Source: Streptosporangium carneum
Lineage (GTDB): Bacteria; Actinomycetota; Actinomycetes; Streptosporangiales; Streptosporangiaceae
Assembly (NCBI RefSeq): GCF_027922005.1
Contig: NZ_BSEV01000003.1
Coordinates: 1-64,000, forward strand
DNA: 64,000 bases
Reading direction: 5' to 3'
This document shows positions 1-64,000 of the stretch, piece by piece (positions within the stretch are counted from its first letter, which is position 1; every line of letters starts with the position of its first letter). The notes under the pieces were generated by a model that was not told the DNA's origin, did not search any database, and was given only the letters and a program-made list of their open reading frames with translations. The translations under genes were made by a program, and so were the position numbers.

Positions 1-204
1 CGGAGAAGCGTGATGCGCGGGGACAGGAGAGCGCCGGTGCGGTTCGTGTCGGGGAATCGCAAGGACCGCAAGGCGTCCGGCAAGCTGCCGCGCTCCCGTT
101 GCTCCTTCTGATGACTTCCGATGACGCGGTCACCGGCAGGTGATCGACCGGGTCGGGCTTCGGCGGTGCAGGCCCTCGAACGAGACGAGAAGGAGACAGC
201 GGAC

Positions 205-633
205 ATGAGCACTGCGCCATTGTTCGGAGTCATGTTCGGAGCGGTGTTCGGAGCGGTGTTCATCGGGGTCGGCATCCGTGCCATCACCGTCGGGCAGCGG
301 CTGCGGCGGCACGGGGTGCGGGTGCCGGGCGTCGTCGTGGGACTGCGCTGGTCCGGGTCCGGCGTCGACACCGGCGTGTACTGCCCCACACTGCGGTTCC
401 AGACGGTGCAGGGCTCCGTGGTGGAGACCGAGTCGGATCTGGGCTCGAACCCGTCGCCGGTCCGTCCGGGCCAGCAGGTCATGGTGGTCTACGACCCTGA
501 GCGACCCCAGCGCGCCCGTCTGGACGGGGCGAGCGGCAGGGGTGTGCTTCTCGGCGTGCTGTTCATGACCGTCGGGGCGATCGTCCTGGTGCTCTCCCTG
601 CTCTTCGTCTTCGCGATCAGCTCCTGGTTGTGA
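205..633 (+). CDS. DUF3592-like small membrane protein
   Basis: The 142-residue product has a hydrophobic segment near residues 5-28, a soluble middle with a beta-rich pattern containing the phrase VVYDPERPQRARLD, and a second membrane segment near residues 113-138. This helix, extracytoplasmic domain, helix layout with a VxYDPxxPxxA motif is typical of DUF3592 proteins, whose function is unknown. I chose the ATG at 205 because GAGAAGGAGA lies just upstream and the membrane segment starts right after it; an upstream in-frame ATG at 121 would add 28 residues without a ribosome site. It stands alone, with no visible link to the steroid genes. Confidence 0.7.
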   Translation: MSTAPLFGVMFGAVFGAVFIGVGIRAITVGQRLRRHGVRVPGVVVGLRWSGSGVDTGVYCPTLRFQTVQGSVVETESDLGSNPSPVRPGQQVMVVYDPERPQRARLDGASGRGVLLGVLFMTVGAIVLVLSLLFVFAISSWL

Positions 634-822
634 GGACGGAAGCGGACACCGCCGGCATCCGTTCGGGCCGATGAGTTTCGCGGCATGGCGCCTCCATATC
701 TGTAGACGGCCTGGAACGACGCGGGTCGCGCAGGTCGCATCCACGGAGATCAGGAGGTGTCGTTCAGATGGGCGAGATGCGTGTAGTCCGGTACTGACCG
801 TGTGCGACCGTCAGGGACTCGC

Positions 823-987
823 TCACCCGGAAAAGGCGCTGACGTCGTTGTCGGGGTAGACGTCCACGGCGGTCCCCCCTTTGCGTTCGACCAGAGCTCG
901 GCAGTCGACTTCCTGGCGGGCGACACCTAACCCTGCGCCCTCGCGGTCCTGGCTGATCCGGCAGTAGGTCGCTGCTCGTCGTATGGG
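823..987 (-). pseudogene. remnant of a large serine recombinase (N-terminal domain)
   Basis: Read on the minus strand, this stretch translates without interruption into the start of a serine recombinase. It contains YCRISQDREGAGLGVARQE, then a DCRALVERKG segment, then VDVYPDNDVSAFSG before a stop. YCRIS carries the position of the recombination serine, and the D-V-S-A-[YF]-S-G phrase is the characteristic end of the catalytic core in phage-type and SCCmec-type large serine recombinases. A TGA precedes it in frame and no start codon is present, so it is a fragment of about 54 codons. The rest of the gap between 634 and 1149 shows nothing I can name. Confidence 0.65.
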
Positions 988-1149
988 TCACGTGGATGCA
1001 CGTTGGCAGGACCCGGCGCGCAGTGCCCCTTTCAAGGGAAACGTGGGTGTTTCAGGGCTGGATGGCGCGGTGCGGGGGGTGGCGGTCGAACCGGGAGAAG
1101 GGCGTGGGAATCCGCGCGCTCCGGGGCCGGACCGCGCGGGAGCAGCCCG

Positions 1150-2775
1150 TCAGGTCTTGGGGAGCTGGGTTTTCTGGATTTTGCCGCTGGCGTTGCGCGG
1201 GAAGTCGTCCAGGATGACGACCTCGCGCGGCACCTTGAAGTTCGCCAGCCTGCCCCGGCAGTACTCGACGAGCGTCTGCGCCGTGAGAGCGGCTCCGGGG
1301 CGTGCGACCACGTAGGCCCGGCCGACCTCGCCGAGCCGCTCGTCGGGGATGCCGACGACGGCCGCCTCGGAGACGCCCTCGTGCTGGGCCAGCACCTGCT
1401 CGATCTCCGCCGGGTAGACGTTGAACCCGCCGACCACGAACATGTCCTTCGAGCGCCCCGTGATGGTCAGGTTGCCCCGGTCGTCGAGACGGCCGAGGTC
1501 CCCGGTCAGCAGCCACCCGTCCCTGACCGCCTCGGCCGTCGCCCGCTCGTCGTCGAGGTAGCCCAGCATCACGTTGTAGCCCCGGACGAGGATCTCGCCG
1601 ATCTCTCCCGCGGGCACCGGTTCGCCGTGGCCGTCGGCCACCTTCACCTCGACTCCTTCGATGGGCCGCCCCGAGGTGGCCGCCACGGTCACGTCGTCGT
1701 CCTCGACGGAGCACGCGGTCACCGTGCCGCACGACTCGGTGAGCCCGTACGCCGTGACCACCTGTGGGAACAGTTCGGCGCGCATCCGCCGTACCAGGGC
1801 GATCGGCACGATCGAGGAGCCCGTCACAGCCAGGCGGAGCGACGACAGGTCGAACCTCGGACTCCGGGGCGCGTCGAGCATCGAGGTGTAGACGGTCGGC
1901 GCGCCCGGCAGGACGGTGATCCGCTCGGCCTCGACCAGCCGCATCGTCTCCTCCACCTCGAACACCGGCTGGAGCACCATCGTGGCCCCCCGCATCAGGC
2001 AGGCCAGGACCCCGGCCTTGTAGCCGAAACAGTGGAAGAGCGGGTTGACGATGAGGTAGCGGTCCCCCGCGGCGACCCCGGTCCGGCCGCACCACGCCTC
2101 GTAGGTCCGGACGTTCTGCTCGTGCGTGCACATGGCCCCCTTGGGCCTGCCCGTCGTACCGGAGGTGAACAGGATGTCCGCCACGTCCTGCGGGGTCACG
2201 GATGCCGTGCGCGCGAGCGCCTCCTCCTCGGAGACGAGGGCCCCCCGGCTCAGGAACTCCGCCCAGCCCGTCGCCCCCGGCCTGTCTCCGGCGTCGAACG
2301 TGACCACGGTCTCGAGATCGGGCAGGCCCGGCACGCTCCCCGCGTCGGCGGCCGCCCCGCCCTCCTCACCGTCGCCGCCACTGTCACCAGGGCTGTCGCC
2401 GACGCCGAGCATGGCCAGGTAGCCGTTGCCGAGAAAACCGTCCTCGACGAAGAGCATCCGGGCTCCGCTCCGGGCGAGCAGCCACCGCGCCTCGTCACCC
2501 TTGTAGCGGGTGTTGACCGGCACCAGCACCGCCCCGGCGCAGAGCGCGCCCAGCGCGGTCACCATCCAGCGCAGGCTGTTGGGCGCCCAGACGGCGATCC
2601 GCTCTCCCCTGCCGACACCCGACGCGACGAAGGCCCTCGCCGCCGCGCGCACCCGCTCCTCAAGCTCGGAGTAGGTCAACCGGACCTGACCGTCCACGAC
2701 GGCCTCGACGTGCGGAAAGTCACGGGCGGCGCGTTCCAGGACACCGGGAATCGTCAACGCGTGGTTCTTGCTCAT
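1150..2775 (-). CDS. fadD3: acyl-CoA synthetase, FadD3-like
   Basis: The 541-residue protein is an AMP-forming acyl-CoA ligase. It shows the P-loop LFTSGTTGRPKG, the YGLTES motif, the hinge and product motif [14 protein letters not shown], and the C-terminal lysine motif NASGKIQK. Stretches such as NPLFHCFGYKAGVLACL and FDLSSLRLAVTG closely recall mycobacterial FadD3, which activates the C/D-ring propanoate (HIP) left after steroid A/B-ring removal. Assignment to FadD3 is by recalled similarity; another carboxylate ligase remains possible. The ATG at 2775 is preceded by GGAG. It is divergent from the SDR gene at 2938. Confidence 0.75.
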   Translation of the reverse strand: MSKNHALTIPGVLERAARDFPHVEAVVDGQVRLTYSELEERVRAAARAFVASGVGRGERIAVWAPNSLRWMVTALGALCAGAVLVPVNTRYKGDEARWLLARSGARMLFVEDGFLGNGYLAMLGVGDSPGDSGGDGEEGGAAADAGSVPGLPDLETVVTFDAGDRPGATGWAEFLSRGALVSEEEALARTASVTPQDVADILFTSGTTGRPKGAMCTHEQNVRTYEAWCGRTGVAAGDRYLIVNPLFHCFGYKAGVLACLMRGATMVLQPVFEVEETMRLVEAERITVLPGAPTVYTSMLDAPRSPRFDLSSLRLAVTGSSIVPIALVRRMRAELFPQVVTAYGLTESCGTVTACSVEDDDVTVAATSGRPIEGVEVKVADGHGEPVPAGEIGEILVRGYNVMLGYLDDERATAEAVRDGWLLTGDLGRLDDRGNLTITGRSKDMFVVGGFNVYPAEIEQVLAQHEGVSEAAVVGIPDERLGEVGRAYVVARPGAALTAQTLVEYCRGRLANFKVPREVVILDDFPRNASGKIQKTQLPKT

Positions 2776-2937
2776 GAACTCTCCTGCTTCGGTACGGACC
2801 GGTTCCGGTGCCGCCCATGGTGCCGCCGGAGCCGAGGGCTCGTGGGGGACGGTCCCGGTGGCTGGTACCTGCGGCACAGTCCGCGCCGAGCGGCCGTATT
2901 CTCCGTGCACCGAATTGGGCGTCTATGGAGGAACGCG

Positions 2938-3705
2938 ATGAAAGTGACGACGGACTTCGGCGGCCGGGCGGTGCTGGTCACCGGAGGGACCAAGGGCATC
3001 GGGTTCGTGATCGCCCAGACGTTCCTGGCCGCGGGCGCCGAGGTGGTCGTCGGCGGACGCGCCGAGCCCGCCGTCCTGCCGACCGCGGGCGGCAGGAGCG
3101 CCTACTTCATCCCCGCCGACATCCGGGACGCCACAGCGGCCGCGGGCCTGGTGAGCAGCGCGGTCGAACGCATGGGAAGGCTTGACGTCCTCGTCAACAA
3201 CGCGGGCGGCTCGCCGGACGCGGACGCGGCGACGGTCTCCCCCCGGTTCGTCGAGAAGATCGTGGACCTGAACCTGCTCGCGCCGTTCTACGTGGCGCAA
3301 CCGGCCAACAAGGTCATGCAGGGACAGGAGACCGGAGGCTCGATCATCAACATCGGCAGCGTCTCCGCCCACGACCCGCAGCCGGGCACCGCGGCCTACT
3401 CCGCGGCCAAGGCCGGGCTGCTGACGCTCACCCGGGCGCTGGCCCTCGAGTGGTCCCCCAGGGTGCGGGTCAACCACATCACGACCGGCCTCATCAGGAC
3501 CGAGGCCGCGGCCTCGGTGTACGGCGAGGACGAGGGCGCCGCGGTCGCGAAGGTGATCCCGATGGGACGGATGGCGGTGCCCGCCGACGTCGCGAACACC
3601 TGCCTCTATCTGGCGAGCGACCTGTCGTCCTATGTCACCGGTGCGGACATCGCCGTCCACGGCGGAGGCGAGTTCCCCGCCCGCTACCTGGCCACGCGGG
3701 GCTGA
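2938..3705 (+). CDS. short-chain dehydrogenase/reductase
   Basis: This 255-residue classical SDR has the cofactor motif TGGTKGIG at residues 15-22, an NNAGG motif, the serine of the GSVSAH segment and the YSAAK catalytic pair. It ends with the usual G-A-D-I-A-V-H-G-G phrase. TATGGAGGA precedes the ATG. It is divergent from the FadD3-like ligase, so a hydroxyacyl-CoA or hydroxysteroid oxidation in the ring-remnant pathway is plausible; the exact substrate cannot be read from sequence. It converges on the MaoC gene across a strong hairpin. Confidence 0.7.
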   Translation: MKVTTDFGGRAVLVTGGTKGIGFVIAQTFLAAGAEVVVGGRAEPAVLPTAGGRSAYFIPADIRDATAAAGLVSSAVERMGRLDVLVNNAGGSPDADAATVSPRFVEKIVDLNLLAPFYVAQPANKVMQGQETGGSIINIGSVSAHDPQPGTAAYSAAKAGLLTLTRALALEWSPRVRVNHITTGLIRTEAAASVYGEDEGAAVAKVIPMGRMAVPADVANTCLYLASDLSSYVTGADIAVHGGGEFPARYLATRG

Positions 3706-3769
3706 CCCGGACCGTCACCCGCGCCTACGCCGTCGGGCAGTCCGGTCACGGCATCAGCCCGACCGGCTC

Positions 3770-3817
3770 GGCCGGGACCGGATTCCAGGGCCACAGCCCT
3801 GTAAGCCGGTCCCGGCC
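3770..3817. terminator. bidirectional intrinsic terminator
   Basis: GGCCGGGACCGG (3770-3781) and CCGGTCCCGGCC (3806-3817) are perfect reverse complements. The loop contains a second perfect hairpin, CAGGGC/GCCCTG. The structure lies between two convergent genes. There is no U-tract, which is usual for actinomycete terminators. Confidence 0.7.
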
Positions 3818-3829
3818 TCGCCACAGCGG

Positions 3830-4666
3830 CTACGGCGCGGCGGCGAACCTGACCCGGCCGCCGGAGATCACCGTGCCACCCGCCGGGGCACCCGGGTCAC
3901 CGTCCGAGCCGCCCTCGGAGGCCACCTCGAACAGCGTCGCGTCCCCTTCGGTCCAGCCTCGCACGCCGAGCCGGTCCCCGGGGAAGACCGGGGAGGCGAA
4001 CCTGCCCTCCAGCTCGGCCAGGTCCGCCGGGTGCGCACCGGCGGTGGCCGCCAGCGGCAGGGTCACCGCGGCCAGCGTGCACAGGCCGTGCATGAACGGC
4101 CGGGGCATCCCCGCCGCCTTGGCCGCCTCCGGGTCGATGTGCATGTGGTGCCGGTCGCCGAGCAGGCGGTAGAGCGCGGCCTGGTCAGGCGAGGTGTCCA
4201 GCCGCAACTCGCGGTCCGCAGGGGTCTCGGGACGCTTCGGGCTCGACGGTCCCCTCTCCCCTCCGAAGCCGCCGCGGCCGGGCGCGAACAGCGACCAGGT
4301 CGCCACGAAGTAGTCACTCTCCACCTCGACCTCGAAGATCGCGGCGGCGCCCTTGTCCCACACCTGCGCCACCCGGGCGGCCATCGTGAGTTCCCCGGCC
4401 CTCGGCAGCGGCCTGAGCACCCGCAGCCGCTGGGAGCCGTGCACCGCCGTCCTGGTGTCGAAGGCGCCCAGCGAGCCGAGGGCGTCGGGAGCCCACTGCG
4501 CCTGGGTCAGCGCGAACGTCGGCAGCACCCGCAGGCGCTCCTCGAAGACCAGGTCCAGGTCCGTGGCCGCCGCGCCGACCGCGAGCGCGTAGAGGATCGC
4601 GTCGCGCTCGTCGTAGGCCACGGTCCGTTCGCCGAGGCGGTGTCCCCGCCAGTCTCCGGTGTTCAC
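3830..4666 (-). CDS. MaoC-like double-hotdog enoyl-CoA hydratase (ChsH3/Rv3538-like)
   Basis: The 278-residue product has the length and layout of a double-hotdog R-specific enoyl-CoA hydratase: an N-terminal segment with ERLRVLPTFA and a C-terminal hydratase-2 region. The catalytic Asp and His can be aligned in LLGDRHHMHIDP, followed by the usual GMPRPFMHGL. The conserved N-P between them is replaced by H-H, which is unusual. The GTG start overlaps the ltp2 stop by four bases (GTGA), so it is translationally coupled as the last gene of the igr-like operon. It probably hydrates an unsaturated side-chain CoA ester. A paralogue with the standard motif lies at 21973-22839. Confidence 0.7.
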   Translation of the reverse strand: MNTGDWRGHRLGERTVAYDERDAILYALAVGAAATDLDLVFEERLRVLPTFALTQAQWAPDALGSLGAFDTRTAVHGSQRLRVLRPLPRAGELTMAARVAQVWDKGAAAIFEVEVESDYFVATWSLFAPGRGGFGGERGPSSPKRPETPADRELRLDTSPDQAALYRLLGDRHHMHIDPEAAKAAGMPRPFMHGLCTLAAVTLPLAATAGAHPADLAELEGRFASPVFPGDRLGVRGWTEGDATLFEVASEGGSDGDPGAPAGGTVISGGRVRFAAAP

Positions 4667-5853
4667 CGGTCGGCTCCGAGCACCAGGCCGCTGGTCGGCA
4701 CGCCCGTGCCCGCGGTGACGATCACGTTGTCGACCCCTTCCGGTTGGTTGACCGAGGTGCCGCGGACCAGGCGCACGGCCTCGGCGACACCGTTCATGCC
4801 GTGCAGGTAGGCCTCGCCGAGCTGGCCGCCGTGGGTGTTGCAGGGCAGTCGCCCGCCGACCTCGAGGTTTCCGTCCGCGACGAAGTCCTTGGCCTCTCCC
4901 CTGGCGCAGAAACCGAGCTCCTCCAGTTGCGGGAGCACCAGCGGGGTGAAGTGGTCGTAGAGGATCGCCGCGTCGACGTCGTCGGGGCTCAGGCCGCTCT
5001 GCGCGTACAGCTGGCGACCGACCAGTCCCATCTCCGGAATGCCGGAGATCTGGGGCCGGTAGTAGCTGGTCATCATGTGCTGGTCCTTGCCCGACCCCTG
5101 AGCCGCGGCCCTGATGACGGCGGGCGCGTGCGGCAGGTCGCGGGCCCGCTCAGCCGAGACGACGACGATCGCCTGACCGCCGTCGGTCTCCTGGCAGCAG
5201 TCCAGCAGGTGCAGCGGCTCGGCGATCCAGCGGGAGGCCTGGTGCTCCGCCAGGTCGATGGGCCGCCCGTAGAACCAGGCGGCCGGGTTGACGGCGGCGT
5301 GCTTGCGGTCGACGACGGCGACCCGGCCGAAGTCCTCGCTGGTCGCGCCGTACTCGTGCATGTAGCGGCGGGCGAACATCGCCACCCACTGGGCGGGGGT
5401 CGACAGGCCGAACGGGGTCATCCAGGAGTAGGCCGCGCGGTCGGCGGTGGTGTCCATCGCCCGGTCCGCCTGGCCGAGCCCGTAGCGCTCACCGGAGCGC
5501 TCGTTGAAGGCGCGGTAGCAGACGACGACGTCGGCGACCCCGGTGGCGACCGCCATCGCGGCCTGCTGGATCGTGCCGCAGGCGGCCCCGCCGCCGTAAC
5601 CGATCCGCGAGAAGAACTTCAGCTCGCCGATGCCGGTGTTGCGGGCGACGTGGATCTCGGAGTTGGTCTCGGCGGTGAACGTCACCAGCCCGTCGACGTC
5701 GGACGGCTTCAGCCCGGCGTCGGCGACGGCGGCGAGCACCGCCTCGCAGGCCAGCTGGAGCTCGCTGCGCCCGGAGTTCTTGGAGAACTCGGTGGCGCCG
5801 ATGCCCGCGATCGCGGCGGCGCCGGACAGCGGGCCGGGTGCGGTGCGGCTCAT
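4663..5853 (-). CDS. ltp2: Ltp2-like steroid side-chain retro-aldolase (thiolase fold)
   Basis: The 396-residue product is a thiolase-fold lipid-transfer protein. Recalled Mycobacterium tuberculosis Ltp2 shares long phrases with it, including GATEFSKNSGRSELQLA, DCCQETDGG, LYDHFTPLVLPQLEELGF and LPCNTHGGQLGEAYLHG. Ltp2, together with the DUF35 part of ChsH2, releases propionyl-CoA by retro-aldol cleavage, leaving the 17-keto steroid. The ATG at 5853 overlaps the chsH1 stop (ATGA), and the following maoC overlaps its own stop. An upstream-open frame continues through chsH1, but residues before MSRTAP are not thiolase-like. Confidence 0.88.
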   Translation of the reverse strand: MSRTAPGPLSGAAAIAGIGATEFSKNSGRSELQLACEAVLAAVADAGLKPSDVDGLVTFTAETNSEIHVARNTGIGELKFFSRIGYGGGAACGTIQQAAMAVATGVADVVVCYRAFNERSGERYGLGQADRAMDTTADRAAYSWMTPFGLSTPAQWVAMFARRYMHEYGATSEDFGRVAVVDRKHAAVNPAAWFYGRPIDLAEHQASRWIAEPLHLLDCCQETDGGQAIVVVSAERARDLPHAPAVIRAAAQGSGKDQHMMTSYYRPQISGIPEMGLVGRQLYAQSGLSPDDVDAAILYDHFTPLVLPQLEELGFCARGEAKDFVADGNLEVGGRLPCNTHGGQLGEAYLHGMNGVAEAVRLVRGTSVNQPEGVDNVIVTAGTGVPTSGLVLGADR

Positions 5854-6365
5854 GCGTCGCCGCCCTTCGGCAGTCTCACGACGACGGTGCCGGTCACGTG
5901 GGGGCCGAGGCTGTTCGTGCCGCGTACGGAGATCTCGACCTGGTTGTCCTTGTCGTCCTTGGCGGAGACGGTCCCGGTCAGCACCATGGTGTCGCCGGGA
6001 TGGTTGGGGGCGCCGAGCCGGATCCTGATCGCCTTGACGACGGCGGCGGGTCCCGCCCAGCCGGTGACGAACCGGTCGACCAGTCCGTTGCTGGTCAGGA
6101 TGTTCATGAAGATGTCCTTGGACCCGCGCTGGAGGGCCAGCTCGGGGTCGTGGTGCACGTCCTGGTAGTCGCGGCTGGCGATCGCGGTCGCGACGATCAT
6201 GGTCCGGGTCAGCGGGATCGACAGTTCGGGGAGCGTGTCGCCGACCGCGATCCCGGCGTAGTCCCTGGCGCCGTTCACAATGCCGTTCACAGTGCCGCCC
6301 GCGACGTCGCCCGCGGTGACCGGTGCGCCGTTCACTCCGTCGTCCCCTGCGCTCCGCGCGTTCAT
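5850..6365 (-). CDS. chsH1: ChsH1-like MaoC hydratase subunit
   Basis: This is a single-hotdog MaoC-type protein of 171 residues. The core starts near residue 36 (YAGIAVGDTLPEL) and carries SRDYQDVHHDPELA, the segment with the hydratase Asp/His pair. In the characterised system ChsH1 pairs with the MaoC domain of ChsH2 to hydrate the 17-side-chain enoyl-CoA. An extra N-terminal tail with repeated V-N-G units (VNGAPV, TVNGIVNGA) makes it longer than the roughly 130-residue mycobacterial protein. It overlaps both neighbours by four bases. Confidence 0.8.
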   Translation of the reverse strand: MNARSAGDDGVNGAPVTAGDVAGGTVNGIVNGARDYAGIAVGDTLPELSIPLTRTMIVATAIASRDYQDVHHDPELALQRGSKDIFMNILTSNGLVDRFVTGWAGPAAVVKAIRIRLGAPNHPGDTMVLTGTVSAKDDKDNQVEISVRGTNSLGPHVTGTVVVRLPKGGDA

Positions 6366-7468
6366 GAGGCCACCGGCGCGGCCGCCAGCACGTCACCGAG
6401 GCGGGCGAGGTCGGCGCTCGCGCCGCCCAGGGTCGTCGAGATCTGCCTACCCCACAGGAAGTGCCGGTGCACCGGGTAGTCGGTGTCGACGCCGATGCCG
6501 CCGTGCACGTGCACGGTCCGGTGGACGACGTTCAGCCCGGCCTCGCCCGCCCACCACTTGGCCACCAGCACGGCCGCGGCCGCCTCGCCCTCCTCGATCG
6601 CCGACACGGCCTGCCACAGGCAGACCCGCATGGCGTCGATCTCGATGTAGCAGTCGGCGAGCTGGTGCTGCACCGCCTGGAAGGTGGCGAGCGGACGGCC
6701 GAACTGCACGCGCTCGCCGAGATAGGTCGCGGCGTGCCGTACCGCCCCCTGGGCGACGCCGAGCTGGAGGGCGGCCAAGGCGACGGAGGCGAGCTCGACG
6801 GTCCGGCCGAGGGCGCCGTCTCCCGGCGTGCCGACCGCCCGCGCGGGCGCGCCCGCGAGGGTGAGGGTGCCGCTGAGGTCGTGGGTGGTGGTCTCCGCCC
6901 GCTGCCAGGTGAGACCCTCGGCGTCCGCGGCGACCAGGAACAGGCCTGCGCCGGCCTCGGCGCGGGCCGCGACCAGCACGTGATCCGCCCCGAACGGGGA
7001 GGGGACGACGGCCTTCACGCCCGTGAGACGCCAGCCGTCGCCGTCCGGCTCCGCGACGCACTCCGGCTCGCCCGGGTCGTGCGGGCCGAACTCCTCCAGG
7101 GCCACGGTCAGCCGCGACGAGCCGTCCACCGCGCCGGGAAGCAGGTCTCGACGCTGCTCGGGGGTGCCGTGCCCGGCGACGGCGAGCGCCGCGACGGTGG
7201 CCGCCCACACCGGGACCGGGGCCACGAAGCGGCCCTGCTCCTCCAGCAGGACGCACAGCGCGCCCAGCCCGAGCCCGGCGCCTCCCGCCTCCTCGGGCAG
7301 CACGATGCCGAGCAGGCCCGTCTTCGCGAGTTCGGTCCACAGCTCCTCGTCGACGCGCGTCTGCGAGGTCTCGACGGCGCGGAGCCGCTCGGCCGTGGCC
7401 CGGTCGGCGAAGATCTCGGCCGCCAGGCCGCGGACCGCTTCGAGCTCTTCGTCAAGGGTGAAATCCAT
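6362..7468 (-). CDS. fadE28: FadE28/ChsE1-like acyl-CoA dehydrogenase subunit
   Basis: The 368-residue acyl-CoA dehydrogenase family protein starts MDFTLDEELEAVRGLA and ends with the region ERVQFGRPLATFQAVQHQLAD, which is typical of the flavin-binding C-terminal domain. In actinobacterial steroid degradation FadE28 and FadE29 form an alpha2beta2 dehydrogenase for the three-carbon side-chain CoA thioester. This subunit has a divergent middle domain, as expected for the partner without a full active site. The ATG at 7468 overlaps the chsH2 stop. The gene lies between chsH2 and chsH1, so the order differs from the mycobacterial igr operon. Confidence 0.78.
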   Translation of the reverse strand: MDFTLDEELEAVRGLAAEIFADRATAERLRAVETSQTRVDEELWTELAKTGLLGIVLPEEAGGAGLGLGALCVLLEEQGRFVAPVPVWAATVAALAVAGHGTPEQRRDLLPGAVDGSSRLTVALEEFGPHDPGEPECVAEPDGDGWRLTGVKAVVPSPFGADHVLVAARAEAGAGLFLVAADAEGLTWQRAETTTHDLSGTLTLAGAPARAVGTPGDGALGRTVELASVALAALQLGVAQGAVRHAATYLGERVQFGRPLATFQAVQHQLADCYIEIDAMRVCLWQAVSAIEEGEAAAAVLVAKWWAGEAGLNVVHRTVHVHGGIGVDTDYPVHRHFLWGRQISTTLGGASADLARLGDVLAAAPVAS

Positions 7469-8442
7469 CAGTGGTCCTCCTGCGCGACCGGCCGGAACAC
7501 CGGAAGTGACAGGCCGGGGTCGGCGTCCACCCAGTCGAGCGTGACCGGCATGTCGATCTCGACCTCCTCCGGGGTGACGCCGACCAGGTTGGTGATGAGC
7601 CGGGTGCCCTCGGCGAGTTCGACGACCGCGACGATCAGCGGGAAGTCGAACGCCGGGTGGCGGGGGTGGTGGTTGACCACGAAGCTGTGGACGTGCCCGC
7701 GTCCCGACGCCTCGACGGTGTCCCAGTCGAAGGAGTTGCACTCGGGGCAGCAGGGCCCCGTCGGGTGCCTGAGCGCCTTGCACGAGACGCACCGCTGGAT
7801 CACCAACCGGTGCTCGAGCGCGGCCTCGAACCAGAAGGCGTTGTCCCTGTTGATCGCGGGCCTGGGCCGCAGCGCCCTGGCCTGCTCCGCCTCTCCCGGT
7901 TCCGGCGCGGCTCCCTCGGCGGGCTTCGTCGCGGGCCGGAAGCGCAGGGTGCGCCAGCGCTGGGTGGCGACGATCTCGCCGTCCTGGTCCCGGTAGGTCT
8001 TCAGCGTGGTCACGAAGCGCCCGGCCCCCAGGCCGGTGTTCTTCTCCGGGGAGATCGACTCGACGACCTCCCGCATGCTGACGTGGTCGCCGGGCACGAG
8101 CTCCCGGTGGAACTCCAGCTCGGAGTCGGTGGCGACCACCGAGGTGTAGCCGCCCTCGGCGAGCAGGGAGACCAGCTCGCCGAAGCCGCCCGCGTCCGTC
8201 GGCGTCATCGTCGCGGCGTAGCCGCGCATCGTCCAGGCCTGGATCATCGAGGCGGGCGCCACGACCCCGGCCCTGCCCGTGGCGCGGGCCGCCTCGTCGT
8301 CGAGGTAGATCGGGTTGCCGTCCTCCATCGCCTCGACCCAGTGCCGGATCATCGGCCGGTTGACCGGGTCCTGGCCCGGCTTCGCCGGGACGAGCTCGCG
8401 CCCCACGAAGGACCGCAGCCGTTCCTCGTAGCTCTCGCTCAT
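7468..8442 (-). CDS. chsH2: ChsH2-like MaoC-DUF35 fusion protein
   Basis: The 324-residue product joins two domains. Residues about 1-165 are a MaoC-like hotdog, with MIRHWVEAMEDGNPIYLDD near the start. Residues about 195-320 are a DUF35 (rubredoxin-like zinc ribbon plus OB-fold) domain with four cysteines in CVSCKALRHPTGPCCPEC (C218, C221, C231 or C232, C235). In characterised systems the MaoC part pairs with ChsH1 for hydration, and the DUF35 part binds Ltp2 for retro-aldol cleavage. Both partners are encoded in the same coupled operon. The ATG at 8442 overlaps the fadE29 stop. Confidence 0.87.
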   Translation of the reverse strand: MSESYEERLRSFVGRELVPAKPGQDPVNRPMIRHWVEAMEDGNPIYLDDEAARATGRAGVVAPASMIQAWTMRGYAATMTPTDAGGFGELVSLLAEGGYTSVVATDSELEFHRELVPGDHVSMREVVESISPEKNTGLGAGRFVTTLKTYRDQDGEIVATQRWRTLRFRPATKPAEGAAPEPGEAEQARALRPRPAINRDNAFWFEAALEHRLVIQRCVSCKALRHPTGPCCPECNSFDWDTVEASGRGHVHSFVVNHHPRHPAFDFPLIVAVVELAEGTRLITNLVGVTPEEVEIDMPVTLDWVDADPGLSLPVFRPVAQEDH

Positions 8443-9605
8443 GCGCCGCGTCCCAGCCGGGGAAGGCCGAGTCCCTGGGTGGCGACCATGTCCCTGAGGA
8501 TCTCGTTGACGCCGCCGCCGAAGGTGTTCACGATGCCCTGCCTGGACAGCTGCTCGATCTGCCCGGCGAGCGCGGCTCCCGGCGACTCGGGCCGGATGCG
8601 GCCCGCGGCCCCGAGGATGCCGGACAGGGTCCGCTGCACGTCGATGTGGGTCTCGGTGCCGTAGACCTTGGCCGCTCCCGCGTCCGCGCCCGACAGCGTC
8701 TCCCTGGCGACCGCGCTGGTCATCTTCCAGTTCATCAGGTGCATCGCCTCGAGCTTGGCGTAGGTGCGCGCGAAGTCCCTGCGGACCCACGGCAGTTCGA
8801 GGACGCCGTTGTCCCTGGCCCACTCCAGGACGTCCTCCCACAGCCGGATCATCCGGCCGCCGAGCGCGGCCAGGCCGATCCGCTCGTGGTTGAGCTGGGT
8901 GGTGATCAGGCTCCAGCCGCCGTCCACCTCGCCGACGACGTTGCCCGCGGGCACCCGCAGGCCGCTGTAGTAGGTGGCGGTCACGAGCAGGCCGCCGACG
9001 GTCTGGATGGGGCTCCAGGAGAAGCCGGGGTCGTCCGTGGGGACGATCACGATCGAGATGCCCCTGTGCTTGGGGGCCTCGGGGTTGGTGCGGCAGGCGA
9101 GCCAGACGTAGTCGGCGGTGTTCGCGCCGCTGGTGAAGATCTTGCTGCCGTCGACGACGAACTCGTCGCCGTCCCTGACCGCGCGGGTCTTCAGGGACGC
9201 CAGGTCGGTGCCCGCGTCGGGCTCGGTGTAGCCGATCGCGAAGACGATGTCGCCGGACAGGATGCCGGGCAGGAAACGCTGCTTCTGTTCCGGCGAGCCG
9301 TAGCGCATCAGCGTGGGGCCGACCGTGTTGACGGTGACGAAGGGGAACGGCAGACCGGCCCGCTGGACCTCGTCGAAGAACACGTACTGCTCCTCGATGG
9401 AGCGGCCCTGCCCGCCGTACTCGGTCGGCCAGCCGACGCCGAGCCAACCGTCGGCGCCCAGGCGCTTGACCACCTCGCGGAAGCGCTCTCCGCCGACGCC
9501 GGCCTCCCCGACGCGGCGGCGCTCGTCCTCGGGCAAGAGGTTCGCGAAGTAGTTCCGCAGCTCCTCGCGTAGCCGCCGTTGCGCGGCGGTCTCGCGCAGA
9601 TCCAT
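8439..9605 (-). CDS. fadE29: FadE29/ChsE2-like acyl-CoA dehydrogenase subunit
   Basis: The 388-residue acyl-CoA dehydrogenase carries the signature stretch AIGYTEPDAGTDLASLKT, which contributes to flavin and substrate binding, and VDGSKIFTSGA. It ends with NTFGGGVNEILRDMVATQGLGLPR. It is the likely active partner of the FadE28-like subunit for C17 side-chain dehydrogenation. The gene begins a run of coupled genes (fadE29, chsH2, fadE28, chsH1, ltp2, maoC), each overlapping the next by one to four bases. It lies 36 bases downstream of the FadD17-like gene. Confidence 0.82.
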   Translation of the reverse strand: MDLRETAAQRRLREELRNYFANLLPEDERRRVGEAGVGGERFREVVKRLGADGWLGVGWPTEYGGQGRSIEEQYVFFDEVQRAGLPFPFVTVNTVGPTLMRYGSPEQKQRFLPGILSGDIVFAIGYTEPDAGTDLASLKTRAVRDGDEFVVDGSKIFTSGANTADYVWLACRTNPEAPKHRGISIVIVPTDDPGFSWSPIQTVGGLLVTATYYSGLRVPAGNVVGEVDGGWSLITTQLNHERIGLAALGGRMIRLWEDVLEWARDNGVLELPWVRRDFARTYAKLEAMHLMNWKMTSAVARETLSGADAGAAKVYGTETHIDVQRTLSGILGAAGRIRPESPGAALAGQIEQLSRQGIVNTFGGGVNEILRDMVATQGLGLPRLGRGA

Positions 9606-9641
9606 GTGCGCTGTCCTCCTCGGGTTGCTTGTCTGTGGTGA

Positions 9642-11297
9642 CTACGGCAGGAAACGCAGGCGTCCGTTGGCGAGGAACTCCTCGCGGAGGGCGGCCTTGT
9701 CCTCGTCGGTCATCAGGGTGTAGTCGGGCTCGCCCCTGCCGACCCAGCGGTAGACCTGGTCGTCGGTCCGCCAGCCGTCGAGCTGCATCTCCTTCTTGCG
9801 CAGCTTGTTCGAGCCGGTCGTGGGCAGGGCGTGGGAGACCCGCACGTAGCGGGGCGCGCCCTTGGTGCCGAGGTCGCTCTGCCCGGACAGGAAGGCGGGC
9901 AGGGCGAGGTCCTCGAAGGTCGTGCCCTTGGGGATCTCGACGGCCGCCATCACCTGGTCTCCCGACCGGGCGTCCGGCACGCCGAACACGCCCGCGGCGA
10001 GGATGTCCGGGTGCCTGCGCAGGATGCGCTCGGTCAGGAGGGCGGAGGTGTTCTCCCCGTCGACCCTGATCCAGTCCCCCGACCTGCCCGCGAAGTAGAT
10101 GTATCCGTCCTCGTCGACGTAGCCCAGGTCGCCGGTCCAGTACCAGCCGTGGCGGACCCGCTCGGCGTTGGCGGCCTCGTTGTTGTAGTAGCCCTCGAAC
10201 TTCGCGGCGCCCTCGGTGTCGACGATCTCCCCGATGGACTCCTCCGCGTTGGTCACCCGGCCGTGCTCGTCGAGCACCGCGGCGGGGCGGAACCGGAGGG
10301 TCTCGGGGTTGACGATCCTGACGCCCTCGTGGGCGGGACGGCCGAGCGCGGACAGCGGCCCCTCGGGGGTCAGCTTGATCATGCCCGCGCCCTCGCTCGA
10401 ACCGTAGCTCTCGATGAGCGTGCAGCCGAAGCGGCGCAGGAACTCGGAGCGGTCCTCGGGCGAGGCCTCGGTGCCGAAGGCGTGGGTGAGAAGGTTGTCC
10501 GCGTCGTCCGGCCGTTCGGGGGTCGCCAGGACGTAGGCGATGGCCTTGCCGACGTAGGTGAAGAACGTCGCCCCGAAGAAGCGCACGTCGGGCAGGAAGC
10601 CCGAGGCGGAGAACTTGGGCACGAGGGTGACGGTCGCGCCCGCCGCCAGCGAGGGGGCCCACAGGGCCATCAGCGCGTTGCCGTGGAAGAGCGGCATGCA
10701 GCAGTAGGTGACGTCGTCACGCTTGACGTCGTACTTCGCGCAGTTGGCGTAGCCCAGCCTGGTGAGCCTGCCCTGCGAGCAGCGCGCCGCCTTCGAGGCG
10801 CCGGTGGTGCCCGAGGTGAACAGCAGCAGCATCTGCGTGGCCGCGGTGATCGAGGGATCCCTGACCGGCTCGCAGGCGTGCGAGGCGACCCGCCCGGCGT
10901 AGCCCTCGTCGTCGACGAGCAGGAAGCGGTCGCGGTCCACGCCGATGTCCAGGCCGTCCAGCAGTTCCAGGCCCGCCTGGTCGGTGACGACCAGCTGGCA
11001 GTCGGTGTGCCTGACCTCCTGCTCCAGGTAGGCGCCGCGCCGCGTCGAGTTGATGCCGACGATCGACGCGCCGCTGAGCGCCGCCGCGCCGAGCCAGAAG
11101 ACGTACTCGGGCGTGTTGTCGAGCAGGACCCCGATGTGGAAGGGGCCGTCGGTCCGCAGCGACCTGGCCAGGGACGCCCGCGCCGCGCTCTCCCGGACCA
11201 CCTCGTCCCAGGTCCAGGTCCGTTCGCGGGTGCGCAGGCCCGCCCGATCGTCGCCGACCCGGTCGAGCAGCAGGTCGGCGATCGTCTCAAGTTCCAC
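9642..11297 (-). CDS. fadD17: FadD17-like steroid acyl-CoA ligase
   Basis: The 551-residue AMP-forming ligase has LLLFTSGTTGASKAARCSQ as its P-loop segment; the usual P-K-G after the glycines reads S-K-A, as in the FadD17/FATP subgroup. It also has ESYGSSEG, WYWTGDLGYVDEDGY and the C-terminal SNKLRKKEM motif in place of NGKxxK. The N-terminal phrase HIGVLLDNTPEYVFWLGAAALSGASIVGINSTRRG resembles recalled FadD17. The GTG at 11297 is preceded by AGGAG. It probably activates a shortened steroid side-chain acid for the igr enzymes downstream. Confidence 0.75.
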   Translation of the reverse strand: MELETIADLLLDRVGDDRAGLRTRERTWTWDEVVRESAARASLARSLRTDGPFHIGVLLDNTPEYVFWLGAAALSGASIVGINSTRRGAYLEQEVRHTDCQLVVTDQAGLELLDGLDIGVDRDRFLLVDDEGYAGRVASHACEPVRDPSITAATQMLLLFTSGTTGASKAARCSQGRLTRLGYANCAKYDVKRDDVTYCCMPLFHGNALMALWAPSLAAGATVTLVPKFSASGFLPDVRFFGATFFTYVGKAIAYVLATPERPDDADNLLTHAFGTEASPEDRSEFLRRFGCTLIESYGSSEGAGMIKLTPEGPLSALGRPAHEGVRIVNPETLRFRPAAVLDEHGRVTNAEESIGEIVDTEGAAKFEGYYNNEAANAERVRHGWYWTGDLGYVDEDGYIYFAGRSGDWIRVDGENTSALLTERILRRHPDILAAGVFGVPDARSGDQVMAAVEIPKGTTFEDLALPAFLSGQSDLGTKGAPRYVRVSHALPTTGSNKLRKKEMQLDGWRTDDQVYRWVGRGEPDYTLMTDEDKAALREEFLANGRLRFLP

Positions 11298-11307
11298 GTT
11301 CGCTCCT

Positions 11308-12543
11308 TCAGGAGGTGGCCGTGGCGTCCCGGCGCGTGTCGCGCGGGCTCGTGGGGGTGACGAGCACGCAACGGGTGCCGCCGTAGATCGCCGTCATGCA
11401 CTTGTTGCAGTGGATGCACAGGGACCGGGCGTCCTCGCCCGCCGTGATCCGGTTGATGAGGTCGGGCTCGCGCAGCAGCGCGCGGGCCATCGCGACGAAC
11501 TGGAAGCCCTCACGCATGGCCAGGTCCATGACGTGCTTGCCGGTGATCCCGCCCAGCAGGACGAGCGGCATGTTCACGGCGGCGCGGATCTGCCGGGCGT
11601 CGTCGAGCAGGTAGGCGTCCTTGTAGGGGTAGGCGCGCAGCTTGTACTTGCCGAACAGCTGGACGCCGAGCTTCACCGGCTGGGGCATGATCGCCGCGAA
11701 CTCCCGCAGGGGCGCGTCGCCCTTGAACAGGTACATGGGGTTGAGCAGCGAGCTGCCCGCGGTGAGCTCCAGGGCGTCCAGGGAGCCGTCCTGCTCGATC
11801 CACTGGGCGACCTGGATCGCCTCGTCGAGCCAGAAGCCGCCGGGCACGCCGTCGTCCATGTTCAGCTTCGCGAGAATCGCGATCTCGCCGCCGACGGCGT
11901 CGCGGACCGCGCGGGCGATGTCCCTGGCGAGGCGCGCGCGGTTCTCCAGGCGGCCGCCGTACTCGTCGGTGCGGTGGTTGAGCTTCGGGCTCAGGAACGA
12001 GCTGGCGAGGTAGTTGTGGCCGAGGTGGATCTCGACGGCGTCGAAGCCGGTCTCGACGGCCATCCTGGCCGCGTCCGCGTGGCCTTTGACGACCCTGGCG
12101 AGGTCGTCGCGGGTCGCGGTCCTGGTGAGGCTCGTGGTCGTGAGGTGGAAGTGCCTGCCCGGGGCCAGCGCGGGGGCGCCGTTGCTCTTGGGGTTGGCGA
12201 CCGGGCCCGCGTGGCCGATCTGCGCGGAGACCGCCGCGCCCTCCGCGTGGACGGCGTCGGTCAGCTTGCGCAGGCCCGGGACCGCCTCCGGACGCCACAG
12301 GATCTGCTTGCGGTCGGTGCGTCCCTCCGGGGCGACCGCGCAGTAGGCGACCGTCGTCATCCCGACTCCGCCCGCCGCGTGGCGGACGTGGAAGTCGATG
12401 AGTTCGTCGGTCACCAGGCTGTCTCTGCTCAGTCCCTCGTAGGTGGCCGCCTTGATGATGCGGTTGCGCAAGGTGACCGGGCCGAGCTTGGCCGGGGCGA
12501 GCACGTCCGGAACGTCATCGCCCCGGGGGGTTGTCTGAGTCAA
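11308..12543 (-). CDS. Old-Yellow-Enzyme-type NADH:flavin oxidoreductase with Fe-S motif
   Basis: This is a TIM-barrel flavoprotein of about 411 residues. It has the OYE start LGPVTLRNRIIKAATYEG, the active-site GHNYLASSFLSPKLNHRTDEYGG segment, and a C-terminal cysteine cluster CIHCNKCMTAIYGGTRC that would hold a 4Fe-4S centre as in 2,4-dienoyl-CoA reductases. The NAD-binding second half of those enzymes is absent, so an external electron donor is likely. I prefer the TTG at 12543, which has GGAGG seven bases upstream; a GTG at 12564 would also be in frame. It heads the igr-like operon and could reduce a ring or side-chain double bond. Confidence 0.75.
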   Translation of the reverse strand: MTQTTPRGDDVPDVLAPAKLGPVTLRNRIIKAATYEGLSRDSLVTDELIDFHVRHAAGGVGMTTVAYCAVAPEGRTDRKQILWRPEAVPGLRKLTDAVHAEGAAVSAQIGHAGPVANPKSNGAPALAPGRHFHLTTTSLTRTATRDDLARVVKGHADAARMAVETGFDAVEIHLGHNYLASSFLSPKLNHRTDEYGGRLENRARLARDIARAVRDAVGGEIAILAKLNMDDGVPGGFWLDEAIQVAQWIEQDGSLDALELTAGSSLLNPMYLFKGDAPLREFAAIMPQPVKLGVQLFGKYKLRAYPYKDAYLLDDARQIRAAVNMPLVLLGGITGKHVMDLAMREGFQFVAMARALLREPDLINRITAGEDARSLCIHCNKCMTAIYGGTRCVLVTPTSPRDTRRDATATS

Positions 12544-12619
12544 GGGGATCCTCCGTCCGCACACCAGGTCAGGTGGCGAATGTGACGTTAGTGAGCGAAG
12601 GTTCCCGACATTTCGTCAA

Positions 12620-12634
12620 TCCCGCTGACCGGGA
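12620..12634. promoter_or_regulatory. candidate operator, TCCCGCTGACCGGGA
   Basis: This pseudo-palindrome lies 77 bases upstream of the OYE/fadD17/igr operon. It is the exact reverse complement of the site at 33320-33334 and one base from the site at 19293-19307. It sits in the only gap between the Liv genes and the igr-like operon. Confidence 0.6.
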
Positions 12635-12643
12635 GGCAGGCCG

Positions 12644-13000
12644 TCAGATCTGCCGGTTCTCCAGCGCCGCGGTGATCTGGTCCACCTGCGACTGGCCCTC
12701 CAGCAGCTGACGGAGCAGCCACAGCCGCAGCACCCTCGCCACCGCGCCCGCCAGGTAGAGGGCGGCGCCCAGCACCGTGAGGGCGACGAAGGCCGTCGCC
12801 AGGACCTGGAAGGAGCCGACGTTGCGGAGGTCGTCCTGGGACAGCGAGTTGACGTAGGAGACGAAGCCTCCCGCCACCCCGACGACCATCAGCACCACGC
12901 CCAGGATCCGGCTCCTGCCGTCGCCCGCCGACTGGTCGGTCTTCAGCTTCATCCCCGCCACGTCCGTCTTGAACTGTTCCCGTCGTTCCTCGGTGAGCAT
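12644..13000 (-). CDS. two-helix membrane protein of unknown function next to the Liv transporter
   Basis: The 118-residue product has a charged N-terminus, a membrane helix near residues 33-52 (ILGVVLMVVGVAGGFVSYV), a second near 66-90 and a soluble tail ending TAALENRQI. I do not recognise a family. It follows livF by three bases on the same strand, so it is co-transcribed with the ABC importer and may be an accessory membrane protein of that system. Confidence 0.6.
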   Translation of the reverse strand: MLTEERREQFKTDVAGMKLKTDQSAGDGRSRILGVVLMVVGVAGGFVSYVNSLSQDDLRNVGSFQVLATAFVALTVLGAALYLAGAVARVLRLWLLRQLLEGQSQVDQITAALENRQI

Positions 13001-13003
13001 TCT

Positions 13004-13780
13004 TCAGCCTCCTAGATAGCTGCTTGACAGTTGTTCCTCGATCTCGTCGGGCCTGCCGACGGAGACGACGCGGCCGTGCAGCATCAGCGCGGCGGTGTCG
13101 GCGATGGGGAGCACCGCGCGCGCGAACTGCTCGGCGACCAGGATGGACAGGCCCTCGGCGACGAGCTGCGCGACGGTGTCGTACATCTGGGTCACGATCA
13201 TGGGAGCCAGCCCCATGGACAGCTCGTCGAGCAGCAGGACCGCAGGGTTGGACCCCAGGGCGCGTGAGAGCGCCAGCATCTGCTGCTCGCCTCCCGACAT
13301 CGAGCCCGCGAGCTGGTTGCGCCGCTTGCCGAGGATCGGGAAGCGGGAGTAGGCCGCCTCCTCCATCTCCTCCATGCGCGCCCCCGTGCCGGTGGCGACC
13401 CACAGGTTCTCCCGCACCGAGAGGTTGGCGAAGATGCCCCGTCCCTCGGGAATGGAGCACACTCCCAGGCGCGCCGCGTCCTGCGCCGAGATGCCGTTCA
13501 CCCTGCGCCCGGCGAACCTGAGGTCGCCGCCGGTGAGGGGCAGCAGGCCCGCGCAGACCTTCATGGTGGTCGACTTCCCACCGCCGTTCGGGCCGAGGAG
13601 CGCGAGCACCGAGCCCGCCTCGACCTTCAGGTCCACGCCGTGCAGCACCTCGATCGGCCCGTACGCCGCGCGGGCGGCCACCAGCTCCAGCAGGGGCTCG
13701 GGTCCGCCGGCGTCCGCCGTCCCCGGGGAGAGCCCGGACGTCGCGTCCATCTCGTGGCCTCCTGCGGCCTGTCCGGTCAT
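13004..13780 (-). CDS. livF: ABC importer ATP-binding protein, LivF type
   Basis: The 258-residue ATPase has Walker A GPNGGGKST (residues 63-71), the EGRGIFANLSVRENL segment typical of LivF, signature SGGEQQ and Walker B AVLLLDE. About 28 residues precede the conserved domain; the ATG at 13780 overlaps the livG stop (ATGA), which supports this start. It would energise the fused LivHM permease. Its place among steroid genes suggests import of a steroid acid rather than an amino acid, which is inference. Confidence 0.85.
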   Translation of the reverse strand: MTGQAAGGHEMDATSGLSPGTADAGGPEPLLELVAARAAYGPIEVLHGVDLKVEAGSVLALLGPNGGGKSTTMKVCAGLLPLTGGDLRFAGRRVNGISAQDAARLGVCSIPEGRGIFANLSVRENLWVATGTGARMEEMEEAAYSRFPILGKRRNQLAGSMSGGEQQMLALSRALGSNPAVLLLDELSMGLAPMIVTQMYDTVAQLVAEGLSILVAEQFARAVLPIADTAALMLHGRVVSVGRPDEIEEQLSSSYLGG

Positions 13781-14508
13781 GCGGTGACCTCCGTACCGAT
13801 GTAGGCGGCGATGACCTCCGGCGACTCCTGGATCTCCTTCGGGGTTCCCGAGGCGATGACCGCGCCGTAGTCGAGCACGTGGATCGTGGCGCAGAGCTTC
13901 ATCACCAGCGGGAGGTCGTGCTCGACCAGGCAGATCGCCAGCCCCTCCTCCGCGAGGCCGGTCAGCATCCTGGCGAACGCCTCGGTCTCCTGCTCGGTCT
14001 GGCCCGAGGCGGGCTCGTCCAGCAGGAGCACGCGCGGCGAGGTCATCAGCGCCCTGGCGACCTCGACGACGCGGGCCCGGCCCGTCGGGATGTCGGAGAC
14101 GTCGAGGTCGGCGATGTCGCCCAGGCCCGTCCGCTCGAGCACCCGGTCGGTCTCCTTGTCGACGTCGACGCGGCTGCCCGTGTTGGCCCGCAGGATGTCG
14201 CCGGCGACTCTGATGTTGTCCCGCACCGACAGCGACAGGAAGAGCTCCAGCCGCTGGAAGGTCCTGGCCATGCCCCTGCGCGCGCGTTTGGCCGGGGGCA
14301 GGCGGGTGACGTCGACGCCGTCGAGGAGGACTCTCCCCTCCGCGGGTCGCTGCAGGCCGGTGACGGTGTTGAACAGCGTCGTCTTGCCCGCGCCGTTCGG
14401 GCCGATGAGGCCGGTGATCCGTCCCTCGTCCACGCCGACGCTGACGTTGTCGACGGCGGTGTTGCCGCCGAAGCGGACGGTGATGCCCTGTGTCTCAAGC
14501 AACGACAT
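13777..14508 (-). CDS. livG: ABC importer ATP-binding protein, LivG type
   Basis: The 243-residue ATPase has Walker A GPNGAGKTT (residues 36-44), RTFQRLELF in the Q-loop region and Walker B VLLLDEPASG. The ABC signature is degenerate: where LSxGQ is expected it reads DIPTGRARVVEVARAL. It overlaps the permease gene by 14 bases and livF by four. It pairs with LivF in the heteromeric ATPase of the importer. Confidence 0.83.
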   Translation of the reverse strand: MSLLETQGITVRFGGNTAVDNVSVGVDEGRITGLIGPNGAGKTTLFNTVTGLQRPAEGRVLLDGVDVTRLPPAKRARRGMARTFQRLELFLSLSVRDNIRVAGDILRANTGSRVDVDKETDRVLERTGLGDIADLDVSDIPTGRARVVEVARALMTSPRVLLLDEPASGQTEQETEAFARMLTGLAEEGLAICLVEHDLPLVMKLCATIHVLDYGAVIASGTPKEIQESPEVIAAYIGTEVTA

Positions 14509-16789
14509 GGACGTTTCCCTCCTCGGCCCCGCTCCGGACGGGGCGGCGCCCGCCTGGCGTGGGTCCCCGGTCGTGGCCGGACAGGCCGAGCTCGCGGTCG
14601 AGCTCGCGTCGCAGTTCCTCGGTGTACGGCTCGTCGACGCCGACCAGCTCGGGCGGCGTCCTGTGAGGAGCCGGGCGCCCCTCGTCCGGCGCGACCCGCG
14701 CCATGACCATCCGCCCGAAGACCGGCAGCATCATGACCAGGCACGCGGTGAGGATCGCGAACCACCAGTTGTCCATGATCCCGGCCAGCGTGAGGCCGTA
14801 CAGCGCGGCCTCGAGCACGGCGCCGCCGACCAGCACGGGCCTGGCGTCGCGCAGGCTCCGGTAGCTCTCGACGACGTCGTGGACGGTGCCGCTGGGGCTC
14901 TTGCCGACCCCGATGCCGAGCAGGGCCGTGCTGACGACCGACAGGCTGCCGATGGCCTGGTAGACCGGGGCCAGGTCGGGGTTGGCCGCGGCGAGGTCGT
15001 TGAAGGTCGCGACGATGATCACGAATCCGACGCCGGACATCAGGCCGCCGAAGAGGGCGCCGCTGACGTAGCCGATCCCGGCCGCGACGGTGAGCATCAG
15101 CAGGGCGAGGCCGGCCATGACGTTGAAGTTCTCCGACGCGACCGAGCCGATGGCGCTCGACATCAGGACGCTGCCGAGACCGGCGATGGCGGCCGAGATC
15201 ATGAAGACGCTGAGCTTCAGCTTGACCAGGTTCTGACCGAGCATCGCCGAGGCCGCGGGGCTGTCCTTCATCGCGGCCAGGCGCCTGCCGTACCCGCTGT
15301 TGCGCAGCGCGATGAGGCCGACGCCGATCAGGGCGAACAGCACGGTCGCGGTCATCAGGAACGTGTCGCCGTCCCGCAGGTCGAGGGGACCGATCCGCAG
15401 CGGCGGTATGATCAGCGAGCCGTTGGGGAACAGCGAGAACGTGACGCCGAAGACCGTGTGCTCGGTGGTGTCGCGCAGCACCATGTTCGACAGGAAGACG
15501 CCGAAGGCCAGGGTGGCGAGGGCCAGGTAGAGCCCGCGCAGCCTGAGCGCGGGCAGCGCGACCAGGCCGCCGACGACGGCGGTCACCAGGACGGCGAGCA
15601 GGACGCCCCACACGTCGAGGCGGGCGGCCAGCCCGGTGCCGACGACGCCGAAGTGGAAGACGACGATCGTGGCGACCGCGCCGAACGACAGCGGCGCGAG
15701 GTTCAGCTCCCCGGCGTACCCGGTGAGCACGGTGAGCGACAGGGCGATGATCGCGAACGTCATTCCCAGGGCGAACGTGCTGACCGAGGTCTCGACCATG
15801 AGGAGCTTGAGCAGGTAGACGACGGCCACGAGGGCCACGCCCCAGACCGCCGCCCTGCGCACCGTGGGGACGCGGTAGCGCTCGCGGGTCCGGATCGCGG
15901 CGCCCCGCAGGCGCTCCTGCGGAAGCACGATGAGCACGACGAAAAGGATGATCATCGGTAGCGAGATCCGGAAGTTGCTGGTCCAGGTCCACGCGGACGG
16001 GAAGTACGCCATGACGTAGGTCGCCGTCATGCCCAGCACGATCGCGCCGGCGAAGGTGCGCGGGATGCTGCGCAGACGCCCGAACATCGCCGCCGCGAAC
16101 GCGTCGATGACCAGCAGCGTCAGCGCGTTCGCCTGGAGGGCGCCGCCGCCGATCGGGGTGATCAGGATGCCCGCCAGCACGGCGAGGGTCGAGCCCATCA
16201 TCCAGGACAGGGCGGCGACGCGCTCGGGGTTGTGGCCGTTGAGCCTGAGCAGGTCGGGGTCGTCGACCGCGCCCCTCATGACCACGCCGACCCGGCTGCG
16301 GGTGAACAGCAGGCGCAGGCCGATGGCGATGGCCGCCGCCACCACCAGGCAGATGATCTCGTGAACCCGGATGACCACGCCGGAGAACTCGACCTTCGCG
16401 TTCGAGCCGAAGAACATCTCGACGATCCTGGCCTCCTCCGGATGCCAGATCCACTGGGACAGGTACACCATCCCGAGCAGGACCGCGACGGTGACGACGA
16501 TCTTGGTCACGTCCGCGGTGTCGCGCAGCCCCTTCATGATCAGGGCGTGCAGCAGGCCGCCCATGGCGGGCCCGACGACGCCGAGCACGACGACGAGCGC
16601 CAGCCAGACGGGCCAGCCCCAGCCGTAGGCGAGCTGCCAGTACAGGAAGGCGCCCAGCATGGCCTGCGCGCCGTGGGCGAAGTTGAAGATTCCCGAGGTG
16701 TTGTAGGTCAGCACCAGCCCGGAGGCGGCGATGGCGTACACCGCCCCCAGGACCAGCCCGAGGATCGTGAAGGTCAGGAACGTCGTCAT
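14495..16789 (-). CDS. livHM: fused LivH-LivM branched-chain-type ABC permease
   Basis: The 764-residue product fuses two permease units that are usually separate. The first half begins with the LivH-type GAVYAIAASGLVLTYNTSG and FNFAHG segments; the second, from about residue 320, contains the LivM-type LTGYAGELNLAPLSFGAVA motif and RLRGLYLALATLAFG. Many membrane helices are evident throughout. A hydrophilic tail of about 70 residues (from RVAPDEGRP) follows the last helix. It is separated from livK by a strong hairpin. Confidence 0.85.
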   Translation of the reverse strand: MTTFLTFTILGLVLGAVYAIAASGLVLTYNTSGIFNFAHGAQAMLGAFLYWQLAYGWGWPVWLALVVVLGVVGPAMGGLLHALIMKGLRDTADVTKIVVTVAVLLGMVYLSQWIWHPEEARIVEMFFGSNAKVEFSGVVIRVHEIICLVVAAAIAIGLRLLFTRSRVGVVMRGAVDDPDLLRLNGHNPERVAALSWMMGSTLAVLAGILITPIGGGALQANALTLLVIDAFAAAMFGRLRSIPRTFAGAIVLGMTATYVMAYFPSAWTWTSNFRISLPMIILFVVLIVLPQERLRGAAIRTRERYRVPTVRRAAVWGVALVAVVYLLKLLMVETSVSTFALGMTFAIIALSLTVLTGYAGELNLAPLSFGAVATIVVFHFGVVGTGLAARLDVWGVLLAVLVTAVVGGLVALPALRLRGLYLALATLAFGVFLSNMVLRDTTEHTVFGVTFSLFPNGSLIIPPLRIGPLDLRDGDTFLMTATVLFALIGVGLIALRNSGYGRRLAAMKDSPAASAMLGQNLVKLKLSVFMISAAIAGLGSVLMSSAIGSVASENFNVMAGLALLMLTVAAGIGYVSGALFGGLMSGVGFVIIVATFNDLAAANPDLAPVYQAIGSLSVVSTALLGIGVGKSPSGTVHDVVESYRSLRDARPVLVGGAVLEAALYGLTLAGIMDNWWFAILTACLVMMLPVFGRMVMARVAPDEGRPAPHRTPPELVGVDEPYTEELRRELDRELGLSGHDRGPTPGGRRPVRSGAEEGNVHVVA

Positions 16790-16821
16790 CGATTCCCCCT
16801 TGGTGAGTTCGGGAGTGGTCA

Positions 16822-16862
16822 GGGGGCGCCGCCCGCGGAAACGGTCCGCGGGCGGCGCCCCC
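16822..16862 (-). terminator. strong hairpin between livK and livHM
   Basis: An 18-base-pair perfect stem, 16822-16839 against 16845-16862, has a five-base AACGG loop. It starts nine bases after the livK stop. It can act as a partial terminator or 3' stabiliser that leaves binding-protein mRNA in excess over permease and ATPase mRNA, a common arrangement in ABC operons. Confidence 0.75.
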
Positions 16863-16870
16863 GCCGAGGG

Positions 16871-18301
16871 TCAGACCGTCGGCTTGATCACGTCGGGGGT
16901 CAGGAAGGTGGTGGCGACCCGGTCCTCGTTGAGCTTGGTGCCCCAGGTGGCCGGGTCAGTCTTGAGGATGTTCTCCTTGTTGCAGTCGTACTCGCCGATG
17001 TTCTCCGGGTAGAACTGCGCGAACTTCGGGCCCGTGAGCTTCAGCATGAGCGAGCAGGAGGAGGGCATGTTGGCGCCCGGGTCGGTCGGGGCGTGCAGGC
17101 CGCCTCCGGTCCACTCGTGCACCTGGGAGAGCTTGTTGATCACGCACTGACGGGTCAGCTCGGAGCCGCAGGCCTGCGCGGCCTGCGCCCACAGCAGGAA
17201 CCCGGAGGTCGCCTGCATGCCGAGCAGCGCGACCTTGCCGTGCTCGGCGTTGACCAGGTCGAGGTACTTCTTGACCGCGGGCACCTTGTCGGCGTTCTCG
17301 AACGGCTGGAAGATCGTTCCAACGTGGATCTTGTCGCCCACGCCCTGGGTGTTCCACTTGGAGACGGCCGTGCTGTACCAGGTCGCCTCGAACACCAGCG
17401 TCGGCTTGCTTCCCACCCGGTCCAGCGCCTCGAGCAGGCTGAAGGACGCGGGGTCGGGCGTCTTGGAGGTCCACAGCGCCTCGACGCCGCAGGACTTGAA
17501 CTTCTCCGCGAACGGGACGTAGCTCGCGTCACCGTCGTTGTTGAGCATCACGCCGCAGTTCATCGGCGTGATGCCGATCTTCTTCATCGCGGCCGCGATC
17601 TTGTTGCTTCCCGTCTTGACCGCGGGCGAGGTCGAGACGATGAGGTCGACCTTCTTGCCGAACTCGGGGAACAGCTTGGCGGCCAGGCGCAGGGCGGAGC
17701 TGTTGTACTGGTCGACCGGGTAGGGGACGGCCTCGTACTTCATCGGGCCCATCGCGGCGTTCGGCCCGACGGTGAAGCCCGCGACCGTGGGCAGCTTGCA
17801 GCCGACGCGGAACTGCTCGGCCGCCTCGTCCATGGCGAAGCCCTGGCCGACGAGCATGAAGTCCTGCTTGCAGGCCTTCTGCATGACGGTCGCGGCCTGC
17901 ATGTAGGCGGCGTCGTACTGGTTGCCCTTGATCTGGCGGCCGTTGATGCCGCCCTGGCCGTTACACCACTTGATCATGGTGCTGATGGCGTCGCCCATCT
18001 CCTTGGACAGGCCGGGCGCGGCGGGGAAGCCGCGGTCGTCGCCGAAGCCGATGGTGATCTGGGTGTCGGTGACGCCCTGCTCTGTCGCACCCTTGGCGTC
18101 GCCCTTGCCGCACGGCGACTTCAGCGTCCCGAACGTCTCCTCGCCGCCGGACGCCGCCGCGTCACCGGAGGCCGGCGCCGTCGTGCCGTTCGTACCGGCC
18201 GACACGTCGACCGACCCTCCGCGCTCGCTCGCACAGGCGGTGGCGAGCATCGCGAGGACGACAGTACCCGCCGCGAAGCGGGCGATCCTGTTGCCTGTCA
18301 T
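16871..18301 (-). CDS. livK: ABC importer substrate-binding lipoprotein, cysteine-rich, LivK-like
   Basis: The 476-residue product has a lipoprotein signal (NRIARFAAGTVVLAMLATAC, lipid Cys23) and a Ser/Thr/Gly-rich linker to about residue 55. A type I periplasmic-binding fold of the Leu/Ile/Val family follows, with TDTQITIGFG and KWCNGQGGINGRQI. It holds about ten cysteines after the lipid cysteine, for example in SPCGKG, KWCNG, KACKQ, VGCKL, SSCSL and YDCNK, suggesting several disulfides. The ligand is unknown; context points to a steroid or bile acid. It heads the importer genes. Confidence 0.82.
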   Translation of the reverse strand: MTGNRIARFAAGTVVLAMLATACASERGGSVDVSAGTNGTTAPASGDAAASGGEETFGTLKSPCGKGDAKGATEQGVTDTQITIGFGDDRGFPAAPGLSKEMGDAISTMIKWCNGQGGINGRQIKGNQYDAAYMQAATVMQKACKQDFMLVGQGFAMDEAAEQFRVGCKLPTVAGFTVGPNAAMGPMKYEAVPYPVDQYNSSALRLAAKLFPEFGKKVDLIVSTSPAVKTGSNKIAAAMKKIGITPMNCGVMLNNDGDASYVPFAEKFKSCGVEALWTSKTPDPASFSLLEALDRVGSKPTLVFEATWYSTAVSKWNTQGVGDKIHVGTIFQPFENADKVPAVKKYLDLVNAEHGKVALLGMQATSGFLLWAQAAQACGSELTRQCVINKLSQVHEWTGGGLHAPTDPGANMPSSCSLMLKLTGPKFAQFYPENIGEYDCNKENILKTDPATWGTKLNEDRVATTFLTPDVIKPTV

Positions 18302-18460
18302 CCGGTCGTTCTCCTTTCACTGACCGCCAGGCGGCGGCAGGGTCTTTGGGGGGTGGGGCCGGCTCGCAAGCGAGGCGCCGTCAGGAACGCAGGGCCGGGG
18401 CCCCGTCAGAGACAGGGGCCGGGGCCTGACGCGAGGCGCCGCTCCCGGGCGTCCCGGGTG

Positions 18461-19222
18461 TCATCCGAAGTAGGCCTGACCGCCGTCGAGCGGCAGGGTC
18501 GCGCCGGTGAGGTACCGCATGCCGGGACCGACGAGCGCGACCACGGCCTGCCCGATGTCCTGCTCGCAGTCACCGACGTAGCCGAGCGGGATCTGCCTGC
18601 AGAACTCCTCGGCCTCCGCGGGCTTGGCCTCCATCCACCGCTTGAGCCCGGGTGAGAGCGCGTGCGGGGCGATGGAGTTGGCGCGGATGCCGTCCGCGCC
18701 CCATTCCGCGGCGGCCGTCCTGGTCAGCGACCGCAGAGCCTGCTTGGCCGCGGCGTACGCGCCGTAGGTCGCCGGATCCCAGCGGACCATGGCCGAGCTG
18801 ACGAGGTTGACGATGTTGCCGCCGCCGCGCCGCTTCATGTGCGGGTGGCAGGCGGTCATGAAGGCGAAGGCGGCGAAGGGGGCGGTCAGGAATCCCTTCT
18901 GGAAGTCGGCGTCGCTCATCGACAGCAGCGGGCCGTAGGAGCCCGCGTAGGCGTTGTTGACGAGAATGTCGACCCCGCCGAAACGGGAGACCACCTCGGT
19001 GACGACGGCCCGGACGGCCTCGGTGTCGCTCACCTCGCACAGAAAGGCCTCGGCCTCGGCCCCGCGCTCGCGGAGCAGGTCGCAGGTCGTCTCCAGCTTC
19101 GCCATGGTCCGGCCGAGGACCGCGACGGACGCGCCCTCCCCGGCCAGGGCGAGCGCGATGCCCTGGCCCACGCCCTGGCCCGCACCGGTCACGATCGCGA
19201 CTTTTCCCTTGAGGCTGCCCAT
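18461..19222 (-). CDS. short-chain dehydrogenase/reductase
   Basis: The 253-residue SDR has TGAGQGVG as its cofactor loop, NNAYAG, a serine in LVSSAMV and the pair YGAYAAAKQ with catalytic Tyr and Lys. The ATG at 19222 is preceded by GGGAGAG; longer in-frame starts exist but add non-SDR sequence. It lies upstream of livK on the same strand with a 159-base gap and is divergent from a ligase gene. The 251-base divergent gap carries two copies of the TCCC-N7-GGGA operator. Substrate unknown. Confidence 0.72.
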   Translation of the reverse strand: MGSLKGKVAIVTGAGQGVGQGIALALAGEGASVAVLGRTMAKLETTCDLLRERGAEAEAFLCEVSDTEAVRAVVTEVVSRFGGVDILVNNAYAGSYGPLLSMSDADFQKGFLTAPFAAFAFMTACHPHMKRRGGGNIVNLVSSAMVRWDPATYGAYAAAKQALRSLTRTAAAEWGADGIRANSIAPHALSPGLKRWMEAKPAEAEEFCRQIPLGYVGDCEQDIGQAVVALVGPGMRYLTGATLPLDGGQAYFG

Positions 19223-19292
19223 CACTCTCCCGTTTCGCCGTGGCCTGATTGACGGCAATAGTGATGTGACCCGGCCCACTCCAAACGGGAAG

Positions 19293-19362
19293 TCCCGCTC
19301 ACCGGGAACAAGTGCTCCCGGTGAGGAAGATCGCCATGACAGCGCGGTCCCGGTCAGTGGGA
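19293..19362. promoter_or_regulatory. paired candidate operators in a divergent promoter
   Basis: TCCCGCTCACCGGGA occupies 19293-19307 and TCCCGGTCAGTGGGA occupies 19348-19362, 55 bases apart start to start. A degenerate third copy with only the left half conserved sits at 19316-19330. They lie between the SDR (minus) and acyl-CoA ligase (plus) genes. Confidence 0.62.
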
Positions 19363-19473
19363 AGACCTGTTCAGCGCCACACACGACGACCAGAATGGGC
19401 GGTCAGGCAGACGCACGCCGTGTGACGCCCTCGTCGCACGGCGGGACGAGCGTGGTGGGACGAAAGAGAATCG

Positions 19474-21150
19474 ATGGCCACATCCACAGATCCGAGAACG
19501 GCAGCGATGGAGATCATGACTCGCCTGACCGGCCCCGGCGGTGAGTTCGAACTGGCCGAGGAGGAGGTCCTCGGCTCGCGGATGCAGGTCTTCAGAAACC
19601 GCCCACGGAACCTCGGCGAGATGCTCGCCGCATCGGTCGGGTTCGGCGACGACGACTACATCGTGACCGCGAACGAGCGGCTGAGCTTCACCGGCCACGC
19701 GGCCCAGGTGGCGTCGCTGGCGAAGGCGCTCCGCGAGGAGTACGGCGTGCGCAGGGGCGACCGCGTCGCCATCGACGCCGCGAACTCCCCCGGCTGGATC
19801 GTCTCCTTCTGGGCGACCGTCGCCGTCGACGCGATCGCGGTCGGCTACAACGCGTGGTGGTCGCGCCGCGAGATCGAGTACGCCCTGGGGCACACCACTC
19901 CGAAGGTCGTCATCGCGGACGCCAAGCGTGCCGCGCTGATCGGGGAGACAGGTGAGAACGGCCCGGTCGTCCTGACCCTGGAGGAGGACGTCCCGCGGCT
20001 GAGCCGCCTGCACCCGGACGCCGCCCTGCCCGTTTCCGAGGCCGCCGAGGACGACCCCGCGGTCATCCTCTACACCAGCGGGACGTCGGGCCGCCCCAAG
20101 GGAGCGGTGCACTCGCACCGGAACCTGACCTCGGTCGTCCAGTACCACCGGATGAACGACGCCCTGGCCCGCGAGTTCGGCGACCCGACCGACCCGGCGA
20201 GCAGGCGTTACCTGCTGGCGCTGCCGCTGTTCCACATCGCGAGCCTGCACAACCTGGCGGTGCCCCGCCTGGCGAACGGCAGCGCGGTGGTCATGCACCA
20301 GGGCGCCTTCGACGTCGACAGGGTGCTGCGGCTGATCGAGAAGGAGCGCGTCACCAACTGGGGAGCCGTGCCGACCATGGCCAACCGGCTGATCGAGCAC
20401 GGTGACCTGTCGAAGTACGACCTCTCCTCGCTGCGCGCCTTCTCCCTGGCGTCCGCGCCCTCCTCCCCCGCGTTCAAGGAACGGCTGCGCAAGGCGCTGC
20501 CGATCGCCGAGCAGGCCCTGGTCGACAGCTACGGCCTGACCGAGTCGTCGACCGCCATAGCCGCGGCGACGCCGCAGGACCTCGCGGAGTCCCCGGGAAC
20601 GCTGGGCCGTCCCATCACGACCGTGCGGCTGGAGATCCGCGACTTCGAGGGCAACGCGCTCCCCGAGGGCGAGGAGGGCGAGATCTGCGTCCGCAGCCCG
20701 TTCAACATGCTCGGCTACTGGCAGGACCCCGAGGCGACCGCGCGGGCGATCGACGAGGACCGGTGGCTGCACACCGGCGACATCGGCATGGTCGAGCAGG
20801 GACGGGTGCGCCTGACCACCAGGCGCTCCGACCTGATCCTGCGCGGCGGCGAGAACGTCTACCCCGCCGAGATCGAGAACGTGCTGGCGGAGTACCCCGG
20901 CGTCCAGGAGTGCATCGTGATCGGCGTGCCGCACTCCGACCTGGGCCAGGAGATCATGGCGGTCGTCGTCACCGACGGCAGGCCCGTCAGCGAGGAGGAT
21001 CTCAGGGCGTACACCCAGCAGGAGCTGGCCTACTTCAAGGTCCCGTCCCGGTGGCGGATCACCCAGGAGAGCCTGCCCAGGAACGCCACAGGGAAGGTGA
21101 TCCGTCGCGAGGTAGAGCTCTCCGTGGACGACACCCCCGGCGCTCACTGA
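19474..21150 (+). CDS. acyl-CoA synthetase (FadD family)
   Basis: The 558-residue AMP-forming ligase has P-loop [37 protein letters not shown] and the hinge and lysine motifs [14 protein letters not shown] and [11 protein letters not shown]. It has the full length of the family. It does not closely match FadD3, FadD17 or FadD19 as I recall them, so the substrate is open; a steroid or fatty side-chain acid is likely from context. It is convergent with the thioesterase gene across a terminator. Confidence 0.78.
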
Positions 21151-21161
21151 GCCGGAAAAGC

Positions 21162-21189
21162 GAGAACCCCGCCCGAGGGCGGGGTTCTC
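21162..21189. terminator. bidirectional terminator
   Basis: GAGAACCCCGCC (21162-21173) pairs perfectly with GGCGGGGTTCTC (21178-21189) across a four-base loop. It lies between the ligase gene and the convergent thioesterase gene. Confidence 0.8.
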
Positions 21190-21226
21190 TCGTATGTGGA
21201 CCGTCCGGCCGCCGGCCGTCAGACCG

Positions 21227-21976
21227 TCAGCGGGGGCGCGGCAGGTGCTTGGCGATGAACAGCCCTTCCGCGCTGACGCACACCTTCCCGCCCGCCGAGA
21301 TCGTCCCCGTGGTGCGGATCTTGCGCCCGTCGACGGAGACCTGCCTGCCCGTCACGGTCAGCGGCTCGAACAGCGGGGTCGGCCGGTGGTAGCGCAGCGT
21401 CAGCTCCGCGGTCATCCCGGAGACGCCCGCCCAGTGGTTGGCGACGCCGAGCGTGTGGTCGAGCAGCAGCGCGGAGACGCCGCCGTGCACGCATCCGGGC
21501 GGCCCCTGGTACGGCATGCCCAGCACGACGACCCCCTCGATCGAGCCGTCGTCCCTGCCCGCGAGCGGAAGCGGCGGCGCGATCGCGTTCTCCGGGCCCG
21601 TGACCGGGTCGTGCCTGGTCACGCCCTCGCCCTTCCACATGTCGACCATCCGCTCCTCGACGGCGGGAGCGTGCTGGTCCAGGTGGTCGGCGACGGCGTT
21701 CAGCTGCTCGGCGATCCTGGCCATCTCGGCCGAGGAGCCGTCACCGGCGTGCAGCAGCGACGCGATCACCCGGCGGGCCGCGGCGACCGCCGCGTCCACG
21801 CCCTTGTTGTTCGCGGTGGCCGTCAGCGCGACCGGCCGCTCGGTCTGGCCTGCCTGGTCGGTCTGTCCGTTCTCGTGCGTGGTCATGTCGCCGCTCTCCT
21901 CGCCACCACCGGTCGGATATGTCGGATGTGTGGTCATGTCACCAGTTTCGCCGCCGCCGGTGGGACGCGCGGTCAT
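21227..21976 (-). CDS. PaaI-like hotdog thioesterase
   Basis: The product is up to 249 residues. The hotdog core near residues 140-235 contains GPPGCVHGGVSALLLDHTLG, typical of PaaI/THEM4-like acyl-CoA thioesterases. The ATG at 21976 overlaps the upstream maoC stop (ATGA). The first 35 codons consist of near-repeats (MTARPTGGGETGD, MTTHPTYPTGGGEESGD, MTTHENG), so three in-phase ATGs are available; the third, at 21886, has GAGGAG upstream and may be the main start. It probably releases trapped steroid acyl-CoAs. Confidence 0.72.
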   Translation of the reverse strand: MTARPTGGGETGDMTTHPTYPTGGGEESGDMTTHENGQTDQAGQTERPVALTATANNKGVDAAVAAARRVIASLLHAGDGSSAEMARIAEQLNAVADHLDQHAPAVEERMVDMWKGEGVTRHDPVTGPENAIAPPLPLAGRDDGSIEGVVVLGMPYQGPPGCVHGGVSALLLDHTLGVANHWAGVSGMTAELTLRYHRPTPLFEPLTVTGRQVSVDGRKIRTTGTISAGGKVCVSAEGLFIAKHLPRPR

Positions 21977-22839
21977 GGCGCGACCGTGGCCGTGGCGTGG
22001 GTCAGCACGGGGGCGCCGTCCTGTTCCGGGCAGGTGGACAGCAGCGTCAGCAGGTCTCCCTCGCGCCACACCGTGGTCCTGATGGTCTGGCCGGGCTGCA
22101 GCGACCCGGCGAACCGTACGGAAAGGCCGGTCAGCCTCGCCACGTCGCCGTCGAGGACCCCGTCCACGATCGCCTTCGCGACGATGCCGTACGACGCGAG
22201 GCCGTGCAGGATCGGACGGTCGAACCCCGCCGCCCTCGCGAACTCGGGGTCGGCGTGCAGCGGGTTGAGGTCTCCGTTGAGCCGGTACAGCAGCGCCTGC
22301 CGGGCGTCGGTCGGGGAGTCGAGCACGAGGTCGGGCTCCCGCCCGGGGGCCGACCACGAGGAGTCGGGCCCCGGCTCGCCGCCGAAACCGCCCTCGCCGC
22401 GCGCCCAGATCTGCATGGTCGCGGTCCACAGCGGGTCGCCGTCGGCGTCCGCGGCCGACTGCTCCATGACGATCATCGCGGCCTTGCCCTTGTCCCAGAC
22501 GTCCGCCACGCGCGAGCTGACGACGGCGGTCCCCGAGGCGGGCAGCGGCCTGTGCACCGTCAGCCCCTGGCCCGCGTGCAGGATCCTGCGCAGGTCGATG
22601 TCGATGCCGGGCATGGACATCGCCGTGGGCGGCCCGTCGCCCGCCGACAGGCCCTGGCCCGCGACCATCGCGAAGGTCGGCAGCACCCGCAGCCCGCGCT
22701 CGTAGGTGTAGGACAGCTCGGGGTCGGCGCCCGTGCCCGCTCCCAGGCTCAGGTGGTACAGCAACACGTCCCGCCGGGTCCAGGCGATCTCGGACACCGA
22801 GGGGCCGGCTCCGAGAGCCTTCCGAAGGTCGATCGGCAT
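21973..22839 (-). CDS. MaoC-like double-hotdog enoyl-CoA hydratase
   Basis: The 288-residue product has the same layout as the protein at 3830-4666 (ERGLRVLPTFA, RVADVWDKGKAA, then the hydratase-2 motif). Here the motif is canonical: LNGDLNPLHADPEFARAAGF, with catalytic Asp and His, then PILHGL. It likely hydrates enoyl-CoAs in the early side-chain beta-oxidation rounds. It lies four bases after the thiolase gene and is coupled to the thioesterase. Confidence 0.8.
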   Translation of the reverse strand: MPIDLRKALGAGPSVSEIAWTRRDVLLYHLSLGAGTGADPELSYTYERGLRVLPTFAMVAGQGLSAGDGPPTAMSMPGIDIDLRRILHAGQGLTVHRPLPASGTAVVSSRVADVWDKGKAAMIVMEQSAADADGDPLWTATMQIWARGEGGFGGEPGPDSSWSAPGREPDLVLDSPTDARQALLYRLNGDLNPLHADPEFARAAGFDRPILHGLASYGIVAKAIVDGVLDGDVARLTGLSVRFAGSLQPGQTIRTTVWREGDLLTLLSTCPEQDGAPVLTHATATVAP

Positions 22840-22843
22840 CTTC

Positions 22844-24055
22844 TCAGCCCTCCTGGTCCAGGGTGCCCGCGCCGTACAGGGTCACCACGCAGGCGCCGCC
22901 GAGACCGAGGTTGTGCTGCAGGCCGACCTTCGCGCCGTCGACCTGGCGCGCGCCCGCCTCGCCGCGCAGCTGCCAGGTCAGCTCGGCGCACTGGGCCAGG
23001 CCCGTCGCCCCCAGCGGGTGTCCCTTGGAGATCAGGCCGCCCGAGGGGTTGACGACCCACCTGCCGCCGTACGTCGTGGCGCCCGACTCGACGAGCTTGC
23101 CGCCCTCGCCCTCCGCGCACATGCCCAGGCCCTCGTAGGTGAGGATCTCGTTGATCGAGAAGCAGTCGTGCAGCTCGATCACGTCGACGTCCCCGACCGT
23201 GAGACCCGCGGCGGCGAAGACCCGCTCCGCCGCCGCGCGGGTCATCGGCGCGCCCACCACGTCGATGTCGGACCCGGTCTCGAACGCCTCACCGGTGTCG
23301 GTGACGAGCGTCTGGGCCAGGATCTCGACCGCCCTGTCCTGCAGGCCGTGCTCGCGGACGAACCGCTCGCTGACGACGACGGCCGCGCCCGCCCCGTCGG
23401 AGGTCGGCGAGCACTGCGACCGGGTGAGCGGCTCGTGGATCGGCTTGTCGCCCATGACCTGCTCGAGGGTGTACTCGTCGCGGAACTGCGCGTAGGGGTT
23501 GTTCACCGAGTGCCGGTGGTTCTTCACCGCGACGGCCGCGATCTGCTCGGCGGTCGTGCCGTACCTCTCCATGTGCTCGCGGGCGGCGTTGCCGAAGAAC
23601 TGGGCGGTCATCGGGGAGTTCGCCCAGCCCCGATTGGCCATCAGCACCTTCAGGTGCCGGTCGAGCGGGGTCACCTTGGGCATCCCGCCCGCCCCCGGCG
23701 ACAGCGCGCCCCTGGTCATCTTCTCGAAGCCGACCGCGAGGGCCACGTCGGCCAGGCCCGACTGGACCCACTCCCTGGCCAGCATCAGCGCCGTGGAGCC
23801 GGTCGCGCAGTTGTTGTTGACGTTGACGACCGGGATGCCGGTCAGGCCGACGTCGTACAGGGCCCGCTGGCCTGCGGCCGACTGCTCGAACACGTAGCCG
23901 ACGGCGGCGCGCTGCACGGCGGAGTACTCGATCCCGGCGTCGGCCAGCGCGTTGCCGACGGCCTCGACGACCATGTCCGGATACTCCCAGTCACGGGTCT
24001 CGATCTTCTCGAACTTGGTCATGCCGACGCCGATGACGAACGTCCTGCTGCTCAT
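22844..24055 (-). CDS. SCP-x-type thiolase (lipid-transfer protein)
   Basis: The 403-residue thiolase has the nucleophile context [28 protein letters not shown] and the C-terminal [13 protein letters not shown] motif with catalytic His. These are features of SCP-x thiolases; the SCP2 domain found in the eukaryotic fusion is absent. Mycobacterial Ltp1-like proteins match the pattern. It likely cleaves 3-keto side-chain CoA esters, alongside the FadA5-like thiolase two genes upstream. Confidence 0.8.
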
Positions 24056-24088
24056 GAGATCTTCTTTCTGATGACGGGGCAGGGGCCG

Positions 24089-26299
24089 TCAGGCCTTGGC
24101 GGGGACGGGCTCGGGGTCGCGGGGCAGGCCGAGCAGACGCTCGCCGATGATGTTGAGCTGCACGTCGGTGGTGCCTCCGGCGATCGACATGGACCGGGAG
24201 CTGAGGAACATCCAGGTGGCGTTGTCGCGTCCGCCGCCCTCCCCGGTCAGAGCCTCCGCGCCCGCCCAGTCCATCGCGGTCTCCCAGACCTGCTGGATGT
24301 GCTCGACGCCGATCAGCTTGGCGATGCTGGACTCCGCGCCCGGCTGCTGCCCGGTCAGGGACCTGATCGTGGTGCGCAGGCCGAACAGCCCGCCGGACTG
24401 GGCGTCGCACAGGATGCCGCCGAGCGTGCTCAGCCGCTCGTCGTCGGTGTCCTCGGGCGAGGCCTTGGCGAGGTCGAGCAGCGCCTCTCCGCCGCTGCCG
24501 AGCGAGGAGTCGTGCGAGAGCGAGACGCGCTCGTTGGCCAGCGTGGTGCGGGCGAGCTTCCAGCCGTCGCCGGGCCCGGCGACGAGCATCTCGTCGGGGA
24601 TGAAGACGTCGTCGAAGAACACCTCGTTGAACAGGTTCTCGCCGGTCAGCTCGCGCAGCGGCCTGATGTCGATGCCGGGGCTGGACATGTCGAGCAGGAA
24701 GTAGGACAGGCCCTTGTGCTTGGGGGCGGAGACGTCGGTGCGGGCCAGCAGGATTCCCCACTGCGCCTCGCGGGCCATGGAGGTCCAGACCTTCTGCCCG
24801 GTGACCTTCCAGCCGCCGTCGACCTTCTCCGCACGGGTGGACAGGCCGGCCAGGTCGGATCCCGCGCCCGGCTCGCTGAACAGCTGGCACCACACGATGT
24901 CGCCGCGCAGCGACGCCGGCAGGAACCGCTCGAGCTGCTCGGGGCTGCCGTGGGTGATCAGGGTCGGCACGACCCAGTTGCCGATGATCATGTCGACGGC
25001 GCGGAGCCGGGCCGCGCGCATCTCCTCGGCGATCACCAGCTGGGAGACTGCGTCGGCGCCCTTGCCCCAGGGGGCGGGCAGGTGCGGAGCGGTGTAGCCG
25101 TGCTCGGCGAGGTAGGTCAGGCGCTCGGCGCCCTCCAGGCCCTTGGCGGGCTCCAGCTCGGCCCGTACCTCGGCGCGGATCCGCTCGGCCTCCGCGGGCA
25201 GCTCGACGCCGAGCCTGCGGCGGGCGCCGTCCAGGGTGAGACGGGCCACCCTGCGCCGCCACGAGGCGGTCGAGCCCAGCAGGATCCGCAGCGTCTGGGA
25301 CCTGCGCAGGTAGAGGCTGGCGTCGTGCTCCCAGGTGAAACCGATGCCGCCGAGGGTCTGAACGCAGTCCTTCGCGGTGGCGAAGGCCGCCTCGACGCTG
25401 GTCGCCCCCGCGACGGCCGCGGCCAGCGACGCCTCCCGGGGGTCCTCGACGGCTCCGGCGTCGCCGGCGCGGGCGGCGTCCCAGGCGCAGACGCGGGCCT
25501 GCTCGGCACGGGCCAGCATGCGGGCGCAGCGGTGCTTGACACCCTGGAACTGGCCGACCGGGCGGCCGAACTGCTCGCGCACCCTGGCGTAGTCGGCGGC
25601 GGTCGTGGTCGCCCAGTCCGCCAGGCCGGACGCCTCGGCGGCGAACAGCGTGGCGGCCAGGTCGAGCACGTCGTGCCCGCCGAGGCCGGTCAGCACGTCG
25701 CCGGGGGCGACGGCGACGCCGGCCGCGCGGACCCGGGACAGCCTGCGGGTCAGGTCGTGGCTGGTCAGGTCGACCGTCTCGACCGAGGCCCTGGGCAGCA
25801 CCACCCATGCCGTGCTCCCGCCGTCCCTGACGGGCAGGACGAACACGTCGGCGACGTGACCGCCGAGCACCGGCTCGGACACACCCGAGACCGTGATCTC
25901 ACCGGCGTCACCGTGGGTGAGCTCCAGGTCTCCCGGCTTCAGACCGACCGCGCCGATCTTCGCCCCCTCCGCGAGCTCGGCCAGCAGCGGCTCGTGCCCC
26001 GCGCGGTGCAGGACAGCGCTCGCCAGCACCGTCGGCAGGAACGGCCCCGGCGCCATGGCGCGGCCGAGCTCCTCGACCACGACGGCGAGCTCGAGCAACC
26101 CGTAGCCCACGCCGCCCGACTCCTCCGGCAGGTGCAGGCCGAACAGCCCCTGCTCGGCGAGGGCGGGCCAGAACGACGGCAGCTCCTCCCGCTTGGCGTC
26201 CACGGCCTTGCGGACCACCTCGGGCGTCACATGGCGGGTGACGAGGGCGCGCACGGAGTCACGCAGGTCGCGGTGCTCCTGGGTCAGTCCAATGGTCAT
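24089..26299 (-). CDS. fadE34: FadE34/ChsE3-like double-domain acyl-CoA dehydrogenase
   Basis: At 736 residues this protein is two acyl-CoA dehydrogenase units in one chain. The first (about 1-345) ends with REQFGRPVGQFQGVKHRCA and LGGIGFTWEHD. The second (about 365-730) has QLFSEPGAGSDLAGLSTRAEKVDGGWKVTGQKVWTS (given here as family phrase) and AGGTTDVQLNIIGERLLGLPRD. Recalled FadE34 has this fused architecture and oxidises the C24 bile-acid-like side-chain CoA ester. That supports sterol or bile-acid substrates for the operon. Confidence 0.84.
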   Translation of the reverse strand: MTIGLTQEHRDLRDSVRALVTRHVTPEVVRKAVDAKREELPSFWPALAEQGLFGLHLPEESGGVGYGLLELAVVVEELGRAMAPGPFLPTVLASAVLHRAGHEPLLAELAEGAKIGAVGLKPGDLELTHGDAGEITVSGVSEPVLGGHVADVFVLPVRDGGSTAWVVLPRASVETVDLTSHDLTRRLSRVRAAGVAVAPGDVLTGLGGHDVLDLAATLFAAEASGLADWATTTAADYARVREQFGRPVGQFQGVKHRCARMLARAEQARVCAWDAARAGDAGAVEDPREASLAAAVAGATSVEAAFATAKDCVQTLGGIGFTWEHDASLYLRRSQTLRILLGSTASWRRRVARLTLDGARRRLGVELPAEAERIRAEVRAELEPAKGLEGAERLTYLAEHGYTAPHLPAPWGKGADAVSQLVIAEEMRAARLRAVDMIIGNWVVPTLITHGSPEQLERFLPASLRGDIVWCQLFSEPGAGSDLAGLSTRAEKVDGGWKVTGQKVWTSMAREAQWGILLARTDVSAPKHKGLSYFLLDMSSPGIDIRPLRELTGENLFNEVFFDDVFIPDEMLVAGPGDGWKLARTTLANERVSLSHDSSLGSGGEALLDLAKASPEDTDDERLSTLGGILCDAQSGGLFGLRTTIRSLTGQQPGAESSIAKLIGVEHIQQVWETAMDWAGAEALTGEGGGRDNATWMFLSSRSMSIAGGTTDVQLNIIGERLLGLPRDPEPVPAKA

Positions 26300-26306
26300 G
26301 GTCGTC

Positions 26307-29157
<2,851 letters not shown>

Positions 29158-29168
29158 GGCGGGAGGCT

Positions 29169-29180
29169 AGAATTAATTCT
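29169..29180. promoter_or_regulatory. palindrome AGAATTAATTCT upstream of fadD19-like gene
   Basis: This perfect 12-base palindrome lies 12-23 bases before the fadD19-like ATG. It sits in TAGAATTAATTCTT, which resembles the recalled mycobacterial KstR box TnnAACnnGTTnnA with C/G replaced by T/A. It may equally overlap the promoter -10 region. Confidence 0.4.
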
Positions 29181-29196
29181 TCTTTTTCACAATGGC

Positions 29197-30354
29197 CTAG
29201 TCCCGCTGAGTGATCCCGGCATCGCCGAGCCGGGTGATCTCCGCCTCGTCGAGACCGATCCAGGCGAGCACCTCACGGGTGTGCTCGCCGATCACCGGAG
29301 GCGAGGACCGGATCTCGGCGGGCGTGCGCGAGAAACGCGGCGCGGGAGCGGGCTGCACGACGCCGTCCCGCGAGACGAACGTCGCGCGGGCGACGTTGTG
29401 CGGGTGCGCGGGCGCCTCCGCCAGGGAGAGCACCGGCGCGACGCACGCGTCCGTTCCGGTGAACACCTCCTGCCAGTGGTCGCGCGTGTTCTCCGCGAAC
29501 GCCCCGGCGAGCCGTTCGCGCAGCGCGGGCCAGGTCGAGGGGTCGTACTGGGCGCCGGGGTCGAGGTCGGCGATCCCCAGGAGCCCCAGGAGCCGTCCGA
29601 AGAACTGCGGCTCGATCGGGCCGACCGAGACGTGGCCGCCGTCCGAGGTGGCGTACACGTCGTAGAAGGGCGCCCCGGTGTCGAGCAGGTTCGTGCCGCG
29701 CTCCGACCACCGCCCCATGGCCTGGGCTCCGTAGAACGGCGCCATCAGCAGGGCGGAGCCGTCGACCATGGCGGCGTCGACGACCTGGCCCGCGCCGTCC
29801 CGCCCGGCCGCGAGCAGGCCCGCGAGCACGCCGCACGCCAGCAGCATGGCGCCGCCGCCGTAGTCGCCGACCAGGTTCAACGGCGGCACCGGGGCCTGCC
29901 CCGCGCGACCGATCGCCGACAGCGCGCCGGACAGCGAGATGTAGTTGATGTCGTGCCCCGCGCTGTGGGCCAGCGGCCCGTCCTGCCCCCACCCGGTCAT
30001 CCGCCCGTAGACCAGGCGGCCGTTGCGGGCCAGGCACTCCTGCGGGCCGAGCCCGAGCCGCTCCATGACGCCCGGCCGGTAGCCCTCGATCAGCGCGTCG
30101 GCCCTCTCGACGAGCCTGAGCACCAGCTCGACGCCCTCCGGCGACTTCAGGTCGATCGTGACGGACCTGCGCCCCCTGGACGTCACGTCGGCGGAGTCGG
30201 CCTCCACGGCCCCGTCGGCGCCCGGCGACGAGGCCGCTCTCGGCCTGTCGACGCGGATCACGTCGGCGCCGAGGTCGGCGAGCAGCATCCCGGCGAACGG
30301 CCCCGGACCGATGCCGGCCATCTCCACGACGGTGAAACCCGTTAGCGGACCCAT
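29197..30354 (-). CDS. CaiB/BaiF-family enzyme, probable alpha-methylacyl-CoA racemase
   Basis: The 385-residue type III CoA-transferase/racemase starts [20 protein letters not shown] with AGGAGAG upstream, a better start than the ORF opening 15 bases earlier. It has the racemase catalytic pair in [15 protein letters not shown] (His134) and [11 protein letters not shown] (Asp164). In sterol degradation this enzyme epimerises the C25 methyl-branched acyl-CoA so that beta-oxidation can begin. It is the first gene of the operon running to the thioesterase at 21227. Confidence 0.82.
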
Positions 30355-30363
30355 CTCTCCTAC

Positions 30364-30378
30364 CCCCACTCAGCGGGA
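30364..30378. promoter_or_regulatory. candidate operator, CCCCACTCAGCGGGA
   Basis: This copy of the TCCC-N7-GGGA pseudo-palindrome has the first T changed to C. It lies 10 bases upstream of the CaiB-like start and in the divergent gap shared with the hsd4A-like gene. Confidence 0.5.
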
Positions 30379-30392
30379 CTGACCTCTTGGCC

Positions 30393-30416
30393 AAAACTAG
30401 AATACATACTAGTTTT
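30393..30416. promoter_or_regulatory. inverted repeat AAAACTAG-N8-CTAGTTTT
   Basis: Eight-base perfect arms flank AATACATA in the divergent gap between the CaiB-like and Hsd4A-like genes. The local AT-richness is unusual for this genome. It looks like a TetR-family operator, and KstR is the obvious candidate. Confidence 0.5.
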
Positions 30417-30455
30417 TTACTCCTATCGATCGGCGCGCACAACGGGAGCGGGAAC

Positions 30456-31388
30456 ATGGGTTCGAACATCAGCCTGGAGGGCCGGACGGCGATCGTCACC
30501 GGCGCGGGCGCGGGACTTGGCCGCAGTGAGGCGCTGGCGCTCGCGGAGCGCGGCGCGAACGTCGTCGTCAACGACATGGGACAGGCCGCGGACGAGGTCG
30601 TCGCCGAGATCAAGGAACTCGGCGGCCAGGCCGTCGCGGTGACCGGCGACGTCGGCGAGTGGTCCATGGGCGAGCGACTTGTCCAGGCCGCGGTCGAGAC
30701 CTTCGGCGGCCTGGACATCCTGGTGAACAACGCGGGCGTGCTCCGCGACAAGATGCTGTTCAACCTGACAGAGTCCGACTGGGACACCGTCATCCACGTC
30801 CACCTGAAGGGCCACGCCGCGGTGTCCCGCGCGGCGGCCGTGCACTGGCGTGCGGCGAGCAAGGCCGCGGGCGGCCCCGTCTACGGCCGGGTCATCAACA
30901 CCTCCTCCGAGGCGTTCCTGTTCGGCGCCCCCGGCCAGCCGAACTACTCGGCCGCCAAGGCGGGCATCACCGCGCTGACCCTGTCGACCGCCCAGGGCCT
31001 GTCGAGGTACGGCGTGCGCGCGAACGCGATCTGCCCCCGGGCCCGCACCGGCATGACGGCGCACGTGTTCGGCGGCGGCGAGGGCGACGGCGGGCTGGAC
31101 ATCCTGGCCCCCGAGCGCGTCGGGACGTTCGTCAGCTACCTGGCCTCCCCCGCCTCCGAGGAGATCAACGGCCAGGTGTTCGTCGTCTACGGCGACATGG
31201 TCGCGCTCATGGCGGCCCCGACCGTCGAGCAGAAGTTCACCGCGGCTGACAACGTCTTCTCCGTCGAGGAGTTCGACGCGCAGCTCACGCCGTACTTCAC
31301 CGGCCGCAGCCCGTACCAGACCTACGCCGCCTACAGCGTCGCCCAGCTCGACACCACGGGAGTCGAGAACGCCGCCGCGTCCAAGTGA
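30456..31388 (+). CDS. hsd4A: Hsd4A-like 3-hydroxyacyl-CoA/17-beta-hydroxysteroid dehydrogenase
   Basis: The 310-residue SDR of the multifunctional-enzyme type has TGAGAGLGRSEAL, DILVNNAGVLRDKM, the catalytic serine in INTSSEAFLFG and Tyr/Lys in YSAAKAG. A C-terminal extension to residue 310 is typical of the Hsd4A group, which oxidises the side-chain 3-hydroxyacyl-CoA. GGGAG lies eight bases before the ATG at 30456; an earlier ATG at 30387 lies in the promoter region. It is divergent from the CaiB-like operon and ends in a strong terminator. Confidence 0.78.
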   Translation: MGSNISLEGRTAIVTGAGAGLGRSEALALAERGANVVVNDMGQAADEVVAEIKELGGQAVAVTGDVGEWSMGERLVQAAVETFGGLDILVNNAGVLRDKMLFNLTESDWDTVIHVHLKGHAAVSRAAAVHWRAASKAAGGPVYGRVINTSSEAFLFGAPGQPNYSAAKAGITALTLSTAQGLSRYGVRANAICPRARTGMTAHVFGGGEGDGGLDILAPERVGTFVSYLASPASEEINGQVFVVYGDMVALMAAPTVEQKFTAADNVFSVEEFDAQLTPYFTGRSPYQTYAAYSVAQLDTTGVENAAASK

Positions 31389-31410
31389 CACGCCACCGGT
31401 GAGACCCACG

Positions 31411-31444
31411 AAAGAGAGGCCGTCCGCTGGACGGCCTCTCTTTT
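31411..31444 (+). terminator. intrinsic terminator with T-run
   Basis: AGAGAGGCCGTCC (31413-31425) pairs perfectly with GGACGGCCTCTCT (31429-31441) across a three-base loop and is followed by TTTT. It lies 25 bases after the hsd4A-like stop. Confidence 0.9.
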
Positions 31445-31510
31445 CTCTCGTCTCACGGCGGCCGGAAAGGAACAGACCGCTTCGACGTGGACACGCCGAT
31501 GACCGCTCCT

Positions 31511-31636
31511 CGCGCCCAAGCCTCCTGTACGACCGGGAATGGTTTTGGCTTGGGCGCGCCGGTGTCTGGACTGAGGAGCGAAGGAGCGAAGCGGATGAGC
31601 GACGAGGGAAGACGCCGGCCCGGTAGCGCCCAAGCC
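31511..31636. repeat. short interspersed repeat unit with three GCGCCCAAGCC copies
   Basis: CGCGCCCAAGCC (31511-31522) and GGCTTGGGCGCG (31547-31558) form a perfect inverted repeat, and a third copy, GCGCCCAAGCC, lies at 31626-31636. Between them runs a purine-rich stretch with repeated GGAGCGA units (31574-31606). The element is non-coding and sits between two convergent genes with their own terminators. It resembles a REP-like or small mobile palindromic unit. Confidence 0.5.
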
Positions 31637-31638
31637 CT

Positions 31639-31658
31639 GCGACGCCGCCAGGCGTCGC
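31639..31658 (-). terminator. hairpin at the end of hsdA
   Basis: GCGACGCC (31639-31646) pairs with GGCGTCGC (31651-31658) across GCCA, directly after the TAG stop of the minus-strand gene. Confidence 0.65.
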
Positions 31659-32431
31659 TAATAAACAGGGCCCCGCAGGACGGTCTCGGCGCCGCCGTCG
31701 ACGTAGATGACCTGGCCGGTCATGTGGGAGTTGGCCGGGGCGACCAGCCAGCGCAGCGCCTCGGCGATCACCTCGGCGCTCGCGTAGCCGTTCAGGGGCA
31801 TGGGGACGGCCTTGTCCATGACCTGCCGCATGGCCTCGTCCTCGAACAGGGGCGCGGACATCGGCGTGAGCACGACCCCCGGCGCGATCGCGTTGAGCGG
31901 GATCCCGTTGCCCGCCCACTCGGGCGTGATCGAGACGCGGCGCAGCCAGCGGGCCAGCGCGGTCTTCGACGACGGGTACAGCCTGCGTCCCTCCCCCCGC
32001 TCGACGGCCGCGTCCGACAGGGCCAGCGCCGTCCGCTCGTCGTCGTCGAGGCAGGCCTCGACGACGTTGTCGTCCGCGGGCTGAATGCCAGCGATGGAGC
32101 CGACCACGGCGGCTCGCGGCCGCTCCGCGGCGGCGAGCGCCGGGCGCAGCCCGTCGAGCAGGGCGGTCACCCCGAAGAAGTTCACCCGGACGGTCAGCGG
32201 GGTCGGCCCCGAGACGCCCGCGCAGGCGACGACGCCGTCGAGCACGCCGCCGGACAGCTCCAGCACGGAGGCGACCGCGTGCGCGCGCCCCTCCGGCGTC
32301 GCGAGGTCGGCGTTCACCTCGGCGTCCCTGAGGTCGACGCCGATCACCTCGTCCCCCTGCTCGCGCAGCAGGCGCGCGAGTGCCTGCCCGATGCCCGAGG
32401 CGGTTCCGCTCACCGCTATGCGACGTGTCAT
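31658..32431 (-). CDS. hsdA: HsdA-like 3-alpha-hydroxysteroid dehydrogenase
   Basis: The 257-residue SDR has the unusual cofactor loop SGTASGIGQAL followed by EVIGVDLRDAEVNADLATPEGR. This mirrors the recalled 3-alpha-hydroxysteroid dehydrogenase/carbonyl reductase of Comamonas testosteroni (GIDIRDAEVIADLSTAEGR). The catalytic Tyr and Lys are in RRLYPSSKTAL and the C-terminus is GQVIYVDGGAETVLRG. It would oxidise the 3-alpha-hydroxyl of bile-acid-type steroids. AGGAGC precedes the ATG at 32431; an in-frame start 48 bases upstream lacks a ribosome site. It follows another SDR by 22 bases. Confidence 0.8.
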   Translation of the reverse strand: MTRRIAVSGTASGIGQALARLLREQGDEVIGVDLRDAEVNADLATPEGRAHAVASVLELSGGVLDGVVACAGVSGPTPLTVRVNFFGVTALLDGLRPALAAAERPRAAVVGSIAGIQPADDNVVEACLDDDERTALALSDAAVERGEGRRLYPSSKTALARWLRRVSITPEWAGNGIPLNAIAPGVVLTPMSAPLFEDEAMRQVMDKAVPMPLNGYASAEVIAEALRWLVAPANSHMTGQVIYVDGGAETVLRGPVY

Positions 32432-32453
32432 GTCGTTGCTCCTGGTAGTCGTG

Positions 32454-33209
32454 TCAGGTGTGGGATCCGCCGTCGACACGGATCTCCGCTCCGGTGAGAT
32501 ACCCGCCGTCGCGCGAGGCCGCGAACGCGATCACCCCGGCGATCTGCTCGGGGCTCGCCGCGCCGAGCGGCGAGCGGATCCGTCCGTAGTAGGAGAGGTC
32601 GAGATCCCGGGGAAGCACGTCGGGGTTGCTCGTCAGCGGGGTCCTGACCGTTCCCGGGGAGACGGGCACGACCCGGATGCCGCGCCCGACGACCTCGGCG
32701 GCCAGGCTGAGCGAGAACGCCAGCACCGCGCCCTTCGAGGCGGAGTAGGCCGTCATGTACGGGTTGCCGTGCGCGGCCGCGGACGAGGCGACGTTGACGA
32801 TCACCCCGGTCCCGTCGGGCAGGTGGCGCAGCGCCTCCCTGCAGAACAGCGCCGTGCCGACGAGGTTGACGGAGAAGAGCCGCTGCAGGTCCTCGACGGT
32901 CAGCGTGTCGATCGGCGTGGCCTTGTGGACGCCCGCGACGTTGACGAGGACGTCGATGCCGCCGAGCTCGGCCGCGGCGGCCCGCACCGCCTCGACGACG
33001 GCGGGCTCGTCGGAGACGTCGGCGGCGTGCGTGACGATCCCGCCGGGTCCCGTCGCCGATCCCGCCGTCTCGGCGAGGCCGTCCTTCGCCAGGTCGACGG
33101 CGAAGACCGTCGCGCCCTCGGAGACGAGTCTGAGCGCGGTCGCGCGCCCGATGCCCGAGCCCGCGCCGGTGAGCAGGACCTTCACTCCGTCGAAGCGGTT
33201 CAGTGCCAT
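32454..33209 (-). CDS. short-chain dehydrogenase/reductase, hydroxysteroid type
   Basis: The 251-residue SDR has TGAGSGIGRATAL, the conserved Asp of FAVDLAKDG, NVAGVHKATP, Ser in VASSAAAH and YSASKGAV. It ends GGYLTGAEIRVDGGSHT. It is co-directional with and 22 bases upstream of hsdA, so it probably handles another hydroxyl on the steroid; the position cannot be read from sequence. An operator-like pseudo-palindrome lies about 110 bases upstream of its start. Confidence 0.72.
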   Translation of the reverse strand: MALNRFDGVKVLLTGAGSGIGRATALRLVSEGATVFAVDLAKDGLAETAGSATGPGGIVTHAADVSDEPAVVEAVRAAAAELGGIDVLVNVAGVHKATPIDTLTVEDLQRLFSVNLVGTALFCREALRHLPDGTGVIVNVASSAAAHGNPYMTAYSASKGAVLAFSLSLAAEVVGRGIRVVPVSPGTVRTPLTSNPDVLPRDLDLSYYGRIRSPLGAASPEQIAGVIAFAASRDGGYLTGAEIRVDGGSHT

Positions 33210-33319
33210 GTGCGTCGGGTCCTCCGCGTCTTCTGCCGGTCCCGCGCGCCACGCCGGGAAGGCGTCGGCGCCGGGGTGACGCGACGGTATCCGTACGCCT
33301 CACGGCGCGCGGGGAGGGA

Positions 33320-33334
33320 TCCCGGTCAGCGGGA
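33320..33334. promoter_or_regulatory. candidate operator, TCCCGGTCAGCGGGA
   Basis: It lies between the end of the TetR gene and the SDR/hsdA operon, 111 bases upstream of the SDR start. It is the exact reverse complement of the site at 12620-12634. Confidence 0.6.
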
Positions 33335-33345
33335 GCCCGGGAGGA

Positions 33346-33963
33346 TCAGCTCCCGGACGCGTTCGAGCGCGGGGCCAGCAGGAGTCTGCAGGCGAGACGG
33401 ATGTCGGCCTCCGCGTCGGGCATGGAGAGCCTTCCGTTGAGGCTGGCCTGCAGCCCGCCGTACCAGCACTGCACCAGGAGCCGGATCAGGGTGATGTCCT
33501 GGACCGTCGGGTTGTCGATCCCGAGGGTCTTGAGAATGATCGCGCGGAAGGCGCTGTCGATCCTGCCCGCGTCGGTGATCGTGGCGGCGTTGGCCGAACT
33601 CGACGACTGCATCATCGCGATCGCCAGCGCGGGCCTGCTCAGCAGTTGCCTGGAGGCGCTGACCAGCACCTCGTAGACCGCGTCCTCCGGGCTCGTGCCC
33701 TCCTTGGGGCGGGGGGCGAGCTCGTTGAAACGATCTATCTGCTCGGCCAGGACCGCGGTGAACAGGTGGGTCTTGGAGGGGAAGTAACGGTACAGCGTGC
33801 CGATCGCGACACCCGCGGCTCTGGCCACCTCGTGCATCTGGACGCGTTCGAGCCCCTTCTCCGCGGCGATTCTCGCCGCGGCCCTGAGGATGCGCACATG
33901 CCGGGCGCGCTGCTCGGGCGAGCTCGGCTCGGCCGGCGGTCTGACCTCGGCGATTCTCGGCAC
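33346..33963 (-). CDS. KstR-like TetR-family transcriptional regulator
   Basis: The 205-residue regulator has a TetR helix-turn-helix at about residues 27-72, with VQMHEVARAAGVAIGTLYRYFPSKTHLF; the QMxxVAxxAxVAxGTLYRYFPSKxHL pattern matches recalled KstR, the steroid-degradation repressor. The C-terminal ligand-binding part is helical. I prefer the GTG at 33963 (MPRIAEV), which has GGGGAG upstream; an ATG at 34002 would add 13 residues. It is divergent from kstD and is the only regulator in the steroid island, so it may bind the palindromes listed here. Ligand unproven. Confidence 0.78.
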   Translation of the reverse strand: MPRIAEVRPPAEPSSPEQRARHVRILRAAARIAAEKGLERVQMHEVARAAGVAIGTLYRYFPSKTHLFTAVLAEQIDRFNELAPRPKEGTSPEDAVYEVLVSASRQLLSRPALAIAMMQSSSSANAATITDAGRIDSAFRAIILKTLGIDNPTVQDITLIRLLVQCWYGGLQASLNGRLSMPDAEADIRLACRLLLAPRSNASGS

Positions 33964-34037
33964 GGTCTCCCCTGGAGAGTGGGTTCGATGTCGACAAAAC
34001 AATACACAGGGGTAGGCGCGAACAAGTGAATTACGGA

Positions 34038-34052
34038 TACCGGTGAGTGGGA
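34038..34052. promoter_or_regulatory. candidate operator, TACCGGTGAGTGGGA
   Basis: This copy of the recurrent pseudo-palindrome lies 70 bases upstream of kstD. It differs from the strict TCCC left arm only at the second base. It shares the divergent gap with the TetR gene. Confidence 0.5.
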
Positions 34053-34121
34053 CGGGACAGCCACCGCCGGCGTGGGCTGCGGTTGCCTGAGGCGGGCCGC
34101 GACTGCACAGGAGGACAGGGC

Positions 34122-35660
34122 ATGACGAGCGCCGGGCTGTGGGACGACGAGTACGACGTGGTGGTTGTGGGATCCGGGGCCGGGGCCATGACCGGCGCGT
34201 TCGCGGCGGCCTCGGACGGCCTGCGCACCCTCGTGCTGGAGAAGACGCCGCTGCTCGGCGGCACCTCCGCCTACTCCGGATCGGCCGCCTGGCTGCCCGG
34301 CAGCCAGGTGCAGGAACGGGCGGGGATCGGGGACTCCACGGAATCGGCCCGCACCTATCTCAGGGCGCTGCTCGGAGAGGACACGGCGCGACGGCGTGAG
34401 GCCTTCCTGACGACCGCCCCCGAGGTCGTCGAGTTCCTTGAGCGCGACCCGGCGATCGAGTTCGAGTGGCGGGCCTTCCCCGACTACTTCGACGCCCCCG
34501 GGCGGATGGACGCCGGGCGCTCCTTCGTTCCGCTCGACCTTCCCGCGGACCGGCTCGGCGACCTGCTGCCCCTGGTGCGTCCCTCCGTCGACCGCGACCG
34601 GGCGGGGCAGCCCCATCCCGAGGGTCCCCTGACCGCGGGACGGGCGCTGATCGGACGGCTGCTGCTCGCGCTGACCGGCACGGGAAACGGTTTCGTCCGC
34701 ACCGGCGCCCGCATGACCGGACTCGTCATCGAGGACGGACGGGTGACCGGCGTCGAGGCGGAGACCTCGCAGGGCCCGGTGCGGATCCGCGCGGCTCGAG
34801 GCGTGCTCATGGCCGCGGGCGGCTTCGAGGGCAACGGTCCCATGCGTGAGCGGAACGGCGTCCCCGGGGCGGCGGCCTGGACGATGGCGCCCCGCGGCAC
34901 GAACACCGGGGAGCCGATCGAGGCCGCCGTCGCGATCGGCGCCGCGACCGACCTGATGGACCAGGCGTGGTGGTGCCCCGGCGTCGAGCAGCCGGACGGG
35001 GCCGCCGCCTTCACCCTGGGCTTCAGGGGCGGCATCATGGTCGACGCCTCCGGCAGGCGCTTCGCCAACGAGTCCCTCCCCTACGACAGGATGGGCCGCG
35101 AGATGGCCGCGGCGGCGGACCGCGTTCCCGCCCATCTCGTCTTCGACTCCCGCTTCGGCGGCGGCCTTCCCGCCATCTCGCTGCCCGGCCGCCCGGCGGA
35201 GGAGCACCTGGCCTCGGGCACCTGGGTCAGGGCCGAGACCGTCGAGGAGCTGGCCGAGCTGCTCGGCGTGCCGAAGGAGACCCTGACCGCGACGGTGGAG
35301 CGGTTCAACGGCTTCGCCGCCCTCGGCGTCGACGAGGACTTCCACCGGGGTGAGGACCCCTACGACCTGTTCTTCGCCGACCGCTCCCACGGCGGCCCCA
35401 ACCCGTGCCTGGTCCCGCTCGACAGGGCGCCGTACTACGCCGCACGCGTCGTGCTGAGCGACCTGGGCACCAAGGGCGGTCTGCGGACCGACGAGGACGG
35501 CAGGGTCCTCGACGGCCAGGACGCGCCCATCCCCGGCCTGTACGCGGCGGGCAACACCAGCGCGTCGTTCGCGGGCCGTCACTATCCGGGCCCCGGCGTC
35601 CCGATCGGCTCGGCGATGGTCTTCTCCTACCGCGCGGTACGGGACATGGCCGCGCGATGA
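34122..35660 (+). CDS. kstD: 3-ketosteroid delta-1-dehydrogenase (KstD-like)
   Basis: The 512-residue flavoprotein has the N-terminal FAD motif VVVGSGAGAMTGAFAA, the EKTPLLGGTSAYSGSAAWLP segment of the family, and C-terminal PYYAARVVLSDLGTKGGLRTD and GLYAAGNTSASFAGRHYPGPG. These carry the conserved tyrosine and glycine positions of KstD. It introduces the C1-C2 double bond into the steroid A ring. AGGAGG precedes the ATG at 34122. Related delta-4-dehydrogenases share the fold, so exact regiochemistry is inferred. Confidence 0.83.
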   Translation: MTSAGLWDDEYDVVVVGSGAGAMTGAFAAASDGLRTLVLEKTPLLGGTSAYSGSAAWLPGSQVQERAGIGDSTESARTYLRALLGEDTARRREAFLTTAPEVVEFLERDPAIEFEWRAFPDYFDAPGRMDAGRSFVPLDLPADRLGDLLPLVRPSVDRDRAGQPHPEGPLTAGRALIGRLLLALTGTGNGFVRTGARMTGLVIEDGRVTGVEAETSQGPVRIRAARGVLMAAGGFEGNGPMRERNGVPGAAAWTMAPRGTNTGEPIEAAVAIGAATDLMDQAWWCPGVEQPDGAAAFTLGFRGGIMVDASGRRFANESLPYDRMGREMAAAADRVPAHLVFDSRFGGGLPAISLPGRPAEEHLASGTWVRAETVEELAELLGVPKETLTATVERFNGFAALGVDEDFHRGEDPYDLFFADRSHGGPNPCLVPLDRAPYYAARVVLSDLGTKGGLRTDEDGRVLDGQDAPIPGLYAAGNTSASFAGRHYPGPGVPIGSAMVFSYRAVRDMAAR

Positions 35661-35867
35661 GGTGCGCCGCCCGGTGGAGCGGGGCCCGGCCCGGCGCGTG
35701 TTGGCGCTGGCGGCACTGGCCATACGCCGGGTGTCGGCCGTAGGCTCGGGCGATCAGGCGCTCCGGCGACCTCACCGACTTCGCGCTCCGGTGGCCGCGC
35801 GGGCCCCGGCCGGTGGCCCCGGCCCGTGATGCCCCCCGATCCCGGGCCGGGCCTCTCGGGCCAGGCA

Positions 35868-35906
35868 GGACCGGATCCCGGGGGCAGCCCGGCCCGGGTC
35901 CGGTCC
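35868..35906. terminator. bidirectional terminator between kstD and hsaA
   Basis: GGACCGGATCCCGGG (35868-35882) pairs with CCCGGGTCCGGTCC (35893-35906) with one bulged base, across a ten-base loop. The two genes are convergent. The remainder of 35661-35913 is very GC-rich and shows no gene. Confidence 0.7.
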
Positions 35907-35913
35907 GGTGGGA

Positions 35914-37080
35914 TCAGATGAGGTTGTCCTCGACGGTCAGGCCGAACTCGCCCTTGCCGTACATCGCCAGGGCCCGCTCCACGTCGTTGGCCACGTGCAC
36001 GCTGCCCGCGTGGGCGTCGCGCCACGCGCGCTCGATGGGGTTGCCGCGCCTGAGCGAGTTCCCTCCAGCGATCTTGAAGAGGATGTCGATCGCCTCGATC
36101 GCCCGCTCGGTGCCGCGGACCTGGTCCCTGCGGGTGCGCAACCTCAGCTCCATCGGGATCTCCTCGCCCTTGACGGCGTGCTCGTAGACCTCGCGCACGT
36201 TGCGGTCGTTCTGCAGGATCGCGGCGTCGATCTCGGAGGCCGCCCTGGCCACCGCGACCTGGGCGAACTGGTCCTCGGCGAACCTGCCGCCGCCCAGACT
36301 GAGCCGCACCCTGTCGCGCATCGCGGTGATGTAGGAGCGGTAGCAGCCCGCGACCGTTCCGATCACCGGCGCGGTGATCGCGGAGGTGAAGACCGACGCG
36401 AACGGCATCCGGTGCAACGGCCCCGTGTTGACCTTCTGCCCGGGGCCGCGCAGCTGCGCCTGCTCGTAGTTGCGCATCGTCCGGTAGCCGGGGACGAAGG
36501 CCCGCTCGACGATGACGTCGTTGCTCGCGGTGCCGCGCAGACCGATCACGTCCCAGACGTCCTCGATCCTGTAGTCGGTCTGGGGGACCAGCACGGTCAT
36601 GAAGTCCACCGGCCTGCCCTCGGCGCCCACGACCAGGCCTCCGACCAGGACCCATGACGCGTGCTCGCATCCGGAGGAGAAGCTCCACCGCCCGGACAGC
36701 TCGTAGCCGCCCTCGACCGGGGTCAGCCGTCCCACGGGCGCGTAGGAGGAGGAGACCAGGGTGTCCGGGTTCTCGCGCCAGACCTCGTCCTGCGCGACCT
36801 CGGCGAACAGGCCCAGCTGCCACGGGTGCACGCCGAGGACGCCGGTCACCCAGCCCGTCGAGCCGCAGACGCCGGAGATCTCCCGGACGACCTCGAAGAA
36901 GGCGACCGGGTCGCTCTCCGCGCCGCCGTACCTCTTGGGCTGCAGCATCCGGAAGACGCCCGCGCGGGTGAGCTCTCTGATCGTCTCTTCGGGAACGCGC
37001 CGGTTCTCGTCGGTCGACCGGGCCCGTTCGGCGATGTTCGGCAGCAGTGTGCGAACCGATTCCAGCACCTCGTTGCTCAT
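35914..37080 (-). CDS. hsaA: HsaA-like flavin-dependent monooxygenase, oxygenase subunit
   Basis: The 388-residue protein belongs to the acyl-CoA-dehydrogenase-like two-component monooxygenases. Phrases such as VCGSTGWVTGVLGVHPWQLGLF, SSSYAPVG, FSSGCEHASWVLVGG and AWRDAHAGSVHVANDVERA agree with recalled mycobacterial HsaA. HsaA hydroxylates 3-HSA to the catechol 3,4-DHSA after KstD and KshA open ring B. The reductase HsaB and the ring-cleavage genes hsaC and hsaD are not in the window. It is divergent from kshA. Confidence 0.84.
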   Translation of the reverse strand: MSNEVLESVRTLLPNIAERARSTDENRRVPEETIRELTRAGVFRMLQPKRYGGAESDPVAFFEVVREISGVCGSTGWVTGVLGVHPWQLGLFAEVAQDEVWRENPDTLVSSSYAPVGRLTPVEGGYELSGRWSFSSGCEHASWVLVGGLVVGAEGRPVDFMTVLVPQTDYRIEDVWDVIGLRGTASNDVIVERAFVPGYRTMRNYEQAQLRGPGQKVNTGPLHRMPFASVFTSAITAPVIGTVAGCYRSYITAMRDRVRLSLGGGRFAEDQFAQVAVARAASEIDAAILQNDRNVREVYEHAVKGEEIPMELRLRTRRDQVRGTERAIEAIDILFKIAGGNSLRRGNPIERAWRDAHAGSVHVANDVERALAMYGKGEFGLTVEDNLI

Positions 37081-37162
37081 GGTTTGCGTTCTCCGTGTCG
37101 CGCTCGTCCATCAGGTACAGAGCACGATGGTGCGTCGCGTCGACGGGGAGTTGTCCGAAACA

Positions 37163-37177
37163 TCCCGACCAATGGGA
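37163..37177. promoter_or_regulatory. candidate operator variant, TCCCGACCAATGGGA
   Basis: It has the TCCC and GGGA arms and central A of the recurrent pseudo-palindrome, with other central bases changed. It lies in the divergent gap between hsaA and kshA. Confidence 0.45.
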
Positions 37178-37254
37178 CTCCAGGTTCGGTCACGGGTCTC
37201 ACCGACCTACCTTTCAGGTCGAGAGAACCCACGTTCCGAAGGGATGGCGTCAAC

Positions 37255-38430
37255 GTGACGGCAGTCGAATCCGAGCACGACGGAGTCCGTGGCATCGAGG
37301 CCGAAGCCGCCCCCACCCGTTTCGCCAGGGGCTGGCACTGTCTGGGGTTGTCCGAACGGTTCAAGGACGGCAAGCCCCACTCCATCAAGGCGTTCGGCCA
37401 GAAGCTTGTGGTCTTCCAGAGCGGCGACGGCAAGCTCAACGTGCTCGACGCCTACTGCAGGCACATGGGTGGCGACCTGTCGCAGGGAACCGTCAAGGGC
37501 GACGAGATCGCGTGCCCGTTCCACGACTGGCGCTGGGGCGGCGACGGCCGCTGCAAGCAGATCCCGTACTCCCGGCGTGTTCCGCTGCGCGCCCGCACCG
37601 CCGCGTGGACCACCCTGGACCAGGACGGCATGCTGTTCATCTGGAACGACCCCGAGGGCAACCCGCCCCCCGCCGACGTCACGATCCCCCGCATCGAGGG
37701 CGCCACCCGCGACGACTGGACCGACTGGGTCTGGAGCGAGATCACGGTCGACGCCAACTGCCGCGAGGTCGTCGACAACGTGGTGGACATGGCGCACTTC
37801 TTCTACGTCCACTTCTCGTTCCCGACGTTCTTCAAGAACGTCTTCGAGGGCCACGTCGCCACGCAGTACCAGAAGGGCAAGGGCCGCGAGGACGTCCGCC
37901 CGCCCGCCAAGGACGGCGAGCCGAAGATGCTCGGCAACACCTCCGTCGCGTCCTACCACGGTCCGTCGTTCATGATCGACGATCTGACCTACCACTATGA
38001 CGTGATGGACATCGACTCCGTCCTGATCAACTGCCACTACCCGATCGACGAGAACTCGTTCGTGCTGCAGTACGGCGTGATCGTGCAGCGCAGCGACAAG
38101 CTGCAGGGCGACGCCGCCGAGCAGACGGCCGCGAAGATGGCGGAGTTCATCGCCAAGGGCTTCGAGCAGGACGTGCAGATCTGGAAGAACAAGACGCGCA
38201 TCGACAACCCGCTGCTGTGCGAGGAGGACGGGCCCGTCTACCAGCTGCGGCGCTGGTACGAGCAGTTCTACGTGGACGTCGCCGACGTCAGGCCGGAGAT
38301 GGTCGAGCGCTTCGAGTACGAGCTGGACACCACCCGTCCGATCGAGGCGTGGAAGCGGGAGGTCGAGGACAACCTCGCCCGCGCCAAGGCCGTGGGCGGG
38401 GTGCCGAGCCTCGACGGCGGCGCGGCGTGA
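37255..38430 (+). CDS. kshA: 3-ketosteroid 9-alpha-hydroxylase oxygenase (KshA-like Rieske protein)
   Basis: The 391-residue oxygenase has a Rieske 2Fe-2S centre at Cys68, His70, Cys87 and His90 (YCRHMGG and CPFHDWRWGGDG). The mononuclear iron site has histidines 181 and 186 in DNVVDMAHFFYVHFSFP. This matches KshA, which hydroxylates C9 so that ring B opens once C1-C2 is desaturated. The GTG at 37255 has AAGGGA upstream; the open frame extends 594 bases further but is not Rieske-like. Its reductase KshB is not visible nearby. The stop overlaps the next gene. Confidence 0.88.
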   Translation: MTAVESEHDGVRGIEAEAAPTRFARGWHCLGLSERFKDGKPHSIKAFGQKLVVFQSGDGKLNVLDAYCRHMGGDLSQGTVKGDEIACPFHDWRWGGDGRCKQIPYSRRVPLRARTAAWTTLDQDGMLFIWNDPEGNPPPADVTIPRIEGATRDDWTDWVWSEITVDANCREVVDNVVDMAHFFYVHFSFPTFFKNVFEGHVATQYQKGKGREDVRPPAKDGEPKMLGNTSVASYHGPSFMIDDLTYHYDVMDIDSVLINCHYPIDENSFVLQYGVIVQRSDKLQGDAAEQTAAKMAEFIAKGFEQDVQIWKNKTRIDNPLLCEEDGPVYQLRRWYEQFYVDVADVRPEMVERFEYELDTTRPIEAWKREVEDNLARAKAVGGVPSLDGGAA

Positions 38431-38837
38431 CGGACGACCGCCACCAGATCATCGAGCAGCTCAACCGGCTCGCGGAGGCGCTCGACCAGCGGGACTGGGC
38501 GCAGATCGGCGACGTCTTCACCGCCGACGCGACCGCCTACCGCAGGCACGGCACGGAGGCGATCCTCGCCACCGTCCGGGATCACCTGGGCGGCTGCGGA
38601 CCCTCCCAGCACCTGCTGGGCAACCACCGCGTCGAGGTCGACGGCGACGCCGCCCGCTCCCTCACCTACGCCAGGGTCTACCACCGGGGCGCGGGCGAGC
38701 GTGAGGACGCCTTCTTCGAGTGCATCGGCGAGTACGACGACCACTGGGTCCGCGACGGCGGCGTCTGGAGGATCTCCTCGCGCGCCTTCACCATGAGCAT
38801 CCAGATCGGCGACTTCGGCGTGCTGCAACCGGGGTGA
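38427..38837 (+). CDS. SnoaL/NTF2-like small protein in the kshA operon
   Basis: The 136-residue product has the NTF2-like pattern: an N-terminal helix (IIEQLNRLAEALDQRDW), then FTADATAYRRHGTEAI and a C-terminal beta region with WVRDGGVWRISSRAFTM. SnoaL-like folds include ketosteroid isomerases and hydroxylases. The GTG start overlaps the kshA TGA (GTGA), so translation is coupled. A role on the 9-hydroxylated or isomerised steroid is plausible but unproven. Confidence 0.68.
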   Translation: MTDDRHQIIEQLNRLAEALDQRDWAQIGDVFTADATAYRRHGTEAILATVRDHLGGCGPSQHLLGNHRVEVDGDAARSLTYARVYHRGAGEREDAFFECIGEYDDHWVRDGGVWRISSRAFTMSIQIGDFGVLQPG

Positions 38838-38887
38838 CGCCCCCGCAGCACCTGCGGTTCCCGATCCGGACAACCCGAGGAGGACAG

Positions 38888-38953
38888 ATGCACCGAGCAG
38901 GAAGCCGGGAAGAGGCCCGCCCGCGGCGCCGTGACGGGAACCGGTCGCGGTGA
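38888..38953 (+). CDS. 21-codon ORF with strong ribosome site, coupled to the CxxC gene
   Basis: The ATG follows GAGGAGGAC, one of the strongest ribosome sites in the window. The product would be MHRAGSREEARPRRRDGNRSR, very basic. Its TGA (38951-38953) overlaps the GTG start (38950) of the next gene. It may be a translational leader that delivers ribosomes to that start, or a small peptide. No homologue is recognised. Confidence 0.45.
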   Translation: MHRAGSREEARPRRRDGNRSR

Positions 38954-39222
38954 CGGCGCGACAGGACAACCGGCTGACCGACGGGGCGCCGATGCTGCCG
39001 GTGCGCTGCCTGCAGTGCGGCGCGGGCGTGCAGGCGCGCAAGGCCAGCTGGCAGCAGACCAGCGTCCAGTGGAGCGTGGAGGCCGCCGGCGCCTGCCTGG
39101 AGCGGCGGGCCTCCGCCCCCCGTGGCGGCCCGAACGGCGAAGCCTTCCTCGCCTGTGAGGCGCTGCGGGAATCGATCAGGCAGGCGGCGTTGGACGGCAT
39201 GATCCCCGTGCCGGACAACTGA
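38950..39222 (+). CDS. small CxxC protein of unknown function
   Basis: The 90-residue product begins after a polar N-terminus with LPVRCLQCGAGVQARKASWQQTSVQW and has two further cysteines (GACLERR, FLACEAL). The CLQC pair suggests a zinc ribbon or iron site. I do not recognise the family. It follows kshA and the NTF2-like gene and precedes an SDR on the same strand, so a role in the hydroxylase system, such as electron transfer or assembly, is a guess from context. The GTG lacks its own ribosome site and depends on the preceding mini-ORF. Confidence 0.55.
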   Translation: MTARQDNRLTDGAPMLPVRCLQCGAGVQARKASWQQTSVQWSVEAAGACLERRASAPRGGPNGEAFLACEALRESIRQAALDGMIPVPDN

Positions 39223-39295
39223 CCGGCACAGCCGCACCGACCCGCACCATCAGACGCGTCGGAGGCATCCGACGCATCGGACGAAGAGAACATTC

Positions 39296-40087
39296 ATGAT
39301 CGACAAGAACGTGTACGGCCCGTGGGCGGTGATCGCGGGCGGCTCCGAGGGAGTCGGCGCGTCGTTCGCCGACCAGCTCGCCGACGCCGGGGTCAACCTG
39401 GTGCTCGTCGCCCGCAAGCCGGGCCCGCTCGAGGAGACCGCGGAGCGGATCAGGGCGAAGGGCGTCGAGGTGCGCACCATCGAGCTCGACCTGCTCGACC
39501 CCGGCGCGCTCAAGGGCATCCGCTCGGTGACCGACGGGCTCGAGGTGGGCCTGCTGATCTTCAACGCGGGAGCCAACAGCTACGGCAACGAGTTCGTGAC
39601 CGCCGACCTGGACCGGGTGCGGGGGGTCATCGACCTCAACATCACCGCCCAGCTCGCGCTGTCGCACCACTTCGGCGCGCTGATGAAGGAGCGCGGCCGA
39701 GGCGGGATCATGCTGGTCGGCTCGCTCGCGGGCTACATGGGCCAGGCGCACATGAGCATCTACGCCGCCGCCAAGGCGTTCAGCCGGGTCTTCGCCGAGG
39801 GCCTGTGGCTGGAGCTGCGTGAGTACGGCGTGCACGTGCTCGAACTGGTCCTCGGCGTCACCCGCACCCCGGCCATGGAGCGGGCGGGCCTGCGGATGGA
39901 CCTGCCGGGACTCAACGTCGCCGAGCCCGACGACGTGGCCCGCGAAGGGCTTGAGCACCTCGCGGACGGCCCGGTCTGGGTCGCGGGCGGCAACCAGCCG
40001 ACCGCCGAGAAGCGCAGCGGCTTCCCCCGCGACGAGCTGGTCAGCGGCGCCCACGAGGCGACGAAACGCCTGCTCGGCCGGACCTGA
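39296..40087 (+). CDS. short-chain dehydrogenase/reductase
   Basis: The 263-residue SDR has a variant cofactor loop, IAGGSEGVGASFA, then LVARKPGPLEETAERI, FNAGANSYG, the catalytic Ser in VGSLAGYMG and YAAAKAF. It ends in a basic region rather than the usual V-D-G-G phrase. It is the last gene of the kshA strand and of the steroid island. Short direct repeats (GACGCGTCGGA and GACGCATCGGA) lie just upstream, at 39253-39281. Confidence 0.7.
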   Translation: MIDKNVYGPWAVIAGGSEGVGASFADQLADAGVNLVLVARKPGPLEETAERIRAKGVEVRTIELDLLDPGALKGIRSVTDGLEVGLLIFNAGANSYGNEFVTADLDRVRGVIDLNITAQLALSHHFGALMKERGRGGIMLVGSLAGYMGQAHMSIYAAAKAFSRVFAEGLWLELREYGVHVLELVLGVTRTPAMERAGLRMDLPGLNVAEPDDVAREGLEHLADGPVWVAGGNQPTAEKRSGFPRDELVSGAHEATKRLLGRT

Positions 40088-40461
40088 GCCATCCCCCTCT
40101 CAGGAAGACCCTCGGAAAGCCCAGGCGGAGGAGACGGGAAGCCCTCCTCCGTCTCGGCAACAGCGCCGGCCTCAGGCGAAAGATCTCAACGCTCCTGAGA
40201 CGCCGGAGTTGCCACGCAGCATGATCAGACGAGTGTGAGGCGAGCCGGTACGCACCACATCGACCTGGTGAAGTCCGTCCGTGGCTTCCCGTGAATTTTT
40301 TGCCCGCCCCACCGACGCTGCCGGCGCCTTCTCTGCGACCTTCGCAGAACCGACGAGCGAACTGAGCAGTGACCTCGGCATGGGCCAGGACATGGGCCGA
40401 CAGCCGGGCCGCACGAGGCGGCGCGCCGAACGGCCCGGACTCGCGTCATAGACTCACCGCC
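40088..40461. other. intergenic boundary between steroid island and glycopeptide cluster
   Basis: The gap separates the convergent SDR and LuxR genes. A hairpin, CGGAGGA (40126-40132) with TCCTCCG (40145-40151), is a possible terminator. The remainder holds only short ORFs with no recognisable protein, and no insertion-sequence ends or tRNA were seen. Confidence 0.5.
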
Positions 40462-43047
40462 TCACGCCGTGCGGCTGGCTGTGGTCGTCGCCTCCTCCGC
40501 GATGTCGGCGGCGAAGAGGTCGCTCAGGTCACCGCGAGTCTGTATGTTCAGCTTCCGGTAGATCCTGGTGAGGTGCTGTTCGACTGTGCTCCGCGTGATG
40601 TAGAGCACCTTGGCGATCTCACGATTCGTGTGCCCGCGGGCGGCGAGGACAGCGACTCGCCGTTCGGCGCCGCTCAACGGTGCGGCCTCAGCATGATCGT
40701 GCTCAGCGGCGAGCCTCCTCATCAAGGGCTTCGCGTTGCATTCGCGGGCCAACTCCTGTGCCCGGACCCAGTAGGCCCGGGCCTCGTGCTTGCCGCCCTT
40801 CAGCTGGTAGCTCCCGGCGAGATCGGAGAGAGCAAGGGCCAGCTCGTAGCGATCCTGGGCGGTCTCGAGCGCGTCCACGGACTCCATCAGCAACCGCTGG
40901 CGCTGACAGGGCTTGCTCAGCTGAGCGAGCAGACGGAGGGCGATCCCGTACGTTCGCAGGTCACCGGGGGCGGTGTTGACGATCTGGGCCGTGACCAGAT
41001 CGGCCGCCCTGCGACGCCAGCCCAGTTGCAGACACGCTCGTGCCGCGCCGAGGCGCCAAGGGAAGACGTAGGACAGGCTGCATCCCCATCGCTGGATCGC
41101 CTGCCCGCACGCCTGGAAGCCGGCGAAAGCGGCGCGAGGCTGATCCGTGACCAGGTGGTAATGCGCCCTCGCAAGCTCGTAGCCGATCCCGAAGGCGGTC
41201 TCCGCCGTCTCGCGGGGCATCGGCACTTCCAAGGTCGCCTTCGCGTCATCGAGGTGGCCCATCGCGGTCTGGGCATGGAGCAGAGTGCTGAGTGGCGCAC
41301 CGATCGCGACGCCCCAGCCGCTTGGCTGCAGGATGGTCAGCGCCTCCTGCGCATGCGCCTCGGCCCCCGCGAGGTCGCCCTTGCGCCACGCCGCCTCTGC
41401 CCGGATGGCGGAGATGATCGCCCTCCAGGTGGGCGCCTTCGTCACCCTCGGCTCCTTGAGGAGCGTCTCGCAGGAGGCCGCCACGTCCAGCACTCCCCCT
41501 GACAGCAGAGCCATCAGGGCCGAGATGGTCCTGTCCATCGCTTCGTCCGTCGGCTCCGCTTGATGCAGAATGCGTCGCGCGTCCTCGATCGTGTGGCCCA
41601 TCGAGCCGCGGGCGGAGCAGGGTAATCTGTCGAGAAGTGCCGGGTGGACATGGCACATCCCGATCAAGGATGCGTCGGCGTCCCTGTCGGCGACGGTCGA
41701 CCTCAGCCGGTCGATCAGCTCCCCCGCGTCCGCGAACCGGCCGTACCAGAGGAACTGGCGGAACAGCTCCACCCCGTGAGAGCCACGTAACGCGCCCGAG
41801 CGCGCGGCGTCGAGCAGATCGGGCAGGTGACGTGCCGCCACGGCCGGGTCGACGCGCCACTCCGCCGCGGCGAGCATCACCTTCACGTCCAGCCGGCCGG
41901 GTTTTCCCCAGCCGGACGCCAGGGCGAGCCGCAAGCACTTCATGACAGCGACGAAATCACCCTCGCGGAACGCCTGCCTTCCCGCGTCGACGAGGACGTC
42001 GTAAGCCCACTCCTCACCCGACCAGCCCGCCTCCAGCAAGTGCGTGGCCACGGCCGCCAAGGGGCCTCCCCGCCGATAGACGATCTCCGCGGCCCGCCGG
42101 AGGATGTCCATCCTGCCGTACGAGGTCATGCGCCCGAGTACGGCCAGGCGCCCCGACTCATGGCGGAAGCGCCCCCCGGCCAGGAGCCCGGCGCGCGCCA
42201 GCATCCCCATCGATCGCATCGCGGCAGGAGGAGCGATGCCCACGAGTTCGTCCACCGCGTCCGGCGTGGCGTGCTCGCCGAGGACGGCCACCGCCTCCGC
42301 GACGCGGACGGCCTCCGGCTCGAAGCCGTGAACGCAGGTGGCCACCGCGCTCATGAAGGAGTCGCCGACCACGAGTCCGGGCGCGCCGGCTTCCTGATCC
42401 TCGATCAGCGCCCGGACCAGCAGCGGGCTGCCGCCGCTGAAGCGGTAGAGGTCGTCGGCGATCTGGTCGGCCGTCTCCGCCCCGAGATGCTCGGCGGCGA
42501 ACCGCCTGACCGCCGGACGGGGCAGGAGCGGCAGCTCAACCAGCTGAACGCCGGGCAGTCGCAGCAAGGTCCCGGCGACATCGAGGAGCCGGGCCGGCGG
42601 CCGGTCCAGGCAGATCGTGACGGCGATCATCATCCTGGTGTTCGCCAGCTGGGGCGCCATGGCCAGGATGGCCAGCAAGGACGGATCATCGGCGAGATCC
42701 ACGTCGTCGATCGCCAGGAGGACCGGGTTCGCCTCGGCCATCTGGAACAGGGAGACACAGACCTCCTCGACCGCGTCGCCGTCTCTGTGAGCGGTCAGCC
42801 GCTCCGCTGCCCCCCGGCCCAGGATCTGGTCGGCGACTCCCCAATCCAGCGATCGCTCCGCCGGCGTGCATCTGGCTCTGACCAGCCGGCCCCCCGCCGC
42901 GATGGACCGCATGCCCAACTCGTGGAGGACGGCGGTCTTGCCGCCGACCACAGGCCCCGTGATGACGGCCATTCCACCGCGGCCGGCCGCAGTGGAATCG
43001 AGCAACTCAGTCAGACTCTTTAGTTCACGATCTCGCCCGAACAGCAC
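40462..43047 (-). CDS. LuxR-family (LAL) pathway regulator, Dbv3-like
   Basis: The 861-residue regulator has an N-terminal ATPase with P-loop GPVVGGKT (residues 31-38) and Walker B VLLAIDDVD, a long helical repeat middle, and a C-terminal LuxR helix-turn-helix at about 791-840 (LSGAERRVAVLAARGHTNREIA). This size and layout are those of LAL regulators. Its position beside a StrR-type gene at the edge of a glycopeptide cluster matches recalled dbv3 of A40926. The start is a GTG. It likely activates part of the cluster. Confidence 0.82.
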   Translation of the reverse strand: MLFGRDRELKSLTELLDSTAAGRGGMAVITGPVVGGKTAVLHELGMRSIAAGGRLVRARCTPAERSLDWGVADQILGRGAAERLTAHRDGDAVEEVCVSLFQMAEANPVLLAIDDVDLADDPSLLAILAMAPQLANTRMMIAVTICLDRPPARLLDVAGTLLRLPGVQLVELPLLPRPAVRRFAAEHLGAETADQIADDLYRFSGGSPLLVRALIEDQEAGAPGLVVGDSFMSAVATCVHGFEPEAVRVAEAVAVLGEHATPDAVDELVGIAPPAAMRSMGMLARAGLLAGGRFRHESGRLAVLGRMTSYGRMDILRRAAEIVYRRGGPLAAVATHLLEAGWSGEEWAYDVLVDAGRQAFREGDFVAVMKCLRLALASGWGKPGRLDVKVMLAAAEWRVDPAVAARHLPDLLDAARSGALRGSHGVELFRQFLWYGRFADAGELIDRLRSTVADRDADASLIGMCHVHPALLDRLPCSARGSMGHTIEDARRILHQAEPTDEAMDRTISALMALLSGGVLDVAASCETLLKEPRVTKAPTWRAIISAIRAEAAWRKGDLAGAEAHAQEALTILQPSGWGVAIGAPLSTLLHAQTAMGHLDDAKATLEVPMPRETAETAFGIGYELARAHYHLVTDQPRAAFAGFQACGQAIQRWGCSLSYVFPWRLGAARACLQLGWRRRAADLVTAQIVNTAPGDLRTYGIALRLLAQLSKPCQRQRLLMESVDALETAQDRYELALALSDLAGSYQLKGGKHEARAYWVRAQELARECNAKPLMRRLAAEHDHAEAAPLSGAERRVAVLAARGHTNREIAKVLYITRSTVEQHLTRIYRKLNIQTRGDLSDLFAADIAEEATTTASRTA

Positions 43048-43150
43048 TCTTGCTCGTCCCCCAAGCGGTTCGTCAACGCAGTTTGCCGTGTGCCTTATCC
43101 GGTCTTATCTCGTTGCTCTCCATATGGCCCCCCGGTCAATTCGCCCGCGA

Positions 43151-44116
43151 TCACCCGGCGGCCAGATCGGTCGCGCGCCCCTCCAGGCGATCCGCGAAAG
43201 CCGCCCAGATCTGGGCATGGTCCCTGGCGCATCTAGCAACAACGGCGTCCCAATGCGGCGGAACTCCGCGCAAGATCCTTTCCCATTCCTGACCGTCGAT
43301 TGAGTGCAAGGATAACATTCGCAACAGGATTCGGCCGGTTTCGGTCAGACGCAGCGCGGGATCGGCCTTGAGCCGTTCCAGCACGGCCTGGCGATCCCGG
43401 CCCCCGGCGTGGCCGAAGTCCTGTTCCGGCCGGCGCAGTGACTCCGGCTTGGTCCGTAACCTCCTGCTTCCGTCCGGGATCGGGCTCTCACCCTGCTCCA
43501 GCCGGCCTCTCACATCCCTGACCGTCTCCGGAGAAATGCCGACCTGTTTGGCGACCTGGCGGAGCGAAAGGTCCGGATGGCTGCGGATGAGCTCGGCGGC
43601 GAGTCTCCTCCCCTCCGAACTGTCGACCGGACGGATGCGCCCGTCCCGCCCGATCCTGGCCTCGTCCCCGTCCTGTCCTCTGCGTTTACGCAGGTCGGCC
43701 ACCGTACTGGCGGATATGCCGGTCGCCGAGGCCACCCGCCGATCCGACCATTGCGGATGTGTCCCGATGATCCGGACGGCCGCACGCTTGCGGTCGGCCA
43801 GTGAGAGCGGCAGCCCATGCCGCACGTTCGCCTCGACGGCCAGCACGAAGGCGTCGGATTCGGTGCCGTCGATCAGCCTTACCGCGATTTTCGTCTCGCC
43901 CCTGACTCGCGCCACTTTCAATCGGTGCAGGCCATCGATCACCCGCATCGTTGGTCGGTGAACGAGAATGGGCGGAAGCTCCCCTTGCGCCGACAACAGG
44001 GTCTCGACATGCTCTGGGTCCTCACCTGAGGTTCGTGGTGAGTACACAGAAGACAGCCGGGACAACTCGATTTCGACGACAGGGAGAGCGACTATGTCGA
44101 CTCCCGTCGGGTCCAC
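43151..44116 (-). CDS. StrR-type pathway-specific activator (Bbr/Dbv4/Tei15*-like)
   Basis: The 321-residue regulator has an N-terminal ParB-like region (VIDGLHRLKVARVRG) and helix-turn-helix segments near residues 120-145 (SDRRVASATGISASTVADLRKRR) and 185-208 (SLRQVAKQVGISPETVRDV). This is the StrR family, which activates glycopeptide operons by binding GTCCAR-N17-YTGGAC. A perfect site of that form is found at 56491-56519. The GTG start has GGAGG seven bases upstream. It lies 103 bases upstream of the LuxR gene on the same strand. Confidence 0.87.
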   Translation of the reverse strand: MDPTGVDIVALPVVEIELSRLSSVYSPRTSGEDPEHVETLLSAQGELPPILVHRPTMRVIDGLHRLKVARVRGETKIAVRLIDGTESDAFVLAVEANVRHGLPLSLADRKRAAVRIIGTHPQWSDRRVASATGISASTVADLRKRRGQDGDEARIGRDGRIRPVDSSEGRRLAAELIRSHPDLSLRQVAKQVGISPETVRDVRGRLEQGESPIPDGSRRLRTKPESLRRPEQDFGHAGGRDRQAVLERLKADPALRLTETGRILLRMLSLHSIDGQEWERILRGVPPHWDAVVARCARDHAQIWAAFADRLEGRATDLAAG

Positions 44117-44623
44117 CTAGCCTCCGATTCGATTAGCGTCATATCGGATTCGGGGGCGTTCAGAAATCAACCCAGCCGCGTACGTCTTGCGCACTTTCGA
44201 CGATCCCCCGTCGCACCTGCAGCGTCTGGTCCTGGGCAAGCACGGACTTTCCAGCGAGAGCCACATAGGCCCATCGGCCAAGTCCACTGTCGAGAGAATG
44301 CAACGCATCCTCTGTTCTTCGGCAACTCCACGCGGCATAGAAATGGACGCTGTCGCCGCGAATCCGTAGCCGTGTACCTCATCGAATTGCGAAACGCTTC
44401 CCGTTAGCATTCCGATCACTCCGACTTTCGGTTTAGGCCTTCCTCCGGAAGGTTAAAGGAGCTCTACACGTCGTACCACCCCCTATCCTGGACATCGACC
44501 CCCCTAGTTTCGGATAAGCGCGACCCGAGGACGGCAGCTCAGTCGCGGATCCGGGAGTATCCCCATGATGGCTCGGCGCAAAATCGAGCGGTCACCGGCG
44601 CGTCAATTCATGTTTATTGGTCT

Positions 44624-44650
44624 GCCCTGCCGCCGCGGGCCCGGCAGGGC
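44624..44650 (-). terminator. hairpin downstream of the 44661-44879 remnant
   Basis: GCCCTGCC (44624-44631) pairs perfectly with GGCAGGGC (44643-44650). It lies just after the minus-strand ORF that ends at 44661 and fits a terminator for that vanished gene. Confidence 0.5.
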
Positions 44651-44660
44651 TCCGGCGTTC

Positions 44661-44879
44661 TCACGGTTTCGTGCGTGACGCCGGTTCCCAGGCGAGGTGA
44701 TCCCGGTCAAGAGGCCGGTAGCCGGCCGTGACCATGCTGGTCCGCCCAAGGAGTTCCGGCAGGCCGACGGTGAGGTGCCGCCGGATGGCCGGGTCCCGGC
44801 ACAACGCACGCCGGTTCCTCCTGGCGATCCGGAGGAGCGGGCGCGCCTTCGCCCCGCATGCGGGCGGCTGTCCTTTCAA
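44661..44879 (-). pseudogene. possible C-terminal gene remnant
   Basis: A minus-strand frame of up to 72 codons with GC-rich third positions reads through LLRIARRNRRALCRDPAIRRHL and GYRPLDRDHLAWEP, then stops just before a hairpin. There is no good start: only TTG, with open frame continuing upstream without homology. This looks like the tail of a gene that lost its front. I cannot name the family. Confidence 0.3.
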
Positions 44880-45062
44880 AGGACATACGTGAATCCAGAA
44901 AGAAGCCCGGCTCCCCTGACCTGCCGAGTAAGGGAATAGATTGGCGCATCAATGGCGCCGGCGGGCCACGGAAGTCGCTCGGCGATCCGTCATGTCGAAA
45001 TGGCGCGGTGCCCAGGCTCCGCCGATGGACACCGCCCAGTGCGCGGGCATAAGAAAGTAGCC

Positions 45063-46154
45063 GTGACCCTGGAGAAGACGCTCATCGTCGGCACGGGTCT
45101 GATCGGCACCTCGGCCGCGCTCGCCCTTCGCGAGAAGGGGGTGGCGGTCTACCTCTCCGACGTCGACGCACATGCCGTACGGACGGCGCGAGCGCTCGGC
45201 GCGGGCCAGGAGTGGACCGGTCAGAGCGTGGACCTGGCGTTGATCGCCGTGCCCCCGCCCATCGTGGGGCAGCAACTGGCCGATCTGCAGAAGCGGGAGG
45301 CCGCGCGGGCGTACACCGATGTGACCAGCGTCAAAGTTGGTCCGATCGCCGACGCGGAGCGGCTCGGCTGCGACCTGACCTCCTATGTCCCTGGACACCC
45401 GCTCGCCGGCCGGGAGCGGTCCGGCCCGGCCGCCGCACGCGCCGATCTGTTCCTCGGGCGCCCCTGGGCGCTCTGCCCCCACCCCGAGACCGGCGCGGAT
45501 GCCGTACGGCTGGCCAGGGAGCTGGTCTCGATGTGCGGCGCGGAGGCCGTCACCGTGAGCGCGGGCGAGCACGACGCGGCGGTGGCGCTGGTGTCGCACG
45601 CCCCGCACGTGGCCGCGTCCGCGGTGGCGGCGTGCCTGAAGGACGGCGACGACGTCGCACTGGGGCTGGCGGGACAGGGGCTGCGCGATGTGACGCGCAT
45701 CGCCGCAGGGGATCCCCGGCTGTGGCGGACGATCCTTTCCCGGAACGCCCTGCCGGTGGCCGGGGTGCTGGAGCGGATCGCGGCCGATCTCGCCGCGGCG
45801 GCCTCGGCGCTGCGGTCCGGCGATCTCGATGACGTGACGGATCTGCTGCGGCGTGGCGTGGACGGCCACGGCCGGATCCCCGACAAGCACGGCGGCCCGG
45901 CGCGCGAATATACGGTGATCCAGGTGGTCCTGCAGGACCGGCCGGGAGAGCTGGCAAGGCTCTTCAACGCGGCGGGTCTCGCGGACGTCAACATCGAGGA
46001 CGTCCGCCTGGAGCACTCGGCCGGCCTGCCGGTCGGTGTGGTCGAGGTCTCCGTGCGTCCGGAGGACACCGGCCGGCTCGCCAAGGCACTCCGTTTCCAC
46101 GGCTGGCACGTCCCTCCGGTGCCCGGCGGGAACTCGGGGGTCGACCAGGCGTGA
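45063..46154 (+). CDS. prephenate dehydrogenase with ACT domain (Dbv5-like)
   Basis: The 363-residue product has the Rossmann start LIVGTGLIGTSAALALREKG, the DVTSVKVGP and PGHPLAGRERSG motifs of TyrA-type prephenate dehydrogenases, and a C-terminal ACT domain (VIQVVLQDRPGELARLFNAAG). Glycopeptide clusters carry this gene to supply 4-hydroxyphenylpyruvate for tyrosine and hydroxyphenylglycine. I prefer the GTG at 45063 (VTLEKTLIVG); an in-frame ATG at 44952 adds 37 unrelated residues. The vanR-like gene follows at once, so they are co-transcribed. Confidence 0.86.
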   Translation: MTLEKTLIVGTGLIGTSAALALREKGVAVYLSDVDAHAVRTARALGAGQEWTGQSVDLALIAVPPPIVGQQLADLQKREAARAYTDVTSVKVGPIADAERLGCDLTSYVPGHPLAGRERSGPAAARADLFLGRPWALCPHPETGADAVRLARELVSMCGAEAVTVSAGEHDAAVALVSHAPHVAASAVAACLKDGDDVALGLAGQGLRDVTRIAAGDPRLWRTILSRNALPVAGVLERIAADLAAAASALRSGDLDDVTDLLRRGVDGHGRIPDKHGGPAREYTVIQVVLQDRPGELARLFNAAGLADVNIEDVRLEHSAGLPVGVVEVSVRPEDTGRLAKALRFHGWHVPPVPGGNSGVDQA

Positions 46155-46199
46155 GATATGGTGTCAGGACTGAGATCCCCCGATCGAGACGGCGGCACG

Positions 46200-46853
46200 A
46201 TGCGCGTTCTGGTGGTGGAGGACCAAGTCGACCTGGCCGAGTCGGTGGCGCGGGTGCTGCGTCGCGAAGGCATGGCCGTCGATGTCAGTCACGATGGCGA
46301 TGACGCCCAAGAGCGCGTCTCCGTGATCGACTACGACGTTGTGGTGCTCGATCGGGATATTCCCGGCGTCCACGGCGACGACCTCTGCGCTCAGATCGCC
46401 GCGGACGGTCGCAGGACCCGCCTGCTGATGCTCACCGCTTCCGGGACGACCGCTGACCGGGTGGCGGGCCTGAGCCTGGGCGCCGACGACTATCTGCCGA
46501 AGCCGTTCGCCTACGCCGAGCTGGTGGCGCGCATCCGCGCTCTGGGCAGGCGCGCGCATCCTCCTGCGCCGCCGATCCTGGTCCACGGCGATCTGCGGCT
46601 CGATCCGGCGCAGCGGGTGGCGATCAGGGGCGGCATGCGGCTACCGTTGACCACCAAGGAGCTGGCCGTCCTGGAGCACCTGCTGACCGCGCGCGGCCGG
46701 GTGGTGTCGGCCGAGGAGCTGCTCGAACGGGTTTGGGACGAGCAAGCCGACCCGTTCACCACGACCGTGAAGGCGACGATCAACCGGCTCCGGTCGAAGC
46801 TCGGCCAGCCGCCGGTGATCGAAACCGTCCCGCGCGAGGGATATCGCATCTGA
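46200..46853 (+). CDS. OmpR-family response regulator (VanR/Dbv6-like)
   Basis: The 217-residue regulator has a receiver domain with acidic pocket Glu7/Asp8, phospho-acceptor Asp51 (VVVLDRDIPG), Thr79 and Lys101, then a winged-helix DNA-binding domain from about residue 125 (LTTKELAVLEHLL to TVPREGYRI). No sensor kinase is adjacent; in A40926 the kinase gene is elsewhere in the cluster. It likely controls the vanY-like resistance gene just downstream. The ATG at 46200 opens the conserved MRVLVVEDQ; an ATG at 46158 is also in frame. Confidence 0.84.
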   Translation: MRVLVVEDQVDLAESVARVLRREGMAVDVSHDGDDAQERVSVIDYDVVVLDRDIPGVHGDDLCAQIAADGRRTRLLMLTASGTTADRVAGLSLGADDYLPKPFAYAELVARIRALGRRAHPPAPPILVHGDLRLDPAQRVAIRGGMRLPLTTKELAVLEHLLTARGRVVSAEELLERVWDEQADPFTTTVKATINRLRSKLGQPPVIETVPREGYRI

Positions 46854-46860
46854 TGGACGC

Positions 46861-46878
46861 GGTCACAAGGCGGTCACA
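46861..46878. promoter_or_regulatory. 11-bp-spaced GGTCACA direct repeats upstream of vanY
   Basis: GGTCACA occurs at 46861-46867 and 46872-46878, exactly 11 bases apart, with a weaker GTGTCACC at 46894-46901. This spacing is typical of OmpR/PhoP-type sites. It lies 70-87 bases upstream of the vanY-like start, just after the response-regulator gene. Confidence 0.5.
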
Positions 46879-46947
46879 CGTTCTCTGACGCTCGTGTCAC
46901 CTTCCGCTCTGTAGAACTGGTGTCAAATCACCACTTCGAGGAGCAGC

Positions 46948-47658
46948 ATGAGGAGAAGACGACGGCCGCCGACCACCCATGCCGCGGTCGTCCAGGCCGA
47001 CGCGGGTCCGAACGGATCCGCCGAGACCGGCAATGCCGTCACGCGCGACGACAGCCGCGGCGATGACAAGAACATCTCCGAGAGCGGCAACGAACCACGC
47101 ACTCTCCCACCTCGGGCCCGAGACGGGGTGTACGCCGCGGTCACGCGGCTGCTCGCCGTGCTCCTGCTGCCCGCGGCATTCTTACGCTGGCCAGGCCGCG
47201 CCCGCGAACTGGCCTGCGGCTGGGCCTTGAGCATGCGATTCCCGGCCGAGGACCTCACCGGGCTCAACGACAGCGCCAGGGCGGCGTTCACCGCGGCGCG
47301 GACCGAGGCGCTGTGGCGTCACAGCCAGCTCATCGGTCTCACTTCGGGATACCGCGATCCCATCGTCCAGCAACGGATGTTCGACGAGGAGGTGCGCCGC
47401 TCCGGGTCCGTGGCCTCGGCACGGATGTTCGTGGCGCCACCGGCGGAATCCAACCACGTCAAGGGCATAGCGCTGGACGTACGGCCCCACGAGGGCGCGC
47501 GCTGGCTTGAGGTGCACGGCGCCCGCTACGACCTCTACCGCATCTACGACAACGAGTGGTGGCACTTCGAGTACCACCCCGAGCACGGTGGCACGCCACC
47601 ACGACGGCTGCCCCACCCCGGCGCGGGCCTGGTGAGCCAGAACGGGGACCAGGCCTAG
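46948..47658 (+). CDS. vanY: membrane-anchored VanY-type D,D-carboxypeptidase/dipeptidase
   Basis: The 236-residue product has a cytoplasmic polar N-terminus, one membrane helix at about residues 61-80 and an outer VanY/D-Ala-D-Ala peptidase domain. Zinc ligands are His170 and Asp177 in ESNHVKGIALD and His206 in NEWWHFEY, with Glu203 as general base. It would trim D-Ala from peptidoglycan precursors and so lower the glycopeptide target, as described for VanYn of the A40926 producer. The N-terminal cytoplasmic part, about 60 residues, is longer than in that protein as I recall it. GAGGAG precedes the ATG. Confidence 0.86.
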   Translation: MRRRRRPPTTHAAVVQADAGPNGSAETGNAVTRDDSRGDDKNISESGNEPRTLPPRARDGVYAAVTRLLAVLLLPAAFLRWPGRARELACGWALSMRFPAEDLTGLNDSARAAFTAARTEALWRHSQLIGLTSGYRDPIVQQRMFDEEVRRSGSVASARMFVAPPAESNHVKGIALDVRPHEGARWLEVHGARYDLYRIYDNEWWHFEYHPEHGGTPPRRLPHPGAGLVSQNGDQA

Positions 47659-47673
47659 CCTGGGCCGACCGCA

Positions 47674-48633
47674 CTAGGGCAGCTCGACGCGGCCGCTGCG
47701 CTGGTGCCAGTGACGCCCCGCCTTCAGATGCGTGACCACCGCCCTCTCCAGCGCCGAGCGCTGAGGAAGCTCCTCCAGCGGCTGGCCGTTGTAGCGGAAG
47801 ACAAACTCCAGGATCGCGTCGTCCCCGTCCTCCGGTTCGGAGTCGATGAGCGTCCAGTCGCGTCTGACCTGCAGGATATGGGAGTCCTCGGCGAGATACT
47901 CGGCCAGCTGCGGATCGAGCAACCACGATGTGCCCGTCGCCACCCTGGCGCCGTGCTCGGGAAAATGCCGATCGAAGAACGGGCGGGCACGACGCAACGA
48001 GTCGTTATAGATGTCAGGTATCAACGGTCCGCCCACTTCGGGGACGTGCATACCGAGGACGGGCGTGCCGTCCCTCGCGACGACCAGGCTGAATTGGAGA
48101 CGGCCGAGCCGGTAGACCAAGCCGCGCACGAGGAAAGTGAGCCACCACGGCATGTGCGTGCCGCCCTCGCCGTACTTGCGGCGATGGATCGCGACCGATT
48201 CCCCCAGCTGCGTCAGGGTCTCCCAGGTGGTCGCCTCGGGGATGTCCCGTGTCGCGTGGAAGCGGCGCAGCGCCGGAATCGTCGCGAGGAAGACGTACAC
48301 GTGGAAGTAGCGTGCGGCGGCCCCGGTCTCGTACGGCAGGGTCGGCCCGCCCCGTACCTTCACCTTGGGATCGCCCATGTGACGGACGATCTCGTGGTGG
48401 GCGCGCTCGAGCAGCCACCACAGGGCCGGGTCGCGATCCGGATCGGGGGTGGCCGCCACGATCTCCTCGACGTCGGGATCCGGCACCTCCAGTCGCCGCA
48501 AGAGATCACGCACCTCATCGCCCCGCGGCAGCCGTATCGGCTCGGGAGGCGGTCCGAGCTCATCGATCCGGGAGAGCCACGCCCTGGTGTTCTCCCCCAG
48601 CCGCAGCTCCCTGCGCACGCTCTCGGAATCCAT
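47674..48633 (-). CDS. lipoglycopeptide N-acyltransferase (teicoplanin/A40926 type)
   Basis: The product is about 319 residues and fits the two-domain acyltransferase of teicoplanin and A40926: an N-terminal helical NAT domain (LRLGENTRAWLSRIDELG to TPDPDRDPALWWLLERAHHE) and a C-terminal GNAT-like domain (FSLVVARDGTPVLGMHVPEVGGPLIPD, then SWLLDPQLAEYL). This family moves a fatty acyl chain from acyl-CoA to the aminosugar on residue 4. The ATG at 48633 has GGAG five bases upstream; a GTG at 48639 overlapping the glycosyltransferase stop is possible. It ends 15 bases from the vanY stop. Confidence 0.82.
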   Translation of the reverse strand: MDSESVRRELRLGENTRAWLSRIDELGPPPEPIRLPRGDEVRDLLRRLEVPDPDVEEIVAATPDPDRDPALWWLLERAHHEIVRHMGDPKVKVRGGPTLPYETGAAARYFHVYVFLATIPALRRFHATRDIPEATTWETLTQLGESVAIHRRKYGEGGTHMPWWLTFLVRGLVYRLGRLQFSLVVARDGTPVLGMHVPEVGGPLIPDIYNDSLRRARPFFDRHFPEHGARVATGTSWLLDPQLAEYLAEDSHILQVRRDWTLIDSEPEDGDDAILEFVFRYNGQPLEELPQRSALERAVVTHLKAGRHWHQRSGRVELP

Positions 48634-48635
48634 CG

Positions 48636-49862
48636 TCACTCCGTTCTGTTCCGCCCGGCGTCCCGGACCGCGTCGAGCAGCAGTTTCGCGGCCACGGTCG
48701 CCCCGTCGGCGCGGATCTTCCGGGCCACGTCGATCGCCCGCGCGCGGGTCTCGGGAGCCAGAGCCGTGGTGAGCGCGGCTGACAGGGCCTCCACGGTCGG
48801 AGCCCGTCCGTCGTGTGCCACCCCGATGCCCAGCTCGGCCACCCGACCGGCGTAGTACGGCTGGTCGGTCATTTGGGGCACCACGACCTGGGGGGTGCCT
48901 GCCCGGGTGACCGCGGTCGTTATGCCCGCGCTGCCGGCGTGGACGACGGCGGCCACTCGGCCGAACAGCACCTGGTGGTTCACTTCGCCGACGGTGAGGC
49001 AGTCGCTCCGGTCGTCGGGCGGGACCAGACCGGCCCAGCCACGGGAGACGATCACCCGGTGGCCATGGGCCCGGATCGCCTCGACGGCCGCTCTCGCGGC
49101 GTCAGCGGGTGCGGGCCCGCTGCCGAACTCCACGTGCACCGGCGGTGGGCCGACCTCCAGGAACGCCTCCAGCTCGGCAGGAAGGGACCGTTCGTCGGGC
49201 ATGATCCACGCACCGGTCTGCACGACGTCGAGGTCCGTCCGCTGCAGCGGGGCCAGGACCGGGTCCGCAGCCAGCAAGGGGCGATCGGTGTAGCCGTAGG
49301 CGAAGACGTCCTCCACCGGTGGCAGGCCGATCGAGGCCCGTTGGCTGTTGAGCGCATCGCCGAACCGCTTGTAGGCGCCCTGGTTGTTCCGGTCCCACAG
49401 CACCCGGTTGTCGGTCCCGTCCTGCGCGGGCCGCTCACCGAGGGGCGGCGGTGGCGGGTAGTACGGCGACGGCACATAGATGGGGCAGTAGAAGACGTAG
49501 ACGTAAGGGATGCCCAGCTTCTCGGCCACCGACCGGACGCCGACCGCCGCCGACAGCACGCCGCTCACCACCACCACGTCACACCCCTCGGCGGCCGACG
49601 GGACCTGGTCGAGCTGCGCGGCGATCGCCTCGGCGTCGAGCCGGGGCACGTCCTTGGGTGAGGGCGGCCTCTTCCCGTGCATCATCGCGCGCATCGATGT
49701 GCCGACCGGCACCAGCGGCACCTCGACCTCGGCCAGTCGCTCCGCGCAGTCCGGCGGTGCGCACATCCGTATCTCCGCGCCGAGCGCCCGCAGCCGCACC
49801 GCCAGCCCCAGGAGCGGTTCGACGTCACCGCGTGATCCAGACGTCGACAACAACACGCGCAT
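48636..49862 (-). CDS. GtfB-like glycopeptide glycosyltransferase (Dbv9-like)
   Basis: The 408-residue GT-B enzyme begins [16 protein letters not shown], the classic start of vancomycin-family glycosyltransferases with catalytic Asp13. The proline-rich acceptor loop ([12 protein letters not shown]) is present, and the C-terminal nucleotide-sugar site is [36 protein letters not shown]. It should place glucose, glucosamine or N-acetylglucosamine on Hpg4 of the aglycone. AGGGA precedes the ATG at 49862; the frame extends 22 codons upstream without homology. The acyltransferase gene follows directly, which fits acylation of the sugar it adds. Confidence 0.87.
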
Positions 49863-49980
49863 TTCGTATCCCTGTTCCGTGGATTCTGAGGAGCCACCAG
49901 GCGACCGGGAGCCCATCCGGGCAGTCACCGGACGCGTCGTGAAATCTGACGTCGCGCGAATCGACCGGAAGGCGAGAGCC

Positions 49981-51453
49981 TTACGCGGGATGGTAGGGGA
50001 GCCATCTCATTCCGTCGGGTGAGGTCACCAGCCCGCCGGGGAACAGTGGCAGCTCGGGTTCGGCGTCTTCACCGAGCACCGCCCTCATCTGCTCCTGCCC
50101 GCCCTCCTGCATCACCTGTTTGACCACCTGTGACTTGAACAGCGGCACCATGTTGGCATCGTCGCCGTCGGCCATCTCGTCGATGGCCGCAGCGAACTCG
50201 GCGCTGCGCTCGGCGATCCGGCCTGAGGTCGCCAGCACCGCCTCACCGGAGGACAGACCGCCCACCAGGTCCACGAACGACTCCAGCTCGGAGTACTCCT
50301 CGTTGTTGGTGACCTTCTTGGCGTGCCAGAAATACGATTCCTCGTTCACGTTCATCTGGTAGAACGCCAGAAGGAATTCGTAATACACGCTGTACTCGCG
50401 GCGATATCGTGTCTCGAACTCGATGAGGGCGGTCTTCTCGTCCACGTCACCGGCCAGGATGCTGTTGATCGACCGGGCCGCCAGCAGGCCGCTGTAGGTG
50501 GCCAGATGCACCCCGGAGGAGAACACCGGATCCACAAAGCACGCGGCATCGCCCACCAGGATCATCCCGGGCCGCCAGAACTTCGTCTGGTGGTAGGAAT
50601 AGTCCTTGCGGACCCGCAGCTGCCCGTACTTGCCGGTCGTCACCCGGCGCGCCGGCGCAAGGTAGTCCGAGATCAGCGGACACTCGGCGATCAAGGCGGC
50701 CAGCGCCTTCTCCCGATCTCCCTGGATCTTCTCCGCCATCTCCCGGCGCACCACCGCGCCCACGCTGGTCAGCGTGTCGCTCAGCGGGATGTACCAGAAC
50801 CAGCCGCTGTCGAAGGCGACGCTCAGGATGTTGCCCGAATACGGAGCCGCCAGCCGCTTGCCGCCCTCGAAGTAGCCGAAGAGCGCCAGGCTGCGGAAGA
50901 ACTCCGAATAGTTCCGGGTGCCGCCGACGCTGGAGTACAACCGGCTCTTGTTGCCCGACGCGTCGATCACGAAACGTGCGGACACCGCATGCTCGCCACC
51001 GTCAGGGTCGACGTAACGCAGGCCGGTGACGCGTTCACCGTCTTCGATCACCTCGGTGACCGAACATCCCTCCCGCACCACCACGCCTTTGCGTTTGGCG
51101 TTGTTGAGCAGGATCTCATCGAACCGTGCCCGCTCCACCTGGTAGGCGAAAGTCGTCGGACCCGTGATCCGCGGAGAGACGGAGAACGAGAAGGTCCACG
51201 GCTCCGGCCGCGCCCCCCACCGGAACGTGCCTCCTCGCTTCACGGGGAACCCCGCCGCCGCAAGCTCGTCGGTCACCCCGAGCATCCGGCACACCCCGTG
51301 CACGGTCGAGGGCAGCAACGACTCACCGATCTGGTACCGCGGGAAGACCTCCTTCTCCAGCAGCAGCACCCGATGGCCCTGCATGGCCACCAGTGACGCC
51401 ACGGTCGAACCGCCCGGGCCGCCCCCGGCGACCACCACATCGAACTCTTCCAC
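49981..51453 (-). CDS. FADH2-dependent tryptophan-type halogenase (BhaA/Dbv10-like)
   Basis: The 490-residue flavoprotein has GGGPGGS at residues 10-16, the candidate catalytic lysine in [11 protein letters not shown] (Lys72), WFWYIP at 218-223 and [18 protein letters not shown]. These are the defining features of FADH2 halogenases. In glycopeptide clusters this enzyme chlorinates tyrosine-type residues bound to the NRPS. Only one halogenase gene is in the window. It lies between the glycosyltransferase (118-base gap) and oxyC (24-base gap). Confidence 0.9.
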
Positions 51454-51477
51454 CGTCTTCTCCTTCGTTGTCGCTCG

Positions 51478-52704
51478 CTACCAGGTGACCGGCAACTGGT
51501 CCGGGCAATCGATGAACGCGTTGCGGAACCTCACTTCCTCGGCGGACACCGCCAGGCGCAGCCCGGGAAGTCGACGCCACAAGGTCTGATAGGCCATGCG
51601 CAGCAGCGTCCGTGCTATCGCCGCGCCTATGCAGTAGTGGATGCCGTGCCCGAACCCGACGTGCGAGCCACCATCACGGCTCACGTCGAGGACGTTGGCA
51701 TTCGGCGTCAGCTCCTCATCCCGGTTCGCCATCAGGATCGAGCACAGGACGTAATCTCCTGCCTTGATCCGATGTCCGTCGACGACCACGTCGCGGACGG
51801 CCAGCCGTGGGTTCGGCTGCTGCACGGGCGACAGAAAACGCAGCAGTTCACTGACCACGCGATCGGCTTCCTCGCGTCCGGCGAAGAGCGACTGCCGCTG
51901 GCCGGGATGATCCAGAAGCGCGAGAACCCCGAAGCCGATCATTCCCGCGACGGTTTCGACACCACCGAGGATCAGCGCCGTGAGCACGCCCTTCAGCTCG
52001 TCGTCCGTGACCTCTTCTCCGTGCTCTCGCACAAGCATGCCGATGAATCCCTCGTCGGGGTCCTTCCGCTGCCGGGTGATGAGGCCGTTCAGATACCGGT
52101 CGAACGCCGCGCTGTCGGCCGCCCGGGCCTTGAATCCGCGGCTGAGATCAACGTTCTGCCTGACACGTCGGATGAACTCGATGCGATCGTCGCGCGGGAT
52201 GCCGAGCAGCTCGCACAGAACTCCCGCGCCGACCGGATCGGCGAACAGCGCCTGGACGTCCGCGGGCGGTCCCTCGGCCTCCATCTCGTCGATGCGCTCA
52301 TCGATGAGGTCCTGCATGGCGGGCTCCAGCCGGCGGATCCGGCGGGCCGTGAACTCCGGAGTCAGCATCCCTCGCAGACGCGTGTGCTCGGGCGGGTCAT
52401 AAACCGACAGCTGACCGACGAGATTCGGCGGAATGGGCTCCGCGGCGATCGACTGCGCCGAACTCCACCGGGGGCGCGTCGTGAAGTTCTCGTGGTCACC
52501 GAGTATTTTGCGCACGACGTCGTATCCCATGGCCTGCCAGACATACTCCACGCGCAGTTGAGTAGCCGCGTTCCCGCCTATTCGGACCAGCGGGCCGCGC
52601 GCCCTGAGCGCGAACATGTCCTCATGCGGATCACAGTGCGTTCTCATCATGTAGTTCGCTGTCGGCTGCACGACCGGCGCGCCTTCATCGATACCGTCAT
52701 CCAT
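51478..52704 (-). CDS. oxyC: P450 OxyC, AB-ring crosslinking
   Basis: The 408-residue P450 has the heme loop VGFGHGIHYCIG with Cys358, a PPEHTRLR segment and the I-helix LILGGVETVAGMIGFG. Its N-terminus (NYMMRTHCDPHEDMFALRARGPLVRI) and C-terminus (FIDCPDQLPVTW) match recalled OxyC. OxyC makes the C-C bond between residues 5 and 7, the last crosslink, on the PCP-bound peptide recruited by the X domain. A 184-base gap separates it from oxyB and may hold a secondary promoter. Confidence 0.88.
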   Translation of the reverse strand: MDDGIDEGAPVVQPTANYMMRTHCDPHEDMFALRARGPLVRIGGNAATQLRVEYVWQAMGYDVVRKILGDHENFTTRPRWSSAQSIAAEPIPPNLVGQLSVYDPPEHTRLRGMLTPEFTARRIRRLEPAMQDLIDERIDEMEAEGPPADVQALFADPVGAGVLCELLGIPRDDRIEFIRRVRQNVDLSRGFKARAADSAAFDRYLNGLITRQRKDPDEGFIGMLVREHGEEVTDDELKGVLTALILGGVETVAGMIGFGVLALLDHPGQRQSLFAGREEADRVVSELLRFLSPVQQPNPRLAVRDVVVDGHRIKAGDYVLCSILMANRDEELTPNANVLDVSRDGGSHVGFGHGIHYCIGAAIARTLLRMAYQTLWRRLPGLRLAVSAEEVRFRNAFIDCPDQLPVTW

Positions 52705-52888
52705 ACCCGAGTCGAAACTCCATTCGCTGTCGACCCGAACGCTCGGATGATCCGATCCTTGCCGCGGTCAGAAAATATTTCCAGCGTCTCGTAATGGACG
52801 ATAGGAGCCGGAAATCGCAGCATCGGACAGTGGAAAGGACCAACGCGTTCGGGGGCCCTTCATACGCCTCACCAGGTGTCAGGCGCGA

Positions 52889-54085
52889 TTACCAGGCGAC
52901 CATCAGACTGGTCAGTCCGTACGCGGGGGTGGTCAGCCGGAAGCTGGGTTCCTGGCCGGGATCCGCAAGCCTCAGCGTGGGAAAACGATGCCACAGGGCG
53001 GTATAGACCGTTCGCAGTTCGAGGCGGGCCAGGGCGGCTCCCAGGCAATGATGGATGCCGTGTCCGAACGCGACATGGGGGACGGGCTCGCGCCGGACGT
53101 CGAGGCGGTTCGCATCCGGCAGCAGGGCGGGGTCACGGTTGGCCACGGGGAGAGAGCAGGAGACCGTCTCTCCCGCCTTGATCACCTGGTCCCCGATGGT
53201 GACGTCCTCCATGGCGACTCGGGGTGTCGGGGCGTAGGGGACGGTCAGATACCGGATCAGCTCGTCAACCGCCCGATCCACCGACTGGTCGTCGCCGCTC
53301 AGCGCGGCGATCTGCTCGGGGTGTCTGAGCAGCGCCAGCACGCCCAGCCCGATCATGCCGGAGATGTTGTCGTCGCCGGCCAGCATCACCTGAACGCAGA
53401 AGCCCCTCAGCTCCTCGTCCGTGGCCGTGTCACCGTATTCGGCGAGGACGGCTCCGAGGAGCCCCTCGCCAGGGTCCTTCCGTTCCCTGGCGATCATGGC
53501 CAGCAGGTAGCGGGAGAACGCCGCGCCGGCGGCGGCCCGCCTCTTCTGGCTTCGCGAGGCGTCGAGATGCCCGTGGCACAACTGCAAGAACATGGCGCGG
53601 TCGTCTCGTGGCACCCCGATCAGCTCGCACAGCACGGCCCCGGGCACCTCGTCGGCGACGAGTTCGACTAGGTCCGCAGGGGGACCCGCCCGTTCCAGGG
53701 CGTCGAGACGTTCGGTCACGATCTGTTCGATGTACGGCTTCAGCCGCCGTATCCGGCGCAGTGTGAATCCCGGCGTCAGCTTCTGCCGGAGCCGCGTGTG
53801 CTCAGGCGGGTCGTAGTCCATCAGGTTCCCGACCAGCTCACGCGGCCGGAACATACCCTTGCCGCCAATCTCGTCCCGCTGGTTCCAGCGGCGCCGTGTG
53901 CTGAACCGCTTGTGATCGCCGAGCACCTGCCGCACGACGGCGTACCCCGTGGCCAGCCAGGTGGCCTCCGCGTCCGCGCCTGATCCGATGGTGATCCTCG
54001 ACAACGTTCCGGCGGCGCGCAGTTCGTCCGCCGGGTCCAAGCCCTGCCGCCGAGTGTGGACGGGCCGCGAGTCGTCACCACTCAA
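52889..54085 (-). CDS. oxyB: P450 OxyB, first C-O-D ring crosslink
   Basis: The 398-residue P450 begins with the OxyB-specific HTRRQGLDPADELRAAGTLSRITIGSGADAEAT segment (family phrase). It has VGNLMDYDPPEHTRLR, the I-helix MLAGDDNISGMIGLG, which lacks the usual threonine, and the heme loop FGHGIHHCLG with Cys347. OxyB installs the first aryl ether between residues 4 and 6. It overlaps the oxyE stop region by 11 bases, so the two are translationally coupled. Confidence 0.9.
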   Translation of the reverse strand: MSGDDSRPVHTRRQGLDPADELRAAGTLSRITIGSGADAEATWLATGYAVVRQVLGDHKRFSTRRRWNQRDEIGGKGMFRPRELVGNLMDYDPPEHTRLRQKLTPGFTLRRIRRLKPYIEQIVTERLDALERAGPPADLVELVADEVPGAVLCELIGVPRDDRAMFLQLCHGHLDASRSQKRRAAAGAAFSRYLLAMIARERKDPGEGLLGAVLAEYGDTATDEELRGFCVQVMLAGDDNISGMIGLGVLALLRHPEQIAALSGDDQSVDRAVDELIRYLTVPYAPTPRVAMEDVTIGDQVIKAGETVSCSLPVANRDPALLPDANRLDVRREPVPHVAFGHGIHHCLGAALARLELRTVYTALWHRFPTLRLADPGQEPSFRLTTPAYGLTSLMVAW

Positions 54086-55229
54086 CGGGAAGCTCCTCTA
54101 CGGCGAAGGGGGCCGGCTTCCCCGGCTTGAACCGCAGGTCCTCCTCCGGGACCGCCAGCCGGAGCGACGGAAACCGGCGGACCACCGCCGGCAACGCCAC
54201 CCGCATCTGGAGCCTGGCCAGCGGCGCCCCCAAGCAGTAGTGGACGCCGTGCCCGAACGCGATGTGCTCGCGGTTCTCCCGGGTGATGTCGAACCGGTCC
54301 CCCCGCACACGATTGCCCGCCAGAATCGAACAGGTCAGGACATCACCGGCATGGATGTCACGTCCGGCCAGGCACATGTCGACAAGCGCGGTCCGGGGAG
54401 AGGGAGTCTCGACGATCGACCCGTAGCGGAACACTTCCTCGGTCGCACTGTCCACGAGCTCCGGACGCTCGCGGAGCAGCGCCATCTGGGCGGGATGGGT
54501 CGCGAGGAGCAGCACCGCGATCGCCAGCTGCGAGGCCATCTGCTCGACCGCCCCGATCATGATCCCCTCGACGAGCCCCGCCAGCTCCTCGTCGCTGACA
54601 TCGCCTCCGTGCTCGCGCACGATGCCACCGAACATTCCCTTGCCGGGATCGCGGCGTTCGCGAGCCGCCAGTTTTCTGGTGTAGTCGACGATGCCCAGAC
54701 CCGACAGGTTCCGCTGCCTGGGGACTCGGCTCTCCCTGCTGTCCCGGAACATTCTCGACAACTCAGCTTGATCGTCACGAGGGACGCCAAGGAAATCGCA
54801 GGCGATCAGCGCCGGGATGGGCCATGCGGCGTTCCGGACGAAGTCGGCCGGCGACCCCATGCTCTCCAGGTCGTCCAAGCAGTCTTCGACGATCTCCTCG
54901 GTGCGGGGCCGGAGGCTTTCGATCCGCCGGGCGGTGTTCGCCCTGGTCACGGTCTTGCGCAACCGGGTGTGATCAGGCGGATCGTACGACTGCAGGATCC
55001 CCGGCAACCAGGCCCGATCCGCCTCGTCATCGACCGGGCGCATTGAGCTGAACCGGTCGGCATCGGCGAGAATCTCCCTGACTTCGTCATATCCGGTGAC
55101 GAGCCATTGCCGGTGGCCGTCCAGTCCCGGCTCCGTGTCATGTTCGTGCAGCGGCCCGTTCTCCTGCAGTTCGAAGAGCGCCGGCACGGGATCGAGCCTC
55201 AGCCGCTGATGTGGCAGCGGAACAACCAT
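54075..55229 (-). CDS. oxyE: P450 OxyE, F-O-G ring crosslink
   Basis: The 384-residue P450 has YDPPDHTRLRKTVTRANTARRI, an atypical I-helix (IMIGAVEQMASQLAIA) and the heme loop FGHGVHYCLG with Cys332. Its start VPLPHQRLRLDPVPALFELQENGPLHE matches recalled OxyE. OxyE links residues 1 and 3 and occurs only in type III/IV and related glycopeptides (teicoplanin, A40926, ristocetin), not in vancomycin. Its presence is the main evidence for a four-crosslink scaffold. Confidence 0.86.
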   Translation of the reverse strand: MVVPLPHQRLRLDPVPALFELQENGPLHEHDTEPGLDGHRQWLVTGYDEVREILADADRFSSMRPVDDEADRAWLPGILQSYDPPDHTRLRKTVTRANTARRIESLRPRTEEIVEDCLDDLESMGSPADFVRNAAWPIPALIACDFLGVPRDDQAELSRMFRDSRESRVPRQRNLSGLGIVDYTRKLAARERRDPGKGMFGGIVREHGGDVSDEELAGLVEGIMIGAVEQMASQLAIAVLLLATHPAQMALLRERPELVDSATEEVFRYGSIVETPSPRTALVDMCLAGRDIHAGDVLTCSILAGNRVRGDRFDITRENREHIAFGHGVHYCLGAPLARLQMRVALPAVVRRFPSLRLAVPEEDLRFKPGKPAPFAVEELPVEW

Positions 55230-55250
55230 GATTCTCCTCAGCTTCCGGCA

Positions 55251-56432
55251 TTACCAGTCGAGCAGCAGAGCTTTCACGTCGAACGGCGGCGGCCCCAGCT
55301 TGATCTCGTGCTCGGGCTCGGCCAGCCGAAGCGCGGGGAAGCGGTGTGCCAGAGCCGGAATCGCCGACCGGAATACGAGCTCGGCCAGGGGTCTGCCGAG
55401 ACAATGATGGATGCCGTGCCCGAACGCGACATGCGGCGTTCTCTCGCGGGTGATGTCGAACCGATCGTCCGGGCCGGGGAAGGCTCGCCGGTTCGCTCCC
55501 AGCAAAGAGCACGTGACGGTGTCGCCGGCCTTGATGGTGTGATCACCGATGCGCACGTCCTCCAGCGCGATCCGCGGAGTGAGCTTCTCGTCGATGGTGA
55601 GATACCGGAGCATCTCCTCCAGCCAGTCGGGGACGACGTCCGACTTCTCCCGAAGCAGCGCGAACTGCTCGGGGGCCTCGACCATCAGCCACGCGCCCGC
55701 CGCGAGGAAACGAGCCACCTGATCACCGCCCGCGCCCATGACGAACGCGGCCAGCCCCGTCAGCTCCGCGTCGGTGATCTCGTCCCCGTGTTCGCGCACC
55801 ACGACACTGAGCATGTCGTCACCGGGATCGCGACGCCTGCGAGCCACGGTCTGGCCCATGTACGTCATGAACTTGTTCCCGGCGGCTCCGCGCCTGCTGG
55901 CCGCCCGTCGAGACCGGGTGGCGTGCAGGCTGCGTGACAGCTCCACCTGATCGTCACGCGGAATGCCGAGGAAGTCGCAGGTCGCCGTCGTCGCGATGGA
56001 CCACCCGAAATGCGGGACGAAGTCCAGCGGGCCACCGATGGACTCGATGGCGTCCAGGCTGTCCTCGACGACCTGATCGACCTGCGGCCGGAACCTCTCC
56101 ATCCGCCGGACGGTGAACGCGGACGACACCACCCGGCGCAGTCGCGTGTGCTCCGGCGGGTCGTACTGGGTGATGAAGCCGGGAAAGGTGATTCCGGCCG
56201 CGGTCCCGCCGTAGAGCAGCCTGGAGCTGAACTTGTCCGAGCCCAGAACCTGCCGGACCTCGTCGAACCCGGTGGCGAGCCACGCGGTCCGTCCTCCGGG
56301 GGACTCCTCGGCGCCCAGCTTGGTCATCGGGCCCTCGGCCATGAAGGTCTGGAGCCGTCGTACCGGATCGAATCGGTCCCTCCAGTGCAGTTCCCCGGGC
56401 AGGACAACGTTGAGCTCCTCGAACACTTCCAC
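55251..56432 (-). CDS. oxyA: P450 OxyA, D-O-E ring crosslink
   Basis: The 393-residue P450 starts near VFEELNVVLPGELHWRDRFDPV, matching recalled OxyA. It has TQYDPPEHTRLRRVV, the I-helix AFVMGAGGDQVARFL and the heme loop FGHGIHHCLG with Cys344. OxyA forms the ether between residues 2 and 4. Two GTG starts (56432 and 56426) are possible; the second gives the MFEE start seen in homologues. It is the first gene after MbtH, and a perfect StrR-type box lies 59-87 bases upstream of its start. Confidence 0.87.
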   Translation of the reverse strand: MEVFEELNVVLPGELHWRDRFDPVRRLQTFMAEGPMTKLGAEESPGGRTAWLATGFDEVRQVLGSDKFSSRLLYGGTAAGITFPGFITQYDPPEHTRLRRVVSSAFTVRRMERFRPQVDQVVEDSLDAIESIGGPLDFVPHFGWSIATTATCDFLGIPRDDQVELSRSLHATRSRRAASRRGAAGNKFMTYMGQTVARRRRDPGDDMLSVVVREHGDEITDAELTGLAAFVMGAGGDQVARFLAAGAWLMVEAPEQFALLREKSDVVPDWLEEMLRYLTIDEKLTPRIALEDVRIGDHTIKAGDTVTCSLLGANRRAFPGPDDRFDITRERTPHVAFGHGIHHCLGRPLAELVFRSAIPALAHRFPALRLAEPEHEIKLGPPPFDVKALLLDW

Positions 56433-56490
56433 TTCACAGGTCCTTCCGCCTCAACGGTCGTCTCAGGCCGGCCGGACGAGCGCCGAGGCC

Positions 56491-56519
56491 GTCCAACTGT
56501 CCACATCGAGCGGCTGGAC
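56491..56519 (-). promoter_or_regulatory. StrR/Bbr-type activator box GTCCAA-N17-CTGGAC
   Basis: GTCCAA at 56491-56496 and CTGGAC at 56514-56519 are separated by exactly 17 bases, fitting the published GTCCAR-N17-YTGGAC consensus without mismatch. It lies between mbtH and oxyA, where it would drive oxyA through the acyltransferase gene. The StrR-type activator is encoded at 43151-44116. Confidence 0.85.
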
Positions 56520-56527
56520 GCCCTCGC

Positions 56528-56736
56528 TCAGGCGCCGGCCTCCGCGATGAGGCTCTTCGGCCGGATGTCCGTCCAGTTCTCCTCGACGTAGGCGAGGCAT
56601 TCCTGTCGGGTGGCCTCGCCGTGGACGCGGGTCCAGCCGAGCGGCACCTCCGCGAACGAGGGCCAGAGCGAGTGCTGCCCTTCGTCGTTGACGAGCACGA
56701 GGAAGGAACCGTCTTCGTTGTCGAACGGGTTGGTCA

Positions 56737-56740
<4 letters not shown>
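56528..56740 (-). CDS. mbtH: MbtH-like NRPS accessory protein
   Basis: The 70-residue protein has the family pattern [32 protein letters not shown] and [14 protein letters not shown], including the conserved tryptophans. MbtH-like proteins bind adenylation domains and help tyrosine-type activation and hydroxylation in glycopeptide synthesis. The ATG overlaps the stop of the NRPS gene (ATGA), so the two are co-translated. It is the last gene before the StrR box. Confidence 0.93.
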
Positions 56741-62349
<5,609 letters not shown>

Positions 62350-62367
62350 GATCTGCTCCTTATGGAG

Positions 62368-64000
62368 TCATCCGCCGGCCGGTCCGGCCTCGAGTTGGTC
62401 CAGCTGATCAGGCGAAAGATCCACGAGCGTGCCGCCCGGAGGCTCCGGTTCCCCGGCGCCCTCGCCGGCGGCCGGGAGCTCCTTGACGACCGCCGCCAGC
62501 CGTTCCGCCGTCTTCTCGTCGAACACCTGCCACGGGTTGAGGTCCAGCCCTTTCCGGCGGGCCAGGGCCGACAGCTGCATCGAGGTGATCGAGTCGCCGC
62601 CGAGCTCGAAGAAGCTGTCGCCGGCGCCCACGCTGTCCAGTCCGAGCACCTCCGCGAACAGCTCGCACAGCTTCGCCTCCATGGCCGAGCGCGGGTCGCG
62701 TCCGGACGACGACCTCGCGACATCGGGGGCCCGCAGCGCCCGGTGATCGACCTTGCCGTTCGGGGTCAGGGGCATCGCGTCCAGCGGGACGAATGCCGCC
62801 GGCCTCATGTGCTCCGGCAGGCGTCCGGCCGCGCTCTCGCGGAGGGCGGAGATCAATGCGCCGTCCTGCCCGGCCTCGGCGGGCACCTGCTCGGTCGCGG
62901 GGACGACATACGCCACCAGGTGCTTCTCACCCGGACCGTCTTCGCGGGCGACGACCGCCACCTGGGCGACCCCCGGATGGTCCGCCAGCACGGCCTCGAT
63001 CTCACCCGGCTCGATCCGGTATCCGCGCACCTTGACCTGCGCGTCGGCCCGCCCGGTGAAGACCAGCTCACCTTCCCTGGTCCAGCGGGCCCGGTCGCCG
63101 GTGCGGTACATGCGCTCACCAGGACGCGCGGGGTTCACGGAAGCCGGCACCGCGACGAACCTCTCCGCTGTCAGGCCCGGACGTCCGAGGTAGCCGCGTG
63201 CGAGCCCGGCCCCCACGACATACAGCTCGCCGGTCACACCTGGCGGCACCGGCTGCAGGAAGGCGTCGAGCACATAGGCCCGCATGCCGGTGATCGGGCG
63301 GCCGATGGGGACCGCGTCGCGTCCCGGAGACAGCGGGGAGCTCATCGTCGCGCATACGGTCGTCTCGGTGGGCCCGTAGGCGTTGATCATCCGGCGACCC
63401 GGCGACCAGCGGTCCACCAGCGCGGGCGGGCATGCCTCGCCGGCCACGACCAGGGTCTCCAGGCTGTCCGGCAGGTCGTCCTCGACGGCCAGCACGCTCG
63501 GCGGCACGGTGACGTGGGTGATGCCCCACCGGCGTACCGCGTCGCCCAGCGACACCCGGGGCGGCATGCTCTCCGCGTCGGCCAGCACGACGGTCCCGCC
63601 CGACAACAGGGCCACGCACAGCTCGGAGACGGCGGCGTCGAATCCAAGAGCGGCGAACTGCAGGATCCGCGAGGCGGACGTGACGCCGAAGCGCTCGATC
63701 TGCGCGCTCGCCAGGTTGCCGAGCCCGGTATGGGTGACAAGGACCCCCTTGGGCACGCCCGTCGACCCCGATGTGTAGATCACATACGCCCCATCACCGG
63801 CCTCCACCCACGGCAGCGCAGTCCGCGGATCGGCGGCGAGCGGCCCGTCCAGCACCACCACCGCGCCCGCGAACTCCTCCGGGACGGCCTCCCGGGTCTC
63901 CGTCGTGCACAGCAGCACCTCTGGCGCGGAATCCGCCAGGATCCAGGTGATGCGCTCGCCCGGGTAATCCGGGTCCACCGGAACGAACACCCCGCCCGCC
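62368..64000 (-). CDS. glycopeptide NRPS, C-terminal part of module 6 (A-PCP), partial
   Basis: The gene runs past the right edge; only its last 543 codons are visible. They contain most of an adenylation domain with YTSGSTGVPKGVLVTH, FDAAVSELC, INAYGPTETT and NGKVDHRAL, then a carrier domain with ELGGDS. The specificity residues read D, A, S, T, V, A, A, V, C, which I recall as the beta-hydroxytyrosine/tyrosine code of module 6. No epimerisation domain follows, as expected for an L-residue at position 6. The tail LVDLSPDQLDQLEAGPAGG may dock with the condensation domain of the next protein, whose gene starts 18 bases downstream. Confidence 0.9.
   Translation of the reverse strand, partial: AGGVFVPVDPDYPGERITWILADSAPEVLLCTTETREAVPEEFAGAVVVLDGPLAADPRTALPWVEAGDGAYVIYTSGSTGVPKGVLVTHTGLGNLASAQIERFGVTSASRILQFAALGFDAAVSELCVALLSGGTVVLADAESMPPRVSLGDAVRRWGITHVTVPPSVLAVEDDLPDSLETLVVAGEACPPALVDRWSPGRRMINAYGPTETTVCATMSSPLSPGRDAVPIGRPITGMRAYVLDAFLQPVPPGVTGELYVVGAGLARGYLGRPGLTAERFVAVPASVNPARPGERMYRTGDRARWTREGELVFTGRADAQVKVRGYRIEPGEIEAVLADHPGVAQVAVVAREDGPGEKHLVAYVVPATEQVPAEAGQDGALISALRESAAGRLPEHMRPAAFVPLDAMPLTPNGKVDHRALRAPDVARSSSGRDPRSAMEAKLCELFAEVLGLDSVGAGDSFFELGGDSITSMQLSALARRKGLDLNPWQVFDEKTAERLAAVVKELPAAGEGAGEPEPPGGTLVDLSPDQLDQLEAGPAGG

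Follow-up and report, generated by a model that had tools for sequence, protein, structure and literature searches.

The 15-bp palindrome TCCCGNTNANCGGGA, which recurs in the cholate-type steroid gene cluster of Streptosporangium carneum and precedes bile-acid catabolic genes of many soil bacteria, is probably the operator of an IclR-family activator that is encoded at C3:127396-128220 and that would bind as a dimer centred near -50 in response to a bile-acid catabolite. The sites, their conservation, their distance to the -10 box and their co-occurrence with the IclR-family gene were computed. The evidence points to a motif that follows this gene and not the KstR-like TetR gene at 33346-34002, which lies among the sites. 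The window analysed here is the whole stretch of 64,000 nucleotides in which the motif was noticed.

Predicted operator sites in the steroid cluster

A sequence-only reading had listed seven sites and one degenerate copy in promoter gaps. All seven are real, lie in non-coding gaps of the steroid cluster and differ from TCCCGSTSASYGGGA by 0-3 mismatches, and none overlaps any gene called with the GC-frame script used for the window. The sites at 12620, 19293, 19348 and 33320 have no mismatch, those at 30364 and 34038, taken on their better strand, are one base off, and three bases differ in 37163 and in the "degenerate" copy at 19316. The two sites said to be exact reverse complements are 12620 and 33320. 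When the window was ranked with a matrix of 134 sites taken solely from other genomes, which is partly circular because these sites were gathered with a two-mismatch filter on the consensus of that reading, ranks 1 to 5 were held by 19293, 33320, 12620, 19348 and 34038 in that order, with 30364 at rank 7 and 37163 at rank 13. Rank 6 went to an additional site that the sequence-only reading did not contain, at 2853 in the gap that separates fadD3 from an SDR gene. The sites, which carry no strand, are listed with the -10-like boxes on their gene-facing sides and the distances to them.

2853..2867, no strand: predicted operator TCCCGGTGGCTGGTA between fadD3 (-) and SDR gene (+), 14.9 bits; TATTCT 2897-2902 (+), 29 bp; CACCAT 2817-2822 (-), 30 bp
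12620..12634, no strand: predicted operator TCCCGCTGACCGGGA before the OYE-casI unit (-), 22.0 bits; TAACGT 12585-12590 (-), 29 bp
19293..19307, no strand: predicted operator TCCCGCTCACCGGGA facing SDR gene 18461-19225 (-), 22.0 bits; CACTAT 19258-19263 (-), 29 bp
19316..19330, no strand: degenerate copy TCCCGGTGAGGAAGA between the good sites 19293 and 19348, 8.3 bits; no -10-like box found at the usual distance, function doubtful
19348..19362, no strand: predicted operator TCCCGGTCAGTGGGA facing casG (+), 21.4 bits; CAGAAT 19391-19396 (+), 28 bp
30364..30378, no strand: predicted operator CCCCACTCAGCGGGA between CaiB-type gene (-) and SDR gene (+), 14.7 bits; TAGTTT 30410-30415 (+), 31 bp; CACCGT 30329-30334 (-), 29 bp, doubtful as a -10 because it abuts the called CaiB gene start
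33320..33334, no strand: predicted operator TCCCGGTCAGCGGGA facing SDR gene 32454-33209 (-), 22.0 bits; TACCGT 33284-33289 (-), 30 bp
34038..34052, no strand: predicted operator TACCGGTGAGTGGGA between TetR (-) and kstD-like gene (+), 20.0 bits; TATTGT 33999-34004 (-), 33 bp; TTGCCT 34083-34088 (+), 30 bp
37163..37177, no strand: predicted operator TCCCGACCAATGGGA between hsaA (-) and kshA (+), 12.2 bits; TACCTT 37208-37213 (+), 30 bp; CACCAT 37127-37132 (-), 30 bp

The genes that these sites would control include the following.

1150..2775, minus: fadD3-type acyl-CoA ligase, predicted target of 2853 (NF005801 717 bits, cut-off 657)
9642..12504, minus: OYE/BaiCD-like gene and casI, predicted targets of 12620 (casI: NF052587 1044.5 bits, cut-off 900; OYE-like gene under the model cut-offs)
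19507..21150, plus: casG, steroid-24-oyl-CoA synthetase, predicted target of 19348 (NF052580 926.7 bits, cut-off 750)
33346..34002, minus: KstR-like TetR gene, KstR3 type (TetR_C_20; KstR model 109.7 bits, which does not reach the curated cut-off of 280)
34122..35660, plus: 3-ketosteroid dehydrogenase-like (kstD-like) gene, predicted target of 34038 (best-scoring models are 3-ketosteroid dehydrogenase, all under their own cut-offs)
35914..37080, minus: hsaA, predicted target of 37163 (NF045629 658.3 bits, cut-off 450)
37348..38430, plus: kshA, predicted target of 37163 (KshA_C 318.3 bits)

Five places in the window score at least 16 bits and seven at least 14 bits, compared to 0.25 and 0.5 expected from simulated windows. 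The motif was also claimed to be missing from a glycopeptide region, and this holds: to the right of 40.1 kb the best places reach 12.4 bits (50775, coding) and 10.3 bits (43762, non-coding), although the region's name comes from the earlier reading and the present annotation extends to 43 kb. An EM search of 57 TetR upstream regions with no motif supplied recovered TCCCACTGACCGGTA, which at these orthologous promoters is the same site as 34038, with a log-likelihood ratio of 417 compared to 64-75 in four shuffles. Enumeration of exact palindromes gave no clear result at TetR promoters, because the operator there is asymmetric. With the operator masked, EM left weaker non-palindromic signals at these promoters (129 vs 66 at width 14; 187 vs 80-84 at width 18).

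That the sites are chance GC-rich palindromes is very improbable, even though some observations would suit it. Allowing up to one mismatch, the bare TCCC-N7-GGGA frame shows no enrichment (48 found, 57.9 expected), the signal being carried by the inner letters; genomes that are not carriers still average 0.94 exact copies; and 32 of 56 distinct one-mismatch places that were checked in the S. carneum genome are coding, these probably being chance matches. However, the other 24 are non-coding compared to 17.3% of the examined bases, and the 23 carriers average 2.96 exact copies compared to the 0.94 of the 127 others. None of 300 shuffled palindromes matched the performance of the real motif near TetR. 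Within three mismatches the motif is kept at first genes (casG in 19/19 loci, kshA in 33/37) and rare inside operons (thioesterase 0/25, acyl-CoA dehydrogenase 1/26), and its distance to the -10 box is fixed, as described below. Equal density elsewhere and loss at orthologous promoters, which had been named as outcomes that would count against a regulon, were both looked for and neither was found. The sites appear to act as operators of a steroid regulon of the cholate type, and they are kept at orthologous promoters of other genera. One-mismatch places near pullulanase/lipase, sugar kinase and HPP membrane protein genes adjoin unrelated genes and were not counted in the regulon.

Distance between operator and -10 box

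Among 257 unique gene-facing sites from related loci, 83 are followed at 29 or 30 bp by the start of a TANNNT and 109 at 28-33 bp, compared to no more than 8 at any offset outside 28-36. No conserved -35 was found at these 257 sites, where every column of the -35 zone carries 0.15 bits or less. These promoters have the fixed operator to -10 distance and the lack of a conserved -35 that mark the activator type, and this combination is suggestive of an activator whose centre lies near -50. Because a weak -35 is frequent in actinobacteria of high GC content, the lack of one is by itself no proof of activation. KstR-type operators, typed by sequence (38 unique sites from 42 places, 3 places left out), showed no such spacing, with at most 2 boxes at any offset.

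In the window, a -10-like box is present at 28-33 bp on all 12 gene-facing sides and on none of the 4 other sides, with a background of 8.7% in non-coding window DNA; the -10-like definition (C or T first) was widened after the window had been inspected, and strict TANNNT is found on 6 of the 12. Strict TANNNT was not found at 28-33 bp for the casG, SDR 18461 and LLM promoters, and several sites of the same genome outside the window had no -10-like box at that distance. The TetR-promoter site is asymmetric and its -10 is more distant, at 32-33 bp.

An IclR-family gene as the candidate reader

The IclR-family gene lies on the minus strand, 63 kb past the end of the window on the same contig, and adjoins hsaB, hsaD, kstD-like and kshB-like genes. 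Its product scores above the curated family cut-offs (IclR_C 118.8 bits, cut-off 24; HTH_IclR 45.9 bits, cut-off 22). TetR promoters carry the motif in 62 of the 69 loci that have an IclR ortholog and in 1 of the 20 that do not, presence being defined as a match with an E value of 1e-60 or lower or as an IclR homolog adjoining TetR; Fisher values on this comparison ignore kinship, and L301, which was excluded from it, would add one locus with neither. Five of the genomes scored as lacking the ortholog (G222, G249, G252, G253, G547) have 44-48% IclR homologs elsewhere in the genome, and of those tested three rows fall outside the motif clade of the IclR tree and the G547 row inside. In mycobacteria the motif is present at 5/5 loci with an adjacent IclR and 0/7 without. 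The IclR tree places 38 of 39 motif-linked rows, out of 57 in all, inside one supported clade of 45, with five labels set by hand where the motif is more than 1.5 kb from IclR. The DNA-binding part of the IclR keeps 0.54-0.62 identity in cases where the remainder is down to 0.26-0.30. The motif was not found at TetR in 7 of the 69 IclR-bearing loci, nor in the 450 bp upstream of IclR itself in 19 of 30 loci.

The sequence-only reading had proposed the TetR product of 33346-33963 as the binder, and this was also the initial view here until it was dropped on account of the discordant genomes. Under that view, the KstR-like TetR (KstR3) is a repressor that binds the motif and also controls the promoter of its own gene; a bile-acid CoA ester would release it. 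TetR regulators often autoregulate, the TetR promoter has a site of at least 11 bits in 57 of 67 closer loci and that site was recovered de novo, and a draft genome of Saccharomonospora halophila (L038) retains the motif when its best IclR homologs are only 36% identical. However, the motif is missing from 19 of the 20 TetR loci without an IclR ortholog, including G069, whose TetR is 77% identical, and three mycobacterial loci that share luciferase-type, SnoaL and SDR neighbours. Conversely, three of the six genomes that have IclR and no TetR ortholog (G172, G162, G349) keep both motif and -10 spacing; a fourth (G581) has a site and no -10, and in G007, with a 76% identical IclR, and G337 no convincing site was found in the examined stretch. 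Together with the lack of fixed -10 spacing at KstR-type operators, this makes the TetR an unlikely reader, and it is more likely a target of the predicted operator.

Few genomes decide between the two regulators, because they co-occur almost fully: 22 of 23 TetR carriers in the family sample and 61 of 67 closer loci have IclR. This co-occurrence, as well as the asymmetric TetR-promoter site with its -10 at 32-33 bp, would fit an operator shared by an IclR activator and a TetR competitor or modulator. That arrangement is less likely still, since TetR-only loci other than L038 show no motif and a single 15-bp site would need to suit unrelated DNA-binding folds.

The preferred reading is that of an IclR-family activator. 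An IclR dimer would bind the palindrome with its centre near -50, at promoters predicted to have a -10 box and no conserved -35 box, and in the presence of a bile-acid catabolite would recruit RNA polymerase; the identity of the binder, activation as opposed to repression, and the ligand are what we infer. Because the operator is symmetric, with a -10 box about 29-33 bp to either side, one copy can serve two divergent promoters. The window genes switched on in this way would be fadD3, OYE-casI, casG, the SDR genes, the kstD-like gene, the KstR-like TetR, hsaA and kshA.

Relation to known systems

IclR-family catabolic activators are known of the PcaU, PobR and MhpR type. The proposed system resembles them in its IclR HTH and effector domains, its catabolic cluster and a palindrome upstream of the -35 region, and it differs in its steroid pathway, its 15-bp GC-rich site and the symmetric use of that site at divergent promoters, activation here being a proposal. 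The window TetR is a paralog of KstR, the TetR-family repressor of cholesterol catabolism. As had been noted, the motif differs from KstR boxes: no exact match to the KstR-type box TAGAACNNGTTCTA was found in this genome, and the studied sites differ from it. The structure 3BJB ("probable transcriptional regulator, TetR family"), whose listed name gives no function, is an ortholog of the window TetR (263.6 bits). It has 6 differences over 203 aligned residues, counted by eye, from the protein of R. jostii L036, and its source is presumably strain RHA1.

The interpretation given in the sequence-only reading, which allowed for an undescribed regulator, stood in part. The motif itself is already published, as Lcin1 (TCCCGGT[C/G]ACCGGGA), a 15-bp palindrome predicted in Nocardioides simplex VKM Ac-2033D and the same as that of the window regulon. 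It precedes genes of the cholate cluster, kshA among them, as well as an operon of the hsaEGF type (PMC7593942). In the window, sites one or more letters off Lcin1 precede casG, the casI unit, kshA, hsaA and the kstD-like gene. The excerpted text of PMC7593942 leaves the factor open: its candidate is KR76_18060, which is induced by lithocholate, KR76_18040 being uninduced, and the genes are called KstR3 orthologs. The same excerpts assign KR76_18060 to no protein family, contain no occurrence of IclR and give no promoter spacing. By synteny, KR76_18060 corresponds to the IclR and KR76_18040 to the TetR. A review of bile-acid degradation, in the portion consulted, describes knowledge of regulation as limited and lists only a KstR homolog for the actinobacterial cholate cluster (PMC8399759). 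The promoter spacing and the IclR as candidate reader appear to be new relative to the excerpted Lcin1 description.

The data favor, by a modest degree, a broader model in which a conserved IclR-family activator runs actinobacterial bile-acid catabolism through promoters with a -10 and no -35, using one symmetric operator, centred near -50, which can serve a divergent pair of promoters at the same time, and in which the KstR3 TetR, hitherto the presumed regulator, is among its targets. If this is true, the bile-acid pathway would gain its activator, and a promoter rule of operator, about 30 bp and TANNNT would be available for testing. The regulon list could be used in annotation and steroid biotechnology, and 3BJB, a structure without an assigned function, would be given membership in a regulon.

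A conserved palindrome at steroid promoters

The window is the first 64000 nt of contig C3 in a genome of 9.84 Mb, and a profile search placed a cholate-type steroid cluster in its first 40 kb. fadD3, casI, casG and hsaA all scored above curated cut-offs, kshA was recognised via its Pfam domain, and the cluster also contains a kstD-like gene, a camABCD-type ABC transporter, several SDR genes and a KstR-like TetR gene. The sequence-only reading reported seven TCCC-N7-GGGA sites here (12620, 19293, 19348, 30364, 33320, 34038 and 37163), and this observation is real: all seven are present, each in a non-coding gap. The half-site frame by itself shows no enrichment, but the whole palindrome does. 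In a scan with a matrix built from 134 sites of other genomes, five of the seven took ranks 1-5 in the window (20-22 bits), a site at 2853 that had been overlooked took rank 6, and the remaining two, 30364 and 37163, ranked 7 and 13. The copies ranked between those two, including the one below, are coding and probably chance occurrences.

6203-6217, motif copy with one mismatch within the MaoC-like coding gene 5850-6290, matrix rank 8

A single scan across named genomes yielded 79 TetR loci, divided into 67 close and 12 distant ones. In the 250 bp upstream of TetR, or immediately behind the gene, 14/67 close loci have a site deviating by no more than one letter and 41/67 one deviating by no more than two; 0/300 shuffled palindromes equalled the real one, and the 12 distant loci had no site near TetR. 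Without any motif as input, de novo EM on the upstream regions of 57 TetR genes returned TCCCACTGACCGGTA, one letter from window site 34038 on the opposite strand, TCCCACTCACCGGTA. The suggested check at orthologous promoters also came out positive. With up to three mismatches allowed, a site precedes first genes (casG 19/19, kshA 33/37, kstD-like 28/31, SDR 30456 24/30, hsaA 25/41) and is almost missing from operon-internal genes (thioesterase 0/25, HadAB-like 1/16, acyl-CoA dehydrogenase 1/26). Across 150 family genomes, exact sites averaged 2.96 per genome in 23 TetR carriers versus 0.94 in the 127 others, and a reversed control pattern averaged 0.30 and 0.08, respectively.

Spacing between operator and -10 box

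Promoter geometry was measured on 257 unique gene-facing sites of related loci. A TANNNT box starts 29 bp behind the operator in 31/257 and 30 bp behind it in 52/257; altogether 109/257 have it at 28-33 bp, and any offset beyond 28-36 bp occurs at no more than 8 sites. The strict box stands at 29-31 bp in casI (7/7), at 30 bp in OYE (6/7) and SDR 30456 (19/25), and at 29-30 bp in SDR 32454 (6/7) and kshA (22/34). Spacing is looser on the TetR side (15/57 at 32-33 bp), and strict boxes at 28-33 bp are absent from the casG, SDR 18461 and luciferase-type (LLM) promoters of related loci. Alignment of the 109 sites on their -10 boxes left every column of the -35 zone at or below 0.15 bits. The 38 KstR-type operators had no preferred -10 offset.

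Within the window, a -10-like box ([TC]ANNNT or T[AT]NNNT) lies at 28-33 bp on 12/12 gene-facing sides of eight operators (strict 6/12) and on 0/4 sides facing no gene start, against a background of 8.7% of non-coding window positions. The box facing the CaiB gene is doubtful, since it abuts the called start. If the -10 box occupies -12 to -7, the operator is centred near -50. This constant spacing suggests contact with RNA polymerase, from which we infer activation.

The sites of TetR promoters (window 34038 and related loci) are consistently asymmetric, TCCCACT..CCGGTA, and lie farther from the -10 box than other sites, which are near-perfect palindromes; they are perhaps weaker operators. 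Directly behind operator 30364, a perfect palindrome, AAAACTAG-N8-CTAGTTTT (30393-30416), covers the -10 box. The exact form AACTAG-N8-CTAGTT occurs once in the window, and a related stretch is kept at orthologous promoters. A second regulator may bind this palindrome.

Sites elsewhere in the genome

Beyond the window, sites of at least 17 bits were listed, part of them missing a -10-like box. A second steroid block, C3:119.8-131.5 kb, contains an IclR-family gene and four sites, with hsaF, hsaG, kshB, kstD, hsaD, hsaB, luciferase-type monooxygenase and SnoaL genes assigned by domains.

Sites in the genome outside the window
C3:122862, before hsaG
C3:126620 and 126690, between hsaD and hsaB, -10 at 30-31 bp, each on its own side
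C3:128402, before the luciferase-type gene
C34:29300-38900 (locus L098), three sites, one with a -10, among SDR, SDR, SDR, SnoaL, luciferase-type monooxygenase and MFS genes
C37, beside an SDR and FAA-hydrolase pair, -10 at 31 bp

The C34 cluster is a possible hydroxysteroid-modifying satellite of the regulon. A lipase-domain gene and a pullulanase-like gene flank two operator copies 97 bp apart (C3:252418 and 252515, locus L097); one copy has the -10-like TTGCCT at 30 bp.

Which regulator reads the motif

Two genes are candidates:
33346-34002 (-), KstR-like TetR gene of KstR3 type
C3:127396-128220 (-), IclR-family gene

KstR3 is a name occurring in the literature; PDB 3BJB, an ortholog of the window TetR, is listed merely as 'probable transcriptional regulator, TetR family'. 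The sequence-only reading suggested testing TetR as the binder. Within the family sample, 22/23 TetR carriers have an IclR ortholog, and so do the genomes behind 61/67 close TetR loci; genomes where the two are discordant would be the cases that decide. Counting TetR promoters as motif-bearing at 11 bits or more, the motif was found at 62/69 loci with IclR versus 1/20 without (Fisher 1e-12, kinship ignored). Mycobacterial loci carry it in 5/5 cases with an adjacent IclR and 0/7 without, and in G069, whose TetR is 77% identical, a search for IclR at E 1e-25 found none and the TetR gene lacks the motif. Six genomes have IclR and no TetR ortholog. Three of them (G172, G162, G349) keep motif and spacing, with the kshA, hsaD and hsaB promoters among four sites of G172 and hsaD in G162; in G581 a site precedes kshA but without a -10, and G007 and G337 had no site within the stretch read. 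The motif tends to follow IclR, with these exceptions, and TetR is an unlikely binder. In a 57-row IclR tree, a supported clade of 45 contains 38/39 motif-linked rows; of the 12 rows outside it, 1 is motif-linked. Mycobacterial members and one from Nocardioidaceae retain 0.54-0.62 identity in the DNA-binding part, the remainder having diverged to 0.26-0.30. Upstream of a 51% identical IclR paralog at L196 (G091:C8), remote from the main cluster, stands the site TCTCACTGACCGGGA; its divergent side has a -10 box 31 bp away.

The motif had been read as possibly the operator of an undescribed regulator or of a diverged KstR, but it is already published as Lcin1, TCCCGGT[C/G]ACCGGGA, from footprinting of lithocholate-induced genes in Nocardioides simplex (PMC7593942). 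Searched by name, Lcin1 turned up as a motif in this paper, and the other listed uses of the string were unrelated. Its authors propose KR76_18060 as candidate factor because lithocholate induces it (KR76_18040 is not induced), and state that further research is needed. The locus tags in that paper run casH-like oxidoreductase 18020, SDR 18030, regulator 18040, kshA 18045, SDR 18055, regulator 18060, flavin oxidoreductase 18065 and dehydratase-like 18075 (PMC7593942). Pimelobacter simplex (L068) has OYE, casG, SDR, SDR, TetR, kshA, SDR, IclR, luciferase-type gene and SnoaL. By this shared order, KR76_18060 would match IclR and KR76_18040 TetR. One caveat is that the paper's text calls KR76_18060 a KstR3 ortholog, which speaks against its match to IclR. 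Among the matches listed in a search for such a link, no title or abstract opening describes an IclR for this pathway; in the R. ruber Chol-4 genome paper, a figure legend marks an iclR gene within the steroid region.

The motif itself is known, and what is new is the proposed identity of the regulator and the promoter rule, both drawn from genome comparison. On balance, IclR is the probable reader of the motif and would act as an activator. On all contigs of this genome, the best KstR matches (140.8 and 109.8 bits) fall below the curated cut-off of 280, and no exact KstR-type box TAGAACNNGTTCTA occurs. This suggests that the organism may degrade steroids without KstR.
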